From the NCBI GenBank assembly GCA_964035545.1, contig OZ037767.1:237001-301000 (forward strand): DNA of 64,000 nucleotides, read 5' to 3'. The notes under the pieces were generated by a model, which ran no database searches, had not been told where the DNA came from, and saw only the letters and a list, made by a program, of their open reading frames with translations. A program made the translations under genes and the position numbers. The DNA is from Bugula neritina. Lineage: Eukaryota; Bryozoa; Gymnolaemata; Cheilostomatida; Bugulidae. Positions 1 to 64,000 of the stretch are shown piece by piece. Within the stretch, counting starts at the first letter, position 1. Each line of letters opens with the position of its first letter.

Positions 1-372
1 ACTCCGTCCATGTTGGCTCCTTTTCCTCCACCATTTTGTCTCCTGATACCTTTTCAACCTCCATTAGCCTTGATTCCAAATGTTGCCAATTTCAATTCAA
101 CACATTACAATTAAAATGACTTCCAAAAGCTTCCAGAGATAAAGCTGTGAAAAGCTTGAAAACTAGCCCAATATTTCTTTATACTTCTAGATGCGGTAAC
201 AAATTGTATTTATAATAAATAATACATATATAATAGTTATACCATAAAAGTTTCACAGAGCTCGATTTTTAGCCATCACTAAGGTTGAATTTTCAAGTTA
301 CACATAATTTTATTAAACTATATGTATTGCTGTACTGTAGAATTTACAGTCTATTCAAAATAATAAGCTAAA

Positions 373-498
373 ATGAAATATGAATTGATAAGAGACTATC
401 AAGATATTACCTTGCAATACGATCAGAAAGCCACTTGTTTCCCTTCAACTCACTACATTTGTAAACACAATCCAACAGACATTATGGTTATAAAGCAG
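373..498 (+). CDS. Possible exon of an unrecognised gene
   Basis: An ATG in AAAATGA context opens 42 codons (MKYELIRDYQDITLQYDQ and onward) that end at a good donor, CAG|gtgaga, at 498. The composition looks more protein-like than the surrounding AT-rich DNA. I see no partner exon on the plus strand in this window and recognise no family. It may be a chance ORF. Confidence 0.2.
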
Positions 499-855
499 GT
501 GAGAGTAAATCAATACAATTTAAATACTCAAGTGTATTTTTTCATAAAAAATAGTGATTTATAGAGATTTATGGATGCAGCTTTTCCGTTTCAACTCAAT
601 TCACCATTCATAATGGCCATTGAAAAGACTTGTGTGTATGGTTGTGTGGCAAGCTACGCTCTCTGCTCAATATATATATATGTATTATATTATTATTTAG
701 AGTTTATCTCCTCAGCCAGAGCTGTATGTGTATTGGTAGTAGACATTACACTTTCCTACACTAACTTGACTGTACACTTCACTAGACACTATACTGACTA
801 TATCAGTGTGAAATGTATACTTAAATTGACGACAAAATATAATAATATATAGAAA

Positions 856-861
856 TTTATT
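856..861 (-). promoter_or_regulatory. Poly(A) signal for DNAI4
   Basis: AATAAA on the minus strand about 160 bases past the DNAI4 stop; the nearest canonical hexamer in the right orientation. Confidence 0.5.
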
Positions 862-1022
862 TTCATCACATTTTGAACAAATCACGTCATATCAAGATAA
901 ATAATATTGAATAGAGCAGCCGAGTGTTGAATCTGGATGGACTGAGCTGAATTATGTACAATGTTGATGGAGAAGTTAGGGTGGGTAGAGAGCAGCCCCT
1001 ACACCTATACTAGGTCCTCTGT

Positions 1023-4000
1023 CTATGTAGCTTCAGCCTGAGATCCCGAGTTCTCTGCCTGATCTTCTGCGGGCGCAGACTCCTCCTCCTGAAGTTGAGT
1101 TGCTAAAGACGCTGCGACTATCTTGTTGAGAACTTCTTCCTGATTGGCTAGTTTTGCTGGCATTCCCTTTAGCTGATACACCATCACCTAAACATGTCAC
1201 ATATACCATAGACATCTAGTTGTAGTAACATATACGATAGACATCTAGTTGTAGTAACATATACCATAGACATCTAGTTGTAGTAACATATACCATAGAC
1301 ATCTAGTTGTAGTAACATATACCATAGACATCTAGTCGTAGTAACATATAATAATCATAGACAGCTAGTTGCAGCACATTGCACGAGGTCACAACCCCAT
1401 AGAATATGCTATATCAACAAGAGGATAAGCTGACCTGGCCGGTGCTGTCCCCGACGAGGATAGACTCTGAGTTGGACGCGAAAGTAATGTTAGTCATCTT
1501 CGGTCCCGACGAGGAAACAGATATCAGAGGATCTAATGTGCTCTGAGCCAAGTCCCACACCTGTATCAGGTAACATGAGTTCTACAGTATACTATTGACC
1601 TCTGCAGTATACCACTGACCTCTACAGCATATTACTGACCTCTACAGTATACTACTGACCTCTACGGCATACTACTGACCTCTACGGCATAGTCATTGAC
1701 ACAGGCAAACACAGTGGAGCAGTATGGGGACCAGCACACGTCGTTCACACTTTTAGTAGAAGAGATGAAAGTGAGAATAGGCCTCAGTCTATCATGGCGC
1801 CACAGTCTACAAAATAGCATGGGATCATTGATTAAAGACAGACTGATATATAAATAGTAAGGGCGAGCTCTGAGCTCTGTAAACACGAGTAACCGACTTC
1901 AACATAGAACCTGGTCACATTCTAAGTTCTTAGAACTACTACATTTACTCTGACACATCATCCAACACAATGCATGTAAAGTAGGAGTATTCTAGAAGCT
2001 TCACCTGATACTCCAGTCAGCTGAGCAGCTCAGGAAGAGATTCTTACAAAATGGAGACCATCTGAGCGAGTAAACGGGTCCGCCGTGACCTTCAAATGTG
2101 TCTAAATACTGTTCGTTGTACGAGCAGGAACACTTGTGTATATATCCCTCCTCTGTACCTGCTATGTACCTACAATATACCTGCTATGTACCTACAGTAT
2201 ACCTGCTATGTACCTACAGTATACCTGCTATGTACCTACAATATACCTGCTATGTACCTACAATATACCTGCTATGTACCTACAATATACCTGCTATGTA
2301 CCTACAGTATACCTGCTATGTACCTACAATATACCTGCAGTATACCTGCTATGTACCTACAATATACCTGCTATGTACCTACAATATACCTGCTATGTAC
2401 CTACAATATACCTGCTATGTACCTACAGTATACCTGCTATGTACCTACAATATACCTGCAGTATACCTGCTATGTACCTACAATATACCTGCTATGTACC
2501 TACAATATACCTGCTATATACCTACAGTATACCTGCTATGTACCTACAGTATACCTGCTATGTACTACAATTTACCTGCTATGTACCTACAATGTACCTG
2601 CTAGGTATCCAAACTAATAGAAACTCTAAGAATATTCAGATTAACAACAAATACAACTCTTACTCTACAATAGCATTGAGCTCTACTAACATTATAGGAT
2701 CTTCTTCACTAAAGGAGAAGCAGTAACCACCAGCTAGTCTAGATATCAAAGCATCTCCTTTCTTTTCACTCTTGACTTTTCCCCCTACGTGTTGCTTCAG
2801 TTGAACTCTTTTCAGTTTGATCAGATCAGCACACTCAAAGCCTTTCCTATAAGCAGCAGAAACTGAATATAACTAATCACAGCCTCTGTAGACCACAGGC
2901 CCTGTAGACCACACCCCTTGTAGACCACAGGCCCTGTAGACCACATCCCTTGTAGACCACAGGCCCTGTAGACAGTATGTTTAGTATAATGTAGTGTGAC
3001 ACGTAGATAACATGACATCATATCCATTAAACATGGAATGCATTACTTGTATTAGCAACTCATGTTACTTCATAAATCTAGTTCGTATTATTTTACCAGG
3101 ACTGTAGGGAGTTAGTGGGAATGTAGTTTTATGGTGGTACGAGATGGGGTTGAATTTGGAAAAATTATGTAGACACAGTTGTTTGTATTGCAGGGTGATA
3201 AATACTTACCATCTTATCCACATGAATGAAATAGAAGCAAAGTTATAGGAAAATAATATTTGTGAAATACATCTATTTCTATTTCATACTAATGTCACAA
3301 GTTACAATATTGTTTATTTTACATGAAAACAAGTTCAATGTTTAAATAAAGCATAATTCTCAGTACCTCCAGTACAAGAGAGTAGACGTACCTGATAGTC
3401 TATTAAACTACCTCCAGTACAAGAGAGTAGACGTACCTGATAATCCACTAAACTACCTCCAGTACAAGAGAGTAGACGTACCTGATAGTCTACTAAACTA
3501 CCTCCAGTACAAGAGAGTAGACGTACCTGATAATCCACTAAACTACCTCCAGTACAAGAGAGTAGACGTACCTGATAGTTTACTAAACTACCTCCAGTAC
3601 AAGAGAGTAGACGTACCTGATAATCCACTAAACTACCTCCAGTACAAGAGAGTAGACGTACCTGATAATCCACTAAACTACCTCCAGTACAAGAGAGTAG
3701 ACGTACCTAATAGTCCACTGACACACTCTCCCGTCTGCAGAGATGGAAATTAGAACTTCCTGGTTTTGTGATGGATCGTCACCTGACAAAGAGTATATAT
3801 TTATATATGGCATACATAGTATATTATACACAGAGAGTATATATATTATATATAACATACACAGTATATTATACACAGAGTATATATTACATATACTATA
3901 CGCAGTATACTATACACACAGAGTATATATATTATAAAGCTATAACTCACCCTTCCCCTTCTCTTTCTCAATCCACTTTAGCTGCCATATTGGCGCCGTG

Positions 4001-7000
4001 TGCCGATGGTTGTTCTCGAACGTGTCAAGGACGGGGTCAGACTCGGAGACCTTGACATTGTAGACTGCTATGGTGCCGTCATACAACCCCACGGCTAGCA
4101 GGTTGGGGTTAGTGCTAGAGAAGTCCATGGCAGTCACACCAACCTCGCTGTGAAATACTCTGCAATGGACGTGTCACCATGTAATATCACATCTAGATAC
4201 ATTGTACATTACACTAAGTGTGTGTGTGGCCAGGTAATATCACATCTAGGTACATTGTACATTACACTAAGTGTGTGTGTGGCCAGGTAATATCACATCT
4301 AGGTACATTGTACATTACACTAAGTGTGTGTGTGGCCAGGTAATATCACATCTAGGTACATTGTACATTACACTAAGTGTGTGTGTGGCCAGGTAATATC
4401 ACATCTAGGTACATTGTACATTACACTAAGGGTGTGTGTGTGGCCAGGTAACACTATAGCTATTAGTAACATAGTATCTGTCTGGTGAGAAGTACCTTTC
4501 TGGATAGTCTGGGTTCTTAAGGGACCAACAGGCTACCAGCCCTCCTTTCTGGTTGACAAACTCAAACTGTCCGTAGCCAAAAGCTATGAGGTCAGGGTTG
4601 GTGCGATTCCACGCGGAGCAACTTGCGTTCTTTCCTGTCAGATAATACAGTATAACATATACAATATACAGTATATAATACAGTATAACATGTACAATAT
4701 ACAGTATATAATACAGTATAACATATACAATATACAGTATATAATACAGTATAACATGTACAATATACAGTATATAATACAGTACAACATATACAATATA
4801 CAGTATGTAATACAGTATAACATATACAATATACAGTATATAATACAGTGTAACATATACAATATACAGTATATAATACAGTATAATGCATAGTCTTAGG
4901 ACCTACCTTTAGTAAGGGGGCAGAGATAGCACCACAACCTCTCTAAGTTAGGACCTTGAGAAGTCTGGGTAATGGATGGCTCAACCAGAGCAGAAGTGGT
5001 GGCTGGGTGTGGATTAGCACCATCAGCTGGAGTTACTTCCTCTTGCTAGAGTATTGTGCAGAGTAAGTTGATATAGTGTTAGTACAGAGTAAGTTGATAT
5101 AGTGTTAGTACAGAGTAAGTTGATATAGTGTTAGTACAGAGTATGTTGATATAGTGTTAGTACAGAGTATGTTGATGTGTAGTGTTAGTACAGAGTAAGT
5201 TGATATAGTGTTAGTACAGAGTATGTTGATATAGTGTTAGTACAGAGTAAGTTGATATAGTGTTAGTACAGAGTATGTTGATGTAGTGTTAGTACAGAGT
5301 AAGTTGATATAGTGTTAGTACAGAGTAAGTTGATGTAGTGTTAGTATTATACAATGTAACACAGTAGCCTACCTGGGTGGATATGCAGGGTTCAAACCCT
5401 CTATAGTGGGCTAGTTTCTCCTGATACGTGTTCAGATTTATAACTCTCTCCATCATAAATAAGTTGTTTTTAAAACTGTCGGACTTCAAAACCTGGAAAT
5501 ATAAATTATGCATTAAATAAACTCGACTGAAATATATACCTCAGTGAGTATAACAATATATATTCTGTAGATCTCAATGAGTATAACAGTATATATTCTG
5601 TAGATCTCAATGAGTATAACAGTATATATTCTGTAGATCTCAGTGAGTATAACAATATATATTCTGTAGATCTCAATGAGTATAACAGTATATATTCTGT
5701 AGATCTCAATGAGTATAACAGAATATATTCTGTAGATCTCAATGAGTATAACAGTATATATTCTGTAGATCTCAATGAGTATAACAGTATATATTCTGTA
5801 GATCTCAGTGAGTATAACAGTATATATTCTGTAGATCTCAATGAGTATAACAGGATATATTCTGTAGATCTCAATGAATGTACCTTCTCATTCCTCTTAG
5901 CCTGTAGCTGCTGTTCTCCCTCCTCAGATGGCTCGGTAGAAGGGTGTCCCATCATTCCACCGGGTATTGACTGTGAAGAACCCAGGACGGTGTTAGATTC
6001 TTCTACTATTTTACTTATCATCGTACCTGAAACAGCAAGTACCCACTCATTACTATAGAGAGATACATGACTCACTCATTACTATAGAGAGATACATGAC
6101 TCACTCATTACTATAGAGAGATACATGACTCACTCATTACTATAGAGATACATGACTCACTCATTACTATAGAGATACATGACTCACTCATTACTATAGA
6201 GATACATGACTCACTCATTACTATAGAGAGATACATGACTCACTCATTACTGTAGAGATACATGACTCACTCATTACTATAGAGATACATGACTCACTCA
6301 TTACTCTAGAGATACATGACTCACCCATTACTATAGAGAGATACATGACTCACTCATTACTGTAGAGATACATGATTCACTCATTACTATAGAGATATAT
6401 GACTCACTCACTACTATAGAGATATATGACTCACTCATTACTATAGAGAGATACATGACTCACTCATTACTATAGAGAGATACATGACTCACCCATTGCT
6501 GTGGAAGTTGTGTGTAAACTTCTTTTAATGTGACTCATGTTGCTCGTGAGAGACATATTTTTAGCAGCAGATGCGGCAGCACCTTCCTCTTGCTGTCCGC
6601 TGCCAGGTCTAGCTGCAACTTGAATATCCCCTGTAAGTTGCAGATAAGGTATGTAGGTTACAGATAAGGTAGGTTACAGATAAGGTAGGTTACAGATAAG
6701 GTAAGTTACAGATAAGGTAGGTTACAGATAAGGTAGGTTACAGATAAGGTAGGTTATAGATAAGGTAGGTTACAGATAAGGTAAGTTACAGATAAGGTAG
6801 GTTACAAATAAGGTAGGTTACAGATAAGGTAGGTTATAGATAAGGTAGGTTACAAATAAGGTAGGTTACAGATAGGGTAGGTTACCCTGTTTGTTGGGGT
6901 TTGCTGCCTCTTCCAGCTGCTGAGTTAGCTCATACGTGTCGTACATGTCCCAGTTGGTGGCCATCAGCGCAATGTCATTGTGACCAATCTTATCTAAAAC

Positions 7001-8834
7001 ATCATTGGCTACCAGTAACATCTGTGATATCATTGGCTACGTATCAGTAATACTTCATCATGCGGCATACTTAATGTCATTACACAAAAGTGATACAGAG
7101 TAAAGTGTGGAGAACCTGTCTGAACAGCCTTGAGTTTTGGAGGGTGATTGAAGGTCATCATTCCTCTCTCTGTGTAGAGGTCATTGCCGACTCGATTCTT
7201 GCACAACTCATCGTACTTCTCATTGCGTTCCTTTATACTCTTAGTTTCCGGCTCTTCCGTGGAATGGCAGGTTCCGTTAATGTCGAGCAGCCATATTGTG
7301 GAGGTTTCCTTGAAAACCAACAAATCATATATATTACACTACATAATAGGTATATTATACAATATATCCTGTATATTATACACATATTCTGTATATTATA
7401 CACAGAGACTATATATTATACTACATATTATATATTATACACAGAGACTATATATTATACTACATATTATATATTATACACAGAGACTATATAGTATACT
7501 ACATATTATATATTATACACAGAGACTATATATTATACTACATATTATATATTATACACAGAGACTATATATTATACTACATATTATATATTATACACAG
7601 AGACTATATATTATACTACATATTATACATTATACAAAGATACTATATATTATACTACATATTATATATTATACACAGAGACTATATATTATACTACATA
7701 TTATATATTATACACAGAGACTATATATTATACTACATATTATACATTATACAAAGATACTATATATTATACTACATATTATATATTATACACAGAGACT
7801 ATATATTATACTACATATTATACATTATACAAAGATACTATATATTATACTACATATTATATATTATACACAGAGACTATATATTATACTACATATTATA
7901 TATTATACAAAGAGACTATATATTATACTACATATTATACATTATACAAAGAGACTATATATTATACTACATATTATATATTATACAAAGAGACTATATA
8001 TTATACTACATATTATATATTATACACAGAGACTATATATTATACTACATATTATACATTATACAAAGAGACTATATATTATACTACATATTATACATTA
8101 TACAAAGAGACTATATATTATACTACATATTATATATTATACAAAGATACTATATATTATACTACATATTATATATTATACAAAGATACTATATATTATA
8201 CTACATATTATATATTATACAAAGATACTATATATTATACCGTCAAAACCAGAGTCACTTCTTTCTCTAGATCTGACTCTGTTAAGTCTTCCTTTGGCTC
8301 CTCTTTCTGAATTTGCCCCCAAGTAGATAAATCCTTAGGAGCTGCCGCAGGTGCTGTGACAGCGTGATGTGATCCTCCGTCAGCTGCTGCCTCGTCGCTC
8401 ACAGATATTGTGTCAGAGTCACTCGCTGCCCCTGACGCAGAGAACACAGACCTGGTAAATGGGCCGCCACCAAACATCGTGCTGGCATTAACTGTTCCCT
8501 GATAAATGGATGCCTGAGACTGCAGGTCAGTTGGAGTTCCAGCTTGACTACCCTGATCAACGAGCAGATTACTTTGATTTTTCCGAACTTGAGCTGGGTT
8601 GAGAAAAAGTAAAGGCTGGGGAGTAACATCTTTACCAGTTTCTTGGTCTATTACAGACACAGGTGGTTTGTATGTAGTGTGAGCTTCGGCTACATTTCTA
8701 CCGCTTCGGGACGAAGACAGAGCTGTTCTAGAAGCGTGTACACTCCCGGTACCTCCGAATTTACTTCGACTAACAGTGGATTGAGCTCCTGCATGGTGCG
8801 ATCGTTTACTGGTCACACTAGCATTAACAGGCAT
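1023..8834 (-). CDS. DNAI4: Dynein axonemal intermediate chain 4 (WDR78), 15 exons
   Basis: Seen: exons at 8241-8834, 7116-7308, 6886-6993, 6493-6630, 5884-6026, 5373-5492, 4907-5045, 4496-4634, 3951-4159, 3707-3782, 2687-2846, 2005-2150, 1686-1806, 1435-1560 and 1023-1187 keep one frame (about 858 aa) through GT-AG junctions. The Ser/Thr-rich N-terminus carries DQETGKDVTPQPL, followed by TIWLLDI and GNDLYTERGMMTFN, then VMERVINLNTYQ. A C-terminal WD40 propeller includes AVGLYDGTIAVYNV, SISADGRVCQW and VGDSTGQVMVYQLK. Known: these blocks and the length match WDR78/DNAI4, an intermediate chain of inner-arm dynein f/I1 needed for ciliary motility. The start is the ATG at 8834. Odd: the junction between exons 11 and 12 is uncertain, because the canonical sites drop about four residues of the family motif before EGYIHKC. 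Nearly every intron is one tandem array. Confidence 0.93.
1206..1350. repeat. 29-bp minisatellite, DNAI4 intron 14
   Basis: About five copies of a unit containing acatctagttgtagtaaca. The array ends about ten bases from the acceptor of the last exon. Confidence 0.9.
1572..1691. repeat. 20-bp array copying the exon 13 donor, DNAI4 intron 13
   Basis: On the coding strand the unit is TATGCCgtagaggtcagtag with variants. Its first six bases equal the last six bases of exon 13 (ending at 1686), followed by that exon's donor gtagag. About five to six copies are present. Confidence 0.9.
2150..2607. repeat. About 20-bp minisatellite, DNAI4 intron 11
   Basis: Repeats of tacctgctatgtacctacaa fill the intron next to the exon 12 acceptor. 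On the coding strand each unit has a cag|gta string like the acceptor itself. Open frames on both strands here come only from the repeat. Confidence 0.9.
2883..2975. repeat. Short array in DNAI4 intron 10
   Basis: About three 32-bp copies containing ccctgtagaccaca. The rest of this intron, 2976-3360, holds no recognisable feature. Confidence 0.8.
3362..3706. repeat. 45-bp array copying the exon 10 end and donor, DNAI4 intron 10
   Basis: Seven to eight copies. On the coding strand each holds GTGGAYTATCAGgtacgt, close to exon 10's own end GTGGACTATTAGgtacgt, so each copy is a potential 5' splice site. Confidence 0.92.
3793..3945. repeat. AT-rich array, DNAI4 intron 9
   Basis: Imperfect units based on acacagagtatatat fill the intron between exons 9 and 10. 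Confidence 0.75.
4176..4450. repeat. 53-bp minisatellite, DNAI4 intron 8
   Basis: Five near-identical copies containing ggccaggtaatatcacatct. Confidence 0.9.
4640..4886. repeat. 34-bp minisatellite, DNAI4 intron 7
   Basis: About seven copies of a unit with cagtataacatatacaatat, starting six bases from the exon 8 acceptor. Confidence 0.9.
5055..5345. repeat. 26-bp minisatellite, DNAI4 intron 6
   Basis: About eleven copies with gagtaagttgatatagtg fill the intron between exons 6 and 7. Confidence 0.9.
5539..5875. repeat. 33-bp minisatellite, DNAI4 intron 5
   Basis: About ten copies containing gatctcaatgagtataaca. The period is a multiple of three and the frame running on from exon 5 stays open across the whole array, encoding SLRSTEYILLY repeats if unspliced. 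Confidence 0.92.
6046..6492. repeat. 25-29-bp array copying the exon 4 donor, DNAI4 intron 4
   Basis: On the coding strand the unit begins gtgagtcatgtatctc and is preceded by AATGA, like the true junction AATGG|gtgagtcatg at 6493. About sixteen copies. Confidence 0.92.
6631..6885. repeat. 16-bp array copying the exon 3 donor, DNAI4 intron 3
   Basis: On the coding strand the intron starts gtaaccta and is built from about fifteen copies of gtaacctaccttatct, right up to the acceptor aacttacag. Confidence 0.93.
7322..8240. repeat. 39-bp minisatellite, DNAI4 intron 1
   Basis: About 22 copies containing actatatattatactacat, running from the exon 1 donor nearly to exon 2. The long plus-strand reading frame here (YIILHIIYYTQRL repeats) is an artefact of the 39-bp period. 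Confidence 0.93.
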
Positions 8835-9703
8835 GGTGCTATACTTGCTACTTGACCCTCAAAAGTCAAAATAGTGACATGCCTTAACAATAATAATAAG
8901 AAAAATTGATATGGTTATTTTCTCACTTCAGTCACGTCAAAGAGCTTTTAACTTGTTGTTATGGAGATTGCGCATCTTGCGTTTCCGCTTTATAAATATA
9001 GTCTTGACAAAGATTTTCAAACTCGAAAATACAATTGGTTCAAGCTCCCCGCGAAGGATTCAATTCTTTGTTAATAATGGTTTTGGGCTAAGAACTTCTT
9101 TTCGCACCTTTTAATCGTAAAGTTACAGACAAATTCTCAATTTGAATATTTCAAGTATTAGTATAGTCGTAATCAAAGTAGTGGCGATTATCATTCATGA
9201 ACTAATATGTAAAATAAAAATGTAAGCAGAGCAATAAAGACAATCATTAAACTGATATGACTTTTTAATATTTTCTTATTACGTTAATTAACTACTAGAA
9301 GTAGTTTTAGTTGTATCATACTTCAGAATTATTTAAACTTTAATAATCATATCATAATGATATTCATAATGATGATCATATTCATATTGATATTGTCGAT
9401 ATTCATATTGATAATCAGTGTCACTAATAGTAATAATAGTCAGTATTCATTAGAATAACCTAGATCATAATAAATAAGTAATTATCAGTATGAATATTAT
9501 TTTATGTAATAATTCGCAGTTGTTATTAACTATAACATTATGATTAATTTTAAGTCTTGACTCTCGACAGCTGATGGTGATGCTGATAGTGATAGGCTGA
9601 GCATAAAAATTGCTTGTGTGATAAATAAAATTAGATTATATAAATGTTTAAATGTCTATAATTTGTTTTGCAATACTAATTTATTAAAAATGAATCGTTA
9701 AAT
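8835..9703. other. AT-rich intergenic DNA upstream of DNAI4
   Basis: No coding exon, tRNA or tandem array seen. It should hold the DNAI4 promoter and 5' UTR. The plus-strand frame at 8911-9114 has no splice or similarity support. Confidence 0.6.
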
Positions 9704-9710
9704 GTTTTTT

Positions 9711-10166
9711 GGGTTACTGTCGTTTCCTACACAAGTCATTTCGTATACAAAATGAAAATGGTCGTTTCGTACACAAACTGCTATCCATTTCGTACCCAAA
9801 ATGAATAATCAATTAATCCACCGGACAACCACTTGAAAGTTGAATAATACTAGAATACTAGTTTACTTATTTATTGCATCCGATGTCGACTATTAATCAA
9901 TGTTTTGTATTAATCTATTATCTATTATGATAAAATTAAATGCGCTGATATTTATTTTTAAAGGATTGAAAATCATTATTGAACACGCTGCAATTTTTTT
10001 TATATTTTGATCAATGCTAATGTCTTATATTAATCTGTTTTTGCTGTACTACTCATACATCAAATAAATATAAAAAATGTGTGTTTTATTTCATTTATAT
10101 TGATGTGTACGAAATGACCTGAGAAAGTGAGTACGAAACGACTTGTGTACGAAATGACCTGCATCC
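9711..10166. mobile_element. Nonautonomous inverted-repeat element (MITE), 456 bp
   Basis: Terminal inverted repeats of about 60 bp, each holding two or three copies of a gtcatttcgtacacaag motif in opposite orientation at the two ends. A 7-bp direct repeat, gtttttt, flanks it (9704-9710 and 10167-10173), a plausible though low-complexity target-site duplication. No coding capacity. Confidence 0.75.
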
Positions 10167-10173
10167 GTTTTTT

Positions 10174-11311
10174 TATGATGCAATCGGTGAATCACTGATA
10201 ATTATAATAAATATCTATATAATAATTAATTAATACAACCATAAGTCTATAATAATAATATTATTAATTATAACTATAATAAAAGTAATATGTCAAATTG
10301 TCACAATGCTGTAACTGTTAGTTGAGCTGTTCAAGTTTAAGCAACCTTCACTCCTTGGCTTAAGTAACTGTTTTTTATTTTTAGTATTGCCCTTGCAGCT
10401 ACTATCAAAATCTTAGACACATAAGAGCTTAGTATAGGCTATAGTGAGTAGAAGTTTAGAATTGAAATCAATTTAATTATAATATATTCTCAGTTCTCAC
10501 TTTGTATTTATTTTAATGGAAACATTAATATCATTGAATTGTGAATAATAATGAATACTGACAATAAAATAGTTATTGTTTGTGCAAATATGTTTAATAT
10601 AAAAATTCTATTGGTTATTTATTGTAAATTTAGCACAATTAACCATGTTTACCCTAAAGTCGTAAGTATCCAGCTGTTTTTTGCATTCAATCCACAGCTA
10701 TCTCAAAGCTTTTTATATGTACCAAAAGCAATGATGTCATAACTCCAATTACAGCAGACCCACAATCCTAAATTTTTAACAGTTATATTACAAGTATTTA
10801 AAAAATTATTTATAATAATATATTCTTATTTGCCATAATTATAGTCATCGATTGAATATAATTTTATTGATAGTTGATATTCCTGTATTAAAATACCAAT
10901 AGTTTCTCATATTCGTAGTGATAATTTAATGGTGATCATAATTATAGCTCTTTTATGCTAGTGGTAATGTTCTCTATGCTTGAGTATATATTTTAATACT
11001 ATTTGACATATTGGTAGTAATGCTTGCGCTCCTAACACTTACAGTAACAGTTGCACCTAGTACACTGATTCTACCACAATTACTTGCATGTGTAGCAGCT
11101 GGTAGAAGCACCTTGTTATAGTTAGTAGTCTAGTTATAGTTATAGTCTAGTAGTTTGAAATTACTTTTTGCTATTTGTTGGTAAAATATGTTTTAGATGT
11201 GCCAACAATAGTAGTGGCTAGTAGTCAAGCAGACAATAGCAGTGGCTAGTAGTCAAGCAGACAATAGCAGTGACTAGTAGTCAAGCAGACAAGGGAATCT
11301 CCAACTTGAGA
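10174..11311. other. AT-rich intergenic DNA upstream of XXYLT1
   Basis: No exon supported. At 11213-11290 lie three copies of a 31-bp unit with ggctagtagtcaagcagaca, ending about 20 bases before the XXYLT1 start codon, so they lie in its 5' UTR or promoter. Confidence 0.6.
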
Positions 11312-11488
11312 ATGCAAGTTCATCTGTTGGCGTTGAGTGTTCTAGTCATGTCATTTCCTCGTATACAATCTTCAAATCATTGTGAGAATACTTCACTGTT
11401 ACTCTTTACTGCCTTATCTGATGATCTAGGTTTTAATATATAAATGAATTTATATATAGATAACTATATATAGTTATCTATATGTATA

Positions 11489-11583
<95 letters not shown>

Positions 11584-14500
11584 ATCCTATCCTATACTTT
11601 AAACTGTAGATACCCCAATAGACAGTCAGTCATGTGACAGTAGACACGCCCCCTGCTCTAGTTTCAGTGAAAATCTTCAAGAGAATATCAAATCTTTGAC
11701 TGAAGAGAACTTCCTTTCAGGTCTGTAGCCATATTGTATCTCCTGCTTTGCTTGTATCAGTTCCATTATATTCTAATTAAATACGGTATTATACTGTATT
11801 GTATTATATCCTGAGTATTAGACTGTATTGTATTATATTCTAAGTATTATACTGTATTGTATTACATTCTAAGCATTATGCTGTGTTATATTATAATTGC
11901 AGTTTGTGTGTTTTTTAGATGACTATATTCTCACCATCATAACATTCAAACATGCTCAACACAATTCTAATCTACAAGACAAGTTCAGGTAAGTTACTGA
12001 TGAGTTACATGTGAGTATCTCTCCTATCTTGACATGTCAGTATCTCTCTTATCTTGACATGTCAGTATCTCTCCTATCTTGACATGTGAATATCTCTCCT
12101 ATCTTGACATGTGAATATCTCTCCTATCTTGACATGTCAGTATCTCTCTTATCTTGACATGTCAGTATCTCTCCTATCTTGACATGTGAGTATCTCTCCT
12201 ATCTTGACATGTCAGTATCTCTCCTATCTTGACATGTGAATATCTCTCCTATCTTGACATGTGAATATCTCTCCTATCTTGACATGTCAGTATCTCTCCT
12301 ATCTTGACATGTGAGTATCTCTCCTATCTTGACATGTGAATATCTCTCCTATCTTGACATGTGAATATCTCTCCTATCTTGACATGTCAGTATCTCTCCT
12401 ATCTTGACATGTCAGTATCTCTCCTATCTTCACATGTCAGTATCTCTCCTATCTTGACATGTCAGTATCTCTCTTATCTTGACATGTCAGTATCTCTCCT
12501 ATCTTCACATGTGAGTATCTCTCCTATCTTGACATGTCAGTATCTCTCCTATCTTCACATGTCAGTATCTCTCCTATCTTCACATGTGAGTATCTCTCCT
12601 ATCTTGACATGTCAGTATCTCTCCTATCTTCACATGTGAATATCTCTCCTATCTTAACATATCAGTATCTCTCCTATCTTGACATGTCAGTATCTCTCCT
12701 ATCTTCACATGTCAGTATCTCTCCTATCTTCACATGTCAGTATCTCTCCTATCTTCACATGTCAGTATCTCTCCTATCTTCACATGTCAGTATCTCTCTT
12801 ATCTTGACATGTCAGTATCTCTCCTATCTTCACATGTCAGTATCTCTTCTATCTTCACATGTGAGTATCTCTCCTATCTTCACATGTGAGTATCTCTCCT
12901 ATCTTGACATGTCAGTATCTCTCCTATCTTCACATGTCAGTATCTCTTCTATCTTCACATGTGAGTATCTCTCCTATCTTGACATGTCAGTATCTCTCCT
13001 ATCTTGACATGTCAGTATCTCTCCTATCTTCACATGTCAGTATCTCTCCTATCTTCACATGTCAGTATCTCTTCTATCTTGACATGTGAGTATCTCTCCT
13101 ATCTTGACATGTCAGTATCTCTCCTATCTTGACATGTGAGTATCTCTCCTATCTTGACATGTCAGTATCTCTCCTATCTTGACATGTCAGTATCTCTCCT
13201 ATCTTGACATCTCAGTATCTCTCCTATCTTGACATGTCAGTATCTCTCCTATCTTGACATGTCAGTATCTCTCCTATCTTGACATGTCAGTATCTCTCCT
13301 ATCGTGACATGTGAGTATCTCTCCTATCTTGACATGTGAGTATCTCTCCTATCTTGACATGTGAGTATCTCTCCTATCTTCACATGTCAGTATCTCTCCT
13401 ATCTTGACATGTGAGTATCTCTCCTATCTTGACATGTGAGTATCTCTCCTATCTTCACATGTCAGTATCTCTCCTATCTTGACATGTCAGTATCTCTCTT
13501 ATCTTGACATGTCAGTATCTCTCCTATCTTGACATGTCAGTATCTCTCCTATCTTGACATGTGAGTATCTCTCCTATCTTGACATGTCAGTATCTCTCCT
13601 ATCTTGACATGTGAGTATCTCTCCTATCTTGACATGTGAGTATCTCTCCTATCTTGACATGTGAGTATCTCTCCTATCTTGACATGTGAGTATCTCTCCT
13701 ATCTTGACATGTCAGTATCTCTCCTATCTTCACATGTCAGTATCTCTCCTATCTTGACATGTCAGTATCTCTCCTATCTTCACATGTCAGTATCTCTCCT
13801 ATCTTCACATGTCAGTATCTCTCTTATCTTGACATGTGAGTATCTCTCCTATCTTGACATTTCAGTATCTCTCCTATCTTGACATGTCAGTATCTCTCCT
13901 ATCTTGACATGTGAATATCTCTCCTATCTTGACATGTGAGTATCTCTCCTATCTTGACATGTGAGTATCTCTCCTATCTTGACATGTCAGTATCTCTCCT
14001 ATCTTCACATGTCAGTATCTCTCCTATCTTCACATGTCAGTATCTCTCCTATCTTCACATGTCAGTATCTCTCCTATCTTGACATGTCAGTATCTCTCTT
14101 ATCTTGACATGTGAGTATCTCTCCTATCTTGACATGTCAGTATCTCTCCTATCTTCACATGTCAGTATCTCTCCTATCTTCACATGTGAGTATCTCTCCT
14201 ATCTTGACATGTCAGTATCTCTCCTATCTTGACATCTCAGTATCTCTCCTATCTTGACATGTCAGTATCTCTCCTATCTTGACATGTCAGTATCTCTCCT
14301 ATCTTGACATGTGAGTATCTCTCCTATCTTCACATGTCAGTATCTCTCCTATCTTCACATGTCAGTATCTCTCCTATCTTGACATGTGAATATCTCTCCT
14401 ATCTTCATATGTGAGTATCTCTCCTATCTTGACATGTGAGTATCTCTCCTATCTTCACATGTCAGTATCTCTCCTATCTTGACATGTGAGTATCTCTCTT

Positions 14501-16654
14501 ATCTTGACATGTCAGTATCTCTCCTATCTTGACATGTCAGTATCTCTCCTATCTTCACATGTCAGTATCTCTCCTATCTTCACATGTCAGTATCTCTCCT
14601 ATCTTGACATCTCAGTATCTCTCCTATCTTGACATGTGAGTCCTAGCTGTTAAATACTTATTAAGTTGACAGATTTCTATTTATAGAATAACTGTGACAT
14701 CTCTGTTAGCTCACAGCTCTGTTGGATTATTATTCTTGATTATCGGAGACAGAGAAAGCCAGCAGATAGCCAAATCTATTCTGAGGGAGTCGGCAGCAAG
14801 AAATGACATAACAACAAAATACCAGGTAATGTGTTACCTGATTCACTATATACACTGTCTGTATGTAGTGTGTATATATACATAATATATGTATATATAC
14901 GCTGTCTGTATGTAGTGTGTATATATACATAATATATGTATATATACGCTGTCTGTATGTAGTGTGTATATATACATAATACATGTATATACTATCTTCT
15001 CCGTACAGGTGGCTGAAGTTGATGCCGAGTGGATGGCAACTGAACTGCACACAGTTGTTGAGCCAATGCAACGGTGAGAGGAAAGACAACTTCAGTAGCT
15101 GTATTAATATTCACTAACAGTTGTATATAGTATTCTATACTCTCATAGTATTAGTGTGTTACTGTGTATATTCTTAGTGTATAATCTCAGTGCTGACTGA
15201 AGCTGCTATCTCGGGCTATTCTCCAATGCAGGTACTTCAGCTCCAAAAAAGACGCTTATTATTCTGACTCCCTTTTCTTCCTTTCTATCGCCATTCACCA
15301 AGTACTTCCTGTCTCTATAAAGAAGGCCGTCATGTTGGACGCTGATCTAAAGTTCATGTCGGATATCAAAGAGCTCTACGACTTATTCAATGACTTCTCA
15401 TCTGAACAGGTCATTGGTGAGTCTCAGTGTAATGTTACTCTACTCTCAGTATACTGTTACTCTACTCTCAGTGTACTGTTACTCTACTCTCAGTATACTG
15501 TTACTCTACTCTCAGTATACTGTTACTCTACTCTCAGTGTACTGTTACTCTACTCTCAGTGTACTGTTACTCTACTCTCAGTGTACTGTTACTCTACTCT
15601 CAGTGTACTGTTACTCTACTCTTAGTGTACTGTTACTCTACTCTCAGTGTACTGTTACTCTACTCTCAGTGTACTGTTACTCTACTCTCAGTATACTGTT
15701 ACTCTACTCTCAGTATACTGTTACTCTACTCTCAGTATGCTGTTACTCTACTCTCAGTATACTGTTACTCTACTCTCAGTATACTGTTACTCTACTCTCA
15801 GTATACTGTTACTCTACTCTCAGTATACTGTTACTCTACTCTCAGTATACTGTTACTCTACTCTCAGTATACTGTTACTCTACTCTCAGTGTACTGTTAC
15901 TCTACTCTCAGTGTACTGTTACTCTACTCTCAGTGTACTGTTACTCTACTCTCAGTATACTGTTACTCTACTCTCAGTGTACTGTTACTCTACTCTCAGT
16001 GTACTGTTACTCTACTCTCAGTGTACTGTTACTCTACTCTCAGTATACTGTTACTCTACTCTCAGTGTACTGTTACTCTACTCTCAGTGTACTGTTACTC
16101 ATTATTTAGGAATTGCCAGAGAAAACCAGCCAGTATATAGACACACCTTCTCTCACTATAGAAGTTACAATGTTGGTACGAGGGTGGGGGAACCTCCCCC
16201 TAATGGTCTCACAGGATTCAACAGGTACACAACCGTGTTTCTTCACTGCCATTATAAGCATTTTATTCTTAGTACCTGTAAACTTACCTTGGCGTAGTTT
16301 ACAGGTAGACGCGTGCTTCTATAGTCTTTGCTTGCTTGTAGCGGAGTTTTATTACTCAATTTAGAGGCAATGAGGTCTTCCAACTTATACAACTCTCTAC
16401 TCATTGAAGAGACTATTGAGGTCTTGTCCGATAAGTACAAGTTCAAAGGTCACCTAGGAGACCAAGACTTCTTCACATTGATCTCTTTAGATTATGAACA
16501 TCTATTCTATATATTACCATGTGGGTGGAATAGACAGTTGTGTACTTGGTGGAGAGATCATGGTTATGAGAAAGAGTTCAATGATTATTATGAATGCAAT
16601 GAGATGGTTAGCGTGTACCACGGCAACTGTAACACAGCTATACCCGGGCAGTGA
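11312..16654 (+). CDS. XXYLT1: Xyloside xylosyltransferase 1, 8 exons
   Basis: Seen: exons 11312-11429, 11610-11720, 11919-11988, 14687-14825, 15009-15073, 15232-15416, 16110-16224 and 16342-16654 give an unbroken 371-aa frame. A short hydrophobic N-terminus (LLALSVLVM) suits a type II ER signal anchor. A GT-A domain follows, with the metal-binding DxD in MLDADLKF (D204, D206), then GIARENQPVYRHTF, GHLGDQDFF, WNRQLCTWWRDHGY and YHGNCNT at the C-terminus. Known: these are hallmarks of XXYLT1, which adds the second xylose to Xyl-Glc on EGF repeats of Notch and clotting factors in the ER. The start fits as the first in-frame ATG before the anchor. Introns 3 and 6 are large tandem arrays. Confidence 0.95.
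11468..11577. repeat. (TA)n tract, XXYLT1 intron 1
   Basis: A dinucleotide run preceded by a gttatctatatg-like dyad, ending 32 bases before the exon 2 acceptor. Confidence 0.9.
12005..14638. repeat. 25-bp megasatellite, XXYLT1 intron 3
   Basis: Roughly 105 copies of a 25-bp unit containing tatctctcctatcttgacat. The variable part alternates between atgtgagtatc, which contains the donor consensus gtgagt, and atgtcagtatc; a further variant has ttcacatg. The array begins about 15 bases after the exon 3 donor and stops about 45 bases before exon 4. Confidence 0.95.
14846..14995. repeat. 52-bp array, XXYLT1 intron 4
   Basis: Three copies of a unit with ctgtctgtatgtagtgtgta fill most of the intron. 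Confidence 0.85.
15425..16100. repeat. 22-bp array with acceptor-like units, XXYLT1 intron 6
   Basis: About 30 copies of a unit containing tgttactctactctcagt. Each has a pyrimidine-rich stretch ending in cag, resembling a 3' splice site. The real acceptor (attatttag) follows directly. The long open frames in all three plus-strand frames come only from the repeat. Confidence 0.93.
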
Positions 16655-16663
16655 GGCTTACTT

Positions 16664-16915
16664 AACTACTTGACTATATGTACTTAACTACTTGACTATA
16701 TGCACTCGACTACTTGACTATATGTACTTAACTACTTGACTATACGCACTCGACTACTTGACTATATGTACTCGACTACTCGACTATATGTACTTGAATA
16801 CTTGACTATATGTACTCGACTACTCGACTATATGTACTTGAATACTTGACTATATGTACTCGACTACTTGACCATATGTACTTGACTACTTGACTATATG
16901 TACTTGAATACTTGA
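16664..16915. repeat. 22-bp array in the XXYLT1 3' UTR
   Basis: About eleven copies containing tacttgactatatgtact, lying between the stop codon at 16654 and the AATAAA at 16943, so presumably present in mature mRNA. Confidence 0.85.
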
Positions 16916-16942
16916 CTATGTTATTTTTCTTTCAGTTTTGAT

Positions 16943-16948
16943 AATAAA
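16943..16948 (+). promoter_or_regulatory. Poly(A) signal for XXYLT1
   Basis: AATAAA 289 bases after the stop codon, followed by a less repetitive region. Confidence 0.65.
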
Positions 16949-16954
16949 CTGTCT

Positions 16955-17374
16955 CACAGCATACTCTGTACTACTGCGCCCTCTTCCTTTACCTAGATAA
17001 CCCTGTAAGTTCTCTACTCTACAGCTCGCAGCACTCCATACAGGTTTCAGGGTCTAACTTTATTATGTTGGCACAGGAATATATGTAACAGACGAGACAT
17101 AAAGTGACGTAATACTAAACGTGATACTAAATGTGATTCATATACTGACAGCTGTGTAGCAGCAGGCACATAGCAAGTAGAAACTACCAGTTAACCATAC
17201 AGTGCAGAATGGAGAGCAGAGATTGTAAATATATCAGTTAGAAATCTGTACTGTATACTGCATAGCATATAATTAACTTATAAGAACCCTTACTAAAAGA
17301 TATCCAACACTACCGAAGATACTAACATTGGGGATTATTGATTCAATTCATAAAATTAATTAAATACTTTGAAG
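16955..17374. other. Convergent 3' region between XXYLT1 and GPR107
   Basis: The two genes converge here. No exon or array seen. Confidence 0.5.
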
Positions 17375-17380
17375 TTTATT
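17375..17380 (-). promoter_or_regulatory. Candidate poly(A) signal for the GPR107/108 gene
   Basis: AATAAA on the minus strand 224 bases past the stop at 17604. A second minus-strand AATAAA is at 17059-17064. Confidence 0.45.
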
Positions 17381-17403
17381 AGTGTCAGTCAAGTTTGCAC
17401 TTG

Positions 17404-17622
17404 ACTGAATCAAGTTCATGATTTGATTCAGTCAAGTTCATGACTTGAGTCAATCAAGTCCATGACTTGAATCAATCAAGTCCATGACTTGAATCAATCA
17501 AGTCCATGACTTGAGTCAATCAAGTCCATGACTTGAATCAATCAAGTTCATGACTTGAGTCAATCAAGTTCATGACTTGAATCAATCAAGTTCATGACTT
17601 GAGTCAATCAAGTTCATGACTT
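17404..17622. repeat. 22-bp array overlapping the GPR107/108 stop codon
   Basis: About ten copies containing aagtccatgacttgaatca, each with the near-palindrome caagt-catgacttg. The array covers the last few codons, the stop (17604-17606) and the start of the 3' UTR. Confidence 0.9.
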
Positions 17623-20600
17623 GATTCTCCGTTGTTTACAAGAGTCTGTTTCTCAGGATCGTCTGAATTTACTTTCAGAGTCAAATTTCTTCTTTTCGCA
17701 TCCTTCGATATTCCAGATTGTGTGACTCTACATGAGATAATAATATACATCTAATAATATAATAATATACATCTAATAATATAATAATATACATTTAATA
17801 ATGTAATAATATACATCTAATAATATAATAATATACATCTAATGATGTAATAATATACATCTAATAATGTAATAATATACATCTAATAATATGCATCTAA
17901 TAATATAATAATATACTTCTAATAATATAATAATATACATCTAATAATGTAATAATATACATCTAATAATATAATAATATACATCTACTAATAATAATTA
18001 TAGTATATCTGTATAACTATATAGTATATCTGTATATAGTATATCTGTATAACTATATAGTATATCTGTATATAGTATATCTGTATACAGTATATCTGTA
18101 TAACTATATAGTATATCTGTATATAGTATATCTGTATATAGTATATCTGTATAACTATATAGTATATCTGTATAACTATATAGTATATCTGTATATAATA
18201 TATCTGTATACAGTATATCTGTATAACTATAGTAAATACAAGCAGAGACGAGTCAACTTACGGCATTTCTATTACTTCCTCCTCATCTGAGTCCGGAGGA
18301 ATCTGAAAGTACGGATTGTCATCAGCTGGTCTGAATTTGTATCCAAGGAGAATGAGAAACCCAATGATGGTGACTTCAGTGAAGAAATCTCCCAGCCAGG
18401 AGTACTGGTAGGGTAGTGTGTACTACAACATCATAGTAGTACATAGTAACAGTAGTAAATAGTAACAGTAGTAAATAGTTACAGTAGTACATAGTAACAG
18501 TAGTACATGGTAACAGTAGTACACAGTAATAGTAGTACACAGTAACAGTAGTACATAGTAACAGTAGTAAATAGTTACAGTAGTACATAGTTACAGTAGT
18601 ACACAGTAACAGTAGTACATAGTTACAGTAGTACATAGTAACAGTAGTACATAGTTACAGTAGTACATAGTAACAGTAGTACATAGTAACAGTAGTACAT
18701 AGTAACAGTAGTACATAGTAACAGTAGTACATAGTAACAGTAGTACATAGTAACAGTAGTACATAGTTACAGTAGTACATAGTAACAGTAGTACACAGTA
18801 ACAGTAGTACATAGTAACAGTAGTACATAGTAACAGTAGTACATAGTAACAGTAGTACATAGTTACAGTAGTACATAGTAACAGTAGTACATAGTTACAG
18901 TAGTACATAGTAACAGTAGTACATAGTTACAGTAGTACATAGTAACAGTAGTACACAGTAATAGTAGTACACAGTAACAGTAGTACATAGTAACAGTAGT
19001 AAATAGTTACAGTAGTACATAGTTACAGTAGTACATAGTAACAGTAGTACACAGTAATAGTAGTACACAGTAACAGTAGTACATAGTAACAGTAGTACAT
19101 AGTAACAGTAGTACATAGTAACAGTAGTACATAGTAACAGTAGTACATAGTAACAATAAAGCTGGACGTACCTCAAACACCAGAATGACGATTCTAGTGA
19201 TGTAAATGTAAGAAATCACCTGCAAGGAGAGATAAACATAATGAGTATTAGAACCAGTATTTGGTGCGACATGCGACAAGCTACATGAAAGGCAAGTGTT
19301 ATGTTAAAGATACTCGCCAATACGTAGAGGGTCTTGAAGAGGCGGAGTTTCCTCAGGTTAAGAGCCGCTTTGCCGTCTGTCTGAGAGGCCTCATTCAGGT
19401 GCCTTATACTCCTAGACAAGTATGAGCAATGTGAGGCCAAGGTGCATACAAAGTGATTCATGTTTGAACTTATTGGCCTTTAGAAATGTTGCTGTTGTAA
19501 GATCTACTTTAGCTGAACTGGTGTCACACACTAATGATGACAACTATAACCTATTCATGACTTATAGGACATGCTATTAGGAGTTATTACCCCTGAATAT
19601 ATACTGAATACACAACAGACTACAGTTTCATACCAGATAACAGGAAGTAGGATAACAACACAGCAGAGCAAGTCTACTACAACAGAGATGGTGTGCCACG
19701 TGGAATATGACTTTGTAGCCACTTCTGTCTCCCCCATTATCACCTTAAAATACATCACATCCTTATACATTATAGGTTATATCATAGTACAGAGTGGTTG
19801 AGTATTAGTTAGAGTGACTGAGTAGTAGTTAGAGTGACTGAGTAGTAGTTAGAGTGACTGAGTAGTAGTTAGAGTGACTGAATAGTAGTTAGAGTGACTG
19901 AGTAGTAGTTAGAGTGACTGAATAGTAGTTAGAGTGACTGAATAGTAGTTAGAGTGACTAAGTAGTAGTTAGAGTGACTAAGTAGTAGTTAGAGTGACTG
20001 AGTAGTAGTTAGAGTGACTGGGTAGTGGTTAGAGTGACTAAGTAGTAGTTAGAGTGACTGAGTAATAGTACAGAGTGACTGAGTAGTAGTTAGAGTGACT
20101 GAGTAGTAGTTAGAGTGACTGAGTAGTAGTTAGACTAACTCATACTAACACGAGAAACATATACTAGTAACTGCAGAGGAATGGCCACTAAGAACAACTT
20201 CTTTTCCTTGTCACTGAACACATGCTTTATGAATGTCCAGCCACTGCCAACTAACATCACTGTGAGGAATAGCATTATTGTCTTCATTCTGAAAAATACA
20301 GCCAATAGCAGGCGTCAATACATAAAATACAGCCAATAGCAGACGCCGATACATAAATCTCACTTCAATAATCAGTCACACTAGTAAAAAAAGTTGATAT
20401 ATCAAAAGAGGTTCCCACAAAGAGGGGACAACTAACAGAGTTTCAGCAAATACAACAGACGAGTGTTTGTTGCAAATACACAGTAGATATTATACAGTAG
20501 ATATTACACAGTAGATATTACACAGTAAATATTACACAGTAGATATTACACAGTAGATATTACACATTAGATATTACACAGTAGATATTATACAGTATAT

Positions 20601-23600
20601 ATTATACAGTAGATATTATACAGTAGATATTATACAGTAGATATCATACAGTAGATATCATACAGTAGATATTATACAGTAGATATTATACAGTAGATAT
20701 TATACAGTAGATATTATACAGTAGATATTATACAGTAGATATTACACAGTAGATACTATACAGTAGATATTATACAGTATATATTACACAGTAGATATTA
20801 CACAGTAGATATTATACAGTAGATATTATACAGTAGATATTATACAGTATATATTATACAGTAGATATTATACAGTAGATATTATACAGTAGATATTATA
20901 CAGTAGATATTATACAGTAGATATTATACAGTAGATATTATACAGTAGATATTATACAGTAGATATTATACAGTAGACATTATACAGTAGATATTATACA
21001 GTAGATATTATACAGTAGATATTATACAGTAGATATTATACAGTAGAGATTATACAGTAGATATTATAAAACTCACAGGTATGAAATATAGAATATAACA
21101 GCCCAGATTGTTTTCTCTTCGCCTTGAAGTCCGATATAGTAAAAGTTTGTCTGCAGAATGTACACCAATATCATTATTCAACATATAATAATATAACATA
21201 TGATAATATAACATATAATAATATAACATATCATATTATAACATATAATAATAAGATGCATAATAATATAATATATAATAATATAACATACAACAATACA
21301 ACATAATACATAGTAACTTACCCCATGAAAAAGAGCAGACAAGGCTTTACAGTAGCACACAGCTAGCATGAGATAGTGTGTCTTATACACTCCTGACCTG
21401 TGTAACATATGTACACAGCTGAGTGTAATATAATGTAACAGAGAGTAATATAATGTAACAGAGAGTAATATAGTGTAGCAGAGAGTAATATAACGTAGCA
21501 GAGAGTAATATAGTGTAGCAGAGAGTAATATAACGTAGCAGAGAGTAATATAATGTAGCAGAGAGTAATATAGTGTAGCAGAGTGTAATATAATGTAACG
21601 GAGAGTAATATAATGTAACAGAGAGTAATATAATGTAACAGAGAGTAATATAATGTAACAGAGAGTAATATAGAGGGAATACTCACACAGCTGAACGCAG
21701 CACACGAAGCCATATAAAGCTGAGTATAACATAAGCAACACAGACAGAAAAGAACAGGTACGGCTCAGGTATATCTCCAGCACTAAGATATGTGTTCTGT
21801 TTTTTATTTCTACCAGTAATATTAGCCTGGAAAGTATATAACAGACTATCAGGTGAAGGGTATATAACAGACTATCAGGTGAAGAGTATATAACATACTA
21901 TCAGGTGAAGGGTATATAACATACTATCAGGTGAAGAGTATATAACAGACTATTAGGTGAAGGGTATATAACAGACTATCAGGTGAAGAGTATATAACAG
22001 ACTATCAGGTGAAGAGTATATAACAGACTATCAGGTGAAGAGTTTATAACAGACTATCATGTGAAGGGTATATAACATACTATCAGGTGAAGAGGATATA
22101 ACAGACTATCAGGTGAAGAGTATATAAAATAGTCATGTATTACATAGGGTGGGACACTCACTGCTAGAACCTTCACAGGCAATACTGTTCCATCACCGAG
22201 TTTAGCACAGTTATGGAAGTATATAGAGTAGAGACCAGCCGCAGACTTGTTGGTCACAGTGAGTATAAACTGCAGAAAATATTCACATGTATACCAATTT
22301 GCACTTAGAATATGAGAGAGTTTAATATGCTTATAATATATGAGAGTTTAATATGCTACAAACTTGTCATAAAACATCCCTCTCATCTTACAATCCGAGT
22401 TCTTACAAGAGGAAAGAGAATGGCTGACAAGATAATACTGAATGCTGACAGTCCATAATAACCGAATACTTACAGACACCTGAAACATTTGCACAGAGCT
22501 CTCCGTATAGTTCACTGTGAGGGGAATCTCAACCAGTCTATTAGTTATAGGTTTGTGTGGAGCAGCTGCTACAAAAACTCAGACTGATAACCAGAGAGTG
22601 GACAGTTAAACTAGAACAGATTAGTCAACATACTTGTACAAGATTCTATCACTGTGACTTATTCAGGACATACTGGGACACTTGAATGGTTGAAAGTGGA
22701 CATGTAGGTAACAGCACACCTGGTTTAGTTGTCACTTTTCTCTTTACTAATTGATTCCCATCTTCACTGCTTGTATCAGTACTGTTACTTTCCTCCTCAA
22801 CTTTCTCTGTCTGTGCCGTAGTGATGACATCACCAGTACTGTTGCCCGAATCTCTAGACTTAGAACCACTTGGCATGTCTTGAGGTGATGGGACAGCCTT
22901 CCCGTGTGCCCACACCGGGGGCTCAGAAATCTTTAGGTCTATCAGCTCATTGGTTCGATTTATTCTCATAACACTGCAATCAACACTAATCTAAATATAT
23001 GCAGCGTATAAGCATACACAGCGTATAAGCATACACACGGCGTATAAGCATACGCAGCGTATAAGCATACGCAGGGTATAAGCATACACAGCGTACAAGC
23101 ATACACAGCGTACAAGCATACACAGCGTATAAGCATACACAGGGTATAAGCATACACACAGCATATAAGCATACACAGCGTATAAGCATACGCAGCGTAT
23201 AAGCATACGCAGCGTATAAGCATACGCAGGGTATAAGCATACACACGGCGTATAAGCATACGCAGCGTATAAGCATACGCAGGGTATAAGCATACACAGC
23301 GTACAAGCATACACAGCGTACAAGCATACACAGCGTATAAGCATACACAGGGTATAAGCATACACACAGCATATAAGCATACACAGCGTATAAGCATACG
23401 CAGCGTATAAGCATGAATGAGTGAGTAGAGAACTAACCTCTGACTGCCAACTGGCACCAGAATGAAACTGGCCACCAGACTGTTGTTGCTGGACGGTGAC
23501 TTGAGAGCACATTTGACAGTTCCCTCATTGACTGACTCCTTCAACAAGTTAACATTATATTACTAGATAATATATAGAATATTACTAGATAATATATAGA

Positions 23601-23837
23601 ACATTACTAGATAATATATAGAACATTACTAGATAATATATAGAATATTACTAGATAATATATAGAACATTACTAGATAATATATAGAACATTACTAGAT
23701 AATATATAGAATATTACTAGATAATATATAGAACATTACTAGATAATATATAGAACATTACTAGATAATATATAGAACATTACTAGATAATATATATAAT
23801 ACTACTAGATAATATATATATATATATATATATAGAT

Positions 23838-23879
<42 letters not shown>

Positions 23880-24089
23880 GTATACGAGAAACATTGTTGT
23901 TTTTTTTACTTTATACGTGTCATGCATAACGTCTAACGTAACATACTAATTTTTGAATTTCATTCATTGCTACTCTGAAGATGGGTACAGTGGTACCCGA
24001 AATATCAGTGTAATTACTTTACCTAATAAAGTAAAAAAAACAACAATGTTTCTCGTATACCTATTTATAATCAAATTGCTAGCTCGTAA

Positions 24090-24163
<74 letters not shown>

Positions 24164-25772
24164 ATATAATATTACTGGATAATATATAGCATATTGCCAG
24201 ATAATATATAGAACACATTATATTACTAGATAATATTATATAGAATATAGAACACATTATATTCATTATATTACTAGATACTAGATAGTAGATAGAATAT
24301 AGAACACATTATATTCATTATATTACTAGATACTAGATAGTAAATAGAATATATAACATACTCCGTATCGAGCTATCTGGGCACTGGACTGTTTGTTTCT
24401 GTCTATAGTTAAACCAAACACCTTCAAAAACAACGTATAGGATACAAGATATAGAACATGCATCATAGTATTAACATATAAAATACAAGAGCATTGGTGA
24501 GATAAACCTTATTTACAAATACTATTACAACAATATATGAATTTGACAATGTAATGACTTAGAGCTAATATAGCTCACATATATAGCTACAACCTTATTA
24601 TACACTTGTGTGATTGGTTGATCTGGGTCTAAGGTCACTGCAAGTTCAACAGCTAATATCCCACCATCAAACATCCCGTAGTCAACCAGGTGAATCAAAT
24701 CTCGCTGATCATCCTGCAAATAATTTATTTTCAACTAAACAATTCTCAAATGTCAATAAAACTGAATGTAATGATACGTATATGATATAAACTTGAATGT
24801 TTTATATTATAAGTTTTAAAACTCAGGCCTGCATAAAACAACAAATAAATTCAATCTTTGAAGTTGCAGTTAATATAATAAGAACTAAAAACTTCAATTT
24901 TGGTAATGAGCCACAACAATGGACTTATGCATCTTAATAATATTCATATTCATATTCATATTGGTTAAGTCTGAGAAAAAGAGATTAAGTATAATTTATT
25001 AATTTGTAACTGAAAGTAAAACTTTAATTTAAAGTGACTAACAATACATTAAATAAGAAGCGATCAATATGAATATGAATTAGAATAAGTCACAAGTGTA
25101 TTTACTATTAAATATTAAGTATCAGCATCAGCGTGCCTATGGCTATTACTATTAGTATTAGTACTACTGTTAGTATTATTATTACAGGTACTAATAATAT
25201 TACCATTACTATTAGTATTAGTAATAGTATTAGACTTAGTATTAGAACTAGAAGGCTGTTACTATTACTATTAGTATTACTATCACTACTAGACTTACTC
25301 TTTACTATTTAAAATTAATTATTATCAACTTAAAAGGAACGCTAATAGTAATTAGTAGTTAGTCTGATTAGATCGACCTCAACTTCAAGTTTAAGGAGAA
25401 GGCAGTAAAATCAATTAATTGAATTACTACTGTTAAAATTAGTCACTAGTCTGTAGTCAGTAGTTTAAATTTTACTGTGGAGTTAGTCCTAGTGTTGAGA
25501 GCCTAGCCGACCTAACAACAGAAGCAGAGGCTTAGAGTTATTGTTACTCTGTTACTGTTGCTACTCTGTTACTAGTACTACTACTCCTAAAGACTAAAAG
25601 TAAATGTTAGTGTTACTGTTACTGTTAGTGTTAGTGTTAGTCTTACACTTGATCTTACTCTTACCGTCAGAATAAACGAATCTATTTTAGCATGCGTTTG
25701 TTGGAAAAGTATATATAGAACACAAAAATATAACAACTCAGCCACTTTGAATTTAATAGAAACACGCGCCAT
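17604..25772 (-). CDS. GPR107: GPR107/GPR108-type seven-transmembrane protein, 16 exons
   Basis: Seen: exons 25665-25772, 24594-24713, 24362-24421, 23438-23538, 22720-22973, 22474-22568, 22162-22269, 21687-21826, 21322-21397, 21077-21150, 20165-20288, 19634-19761, 19324-19411, 19172-19219, 18262-18404 and 17604-17727 give one 596-aa frame. There is a signal peptide (residues 1 to about 28), a lumenal region with Ser/Glu-rich insert, AAGLYSIYFHNC, then seven hydrophobic segments from about residue 298. Landmarks: GSGWTFIKHVFSDKEKK, VVVDLLCCVVILLPVIW, LNEASQTDGKAALNL and GYKFRPADDNPY. Known: these match the Lung7TM (PF06814) GPR107/GPR108 family, Golgi/trans-Golgi proteins linked to retrograde trafficking. 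I cannot separate 107 from 108; a pre-duplication ortholog is likely. Odd: the last codons lie in a tandem array. Confidence 0.93.
17735..18235. repeat. Two AT-rich arrays, GPR107/108 intron 15
   Basis: 17735-17995: units containing aataatatacatctaataa. 17995-18235: units containing tatagtatatctgtataac. Together they fill the last intron. Confidence 0.9.
18430..19157. repeat. 16-bp array, GPR107/108 intron 14
   Basis: About 45 copies of agtagtacatagtaac with acacagtaa and aaatagtta variants fill the intron. Open minus-strand frames (YYCNYVLLLLCTTVT) are repeat artefacts. Confidence 0.93.
19800..20133. repeat. 20-bp array, GPR107/108 intron 11
   Basis: About sixteen copies of agtgactgagtagtagttag; the array ends about 30 bases from the exon 11 donor. 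Confidence 0.92.
20480..21069. repeat. 14-bp array, GPR107/108 intron 10
   Basis: About 42 copies of agtagatattatac. The array abuts the exon 10 donor (gtgagttttataatatct). Confidence 0.93.
21178..21310. repeat. AT-rich array, GPR107/108 intron 9
   Basis: Units of about 15 bp, aacatataataatat, fill most of the short intron. Confidence 0.8.
21420..21672. repeat. 20-bp array, GPR107/108 intron 8
   Basis: About twelve copies of gagagtaatataatgtaaca fill the intron. Confidence 0.92.
21833..22130. repeat. 26-bp array, GPR107/108 intron 7
   Basis: About eleven copies containing gtatataacagactatcagg. The last copy ends about seven bases before the exon 8 acceptor. Confidence 0.92.
22995..23412. 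repeat. 17-bp array, GPR107/108 intron 4
   Basis: About 25 copies of gtataagcatacgcagc with higher-order blocks. Open minus-strand frames (RCVCLYAVYAYTL) are repeat artefacts. Confidence 0.92.
23562..23820. repeat. 22-bp array, GPR107/108 intron 3
   Basis: About eleven copies containing attactagataatatataga, grading into (TA)n on both sides of the hairpin element at 23874-24070 and resuming at 24170-24350. Confidence 0.9.
23874..24070. mobile_element. Hairpin element with 40-bp perfect inverted repeats
   Basis: The arms begin aaataggtatacgagaaaca and meet their reverse complement after about 110 bp. (TA)n lies on both sides, which hides any target duplication. The interior holds ctgaaga, a gggtac/gtaccc stem and gaaa (23975-24002), the arrangement of a hammerhead ribozyme core. 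Most likely a degenerate retroelement piece or MITE. Confidence 0.6.
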
Positions 25773-26588
25773 CGTACTAGTACTTTATCTTTGGTTGATT
25801 ACTATATGTGTTATAAAACAACAAGTGTTGGAATCCCAATTGTTGATGCCAATATCAAAATGAATACGAGTTTCCTTAACCGGATGAATTGGCAAAATCA
25901 CGAGACTTGAGCTGCTAAGATTTGTTGTTTTAGCGTCGTTAACTTTTAGAATGTAATACGTTCAATACACGAATGGTTTTCTCATATCAAGCACTTTTTC
26001 TGTGTTCATGCTGTAATTAGGATTTTATAGCACTATTTTAATTATTTTTGCTTTTGTAATTTTTTTTATTGATTTAAGAAAGAAATATTTTATAATAGAC
26101 AGTAGGATAATAAAGTTATTCTCCCTACAACTCAACGGGTAAGATTAAGTGCTGTTTCCTGTATGTTGTTGCTATAGCAATAAGAAAGCAGTGACGAAAG
26201 CCAAGTAGTCGGATGGTGATTTTTTAATACTAACTATTAACAGTACATTATTTTGATACTAGTCTTTTGCTTGTTAAATTAATTTTTTGTGTAGCCTTAA
26301 AAATAATGTTTAAAACTACACTTTTGGTTTAATTTTGAAAATCAACAATCAATTTTATTGTTTAAAACTGATGTCGAGGACAAGATCATGGTGATGAATT
26401 GAAGATAATATAAATAATAAAAAACCATTATAATTATAATCATATTAAACTATGTTAGCTTTTGGAGATAATAGCTATAAAGAAATCGATGCAACGTACA
26501 CGTTATAAATGTTGTTTAAATTTACAAACGGCAAAGATAGATTTATTGAAGTTGCTTACTTGGAACTCGGTTCAAAACTATTATCATT
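25773..26588. promoter_or_regulatory. Divergent promoter region, GPR107/108 and LRR gene
   Basis: The two genes start 816 bases apart on opposite strands. The interval is AT-rich, lacks tandem arrays and presumably holds both promoters. Confidence 0.5.
26168..26181. promoter_or_regulatory. RFX X-box-like motif
   Basis: gttgctatagcaat matches the X-box consensus GTTRCYNNRGYAAC at 13 of 14 positions. RFX factors drive ciliary genes. It lies in the divergent promoter, 421 bases before the LRR start codon. Functional use is inference. Confidence 0.35.
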
Positions 26589-27711
26589 ATGAATAGAGGT
26601 GAGCAGTAGTATTTGTTCGTTTTTAGGCATTGTCTTTAAACACTTATGTTAAATTTATAAACAAACAGTTTTTAGCTAATTAAATAGAGTTTTGCATTTG
26701 CATACACGTTGCTTTCTTATAGAATATAGAGTCACCTGTAAATATAAACAATGCAGCCTATCAGATGCACTACTACTAAAAGTAGCCAATATTAAATATC
26801 GAGTTGAGTCGAAAAAATGAGATCTATGTAAACAATTAAACTTGCAATTAAAACTAGCTACTCATTTTTTTCAAATTTTAGTAATATGGTGTCAGACGTC
26901 TAGTCAAGGAACTAGGAGCTCTCATGAAGAACAGACATGGCGTTCTGTAGTTGAAAAGCCTTTGATAGTGAATTTCATGACCACTACACAGTTTATGCAG
27001 AAGGGGGGCGACAGTCCCCACCTGGTAAACGATATTGTCTTTAATGGCACATTTGCTTCATACCAAGATTATCAGCATTGCTCTAACATTATTAACAGCC
27101 TTCCAAAAGTTCATAGGATTGGCATTGTGAATGCACATCCAAACTTGCTCACTCTCAACACGAATATCAAGTTTCGAGTGATAGATTTTGCTATCCGGTC
27201 TTGCAACATGTTTAGTGTCCCTGGAAACCTGGTAGTTGGACTGACACAACTCTGCAGTCTAGACTTGAGTAACAACCTGCTGCAGAGTCTTGAATCAATC
27301 ACTCCATTCATTCAGCACTCATTTAAACTCCAGTCCGTAACTCTAAGCCGAAATAAACTGTCTGCTTTTCCAAGACTATTGACGACCTTGCCTAACCTAA
27401 CTGACCTTGACCTCAGCTGCAATCGCCTAGCAACTTTGGAAGCAGATGATTTTCAACATCTAGCTAAGCTAAGAAATTTAAATATCTCTTACAATCCATT
27501 AATAACTCGAATCCCAAGGGATATTTCAGACCTGCCCTATCTGCAGAATCTAACAGTAGTTGGGCTACTGTCCCTGAAGAAGCCCAGCTACGAGTTGGCT
27601 AGGAAGGGGCTGCCTTCTATTAGGAAGTACTACCTGGCTACAGGCTGGCTGATAAGTGGGCGGGCAACTCCATTTAGTAAATTGACAAGCCGACAAACAT
27701 TCAGGCAATAG
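26589..27711 (+). CDS. Leucine-rich-repeat protein, 2 exons
   Basis: Seen: a long second exon (26882-27711) encodes LRR units such as LCSLDLSNNLLQSL, LQSVTLSRNKLSAFP, LTDLDLSCNRLATL and LRNLNISYNPLITRIP, then a capping region with GLPSIRKYY. It has no local ATG near its 5' end. A ten-base first exon, ATGAATAGAG (26589-26598), followed by gtgagc joins in phase to the acceptor ttttag at 26881 and gives a 279-aa protein starting MNRVIWCQ. There is no signal peptide or membrane segment, so it is probably cytoplasmic. Family not identified; LRR repeats only mediate binding. The nearby X-box-like site hints at a ciliary role. The first exon is the weakest part of the model. Confidence 0.7.
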
Positions 27712-28117
27712 TAGCAGTAGAATGTTACTCTTCCACACATCAACTTGATGCTCTTCCTTGACTCTGTGTTTAGTTTACAGACTTGTCTTCTCTTTATTCT
27801 GGCTCAGTTATTTGCTCAAAATTATATTCTGTAAATCCTACGTTTTTTATATTATATCTTCAATATATCACATTTAAATTGTAATATGATAACACATTTA
27901 TTATAATACATTATATACACATTTATTTTAAGTTATTATATAATTTTATTATATTCAATGTCTTCATATTGTATGTTTTTTTCTACAGTGCTCAGTCACT
28001 GTTTGTTGGGAAAATTTTATACAAACTTTTCAGCAGTATTTCCTTTGAGCTAATAGTTTGAGTGAGTTGAGAGCTTTTCTCTTGACTTGAAGCATATTTT
28101 CTATCAACTCTGCTAAT

Positions 28118-28123
28118 AATAAA
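28118..28123 (+). promoter_or_regulatory. Poly(A) signal for the LRR gene
   Basis: AATAAA about 400 bases past the stop at 27711. The interval between is plain AT-rich DNA without arrays. Confidence 0.5.
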
Positions 28124-28615
28124 GATTTCGGTCTATAAAGTGTTTTTCTGCTTTTTCCTATGAGCTAGTAACAGAATGCAAGACATACTTATAGTGATGA
28201 TTGCGTTCAGACCAGCAACTAAGTATGCCAATAGAATGTATGATAGTATATTATGAGTATACTAAAGTATAATACATGTATAGGAATATTCCTTGTAAAT
28301 CACTCAAGGCATATATAGCATGCCTTAGTAGGTTTATGAGATACACATTAAATATACCGTCACAGTTAATACATTTTTAAAAAAGCTTGCAGAGATGCAA
28401 ATCTTAGTACAAAATGCTCCTTCAACATAACAGGTTAAGTTGACTGAGAGCTAATGGCTACTACTAACTGTAAATAAAGTTGCTCTGTATAACTGCAGTG
28501 TGACATGTATAATACTATATGCTTTAAGATTATACAGTAATATATAATATCATATAATGTTATGTGATGCTGTGTATGTTATATATAGCATAGCATAATA
28601 TATTACATAGCATTG

Positions 28616-29118
28616 TCATCCACACAAGGTCGTTCTAGGGTCACATCTTTTGCAGCTGCAGTTGACAGCGTGAGGCAAGACGACTTGCTCAGGTGGGTAC
28701 CCTGGTTGACAGTTGGTCAGCAGGGACATGATGTTCTCACTTCTTGTGTGGCCACACACTTGTCTGATGCCGACTATGTAGGGGTACTTCAATACTCCGT
28801 ACTACAGCATACAGGTAATACTTCAATACTCCGTACTAAAGTATACATGTAATACTTCAATGACTGTATTATATACTAGCTCACCTGTACACTACTTACC
28901 TGTATACTACTCACCTGTACACTACTTACCTCTAAAGACAGACACATGCCATAGCAGACTCTGACGCTCAACTCTTCCCAGCAGTGATGAGTTGTGACGT
29001 TCAGCACCCAAGACCCGACCACACAGTTGCTGTTTGCTGCGCTGACAGGGCTGACAAAGATGTCTGTGGTCATCACCAGAGTCACGGCCAGTAGAGCAAC
29101 TCTCTGTAGACATAACAA
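28616..29118 (-). CDS. GPHB5: Glycoprotein hormone beta-5-like protein, copy A
   Basis: Seen: exon 28930-29118 and exon 28616-28801 join in phase 0. The product has a hydrophobic leader (VALLAVTLVMTTDIFVSPVSA), then NCVVGSWVLNVTTHHCW, VCYGMCLSLE, QVCGHT, NCQPGYPP, NCSCKRCDP and a final Cys: ten cysteines in the spacing of a GPB5 cystine knot, with one N-glycosylation site (NVT). Known: GPB5 pairs with GPA2 as thyrostimulin and acts on LGR receptors. The second exon is 186 bases, exactly as in copy B. Odd: no ATG opens the leader; the frame extends upstream (from 29118) without one, so the first exon may be missed or this copy may be decaying. Confidence 0.75.
28858..28929. repeat. Short array in the intron of GPB5-like copy A
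   Basis: Units of tacacctg/tactactcacctg next to the exon 1 donor. Each carries a ctcacctgta or cttacctgta string, which on the coding strand reads as a gtgag or gtaag donor. Confidence 0.6.
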
Positions 29119-30346
29119 CCAGGTGCAACAGCACTGCTCGGCACAGCAGCTAGTAGAAGGCAGCAGGCAATAGAAGGCAGCAATAGGCAGCAGCTAATGG
29201 TCACACTAGCACATACTAATATATTACCATCTCCTATAGTCGCCCTGAGATAAGACTTCAACTAAACGATTTACCATTAAGTCATTTGTGGCAGTAGACC
29301 TCAATGATTACCTCAACATGTTAGCTGTTGACCACTATTCTGAATAGCCCAAGTTCTTTAATTGCTGTTATAAGTTTTTGGAGCGCAAGTTGCAAGTTGA
29401 AAACCTCGCACGAGAACATGACTGCTTTAACTCAACAAACTCGTTTGATTCATAAAAAAGTCTCAGTTTTCTAATTATTGCAGAAGATAGAGTTGCACAC
29501 ACAGTACAGACAGCTTTGCTGTTAATTGCATTAGCTGCTGTCCTCATAACAACTCAGTGTTGAAGTGGCCAACAGTTACCCTTAGCTTTTGGGTCACTAA
29601 TAAACCCATATATCTACTGTAGCATGTCAGTTAACTACAAGAAATGCCAGTCCTAGTAGAATTCTATGCAGCAATGATTTTATCAGTTGAGAGTAAAAAT
29701 GGAGAGATGCTGGGGTGCTAAACCTGAGTGGGGGTCCGTCTTACACCACCCCCCCCCCCCAACACACACTATACCTTACAGCACCCAGGTTAAACCCAGT
29801 GCTGACATTACAGCACCCAGGTTAAACCCAGTGCTGACATTACTGATTACAGCACCCAGGTTAAACCCAGTGCTGACATTACAGCACCCAGGTTAAACCC
29901 AGTGCTGACATTACAGCAAACAGAACTACTGAAGAAGCTGCCAACATTTTTAACCTTATGACTTCACGCTGACTTCACACTTTTTGACATAAAAGGTAAG
30001 TTAGAGTAACAGAAGTTGAGCCAGCAAGGGAGTCAAAATATAGTGATTATATAATGTAGTCATTAGAACACCAATATGAATATGTATATGTATCATTATG
30101 TGACATAGTTATTATGTAAGAGTACCATACTGTTACTAATATATAAGTATACCATACAACTTACACATATTGATATACCATACAACTTACAAGTAAACAA
30201 GTATAAGTATATTATACAATGTACATTACATATTATACAAGTATAACTAGAGTTATCTTACCAGTATGCAAGCCGTTTGCATCTTTTTTTCTTTCTTCAA
30301 TCTGAACCTCTCCATGCTACCTCCTCGAACTAAACTGCCTGTAGAA
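29119..30346. other. Intergenic region with a 30-bp array at 29779-29918
   Basis: 29779-29918 holds four copies of a unit with cagcacccaggttaaaccca, next to a c-rich run at 29750-29760. A possible 5' UTR exon ends at 29995 with aaaag|gtaagt. Otherwise no gene seen. Confidence 0.6.
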
Positions 30347-30466
30347 ATGTGGCTGCTGACTTTATGTTTCCTGGCAGCAATCAGCTTCCCTTCACTCAGT
30401 GCCAAGATGTCAGAGTCTGACCAATCACAGACAAGCTATGGAAGCAGCAGGCTTCTGCCATTATAG
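30347..30466 (+). CDS. Possible short secreted peptide
   Basis: Seen: an acceptor-like gcctgtag at 30344, then AAATGTGG and a 39-aa frame, MWLLTLCFLAAISFPSLSA, with all features of a signal peptide, followed by only 20 residues (KMSESDQSQTSYGSSRLLPL). The frame also extends upstream to an ATG at 30266. A donor at 29995 could supply a non-coding first exon. No family recognised. It may be a chance ORF. Confidence 0.3.
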   Translation: MWLLTLCFLAAISFPSLSAKMSESDQSQTSYGSSRLLPL

Positions 30467-30663
30467 AGTTCTGTTGGCTTCACTTTCCCTGACTGCTACA
30501 GGCATTAGTTGATCTCTGTTTTTGTCATTAACTGCTAGACGAGTGTTTTATTATATTATATCATTATATAACTTATTCCAACACATCAGTATGTAAATTA
30601 TTAAGAGATAGTCAACTGTTCAGGAAAATACATATCAAGATGGAGTTTTCCCCTCAATGAGAA

Positions 30664-31030
30664 GTACGCTGCAGTTTACACCACAGTATACACTACAGTA
30701 TACACTACAGTACACACTACAGTATACACTACATTATACACTACAGTATACACTACAGTACACACTACAGTACACACTACAGTATACACTACAGTATACA
30801 CTACAGTACACACTACAGTACACACTACAGTACACACTACAGTATACAGTACAGCACACACTACAGTATGCACTACAGTACACACTACAGTACACACTAC
30901 AGTACACACTACAGTATGCACTACAGTATACACCACAGTATACACTACAGTATACACTACAGCACACACTACAGTATACACTACAGTGCACACTACAGTA
31001 CACACTACAGTACACACTACACTACAGTAT
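30664..31030. repeat. 12-bp array, intergenic
   Basis: About 30 copies of acagtatacact with gc variants. The period keeps frames open on both strands (LQYT and VVCT repeats), which are not genes. Confidence 0.92.
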
Positions 31031-34729
<3,699 letters not shown>

Positions 34730-35511
34730 TCACATGCACACTTCTCTCATTGGGTCACATTTTCGGCACGAACAGGAAGTCACTAAAGGAAATTTAAATA
34801 CTTCTGGGGGGTATCCTTGGTGGCAGTTGGCTAGAATTGTCTCCACCTGCTCATAGTCAGCGAACCCACAAACCTGATGGTGGCGCTCTCTGTAAGGTGG
34901 TTCTGGTAGTATTATCTGTAAAGTAAATTTACCTTAAAGCATGAGCTAAATATAATATATAACAATAAACATGACAAAGCATTGAAACAACCGTCTTACA
35001 TGAAACAGCCTACAATTGACACCGTAGAAAGCTACTTTATTCAAAATAAAATAACAAGATGCCATACTAATATTATAGAAAAATAAAAAACAATGAATGT
35101 GAAACTTTTAATGCAAATTTTGTTTTTTCCCACTAAATGATAGCAAAACAGTTTACTTTTTTAACCATCAAATAAATTAATCAATTGCAACCAAAATCCT
35201 TAACCATTGCAGACTTCTTCACACACTGATTCCTCTATTTATACTTGTAAGCAAAAGTAAAGAAAAGTAAAACAGCTATTTGTATGAGATGAGGTGTAGG
35301 TACTCACCTCATAGCTTTCACAATACCCTCCACACCCAGAGAAATCTATTAGGCCCCAGCAATGAGAATTTGCCCCGTTAGTGACGTTGAGACGCACGGT
35401 TATTAGATTGCAACCACTGGCAGGGAGTGGTACAGGTGTGGCTACAGCGTACTGGTAGCGAGTAACTACTGCACATAGCATAAGTATAGAGAAGTGCTGC
35501 AACCAAGTCAT
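34730..35511 (-). CDS. GPHB5: Glycoprotein hormone beta-5-like protein, copy B
   Basis: Seen: exon 35308-35511 (start ATG at 35511) and exon 34730-34915 join in phase 0 for 129 aa. A signal peptide (HFSILMLCAVVTRYQYAVA) precedes the mature part: SGCNLITVRLNVTNG, SHCW, GCGGYCESYE, then IILPEPPYRERHHQVC, LANCHQGYPPEVF, VTSCSCRKCDP and VCM. The ten mature cysteines, the C-x-G-x-C-like centre, the PEPPY-HHQVC block and the CxC pair are GPB5 hallmarks. Known: GPB5 is the ancestral beta subunit and lacks the seat-belt cysteine pair of the pituitary betas, as here. One N-glycosylation site (NVT). The gene lies 5.6 kb upstream of copy A on the same strand and shares its exon pattern. No alpha (GPA2) gene is visible in the window. 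Confidence 0.88.
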
Positions 35512-35519
35512 ATTCAATC

Positions 35520-36364
35520 AAAAAAGAGACGTTCAGATTAAATTAAATGAATACGTTTTAATCTCTGATGATGAGAAGTAAATGCTCTGTGGTATGCAGT
35601 TTGTCTTCTCTCTCTAATGTCAAATATTAACTCACATCTATCACAACTACCAGTGCTTTTATACTAGAAGAAGCATGATGTCAGTTGCTATAACGATGAC
35701 TAATCAACAAATGCTGTTACGGCATAGACCTCAATGTTTTATACAGTATATTTAGTTAGCACCCATTGATTTCTAGAATGTCTGGAATAGAATTATCCAC
35801 TTGCACACTTAGGCCAAAAGAATGTATAAACTAAAGAGAATTAACATAATAATGAGTTGATGGCTGAACTAAGTGCCTCTTTATGTCCTAAAACGGAACA
35901 GTTGTTTAAGGAAACATCCGTTGGTACTAATAAATAAATGACCAGTTTATTTCAAACATTTAATTTCCACTGCCAGCAATTAGTTGATGCAAAAAATTAA
36001 ATTAGAATAAATATATTAATCAAAAAATGTTACCTTTCGAAAGCATAGACACATACTTAACATATGACATACTCTTAACATTACAAGAAACTATTAATGG
36101 GAGTAGATAAATTCCAATGTATATGAAAATATGTCATAACTCATTAGCAGTTGAGGACAGGAAATTAAAACAAGCAAACTAAATGTTACGCAATGTCTGG
36201 CAGGACCAGAGTAAGATAGTGGAGGAGTAGTGAATGTGATTCCCTGGGTGGTTGGGCTACATTGTATAGAGTAATACGCACCATATAATGTATCATTGTA
36301 TCAGAATAACAGGCAAGGCCCTGCCTGGGCTACAGAGGCCCACGTATTTACGCTCAACACTCAC
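35520..36364. other. Intergenic region upstream of GPB5-like copy B
   Basis: AT-rich, without exons or arrays I can support; should contain the copy B promoter. Confidence 0.5.
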
Positions 36365-36508
36365 AATATATTATATTAATGTATAATATATTATATTAAT
36401 GTATAATATATTATATTAATGTATAATATATTATATTAATGTATAATATATTATATTAATGTATAATATATTATATTAATGTATAATATATTATATTAAT
36501 GTATAATA
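36365..36508. repeat. 20-bp AT array
   Basis: Seven copies of aatgtataatatattatatt, nearly perfect and self-complementary. Confidence 0.93.
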
Positions 36509-36831
36509 TATATGCACATATTTATGCAAATGAACTGTACACTGGGTGCAGGAACAGCCTAAGGGTTTCCCTGCTTCACATGGGAATACAGGATAATATT
36601 TAGACATCTAATCACACACATTTACAGGTACATGCATAGCATAGTACAGCATAGCACAGCAGTGTATGATTCTAATAATAATTTATTAATTTGTTTATAA
36701 AACAGCAACACTTTAATAAAACAACTTCCGGATTTTGACATCACAAGTAGAAAGTTAATTGGCAGATTTATATACATGCAGCGCAGTGTTATATAGAATA
36801 ATATATTAATATATTAATATATATAGAATGA

Positions 36832-36837
36832 TTTATT
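36832..36837 (-). promoter_or_regulatory. Candidate poly(A) signal of the CH-SAM gene
   Basis: AATAAA on the minus strand 161 bases beyond the stop codon at 36998. Confidence 0.45.
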
Positions 36838-36997
36838 ACATATTTATACAAGGTTTCATTGTAGTTTAATAATATGATAATACTATAATATAATAATAAT
36901 GTGATAATAGTAATATAATACAATACAATAATAATGATAATATGATGAAAACAATATAATAAAATAATAATAATAGGATGTTTGCAGAAAACTTCTC

Positions 36998-39900
36998 TCA
37001 GTTCATAACTCTGCTAGACCTGCCAGATGTGGGCAACTTATTTGATGCCGGCTTGTTTTGTCTCTGTTTAGCTCGAAAAGACGAGAATCTAGCTACTTCC
37101 TTTAGGATTCTGATACAGGGGCCTAAAGGTAGCCCTAGCTCCAACAGCCTCTCCTCTGACATATAGGGGAGCTCCATTACTCCAATCTTCTCACCCTCAA
37201 ATATCGGTAGGTACTTCTACAAATCAGTTATTCTTTCTTAACACAGAGTACTACTCAACACAACACAGAGTACTACTCAACAGAGTACTACTCAACGTAA
37301 CACAGAGTACTACTCAACATAACACAGAGTACTACTCAACAGAGTACTACTCAACAGAGTATTACTCAACACAACACAGAGTACTACTCAACATAACACA
37401 GAGTACTACTCAACAGAGTACTACTCAACAGAGTATTACTCAACACAACACAGAGTACTACTCAACATAACACAGAGTACTACTCAACATAACACAGAGT
37501 ACTACTCGACATAACACAGAGTACTACTCAACATAACACAGAGTACTACTCAACGTAACACAGAGTACTACTCAACGTAACACAGAGTACTACTCAACGT
37601 AACACAGAGTACTACTCAACGTAACACAGAGTACTACTCAACATAACACAGAGTACTACTCAACTTAACACAGAGTACTACTCAACATAACACAGAGTAC
37701 TACTCAACTTAACACAGAGTACTACTCAACATAACACAGAGTACTACTCAACATAACACAGAGTACTACTCAACATAACACAGAGTACTACTCAACGTAA
37801 CACAGAGTACTACTCAACGTAACACAGAGTACTACTCAACGTAACACAGAGTACTACTCAACGTAACACAGAGTACTACTCAACATAACACAGAGTACTA
37901 CTCAACATAACACAGAGTACTACTCAACGTAACACAGAGTACTACTCAACGTAACACAGAGTACTACTCAACGTAACACAGAGTACTACTCAACGTAACA
38001 CAGAGTACTACTCAACATAACACAGAGTACTACTCAACGTAACACAGAGTACTACTCAACATAACACAGAGTACTACTCAACGTAACACAGAGTACTACT
38101 CAACGTAACACAGAGTACTACTCAACATAACACAGAGTACTACTCAACGTAACACAGAGTACTACTCAACGTAACACAGAGTACTACTCAACATAACACA
38201 GAGTACTACTCAACGTAACACAGAGTACTACTCAACATAACACAGAGTACTACTCAACATAACACAGAGTACTACTCAACGTAACACAGCGAGATTACTG
38301 CACACAGGTTTGGCAGGGATGGAATCATGTAGAGAGAAAATGCATCTTATTTTCACATTACAAAAAATATCAAATATTGAAAGAGGTGTCATTTATTGAA
38401 AAATATTGTGAGTGACAAAATAAAACATGTGTTGTTGAACTTTACGCATGGCTAGATGTATTGTATACCGCCACCCTCTCTCCCATCCTCGCTGCCACCC
38501 TCTCTGCCACCCTCCCTCCCACCTCTCTCCCACCTCGCTGCCACCCTCTCTCCCACCCTCGCTGCCGCCCTCTCTCCCACCCTCTCATCTTGAAGTATGT
38601 TTATGACACAGGTGGCAGTCACACCTTGCAGTGAGAGTATACAGAGCAGCTGTTAACACAACAACCCACTTACTGCAAGAGCGGCATGGCCAACATCAGT
38701 CAGGACTGGTTATTATTATTAATTCATTATTTATTGCTGAATACATGGAATATTTTAGCAGACAAAAAAGCCACAGTAATTGGTTAGTTAGTCTACCACT
38801 GTGATACTAACAGGATGTGAAGGTACTCCCTAATGGTTAATTACACATGACCCTACCTCCCACTAGCCACACTCCACCTATATAATATACACCATACATG
38901 TATATACACTCCCCCTATATAATATACACCATACATGTATATACACTCCACCTATATAATATACACCATACATGTATATACACTAATTAATCACCTTTTC
39001 AAATGTATCATTCGGTATTCACGCAATTTTTCAAATAATTTCCAAAACAACAAAAAAGACATTCTAGTTTTACTATGAAAATCTCCCCTTCAGCGAAAAT
39101 TAAATAGAGAAGAAAATGAAAAAACGCTTTGGGATAATTTTGCAGTGCTATTTCCCCTGGGGATGGCCAGAATAGATGGAGCAGGTGAGGCGCATACAGC
39201 ACGTTTAATGATGACAGACTATTAAACTATTCACCTAGACTGAAATATATTAGCTCAACTCTCACATCAATCTGTGGCCAATACAAATCCTAATCCGGGA
39301 GTCGTAATGTTGCAAGTTATGTGATGATGTATTTACATAACATTTTATTCTCAGTGCACGGAAGCGACCATGATAGTAAGAGGTCTCACCTCATAGCCTA
39401 GTTCCTTCAGAAACATCTTCATAAGTGGGGGCTCCTGACCAAAGAACCTAAAACAGAAAAACTCTATAAACACAAAGACCTGCGTACTCTTTAGTGTATG
39501 GAGGTAGAGAAACAACAGGAGTTTATTTGATATCCAAGTCCAGTGTGTGAGGATGACTGTATTTAATGGTCAGGTTATAGACTTGTTGCAATACTGATTT
39601 AAATGCTGATATTACACAGTTAAATAAACTCAACCATTCACTACATCCATTGCGTTCTAGTGCACAGTAGTTTATTCACAAGCTATCACTTTCCAGAATA
39701 CAAGGGTAACTCAAGCAGCTGGCCTAAATACTAATATAACTTAGCGTGTACAAGTACTTAATACTCTTATAACTGAGTGTCTACCAGCACTGAATGTATA
39801 ATTATGTAATAACTATGTAGATATGTGATAAAATGTGTAGGTAAGTATGAAGAGGCTAGCTAGCAATATATTAAAATACGTTGGGTGTAATATGCGGTTT

Positions 39901-42900
39901 TTCTACAAGGATTAGCTGATATATTCCATAATTTCAATCTATAGAATGCTAACATAATTTCTACTAAAGCCTATAATAATTGTCACAAATTGTGAGTTTT
40001 AAAGATTTAAATATAATCACAATGGATAATGGAGTAGATGTGAGTATGATAATTCTACAGACCAGGATATGAGGTGAAGCTAATACCATATATACAGTTT
40101 ACTGCAAATGCAGACAGTCTCTGATTTACATATACTCTTGTCTAAGTAAGCTGCTAGTTTATCATTTAACTAAGATTGGTTTGAGAAGATGTCCAGTGAT
40201 GATGTATGAATATATAGTTAGGGTATGTTATAGTAAATATATTATACAGAAATAATATATATATAGATATTATATTACCCAGAAAGAATAATATATATAG
40301 ATAATATATTATACAGAAAGAATAATATATATAGAGATAATATATTATACAGAAAGAATAATATATATATAGATAATATATTACACAGAAATAATAATAT
40401 ATATATATATATATATAGATAATATATTACACAGAAAGAATAATATATATAGATAATATATTACACAGAAAGAATAATATATATAGATAATATATTACAC
40501 AGAAAGAATAATATATATAGATAATATATTACACAGAAAGAATAATATATATAGATAATATATTACACAGAAAGAATAATATATATAGATAGTATATTAC
40601 ACAGAAAGAATAATATATATAGAGCTAATATATTATACAGAAGGAATAATATATATAGAGATAATTTAAAGGATGCATAAACAGCATCCATTTTAACAAA
40701 TTCCATCGATAAAAATGTAAATAAACTATAACAAAAATTGATGAGAAATATTTTCTCACCAAGATAGTTAAAACGTAACTATGGAAATAATCAAAGTTTA
40801 TTTACTGGTAATTTAGAATTTTTAGCAACCTGAAAGTAGTTTGTAACTTGAAAAATTGATTGCATGCAAATAGTTTGAAATAGAGAGTGGGAGGCAATGG
40901 TAAACTGATGCAGCTATTATTAATAATGTACAATAATAGCTCTAATTTACTACAATAGCTAATTTAAAATAATCAATAATTTAAAATAATCAATAATTTA
41001 CAATAATTACTAATGCACAACAATTACTAATCTACAATTAACTGAAATTAAAAGACTAAAGTGACTTAGAAGAGCAACACACCGGGGACGGAGCAATATT
41101 CCGAAGGCCCATTAGTCCGAAGGTCCATTAGTCCGAAGGTCCATTAGTCCGAAGGTCCATTAGTCCGAAGGTCCATTAGTCCGAAAATTAGTACACTTGA
41201 TAGTAAATAGCATCCTCACTGAGAATATCATTGATTTCACTCACAATCTAGTTTAAGTTCTTGCTTTGTTAAAGCTGTATTTGGGTGGCATGCGTGTTGC
41301 CTACTTGTGATTGTTTAGCCTGAGATTACACTATGACTAGAAAACAGCTGCATCATCTATCAACATTCCATTGCGGCTTGCTTTTATAAACAAAGTACAC
41401 AGCAAGCTATTCACTAGCCTGTCAGCTAACAGGCCTGTAATTAATAATGTAATAAGGATCACATTTGCAGTGTATAAATCACCTATATTTTATAGAAAGT
41501 CTATAAAAGCTATTGAAAATTTCAAAAAAGTTGCTTTGAGGAACACAAAGATCTACAACATGGTTTTTAAATTTTGATTCTATAGCACAATTAGGTGAGG
41601 TTTTATTTGGCTGGACTGAATTCTTATATACTAATAGTGTGGTCCCAGCAAGGTAGTTACAGCTAGAAGGTTGCCCTTATCTACATATCTTGTGGATATG
41701 TTTGGTTTGGTATATTATGGTGTGCAGCTTTGGTTATTTGATTTTAGAGTAGTGTCCAAGATGTTTATAATTTTTAGTCTTCAATGCATTTTTACAGAAA
41801 TCCCTATAATTAAAGATATTTTTAATTACAAAGAGATATTTTTAATTGAAATAGATATATGTATAATTTAATTAATATAATAATGCAGTTTAGCAGCTTA
41901 CAGATAATTGAAGAGATTAAATGTGATACCAAATAATTAACTACCAAGCCAGAGATTTACTATTACATTCAATATGCAAAATTACAATGGTTTGCTAGAA
42001 ACAACATCGGCATGGTAGTCCCTAGTAACTTAAGTCCTAAATCGAAACTTGGAGGAAGATTTTACCTATTTACATTTAGTTATGAGTAGCCTATACTAGT
42101 GCAGGTATGTGTGTGGAGGAGATCGCACACGCCCGCACGCACACACACACACACATTATATATATAAAAAAAGGTTGCATTTGAAGTTAGCGTCAAAAAA
42201 ATAATGGTTTGTTTTAGAATTTTGCTATTGAATGTAATAGTAAATCTCTGGCTTGGTAGTTAATTATTTGGTATCACATTTAATCTCTTCAATTATCTGT
42301 AAGCTGCTAAACTGCATTATTATATTAATTAAATTATACATATATCTATTTCAATTAAAAATATCTCTTTGTAATTAAAAATATCTTTAATTAGGGATAT
42401 CTGTAAAAATGCATTGAAGACTAAAAATTATAAACATCTTGGACACTACTCTAAAATCAAATAACCAAAGCTGCACACCATAATATACCAAACCAAACAT
42501 ATCCACAAGATATGTAGATAAGGGCAACCTTCTAGCTGTAACTACCTTGCTGGGACCACACTATTAGTATATAAGAATTCAGTCCAGCCAAATAAAACCT
42601 CACCTAATTGTGCTATAGAATCAAAATTTAAAAACCATGTTGTAGATCTTTGTGTTCCTCAAAGCAACTTTTTTGAAATTTTCAATAGCTTTTATAGACT
42701 TTCTATAAAATATAGGTGATTTATACACTGCAAATGTGATCCTTATTACATTATTAATTACAGGCCTGTTAGCTGACAGGCTAGTGAATAGCTTGCTGTG
42801 TACTTTGTTTATAAAGCAGCCGCAATGGAATGTTGATAGATGATGCAGCTGTTTTCTGGTCATAGTGTAATCTCAGGCTAAACAATCACAAGTAGGCAAC

Positions 42901-45900
42901 ACGCATGCCACCCACATACAGCTTTAACAAAGCAAGAACTTAAACTAGATTGTGAGTGAAATCAATGATATTCTCAGTGAGGATGCTATTTACTATCAAG
43001 TGTACTAATTTTCGGACTAATGGACCTTCGGACTAATGGACCTTCGGACTAATGGACCTTCGGACTAATGGACCTTCGGACTAATGGGCCTTCGGAATAT
43101 TGACTAGTCACCCAACACACCAACATGCTAATATACAATACAACACACCAACATACTAATATACAATACAACACACCAACATACTAATATACAATACAAC
43201 ACACCAACATACTAATATACAATACAACACACCAACATACTAATATACAATACAACACACCAACATACTAATATACAATACAACACACCAACATACTAAT
43301 ATACAATACAACACACCAACATACTAATATACAATACAACACACCAACCTACTAATATACAATACAACACACCAACATACTAATATACAATACAACACCA
43401 ACATACTAATATACAATACAACACACCAACATACTAATATACAATACAACATCTATTCATTAGCAAAGTTGAAAAAGAGCAGTCAGTCATTTTTTAAAAC
43501 GTTACTTGTTTTGCCAACGGCAGAATTGTCCTAAAAATAAATGACAGAAAGAAATGGGAGCTATGTTTCCACCTCCTGGAGGGCCCTGGGTCGTGTGGAG
43601 ACTCCAAATACTTCCCCTTAGCTACATCGGACAAAGGGAGTAAATCCGTATGTCATCCTTCCTTTTATTTAATGTTGAACAACGTGGGCATTGTTTAGTT
43701 TCACAATATCAGACGAAAGCCTCCAGGTTATGTTTTAATCTACTGGCAAAAATACCGCAAATAAAATAGTCCACAGTTTAAAAATTTATGAGGACTTATT
43801 TTCTTGTTTGACAAGGCATTCTAATGCAATTAGCCTTAGCTTTTAAAGACTGAGATACTCTAGAGTCTAGGGAGTCCCCTATACCACCTTCACCGAGATA
43901 GCATACTGCGATACTCTAAGGTCTAGGGAGTCTCTTTACTTCACACTGGCTGAGATAGCAGGCAAGATATGCAAAGGGTATAAGACTAGAGCAAAGAGCC
44001 AAGTCGGCCAATGACTTTTCAAAATTATTGCTTAATTCAGTTTATTAGCCCATAATAGTGTTACTATTTATATTAAATAAAGTAGATAACCAAGACAAGA
44101 CAAGCTACTGAGTGACCTGAAGGCTGCTGCAAACCGTCAATACCTCTAACAAATGAACAATTTGGTAGCTCCTTGGGTTGGTGAGAAACACTTTAGCTTC
44201 TTTCATCTTTTATTAGTAGAATAATTGCAGATAGTGGAGTAGTGATTAGGAGGCGTTGACTCTCACTTATTCAATATTTTAAGGAGTGGAAATAACTCGT
44301 ATGCAATTAAAATATAATTAAATAACAACTCTATGGTATGTTAGCATTGATTCTCCCAGTATTACATCACCAACTGTCTGCTACAACCATCCATTTATGA
44401 TACTGAGACTACACTGAGAGTTCAATAGTATTCTACAGACTCAATTTCCCCATTTAACCTGGCAAGTGGAAATAAGTCAACTTTCTTATTTTCCATGAAT
44501 AAAATTTTACTCTATTTTCGATGAAAAAAAATTTTACTCTAACTTCTGAATAATTATTACAAATAAAATGGCCTCACTGTACTAACTGAACTTGAGATAT
44601 TTTGATTAGCCCAATAGATCAAAAGTGACAGCTGGAAGACCTTACTAATGCCCAGCCACTGACCTTTTGACCAGTCTGGTCAGGTGATTGCAACTGTTTA
44701 CTTCACTTACTCCACTCAGGGGGTTACAGTGTCCCACTCAGGGGGTTACAGTGTCCCACTCAGGGGGTTACAGTGTCCCACCCAGGGGTTTACAGTGTCC
44801 CACTCAGGGGGTTACAGTGTCCCACTCAGGGGGTTACAGTGTCCCACTCAGGGGGTTACAGTGTCCCACTCAGGGGGTTACAGTGTCCCACTCAGGGGGT
44901 TACAGTGTCCCACTCAGAGGTTTACAGTGTCCCAACTGGTGTCACCCCAGATAGACGCTTCCCAGTTAGACGTTGTTTATTTATTTTGGTACAATATATA
45001 TTCTACGAGCAATTTATTTGAATATTATTGAAATATATGTATATTTAAATAAACTTGGATCAATTGCTTGTTATTTAGAACATAAATAAATTCCTTTGAT
45101 CTGCAATAACATTAATTTTGCATTTTCTATACTTTTTGCTGTTTGAAAAAAATATTTGTTAATAAGTATTGATTAAAGATCCGATCTATTATTAATGTAT
45201 TACTGCTTTTTTTCCAAACACGTATTCATGAAAATTGGGATATTATCCTAGATAGCTTATATTAGCTGTTATAGCTAATATAGGCTATAGCTATTTAGTA
45301 ATCAATGCAACATTTATATAGGTATGTTACTATATGTAAGTGCACCAAAATAAAAAATAGCGTCTAACTGGGAAGCGTCCAAGTAGAAACCGTCTAAGTG
45401 GGAAATTTAGTCTAGCGTCTATCTGGGAAGCATCTATCTGGAATGACACCGTCCCACTCAGGGGGTTACAGTGTCCCACTCAGGGGGTGCGATACTAGAA
45501 AGGTTGAGAGAATGAAGTCATAAAATACTGTAAGGAATTAATTGTATAAGAAATATTGGAGTAACGAATCAACAACATGCACACTAGTGTTGCAAACATT
45601 AGAATATGCACACTTAACACTAGACTACAGCGAGAGAGCTTGCCACAACACACAGCACGCAAGTTAAACAACACCTAGCAGCTATAAAAGTCTTTACCTG
45701 CGTCTGAATGAAGATTTTAACCTACATAGATATGTGCAACAGTAGATAATCAGAAAATACATGATATATTGTGCAACATAATAATGTAGAGTAGAATATA
45801 GAGTATAGAGTATATAATATAGTGTATAGGGTATATAATACAGTGTATAGAGTATATAATATAATGTATAGAGTATATAATATAGTGTATAGAGTATATA

Positions 45901-48900
45901 ATATAATGTATAGAGTATATAATATAGTGTATAGAGTATATAATATAGTGTATAGAGTATATAATATAATATAGAGTATATAATATAATGTATAGAGTAT
46001 ATAATATAGTGTATAGAGTATATAATACAGTGTATAGAGTATATAATATAATATAGAGTATATAATATAGTGTATAGCAGGGTTGGGGTAATTGTAATTT
46101 GTAATTGTAATTGGCTGTAATTAATTACATTTTTTCAAGTAATTGAATGTAATTGGTAATTGAGGTTTAAAAATGTAATTGTAATTGTAATTAATTACAT
46201 ATCTAATGTAATTGATTTTTACAATTACTTTGTAATTACATGTCAATTACTTCAAACTTTTAAATTTTAAAAATCTCCTTCTTTTTCTACAATGCCTACT
46301 GTTAATTAACAAGTTCAGATAGTTAGGTCAATATAGTAGGGTCATTCCATGCCAGCTCACCAAATGGCCCGCGTCTATAATTTGCGTCTCAGATTTTGTT
46401 CATGTTTACACCAAATAGACCTACACATGCCTCAAGTACTCTTCTTCAGTATTTCTGACCTGACACAATTTTTTTTAAGAACTGACTACTTTTGTGGACA
46501 AAGGTTGAGAAACATTTTGAGTAAAATTTGTGATTTCTACTTTAGACTAATCTATAAACGTCTATATCCCAATCATTTTTCTACACTGCATGAGCCTCAA
46601 AATTTGCTGTGTGATTTGATGATACCTATCAATTTGCACTAGTAGCAACACATACTACAGAATACTTTGTGTGCATATATGCAAAGTCATTGAATATGAA
46701 CAAATCTTTGTAAATTTTGAAAAATTTCAAATATTCGCCTAATCAAATTTTAAATTACTTCTAAATTGGTCTAAAAGTATAAATCACAAACTTCCCTCAA
46801 AATATTTTCTAACCATTGTTCACCAAAGTAGTAATTTCTCAAAATGTTTTTGTGTCAGGCCAGAAATATTCATGGATGGTAATCTGAACATGTGTAGGTC
46901 CATTTAGTGTAAATATGAGCAAAATCTAAGACACAAAAACGTGGGACCCCTTGAAAGTTGGTTGATTTGGTATGGAATGACTCTATAGTATCACTGTAGA
47001 AAACAAAAGAGGTTCACTGTCAACATTGCCCCTGGTAATTGGACCCTAGAAGTGATTTCTATTTATTCCTTGTGAGAACAAAAGTAATTGTAATTGTAAT
47101 TAATTACATTGCCATGTAATTGTAATTGTAATTAATTACATTCATTTTTAACTGTAATTATAATTGTAATTGTAATTGACAAATCTCCATGTAATTGTAA
47201 ATGTAATTAATTACATTTACATGTAATTGACCCCAACCCTGGTATAGAGTATATAATATAGTGTATAGAGTATATAATATAGTGTATAGAGTATATAATA
47301 TAGTGTATAGGGTATATAATACAGTGTATAGAGTATATAATATAGTGTATAGAGTATATAATATAGTGTATAGAGTATATAATATAATATAGAGTATATA
47401 ATATAGTGTATAGAGTATATAATATAGTGTATAGAGTATATAATATAGAGTATAGAGTATATAATATAGTGTATAGAGTATATAATATAGTGTATAGAGT
47501 ATATAATATAGTGTATAGAGTATATAATATAGTGTATAGAGTATATAATATAGAGTATAGAGTATATAATATAGTGTATAGAGTATATAATATAGTGTAT
47601 AGAGTATATAATATAGTGTATAGGGTATATAATACAGTGTATAGAGTATATAATATAGTGTATAGAGTATATAATATAGTGTATAGAGTATATAATATAG
47701 TGTATAGAGTATATAATATAGTGTATAGAGTATATAATATAGTGTATAGAGTATATAATATAGTGTGTAGAGTATATAATATAGTATAGAGTATATAATA
47801 TAGTGTATAGAGTATATAATACAGTGTTTAGAGTATATAATATAGTGCATAGACTATAGAGTATATATTTTTGCCATAGAAAAATTCATACTGCATATAT
47901 TGAACTGTATCATCTTACATTATATAATACTATAATAGCTTAATTAATATTTTATAAATGTTGTATTAAAAGGAAATGATATCATACTATATTATATTAT
48001 TGTGGCATATATGATTGTAACATTATATTACTTCCATATTATACGACTAGGATACCATATTACAATATTGTAATATGTTATACTATATTGTAGTATATTA
48101 CACTATATTATAGCATATTACACCACACTGTAGTATATTACACTACAATGTAAGATATTACAATACACTGTAATATATTACAATGTATTGTAGTATATTA
48201 CAGTATAGATGACCTACTTTGTCAGTTTACTGATTTTCTGCGGAGTTGCGTCATTTACACCGGTAGTCGGGTTTTCAGCTGGCAGAGGAGGGGGGCCCTG
48301 TGACCGTCCCTCAAAGGGATAACTATTATGTTGAATGCCAATGTTACAGTTGAGTTGCTGTTTCATGTATTCCAGATCTACTGCTAGCCTTTCTACCTCC
48401 ATAGTCAAAGAGCTGGCCGACTTTACCTCAGAAGACAGAAAGGAAATGCTCCTGGCTATAGTTGATATGTGACTTTCTAGCCTTAGAAATCTTTTATTAA
48501 TGGCTCTGAAATATATATATATTGTATTATATATACTGTATATACTGCATAGAGTAGAATGTGTATAGGGTATTGTATATACTGTATAGAGTAGAATGTG
48601 TATAGGGTATTGTATATACTGTATAGAGTAGAATGTGTATAGGGTATTGTATATACTGTATAGAGTAGAATGTGTATAGGGTATTGTATATACCGTATAG
48701 AGTAGAATGTGTATAGGGTATTGTATATACTGTATAGAGTAGAATGTGTATAGGGTACTGTATATACCGTATAGAGTAGAATGTGTATAGGGTATTGTAT
48801 ATACCGTATAGAGTAGAATGTGTATAGGGTATTGTATATACTGTATAGAGTAGAATGTGTATAGTGTATTGAATATCACAGTAATCCTACACTACACAGT

Positions 48901-51900
48901 ATATTAATTACTAATTGTTCTACAAAACTATCATATAATCAGCATTAGATATCTGCTTACATTTCTTACAATAAATATTACTTAAAATTTACATCATAAT
49001 GTCATTTAAAGTTTAATCTACACTTGACTGCTCAGTGGTGTAGAGCTCAGTGGCTTAGAGCTCAGTGGCATAGAGCTCAGTGGTGTAGAGCTCAGTGGCT
49101 TAGAGCTTAGTGGCTTAGAGCTCAGTGGTGTAGAGCTCAGTGGCATAGAGCTCAGTGGTGTAGAGCTCAGTGGTGTAGAGCTCAGTGGCTTAGAGCTCAG
49201 TGGCTTAGAGCTCAGTGGTGTAGAGCTCAGTGGCATAGAGCTCAGTGGTGTAGAGCTCAGTGGCATAGAGCTCAGTGGTGTAGAGCTCAGTGGCTTAGAG
49301 CTCAGTGACTTAGAGCTCAGTGGCTTAGAGCTCAGTGGCTTAGAGGTCATGCCTTGTTATAGGCAGCACATACTTGGAGTCCATATAAGGTCGCTGTTTC
49401 CTGTGTCTGTGGGAGTAGCTGTACTGACTGCTGGTTGCCGAGGCAATGGAATTCCTCCTCCCGTCTCTGTCTCGGTGTCTGTGTGCGCCGTGTTTAGAGG
49501 AAGATAAGTAGAGGGACATGTCTTCATACAGTCTCTCTGTAAGTAAGATATCATACACTCTCTGTAAGTAAAAGTACACGTAGTGGCTAGCTGCAGATGA
49601 CATTGTCAGGGTACACGTAGTGGCTAGCTGCAGATGACATTGTCAGGGTACACATAGTGGCTAGCTACACATGACATTGTCAGGGTACACGTAGTGGCTA
49701 GCTGCAGTGTTCCACAATTCCTCCACTTGGCACTTTAAAGAACTTCTCAGAAATGAATTTTATTGGCATAGACCAAGCTAAGATGAAAACTTGACAAAAA
49801 ATGAGTAATTTTAATGTTCGGGTTTAGTCAACAACTCTATTATTCCTTGAAGAGTAATTCACGAGTAATAGTGTATAAATAGTCGCTATAAGCCTTCATA
49901 AGAGGCCTCTGGGAAAAGGAAATATCATTGACAAGTCAAGGTTGATTGGCTGATAATGGCCTTGTACAGTATCACCAAGGTCATTGCAGGAAGGCCTAGT
50001 TTCTGCCAATGACAGTCAGTTTTACATCAAGTAGATTAATTGATTAGAGTATTAGATGTTGAAGCAGTATATGTTTGTGTAACCGTCAGATCCTACGCAC
50101 AAACGTATAGAGTCAAAGTCAATTACTGCTATTAAAGTATCAATTAGATAATCAGTCTGTACCGAGGCCAACATTTCCGTTCTATGGGTAAGAGCAGAGT
50201 TACAGGAACAATATCAATAATTGATTGTCATTTAGGAGATAGAGAATTAAAGAGTGGATATAAATCCTCACGTCGCTGGTCCGTATTACTGATAGACTTA
50301 TTAAAATAAGATATTTTCAGGTAATAGTTGGACTATTGATAGAAACAAACAAGCAGGTACGACTATAATTAGCCGTGAGGTTAGTTGAGTTGGGGGAGCG
50401 GAGATGGGAGCGTGACTCACATGTATAGTTTGTGTCAGACTAAAATATCCACTCTGACTATCTCCATCAGAATATATCTGTATGGTAATTAGAGTATGGC
50501 ATAAGTACAGGTAGACTTTTATGCTTAGCATATGTGTGGGCTTTATCTTACGTGATCTAGAGAGAGGGGGAGGGTTGAAGCAATACGTTGATATTCTAGG
50601 TGGAAAAGCTCTGTTAACCACACTCGCTGGAGTGGAGCAAATTATTTCCAAGATGCAAAAAATTGGGATTTTGTTTTGAGACGTCAAACACAAATACTAC
50701 ACACACAAATACTGCACATTGTTTGTGGGAATGACTTCATTGTGCAGATTCTCTCCCAGCACATTCACTCATACGTCAGGATAGTGAGGAGATTATGGAC
50801 TAAAGCTTACCATATTTAAGAATATATAATGTTATTATCCGCAATGGTTAGTTTACATACAACTCTCTGAATATGTTGCTAAGTAACCAACTAACAGGAA
50901 TATGACAACTTATTATGTTTATGTAACATAATTACATGAATAATAATACATTTTATAAGTTCAACATACCTTATATAACATTCATATAACATACCTAGTT
51001 TCTGAACCTGCTTGTCCAGCTTATCATCATATTGATGAGAGTTATCTTCTTCCTGTTGAAACACTCCGTAATGTGGTTGTGTCTCTGTTCTCTCCCGTCG
51101 ATTACTTCCCTTTCTTGTGGCAGTGTGATAGGCTTGCGCAGCCTCCCGAGCCGACACCGGCGTGTCTGAGGGTTCAAAGGCTAAACTTCTAGCTGCCTTA
51201 TCTTCTGCCAAAACGCATATCATCAGCTTACATACTACACTCTCTCCCATATGTATACTCAGGGGAGATAACTACACTCTCTCTCATATGTATACTCAGA
51301 GGAGATAACTACACTCTCTCTCATATGTATACTCAGAGGAGATAACTACACTCTCTCTCATATGTATACTCAGGGGAGATAACTACACACTCTCTCATAT
51401 GTATACTCAGGGGAGATAACTACACTCTCTCTCATATGTATACTCAGGGGAGATAACTACACACTCTCTCATATGTATACTCAGAGGAGATAACTACACT
51501 CTCTCTCATATGTATACTCAGGGAGATAACTACACTCTCTCATATGTATACTCAGGGGAGATAACTACACTCTCTCTCATATGTATACTCAGGGGAGATA
51601 ACTACACTCTCCCATATGTATACTCAGGGGAGATAACTACACTCTCTCATATGTATACTCAGGGGAGATAAATAACTACACTCTCTCTCATATGTATACT
51701 CAGGGGAGATAACTACACACTCTCTCATATGTATACTCAGGGGAGATAACTACACTCTCTCTCATATGTATACTCAGGGGAGATAACTACACTCTCTCTC
51801 ATATGTATACTCAGGGGAGATAACTAAAGTCTCTCTCATATGTATACTCAGGGGAGATAACTACACTCTCTCTCATATGTATACTCAGGGAGATAACTAC

Positions 51901-54900
51901 AAATATACTTACCAACATATTCAGGGGAGACAACTAGGTTTGATTTATTTGGTGAAGAGATTTGAGTAGTTTTAGTTGAGTAATTCGGATGATCTACAAA
52001 CAGAATACAACATAACACTGTAGATAATATAATGTGTTTCCATGACATCATTAACCAAAAGCTATAAAAGACTGCTTGATTGGTTCACAACATGTAGCAG
52101 GGCCTATGATTGGCTGGCCTCACCTTCCTGCTGCTGCCGCTGCTGAAATCTGGTGATGTCAGCAGACAGCATCTTGGGGCTGACGCTGACTGACCTCAGG
52201 TACTTGCGGTTAGCCTGAGGCTCTGAGTCACAGCTGCCAGCTTCCAGGTTATCTTCACCGCCTAGGAGGGGTGGCAGAGGGGGCGTCCCGCACCTGGTAA
52301 CAGTCAGGACACATGGGAGTTGTGTGCACTACATAGAATATGTACAACCCTTTGACTATCTGCCAACAAGGCTAGGTATTACATTAAGACTCTTATTCCA
52401 CACCTTTCATCTTGAACAGCTGCTCCATTGATATCTTCTTCAATATCACTGATGTCTACATAATCATCATCACTATTTGACTGTTTACTTTGAATCACAT
52501 GATTCGTAGAGCTCAGTCTACGAGCAGCAACTACCGGCTGAAACAAAAACATGGTTATATATAGTTACTATGTCATTATATATACTATGTTGTTATATAC
52601 TATGTTATTATACACTATGTCATATATACTATGTTATTATATACTATGTTACTATATACTATGTTATATATACTATGTTATATATACTATGTTATTATAT
52701 ACTATGTTATTATATACTATGTTATTATATACTATGTTATTATATACTATGTTACTATATACTATGCTATTATATACTATGTTATTATATACTATGTTAT
52801 TATATACTATGTTATATTTACTATGTTATATATACTATGTTATATTTACTATGTTATTATATACTATGTTATATATACTATGTTATATATACTATATTAT
52901 TATATACTATGTTATTATATACTATGTTATTATATACTATGTTATTATATACTATGTTATATATACTATGTTATATATACTATGTTATATTTACTATGTT
53001 ATTATATACTATGTTATATATACTATGTTATATATACTATGTTATTATATACTATGTTATATATACTATGTTATATATACTATGTTATTATATACTATGT
53101 TATATATACTATGTTATATATACTATGTTATTATATACTATATTATACCATATAGTTACTATATTACATACTAACACACCTTGGCTCTGCTAGAAAGGTT
53201 GACAGCAGGTGTGTAGTGTCTGGCAGCAGGTGTGTAGTGTCTGGCAGCCGGCATCGACACTCTACGTCTCTGAGAAGAGTCATATTTCACATCCGGAGGG
53301 ATTCCTTCAGATGGCATGCGCTCAGCGGGCTTCTGCATCAGCACGTAACTTGATGACATCACAGCACACAATGTGATGACACCACAGCACACAATGTGAT
53401 GACATCACAGCACACAATGTGATGACACCACAGCACACAATGTGATGACATCACAGCACACAATGTGATGACACCACAGCACACAATATGATGACAGCAC
53501 ACAATGTGATGACACCACAGCACACAATATGATGGCATCACAGCACACAATGTGATGACATCACAGCACACAATGACTCACTTGTAAATCCTGTTGGTCA
53601 CCTCTTTCAGTCTGATCTTCTGCACATCTCACAGCCGTCTGATAATCTGGTAACTGGAGTCGGTTGATTTCAGTGGTGGTGGCAGACGTGTTGCTAGTGC
53701 TGCTACTACTCAGAGTGTTGGTTGGAGTACGAGAGCTGTGAGTAGTAGTACTAGTAGTAGTACTAGTACTTGTAATGGTACCAGTAGTGACTGGCAGCGA
53801 CTCCATCACCTGGCCATCATCTATCGTCTCATACAGTCCAGCAGAGGACTGCAGCTGCCTCCTCTGACTATAAGAGGAGCGAGGGGAGGAGCGAGGGGCG
53901 GAGCTAGGAGCATACAAGTCCGCCTTACCTGTCCTAGGCCGGCCCCTCATCACTCTACCAATCTGTTCAGAGTTGGTTACTCCTGTCACTGTGTCCTGCT
54001 GCACTGCATAGCTGGCGTATACTGAGAGCTTGCTGCTGCCCGGTGTAGGAGTCATGGAGCGGGGCACGGCTCTCACCTGGTCGGTGCTAGGGTAGGAATG
54101 TAGGTTAGGAACGCTTGTATTGTATAGACTAGGGTCATGTGATGACCTTGAGTTTGGCATGGACTGAGGTTCCGTTACACTGTATCTAGAGTGTGGGTGG
54201 GGGTACGTGTAACCCTGTAATAAACTGCAACTATATACTAACTCAAGAGCCAGTCACAGGATGTTGTTAGGAGGAGACAACCAATCAGCACCTCTGAAAC
54301 ACTGCGAGAGTATACAAACTGACTAGTAGGAAACAACACAATGTAATCACCTGCTTTCCAGGAGAGTATCTGCTCTGACTGCTCAGGCTTCTTCCCTGCT
54401 GCTGTGTCTGCACATTTGAGTCATAGAGCTGTCTACCCCTACACTGCTGCTGCTGCTGCTGCTGAAGTCTGGTGTAGTTACTATCAACTCTCTTGTCTAA
54501 AGAGTCCTCATTGTTACTGTGAGGACTGGCAGCTGAGTCACTGTCCCCAGATGGTTGACCCCGACAGAGGTCACTCGGCAGCTGACGAGTAGATGACTCA
54601 TTCACTACGACTTCCTGTAATACCAGTACTACTCACTACCAGTACTACACACTACCAGTACTACTCACTACCAGTACTACTCACTACTAGTACTACTCAC
54701 TACCAGTACTACTCACTACTAGTACCACTCACCTGTTCTCCGCTATCTACGTTAACAGACGGCGTATCATCCTGCAATATCCTCTTCAGTCTGTCTGATA
54801 TGCTGTCAGTCTCTGATGACCTGCTCTGTAATTCAGTATATTATATGATGTATTATATTATATATTATAGTATATTATGTGATGTATTATATTATATATT

Positions 54901-57900
54901 ATAGCATATTATATGATGTATTATAGTATATAATGTATTATATTATATATTATAGCATATTATATGATGTATTATATTATATATTATAGTATCTTATGTG
55001 ATGTATTATATTATATATTATAGCATATTATATGATGTATTATAGTATATTATATGATGTACTATATTATATATTATAGTATCTTATGTGATGTATTATA
55101 TTATATATTATAGCATATTATATGATGTATTATAGTATATAATATGATGTATTATATTATATATTATAGTATATTATATGATGTATTATATTATATATTA
55201 TAGTATCTTATTTGATAGCCAACACAAGATACATCCTCTGGGAATGTAATGTTAGAGCAGAAGTTAGTCTACCACCTCAAGGAACTTCTTATTACCTGAG
55301 GAGTTGCCCTCTCTCTACTGAGACTGCGCGCTCTAAGAGAAGTGGCTGTAGATCTCATTGTTTCTACACCAGTGAGCTCTTCGGACTTCTACCAACAACA
55401 GATGTAAAGTATCACAATATTCAGTATATTCAAGTCTTCCATTAGAATTGTAAATGCATACAAGCTGAAGGTTTAGTCTAATAGCAAAACTCTTTACCTT
55501 TTGATTTCTCTGTTCAAAAAAATTCTTTAGGCCAGAGAGGAATAGAATGAGTGCTTTTAGGTCTCCATTAACTATATCTGCAGTAGTAGAGGTCAATGGA
55601 AATATAATATATCTCTCAGCTTATTGATGTCTACGTAGTTACCATGGTTACCATGGATATTACTTCAACCATACTGCCTCACTAGAAACCTTAGTTTATA
55701 TAACTAGAAGTTGTCTGCTCTATAGAATATATACAACTATACGAGAGTAGATAAGCGAATAGTTATTAGCATACTATTACTATAATACTATTACTGTAAT
55801 ACTATCACTATTATACTATTGATGATTCACCCAACAGCTTCATCCTTCTCTATACTGAAAGACTCAACTTTTAAAGGAGCAAACAACTCCCTGGTCAATA
55901 ATATATTGTTTGAATCCACAGCGTTCAATGATACTGGAACTTACAAGGTATATTGCAGACATAAATATACCGTTGATGACCTATATATAAATATTGCTGA
56001 TGACCTATATATAAATATTGCTGATGACCTATATATAAATATTGCTGATGACCTATATATAAATATTGCTGATGACCTATATATAAATATTGCTGATGAC
56101 CTATATATAAATATTGCTGATGACCTATATATAAATATTGCTGATGACCTATATATAAATATTGCTGATGACCTATATATAAATATTGCTGATGGCCTAT
56201 ATATAAATATTGCTGATGGCCTATATATAAATATTGCTGATGGCCTATATATAACTTGTGTGTGAAGAAGGTGTGAGTGGATGACAATAGAATACCAGAC
56301 ATGTTTCTATCTATTGTATAAGAATAGTGAAATAAGTACTATGAGCAGTGAGAGAGTGCAAGATGCTATCAGCACAAGGAGTGTATACAGTGTATACAGT
56401 GTAGACAGTGTATACAGTGTATACACTGTCTACACTGTATACAGTGTATATAGTGTATATAGTGTATACAGTGTATATAGTGTATATAGTGTATATAGTG
56501 TATACAGTGTATATAGTGTATACACTGTATACACTGTCTACACTATATACACTATATACACTATATACACTGTATACACTATATACACTGTATACACTAT
56601 ATACACTGTATACACTGTATACACTATATACACTATATACAGTGTATACAGTGTAGACAGTGTATACAGTGTATATAGTGTATACACTGTATATAGTGTA
56701 TATAGTGTATATAGTGTATACAGTGTATATAGTGTATATAGTGTATACACTATATACACTATATACTATATACACTGTATACACTATATACACTATATAC
56801 ACTATATACAGTGTATACAGTGTAGACAGTGTATACAGTGTATATAGTGTATACACTGTATATAGTGTATATAGTGTATATAGTGTATACAGTGTATAGT
56901 GTATACAGTGTATATAGTGTATACACTGTATACACTGTCTACACTATATACACTATATACACTATATACACTGTATACACTGTCTACACTATATACACTA
57001 TATACACTGTATACACTATATACACTATATACAGTGTAGACAGTGTATACAGTGTATATAGTGTATACACTGTATATAGTGTATATAGTGTATATAGTGT
57101 ATATAGTGTATACAGTGTATATAGTGTATATAGTGTATACAGTGTATATAGTATATAGTGTATATAGTGTATACACTATATACACTATATACACTGTCTA
57201 CACTATATACACTATATACACTATATACACTATATACACTGTATACACTATATACACTGTATACACTATATACACTATATACACTATATACAGTGTATAC
57301 AGTGTAGACAGTGTATACAGTGTATATAGTGTATACACTGTATATAGTGTATATAGTGTATATAGTGTATACAGTGTATAGTGTATACAGTGTATACACT
57401 ATATACACTATATACACTATATACAGTGTATACACTATATACACTATATACACTATATACACTGTATACACTATATACACTATATACAGTGTATACAGTG
57501 TAGACAGTGTATACAGTGTATATAGTGTATACACTGTATATAGTGTATATAGTGTATACAGTGTATATAGTGTATATAGTGTATACACTATATACACTAT
57601 ATACACTGTATACACTATATACACTATATACACTATATACACTATATACACTATATACAGTGTATACAGTGTAGACAGTGTATACAGTGTATACACTATA
57701 CACACTGTATACACTATACACTGTATACACTATATACACTATATACAGTGTAGACAGTGTATACACTGTATACACTATATACACTGTATACACTATATAC
57801 ACTATATACACTATATACACTGTATACACTGTCTACACTATATACACTATATACACTGTATACAGTGTATATAGTGTAGACAGTGTATACAGTGTAGACA

Positions 57901-60554
57901 GTGTATACAGTGTATATAGTGTATACACTGTATATAGTGTATATAGTGTATATAGTGTATACAGTGTATATAGTGTATATAGTGTATACACTATATACAC
58001 TATATACTATATACACTGTATACACTATATACACTATATACACTATATACAGTGTATACAGTGTAGACAGTGTATACAGTGTATATAGTGTATACACTGT
58101 ATATAGTGTATATAGTGTATACAGTGTATAGTGTATACAGTGTGTATAGTGTATATAGTGTATATAGTGTATATAGTGTAGAGAATATAAAATAGTGAAA
58201 CTTACCTGATGCAGAGACTTCTGGGCAGGTGTAGCCCAGGTTGTTCAGGTGCTGCAAGCAAGTGCGGACTCTCTCAAACTGCCCTTGCTGACTCCTTATC
58301 TCGTAGTCGTGCACCTCAAAGTCCTCGGCTAGAAATAAGGACGTGCTGTACTCAGATACTATGAGGCAGTTGGTATCCAGTCATATAACAGCTAACAGCG
58401 CTGCCGCTACTGACCCACTCGTGCCCGCAGTAAAACTACCCCTCAGAGTTTGCATGAAGTAAGTAGAGAGGCTGGTGAAACACAGTAGCTAATATATATG
58501 TATGAAGTAAATAGGGGCTGGTAGCTAATATATAACACAGTCAATTGAATAGATTACAATGCTTGTGGAGTCTTGCATTATACTATCCCAACTTTTATCA
58601 GAGCTGCACAATGCACCGGGCTGAGAGTTAGATTGAAAAATAAACAATTAGTTAATGGAAAACTTGATTAGTGCACACAATAATCATATACACAGAGAGT
58701 GTGATTATGGGCAATGTAGCCAAGTGTAGCTAGCTGATGTATACAATCACCTGCATACAATCACCTGTATATACAGCCACGTAACATTGTTGACTTAACT
58801 AATATATATATTATACCAGCTTCTGTTGTTCTAATATTGTTTATATTATTAAAATTAATGAACCAAAAGGTAGAGGTGCCTGCAGAGTGGAAATAAAGAG
58901 CAGCTATTTATATTAAAAACCAACACATTACAGAAGCTGCTGTAGACTGAAAACTTACACAGGGCACTGAGCAGTAGGGGCAGGGTATACCCGTCACTAA
59001 TAGACTTTTTAAGATCAGCTTCCAACGTCTTTCCTCTGGTTTGAAGGACAGAGTTTACCCAAGTGGTCAGCTCCTGCAATACGTCATAAGATAGATACTG
59101 TAGCGTCACACAACACTCTGGTAGAAATTAGTTTGTTAGCTTATTATCACATAATGTTTCAGTCAGCAGTTGATTAAAAATACTTAAATGAAGTTCTACA
59201 AGAGAAATATAATTACAACTTATTTAGCTACAAAAATATAAATTCAACTAAAAATTAAATTTGAATTTGGCTGAGCCACACAAGTGCTTTGCTTGTGACT
59301 TTACTACAGGGTACTGACTTGACTACAGAGTACTGATTTGACTACAGAGTACTGACTTTACTACAGGGTACTGACTTGACTACAGAGTACTGACTTGACT
59401 ACAGAGTACTGACTTGACTGCAGAGTACTGACTTGACTACAGAGTACTGACTTGACTACAGAGTACTGATTTGACTACAGAGTACTGACTTTACTACAGG
59501 GTACTGACTTGACTACAGAGTACTGACTTGACTACAGAGTACTGACTTGACTGCAGAGTACTGACTTGACTACAGAGTACTGACTTGACTACAGAGTGCT
59601 GACTTGACTACAGAGTACTGACTTGACTACTGAGTGCTGACTTTACCTGAGTGCTCCAAGAAAGAGGTTGAGTTGATGACATTTTGCTGCCGCAATGACA
59701 GAGTATAAACTAGAGAAAGTGAGCTTATCTATGTCAGCATAACAACGGTAGGTAGACTTAGAGGTGATAAACTGTGAACAGGTGCAAAGTACTTGAGATA
59801 CAATGTGCTCAGACTAAACAGTCAGCTCTCAGACTAAACAGTCAACTCTGTCTACAGCTTTCAGACTAAACACGGTCAGCTCTGTCTACAGCTCTCAGAC
59901 TAGACAGTCAGCTCTGTCTACAGCTCTCAGACTACACAGTCAACTCTGTCTACAGCTCTCAGACTACACGGTCAGCTCTGTCTACAGCTCTCAGACTAGA
60001 CAGTCAGCTCTGTCTACAGCTCTCAGACTACACAGTCAACTCTGTCTACAGCTCTCAGACTAGACAGTCAGCTCTGTCTACAGCTCTCAGACTACACAGT
60101 CAACTCTGTCTACAGCTTTCAGACTAACCTCACACTGGCCTAAGGCCCAGCGTCTGTCTATCTCCACAATAGGGGTGCCTCTCCTAGCACTACGCGGAGA
60201 TTTGGCCACCAGTCTCACGCCATTCTGCCGAACTCTCAAGGCTTGTGATGAAACCAGAGCCATTCTTTCGTCTGTACAGCTGGCCTCGCTTTCAGCCTGA
60301 GCAGTTGTGTCGATGTCTTTGCTTTTCAACACAGGGTTGTGACGAACGCTCGTGGAATTAGAGAGCTCACAACTCCCAGTTAGCTTGTCAGTAGAAATCT
60401 CAAGCTTATTGGGAATCATTTCAATGAGCTCTCGGCTTTCTTGCACTTGATATGAAGGTTTATGTTGACAAACATCTGGTATGATGAGCTGAGAAGTCAA
60501 ATGATGTGCCTTGGTGAGTTCACCAGCTTTATTGCTATACAGCAATACTTCCAT
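36998..60554 (-). CDS. CH-domain and SAM-domain scaffold protein, up to 18 exons
   Basis: Seen: exons 60129-60554, 59647-59709, 58959-59073, 58206-58328, 55498-55577, 55296-55388, 54733-54825, 54351-54614, 53582-54214, 53180-53332, 52404-52537, 52124-52293, 51913-51993, 50995-51204, 49374-49536, 48218-48505, 39390-39447 and 36998-37216 join in phase. From the ATG at 59682 the product is 970 aa; with exon 1, 1121 aa. Residues 13-118 form a calponin-homology domain (ELTTWVNSVLQTRGK, RVRTCLQHLNNLGY, NGDLKALILFLSGLKNFF), most like neuron navigators. A Ser/Thr/Gln-rich linker follows, a coiled coil near 788-835, and a C-terminal SAM domain near 884-945 (MKMFLKELGYEKYLPIFEGE, LLELGLPLGP). No AAA domain is seen. 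Probably a cytoskeletal adaptor; exact family unknown. The last join spans an 8.8-kb intron. Confidence 0.8.
37244..38289. repeat. 22-bp array, last intron of the CH-SAM gene
   Basis: About 46 copies of gagtactactcaacataaca with gt and tt variants, starting about 25 bases from the last exon's acceptor. Confidence 0.95.
38470..38585. repeat. Pyrimidine-rich repeat
   Basis: Imperfect copies of caccctctctcccaccct; a strongly strand-asymmetric tract. Confidence 0.8.
38877..38985. repeat. 43-bp array
   Basis: Two to three copies containing tataatatacaccatacatg. Confidence 0.85.
40235..40662. repeat. About 36-bp AT array
   Basis: About eleven copies of a unit with agaaagaataatatatatag. Confidence 0.9.
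41084..43113. mobile_element. 2.03-kb foldback element with arms of about 0.9 kb
   Basis: The arms 41084 to about 41995 and about 42205 to 43113 are near-perfect reverse complements around a loop with (CA)n. Each end carries five tandem copies of attagtccgaaggtcc. An 8-bp direct repeat, aacacacc, flanks it (41076-41083 and 43114-43121), typical of hAT-class integration. The same 68-codon frame occurs once in each arm because they mirror each other; no transposase seen. Confidence 0.88.
43122..43450. repeat. 28-bp array
   Basis: About twelve copies of a unit with caacatactaatatacaata, starting directly after the foldback element's right flank. Confidence 0.92.
44700..44937. repeat. 22-bp array, left part
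   Basis: About ten copies containing ccactcagggggttacagtg. It resumes at 45451-45487 after an inserted element. Open frames here are artefacts. Confidence 0.93.
44938..45450. mobile_element. 513-bp inverted-repeat element inside a minisatellite
   Basis: The ends ggtgtcaccccagatagacg and, reversed, ggtgtcattccagatagatg are inverted repeats of about 35 bp; further agtctaactgggaag-like blocks extend the homology. The 22-bp array is interrupted at gtcccaact and resumes with gtcccact, suggesting an 8-bp target duplication with one change. Nonautonomous, hAT-like. Confidence 0.75.
45451..45487. repeat. 22-bp array, right part
   Basis: One and a half copies of the unit seen at 44700-44937, stranded on the far side of the element. 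Confidence 0.9.
45795..46077. repeat. 21-bp array, left part
   Basis: About thirteen copies of tatagagtatataatatagt, interrupted by the element at 46078-47241. Confidence 0.93.
46078..47241. mobile_element. 1.16-kb inverted-repeat element rich in taattaca motifs
   Basis: It starts cagggttggggtaattgtaa and ends with the inverse aattgaccccaaccctg. A 6-bp direct repeat, gtatag, flanks it (46072-46077 and 47242-47247). Removing the element plus one gtatag restores the 21-bp array unit exactly. A second element is nested inside at 46339-46983. Confidence 0.88.
46339..46983. mobile_element. 645-bp palindromic MITE nested in the larger element
   Basis: The ends gggtcattccatgcca and, reversed, gagtcattccatacca continue as an imperfect palindrome through the interior. 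A 7-bp duplication, tatagta, flanks it (46332-46338 and 46984-46990). The plus-strand frame at 46349-46642 is not supported as a gene. Confidence 0.82.
47242..47850. repeat. 21-bp array, right part
   Basis: About 29 copies of the same unit as at 45795-46077. The period is a multiple of three, so frames stay open on both strands. Confidence 0.93.
48055..48205. repeat. About 20-bp AT array next to CH-SAM exon 16
   Basis: Imperfect copies of tgtagtatattacactata, ending close to the exon's donor at 48217. Confidence 0.8.
48525..48868. repeat. 37-bp array, CH-SAM intron 15
   Basis: About nine copies with gtatagagtagaatgtgtat, starting about 20 bases from the exon 16 acceptor. Confidence 0.92.
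49027..49346. repeat. 15-bp array, CH-SAM intron 15
   Basis: About 21 copies of gctcagtggcttaga, ending about 28 bases from the exon 15 donor. The minus-strand frame SKPLSSTPLS is an artefact of the 15-bp period. Confidence 0.93.
49566..49706. repeat. About 37-bp array, CH-SAM intron 14
   Basis: Four copies containing cacgtagtggctagctgcag, near the exon 15 acceptor. The rest of this intron, 49707-50994, holds no supported feature. Confidence 0.85.
51235..51900. repeat. About 37-bp array, CH-SAM intron 13
   Basis: About eighteen copies containing catatgtatactcagggga. It begins about ten bases inside the exon 13 donor. Confidence 0.93.
52555..53150. repeat. 15-16-bp AT array, CH-SAM intron 10
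   Basis: About 38 copies of ttatatactatgtta fill the intron; open frames in all plus frames are artefacts. Confidence 0.93.
53350..53577. repeat. 23-bp array, CH-SAM intron 9
   Basis: About ten copies containing gatgacatcacagcacacaa make up nearly the whole 249-bp intron, from four bases after the donor. Confidence 0.93.
54615..54732. repeat. 16-bp array of splice donors, CH-SAM intron 7
   Basis: On the coding strand the 118-bp intron is seven copies of gtgagtagtactggta; the first copy (gtgagtggtactagta) is the functional donor of the exon ending at 54733, and the last runs into the acceptor tattacag. Confidence 0.96.
54838..55212. repeat. AT-rich array, CH-SAM intron 6
   Basis: Units of about 31 bp with tatattatagcatattatat and one-step variants. 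Confidence 0.9.
55838..55947 (+). CDS. Possible immunoglobulin-domain exon, opposite strand
   Basis: Between an acceptor-like cacccaacag and a donor AAG|gtatat lies a 110-base open block ending FNDTGTYK, preceded by LVNNILFESTA: the strand-F signature (D-x-G-x-Y) of an Ig domain. It starts in codon phase 1, as Ig exons usually do. No other Ig exon is visible on this strand, and it sits inside an intron of the CH-SAM gene, so it may be a stray or relic exon. Confidence 0.35.
55974..56262. repeat. 24-bp array
   Basis: Twelve near-perfect copies containing gatgacctatatataaata. The period is a multiple of three, so the frame from the preceding Ig-like block stays open as DDLYINIA repeats. Confidence 0.95.
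56384..58182. repeat. 1.8-kb array of a 9-bp unit and its reverse complement
   Basis: Built from gtatacagt, gtatatagt and their complements in blocks that switch orientation every few dozen bases, so the array is a chain of perfect hairpins. It fills most of CH-SAM intron 4. All reading frames on both strands are artefacts. Confidence 0.95.
59300..59646. repeat. 20-bp array, CH-SAM intron 2
   Basis: About seventeen copies of gactacagagtactgacttg. On the coding strand the first copy contains the donor gtaaagtcagcactc, and the unit reads gtcaagtcagtactctgta. Confidence 0.92.
59815..60128. repeat. About 31-bp array, CH-SAM intron 1
   Basis: About ten copies. On the coding strand the donor gttagtctgaaagctgtaga is followed by copies reading gtagtctgagagctgtaga, so the donor lies within the unit. 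Confidence 0.9.
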
Positions 60555-60671
60555 GATGGGAATTATTAGGAGTTATCTTTCCAGTGGTAATGAATAATAA
60601 CTACACCTGAAAAATAGTCATATTCAAATAATTATTTAAATACCTATCTTACCTATAGTATTAAATTAAAA

Positions 60672-61138
60672 TTATGTGTAGTATATAGTAGAGAGTATAC
60701 AAGTATATATTAGAGAGTATACAAGTATATAGTAGAGAGTATACAAGTATATAGTAGAGAGTATACAAGTATATAGTAGAGAGTATACGAGTATATAGTA
60801 GAGGGTATACGAGTATTTAGTAGAGAGTATACAAGTATATAGTAGAGAGTATACAAGTATATAGTAGAGAGTATACAAGTATATAGTAGAGAGTATACAA
60901 GTATATAGTAGAGAGTATACAAGTATATAGTAGAGAGTATAGTATATAGTAGAGAGTATATAGTTAGTAGAGAGTATATAGTAGAGAGTATACAAGTATA
61001 TAGTAGAGAGTATACAAGTATATAGTAGAGAGTATACAAGTATATAGTAGAGAGTATACAAGTATATAGTAGAGAGTATACAAGTATATAGTAGAGAGTA
61101 TACAAGTATATAGTAGAGAGTATACAAGTATATAGTGT
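60672..61138. repeat. 22-bp array upstream of the CH-SAM gene
   Basis: About 21 copies of gtatacaagtatatagtaga; frames open by periodicity only. Confidence 0.93.
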
Positions 61139-61249
61139 AAACATACAACTAAAAATAGACCAAAGTATTCAAGTAGAATTTAAACAGACTATTAAAGAGA
61201 GATAAACAGAGACTGGAATGTGTTGATCAACTAACAAGACTACAACCAT

Positions 61250-61360
61250 ACATATAGTAGACAACATATAGTAGACAACGTATAGTAGACAACGTATACT
61301 GCTATGGGGGGGGGGGGGGGGGGGTGATGGTGAAAGGTGGTGCTACATAATATAGTAGAC
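61250..61360. repeat. Array with a G-run, left of the MITE
   Basis: Copies of tatagtagacaacgtatact and ggtggtgctacata flank a run of about 18 G at 61305-61324. Matching copies resume at 62023-62100. Confidence 0.8.
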
Positions 61361-62022
61361 AATCACGGGCTTTCCATGTATCGATCTGAGAAATGTGCAC
61401 AGATCGATCGTTTTTCCATGAGAGAGTCAGATCGATCTCGAGAAGTTGCTTCCTCTTAAGTGAAGGGTACTTTAAAAGTATAATTTGTTCACCTATTTGA
61501 GTGATTAAAGCTACTACTGTTGAAAACAAGATTGTCGTAGTCTAAAATTTAATCCCAGCTATAAACTATACGCAGCAAAGCTTTCAGTGTATGGTAATTT
61601 GGTCAATTTAAAATAATTAATTTTAATTTTTTAGCTCGACAGCTTATGTAAAATTAATGGCTGTCTTGCAGATTATTAATAAACTTACAGGACTGTTAGG
61701 CTTAAAATTACAAAGAAAATAGCTAATGAAACTAAGTTTTAATAGTCATTTAAAATCAGTTTAAATTATCCCATTTTTTTACCTTCTACTGCATATAATT
61801 GAGTTTTCTTAATCATTGTACTGAAAGTCAGAGTTTTGGCATCTGAAAAGGTGGCTATCATAATTATTTAATACTTTGCTTAGTAATTATCAACAAGTTA
61901 TCATTTTTATTAGCAGACAACATTGTAGCCGCAGTCTTTTTCTACTTCTCAGATCGATCTTTAGCGTCTTTCCATGGATCGCTGAGATCGATCTGAGATC
62001 GGTCCATGGAAAGCCGGTGATT
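61361..62022. mobile_element. 662-bp inverted-repeat element
   Basis: The ends aatcacgggctttccatg and catggaaagccggtgatt are inverted; gatcgatct-type blocks extend the repeats to about 80 bp. The flanking array is split by it (tagtagac on the left, gtatactgc on the right). No clear target duplication and no coding region. Confidence 0.78.
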
Positions 62023-62639
62023 GTATACTGCTATGGTAAAAGGTGGTGCTACATATAGTAGACAACTTATACTGCTATGGTGAAAGGTGGTGCTACATAT
62101 AACAAGTGGATACTATATTAAGTAAATAGTATGACAGGAAATACTGCCATATGTGTATGTAGTGTACTCAGGAAATACTAGAATAACATAGCAGGACTTA
62201 TATTTCAATAGCAAATAATCCTATAGCAGCTGTAGAATGTGATACTACATATAATTCTATAATAATATAATAATACATTAATATAATAATGTCGTATAAA
62301 ATAACCCTGGGCAACATGTGTCATTGTTGTTGAAAGGAGAAGAGAAGTTGGTATAATATGCTAAATAGACTCAATAGTATTGCTACACAACAGTTGTAGA
62401 AGTTTAGTTACAGCTCAGTTTCTCAGCTCACGTTAGTATTTCATGTGAACAAGCATGTTATTATTCAAGAGAAGATAACTGCCAACAACCATAAAATACA
62501 CTGCTATATACTCTAGCCTACTACAAGAGCTATTATACTTAGTATACACAGTCCATAAACTCAACATACACCATTCAGTGTATATATATCTTCATCTAAC
62601 AGATCACTTCACCTTACTATGAGTCAGTCACTATTGTAA

Positions 62640-63055
62640 CTCAGTCACTAAACTAGGAATCAGTCACTATTGTAACTCAGTTATTACTATGAGTCAGTCA
62701 CTATTGTAACTCAGTTATTACTATGAGTCAGTCACTATTGTAACTCAGTTATTACTATGAGTCAGTCACTATTGTAACTCAGTTATTACTATGAGTCAGT
62801 CACTATTGTAACTCAGTTATTACTATGAGTCAGTCACTATTGTAACTCAGTTATTACTATGAGTCAGTCACTATTGTAACTCAGTTATTACTATGAGTCA
62901 GTCACTATTGTAACTCAGTTATTACTATCAGTCAGTCACTATTGTAACTCAGTTATTACTATGAGTCAGTCACTATTGTAACTCAGTTATTACTATCAGT
63001 CAGTCACTATTGTAACTCAGTTATTACTATGAGTCAGTCACTACTGTAACCCAGT
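62640..63055. repeat. 34-bp array
   Basis: About twelve copies with gagtcagtcactattgtaac. Confidence 0.94.
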
Positions 63056-63169
63056 CACTAAACTATGAGTAACTTCTTATTGTAACTCATTCACTAAACT
63101 ATGAGTGTGATTGAATTGTAAGCAAAGATTAAATAACTCAGTGCTCATGACAAACCTGTTGCACAGCTA

Positions 63170-63432
63170 TTCTATCAACAGTATGGAAGTGTCAACAGAT
63201 GAACAGCTACTGTATCAACAGTATGGAAGTGTCAACAGATGAACAGCTACTCTATCAACAGTATGGAAGTGTCAACAGATGAACAGCTACTGTATCAACA
63301 GTATGGAAGTGTCAACAGATGAACAGCTACTCTATCAACAGTATGGAAGTGTCAACAGATGAACAGCTACTCTATCAACAGTATGGAAGTGTCAACAGAT
63401 GAACAGCTACTGTATCAACAGTATGAAGACAT
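63170..63432. repeat. 40-bp array
   Basis: About six and a half copies with caacagtatggaagtgtcaa. Confidence 0.93.
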
Positions 63433-64000
63433 CAACAGGTTTCACAGCATAGTATACCATCTAATTATTGCAATGTGTTCCAAGTAAACACATTGTTTGC
63501 TTGTGTCATTGTAGTTCGAAGTTTCTATATTATAGTATAATTATATTTCTACAATAATTTATGATAGTTATACTGTAGTTTGATGCATGTGTCACTAATA
63601 TTGATTGCTTACTGAGCAAATGATAGTTTGTTGTTAGAGATAATTATATCAAATCAGAATGATACAGCAGAGCAGTCCCCCTGCGAAATGTCTATGCTGC
63701 ATGTAGAAGAAGTTGCGCACATATCTCTATAGAGTATACCATAAAACACAACACGCCCCCTGTCTACCATTCAGTGTATATAGAGAGCTATACATATTTA
63801 CTACAAACTTATTTAGTCCTCAAACTTTTGCTTCACAGCAGCCAAACATTACAAATAGTCTTAGAAGAAAAAATTTACTACTAACCAAAGGAATAACTGA
63901 ATACAATCTATAGTGCATGTTGAGGTAGAGTACTTACAGTTACGGTGAGTGTGAGTTGTGAGTAGTACTGAGTAGTGGTGTAAGTACTGGGTAGTAGTGT

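Follow-up and report, generated by a model that had tools for sequence, protein, structure and literature searches.

Introduction

Tandem repeats that run across exon-intron boundaries have been described in amphioxus, where "mirage" minisatellites occur in Adh3 and in the globin genes BflGb6 and BflGb9 (PMC3087553). Many of their units, which measure 10 to 72 bp in Adh3 and 150 to 160 bp in the globins, carry AG/GT signals, and the repeat lengths differ. Regular splicing together with length instability is reported for these arrays, which may be general in cephalochordates and may offer a route to intron gain (PMC3087553). In humans, polymorphic VNTRs are 7.1-fold enriched in the last 5 Mb, most strongly where they are GC rich (21-fold above 60% GC), and about 40% of the structural variants are intronic (PMC7608644). 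Accounts of intron gain include duplication across an intron-exon boundary in a potato RdRp gene (PMC4974935) and the addition of introns by repeat expansion in Cryptococcus (PMC2395259).

The arrays considered here were first encountered in a 64,000-nucleotide stretch of the genome of the bryozoan Bugula neritina (the window; contig C3, positions 237001 to 301000), which lies 0.24 to 0.30 Mb from the start of a 32.4-Mb contig in an assembly of 215.8 Mb in 295 contigs. Among known systems, the mirage minisatellite of amphioxus comes nearest. As in the amphioxus account, arrays cross the exon-intron boundary (15 on the upstream and 3 on the downstream side among 72 arrays), and units carry copies of the splice site (in 15 of 17 donor-covering arrays). 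Unlike the single chordate genes of that account, most introns of three genes in a lophotrochozoan-like genome are involved here, the donor side is involved more often, and there is a gradient toward chromosome ends; regular splicing and length instability are reported for amphioxus, whereas the arrays here are known from the sequence of one assembly. Array density declines away from the contig end, with exceptions both ways, and the VNTRs of the human survey are likewise enriched toward chromosome ends. The human enrichment is strongest for GC-rich VNTRs, whereas the introns of genes near contig ends are AT rich here (GC, 0.352), and arrays take up the greater part of an intron, as far as its splice sites. 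Tandem duplication across exon-intron boundaries is shared with the potato gene (PMC4974935), but the potato and Cryptococcus cases concern new introns or extra intron copies, whereas the arrays here sit within introns of normal density. In a limited literature search, intronic arrays that bear splice sites and grow denser toward chromosome ends were not found to have been reported, and as far as that literature extends, the position effect, the extent of the arrays, and the donor-acceptor asymmetry are new.

Materials and methods

Genes were modeled with our own spliced aligner, which places a protein profile on DNA, allows GT or GC donors, requires AG acceptors, and applies light generic splice scores. 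Beyond the window, five of the dynein heavy-chain loci detected by a family search (D1 to D5; 40 kb each) were aligned to a DNAH7 or DYNC2H1 profile. D5, the DYNC2H1 locus, lies on contig C7, 0.13 Mb from the contig end, and D1 lies on C3, 0.7 Mb from the contig end; both are array rich. D2 is found 2 Mb into C4, and the array-poor interior loci D3 and D4 are on C1, 10 and 14 Mb from an end. The term "end genes" refers below to D5, D1, and the DNAI4 gene of the window (0.1 to 0.7 Mb from the end of a chromosome-scale contig) and "interior genes" to D3 and D4; the end genes are three only, sample both ends of C3 and a single end of C7, and were classed after the fact. Identity to the reference proteins was 55 to 76% in five of the six genes, with frames intact. 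The reference for D1 was a paralogue with 36% identity, and one retained D1 intron (6.8 kb) probably spans missed exons; D2 and D3, which matched the DNAH7 profile at 55 to 57% identity, may be DNAH7 paralogues. For two of the dynein heavy chains the best matches were to molluscs, Tubulanus, and Owenia (69 to 71%), which points to a lophotrochozoan animal. An Escherichia coli protein chimera was tried as a universal probe for multi-exon genes and dropped, its 24 matches (11 on small and 13 on large contigs) involving mainly the HSP70 part.

Introns were retained where the alignment was good on both sides, no gap or other intron lay nearby, and the donor was GT. This kept 251 of 288 modeled introns (47 of 49 in D5, 33 of 43 in D1, 9 of 14 in DNAI4, 45 of 56 in D2, 55 of 64 in D3, and all 62 in D4); the five DNAI4 introns removed include two examples from an earlier note on this DNA (donors at 6885 and 6492). 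A near copy of a donor region was defined as a match with at most 2 mismatches to the first 10 intron bases, with shuffled 10-mers as the control. The matrix used to score decoy donors was derived from the interior genes by training. A threshold-free recurrence profile recorded, for 89 end introns and 117 interior introns, whether a 12-mer was found again two or more times within the intron, up to 2 mismatches being allowed. Repeat units were compared pairwise for 70 of 72 arrays, units longer than 60 bp being omitted. Intron density was counted as 43 introns per 3224 aligned residues in D1, 49 per 2711 in D5 (first alignment), and 14 per 828-residue reference in DNAI4, and in the array-poor genes as 62 per 3978 in D4, 64 per 3810 in D3, and 56 per 3805 in D2.

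Results and discussion

The product of the minus-strand gene between window positions 8834 and ~1030 is dynein axonemal intermediate chain 4 (DNAI4/WDR78), and its best named matches include those of Owenia, Pecten, Lingula, and the nemertean Tubulanus (49 to 51%). Spliced alignment to orthologues gave 14 introns, all with a GT donor (AG was imposed by the aligner), and two acceptors are uncertain between the aligner and a hand model (6613 or 6631; 4965 or about 5042). Tandem arrays cover more than half of 12 of the 14 introns and, weighted by base pairs, 0.756 of the intron sequence; their cover of the DNAI4 exons is 0.015. Exon 1, an open frame from the start codon to the first donor in the spliced alignment (8241..8834, minus strand, as are all DNAI4 features that follow), borders intron 1 (7309..8240), in which a 39-bp minisatellite (7328-8240) begins at the donor and brings the array cover to 0.98. 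The unit of the 16-bp minisatellite in intron 3 (array, 6653-6885; intron, 6613..6885 by spliced alignment, with the acceptor at 6631 in the hand model) opens with the donor GTAACC, and the 27-bp minisatellite of intron 4 (array, 6044-6497; intron, 6027..6492) holds 15 near copies of GTGAGTCATG, all 15 of which begin with GT. Some arrays continue into coding sequence. In intron 10 (2847..3706), a 45-bp minisatellite (3364-3719) supplies seven further GTACGT donors and extends 13 bases into the exon (the end of ADGRVCQWTI, for which orthologues have, e.g., TDGRVTQWYI); in intron 13 (1561..1679), a 20-bp minisatellite (1581-1685) repeats the donor GTCAGT and takes in the last 6 exon bases (FACVNDYAVE; orthologue, FACVNEGAVE). 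Intron 11 (2170..2690) is the mirror case, its 22-bp minisatellite (2156-2607) running through the acceptor and 14 bases into the exon that follows. The remaining introns lie within 1188..7115; array cover is 0 in those at 6994-7115 and 1807-2004 and exceeds 0.5 in the other six (5493-5883, 4965-5372, 4635-4906, 4160-4495, 3783-3950, and 1188-1434).

The earlier note had proposed that most introns of the three large genes in the window are built of minisatellites; DNAI4, the one of these genes that the homology model covers, bears this out. It had also named six arrays as having units that carry the real 5′ splice site, which is true of five, in which most near copies keep the donor GT: 54615-54732 (6 near copies of the donor region, 6 beginning with GT), 6631-6885 (14 and 12), 6046-6492 (15 and 15), 3362-3706 (7 and 7), and 1572-1691 (4 and 4, with the real donor at 1679). 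In the sixth, 59815-60128, none of the 10 near copies begins with GT; here a 32-bp minisatellite (59823..60128, minus strand) adjoins the donor at 60128 of a minus-strand gene, and its copies have the GT out of register. Shuffled 10-mers gave mean values of 0.06 to 0.58 copies in the six arrays, and single shuffles reached 2 to 15 copies, since a shuffled 10-mer may happen to fit elsewhere in the unit. In 6046-6492, 3362-3706, and 1572-1691, the repetition extends to the last four exon bases ahead of the donor (at most 3 mismatches over 14 bases). The introns 54615-54732 and 59815-60128 lie outside DNAI4 and are based on reading frame and GT-AG judged by eye rather than on a homology model. 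The first of them is an intron-like segment (54615..54732) of a large minus-strand gene and carries a 16-bp minisatellite with the unit GTGAGTAGTACTGGTA in the minus strand; its copy count took 54619 as the segment end, and its frame and acceptor were read by eye with no orthologue. Each intron has its own unit, as the earlier note had it: none of 2,415 unit pairs, drawn from 70 of the 72 arrays, reached 80% of the best possible alignment score (nor did any pair of shuffled units), so that the related sequence across introns by which introners or a single transposable family would be recognized was not found.

Within the genes sampled, the arrays are tied to chromosome ends, a link that the earlier note had missed. 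The fraction of base pairs in arrays is 0.711 in D5, 0.403 in D1, and 0.385 in the window, compared with 0.10 in D2 and 0.014 in both D3 and D4. Among filtered introns, 72 of 89 in the three end genes contain an array (40 of 47 in D5, 25 of 33 in D1, and 7 of 9 in DNAI4; 47 of 56 when D1 is left out), as do 12 of 45 in D2, 2 Mb in, and 5 of 117 in D3 and D4 together. The arrays fill most introns of the end genes, spare the exons (cover, 0.015 to 0.025), and leave about 48 nt of non-array intron. Forty spot samples of 1.5 kb showed a negative correlation between array fraction and distance to the contig end (Spearman, -0.49; P = 0.0012), which was present both in the first 20 (-0.46; P = 0.04) and in a second 20 picked after the idea had formed (-0.54; P = 0.013). 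Grouped by distance, the samples had mean array fractions of 0.40 within 0.4 Mb (n = 14), 0.19 at 0.4 to 0.8 Mb (n = 7), 0.15 at 0.8 to 2.5 Mb (n = 10), and 0.04 beyond (n = 9). The gradient is noisy, with array-poor samples near ends (C4L at 0.05 Mb, 0.02; C7R at 0.05 Mb, 0.00; C5L at 0.1 and 0.3 Mb, 0.11 and 0.00) and array-rich samples further in (C7L at 1.5 Mb, 0.56; C3R at 2 Mb, 0.36). The exact motif (TTAGGG)5 was not found in the assembly, and the contig ends are only presumed to be telomeres.

Intron length changes less than intron content. Median length is 298 in the end genes and 266 in the interior genes (P = 0.48), and the means are 560 and 329, so that the expansion of introns claimed in the earlier note is visible in the mean and not in the median. 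The median amount of non-array intron sequence is 48 nt at the ends and 264 inside (P = 1.7e-28), or 43 nt at the ends when D1 is left out (P = 9e-23). With similar medians and so little non-array DNA, the arrays largely replace ordinary intron sequence rather than add to it. The 17 array-free introns of the end genes are short (median, 120). Intron GC is 0.352 at the ends and 0.282 in the interior; end introns, although AT rich in absolute terms, thus exceed interior ones in GC. Intron density is similar in array-rich genes (18 introns per 1,000 residues in D5, 17 in DNAI4, and 13 in D1, a value that may be low because introns could have been missed at 36% identity) and in array-poor ones (15 in D2, 17 in D3, and 16 in D4), which does not support the suggestion in the earlier note that introns arise through the arrays. 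Of the 45 to 62 intron positions in D2, D3, and D4, 9 to 15 also occur in other paralogues; for D1 and D5 the figure is 1 to 4, about the random number. These are too few for dating introns.

The positions at which arrays begin and stop were examined through recurrence and through array edges. On the donor side of end introns, recurring 12-mers rise from 1% at -36 to 15% at the last exon 12-mer, 25% at 0, and 67% at +48; on the acceptor side they fall from 65% at -60 to 39% at -24 and 9% at -12, the 12-mer that opens the next exon having 4.5%. In interior genes the values lie between 0 and 4% throughout, and the profile of the 89 end introns shows no donor spike. Recurrence affects the first 12 nt of the intron in 22 of 89 cases and the last 12 nt in 8 of 89 (P = 0.008). 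Uniform placement would start 17.3 of 87 end arrays at 6 nt or less from the donor or upstream of it, where 26 were observed (P = 0.003), and 5.5 at 0 nt or less, where 17 were observed, a number matched in 0 of 4,000 simulations. When 20 nt are reserved at the acceptor, the expectations become 31.2 and 16.6, and the donor excess is gone. The comparison of array edges with random positions that the earlier note had proposed yields, for the arrays of the three end genes, a donor excess under uniform placement and none with the acceptor reserve. Introns that are not saturated (D2, D3, and D4) contain 33 mostly low-copy arrays with modest enrichment at both ends: within 6 nt, there are 5 at the acceptor against 1.0 expected and 3 at the donor against 1.0 expected, and within 20 nt of the donor there are 7 against 2.8 (9 against 5.2 at a looser array threshold; P = 0.06).

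Arrays in the end genes overlap the upstream exon more often than the downstream exon (15 and 3 of 72 arrays, respectively; P = 0.004). One of the 15, D5 1098, is doubtful, as there is a stop in its exon tail. By gene, the upstream and downstream counts are 7 and 0 in D5 (P = 0.012), 6 and 2 in D1 (P = 0.25), and 2 and 1 in DNAI4; without D1 they are 9 and 1, and the asymmetry is carried mainly by D5. Where arrays of D5 and DNAI4 overlap an exon, the adjoining exon end shows conservation among animals in eight of nine cases (for example, ITPDVE, ALKEITVAMQ, and LVYEYVC), the ninth being D5 1098. Because these units hold old, conserved coding sequence, the arrays were seeded from the exon end and not the reverse. 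Some arrays therefore span the exon-intron boundary, with a unit that carries the exon end and the donor, and on this point the tandem duplication envisaged in the earlier note stands. The asymmetry runs in the direction that a splicing constraint would predict: a copied donor should be harmless while the exon-adjacent copy is used, whereas a copied upstream acceptor, if used, would add sequence to the mRNA.

Arrays that reach the donor multiply decoy donors, as the earlier note had anticipated. The 26 introns with an array within 6 nt of the donor contain 218 sense decoys and 19 antisense decoys (P = 0.007); over all end introns the numbers are 430 and 75, with a borderline per-intron difference (P = 0.054). 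The 46 other array introns have no consistent strand bias, 14 containing any sense decoy and 16 any antisense decoy (sums, 210 and 46), and selection against decoys inside arrays was not seen in this set. Near copies of the donor region number 2 to 51 in 15 of the 17 donor-covering arrays, and in 14 of these 15 the majority of copies retain the GT. Scores of the copies are mostly equal to or higher than that of the real donor in 9 of the 15 (with the doubtful D5 1098 included) and mostly lower in 6; an extreme is the intron of DYNC2H1 at reference residue 1493, where the real donor is equaled or outscored by 50 further copies. The real donors of the end genes were not seen to be stronger than those of the interior genes (8.22 and 7.78, respectively; P = 0.39). 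The idea that the copies might be used interchangeably, also raised in the earlier note, is argued against by frame and stops: of 14 arrays that overlap the donor (D5 1098 excluded), only 3 have a unit length divisible by 3, and in 13 a stop would be encountered within the first additional unit. Judged from these sequences, interchangeable use is unlikely, and both features would argue for use of the donor copy adjacent to the exon. As a separate observation, the 17 array-free end introns contain 0 strong decoy donors in the sense and 10 in the antisense orientation (P = 0.015), which hints that decoys are selected against in unique sequence; the interior genes have no such bias (46 and 59).

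We consider it probable that these arrays reflect rapid tandem duplication near chromosome ends acting on introns and trimmed by selection on splicing and coding, with the boundary-spanning mirage arrays as a by-product. Under this explanation, a high rate of short tandem duplication near chromosome ends would be followed by gain and loss of copies through slippage or unequal exchange, and purifying selection would halt the arrays where exons begin and ~20 nt short of the acceptor, which would place their edges at splice sites. Extra donor copies would do no harm provided that splicing uses the one beside the exon. The high rate itself may be caused by breakage and recombination near chromosome ends, as general knowledge of subtelomeric minisatellites suggests. 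The earlier note had favored duplication anchored at the donor. In such a reading, the donor itself, or U1 binding or transcription there, would trigger duplication, and arrays would grow from donors. The 26 arrays within 6 nt and 17 at 0 nt or less, set against uniform placement, and the 15 upstream overlaps against 3 downstream are what anchoring would produce, but we regard it as unlikely, since the excess vanishes with the 20-nt acceptor reserve, the acceptor side is raised as well among the low-copy arrays of unsaturated introns (5 against 1.0), and the recurrence profile lacks a donor spike.

Transcription offers another possible trigger: within gene bodies, R-loops or conflict between replication and transcription might give rise to arrays, and proximity to a chromosome end would only raise the rate. 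In its favor, array cover in the window is 0.756 in DNAI4 introns and 0.225 in the mostly intergenic positions 28001-44000, a difference that a purely positional cause does not predict. Against it, dense arrays also lie outside the genes mapped so far (e.g., 45795-47865), although gene mapping is rough; we hold a transcriptional origin to be rather improbable. The Rogers model, in which duplicated exon sequence bearing AGGT creates new introns, would account for units composed of exon sequence plus donor, and it has a precedent in the potato report (PMC4974935) and a proposal in the amphioxus globin account (PMC3087553). Intron density is not raised in array-rich genes, however, and we think it very improbable that the arrays created the introns. 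A single mobile repeat family is contradicted by the absence of related unit pairs. Tandem arrays are hard to assemble, but intact reading frames and nearly array-free exons speak against an assembly artifact, and we give next to no credence to either. If, as we tentatively suggest while thinking it somewhat doubtful, chromosome ends form a compartment of self-renewing minisatellite introns, partly seeded from exon ends, then the spliceosome would have to use reliably the most upstream of up to ~50 near-identical donors, and the compartment would be a natural test of why the first of many equal donors wins.

Boundary-spanning minisatellites, known before from a few amphioxus genes, thus occur here in bulk and are tied to chromosome position. 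Relatives from one gene family that are poor in arrays serve as controls within this genome, which helps to separate mutation, which sets where arrays arise, from splicing selection, which sets where they may stop, and the ~48 nt of non-array sequence gives an estimate of how little unique intron remains. Donor choice could be tested on the 15 natural introns in which the donor has between 2 and 51 near copies.

Other elements were noted nearby. A near-perfect 2-kb palindrome (window, 41087-43102), with arms of 424, 285, and 168 nt at 99 to 100% complementarity and 16-bp subrepeats at its ends, looks like a young foldback element. An element of ~1.15 kb with imperfect inverted repeats (46088-47240) lies between 21-bp minisatellite stretches (45795-46077 and 47242-47865); since these share a unit in another phase, it seems to have been inserted into an existing array. 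A MITE-like element of ~0.68 kb (61354-62029) has 38-nt terminal inverted repeats that are 87% complementary. Several small contigs (C113, C176, C35, and C211) have matches to conserved proteins with in-frame TAA or TAG, as would be expected of a ciliate contaminant in the assembly. The window also encodes, at 26821-27711 on the plus strand, a leucine-rich-repeat protein in a single open frame within which no tandem array is listed.
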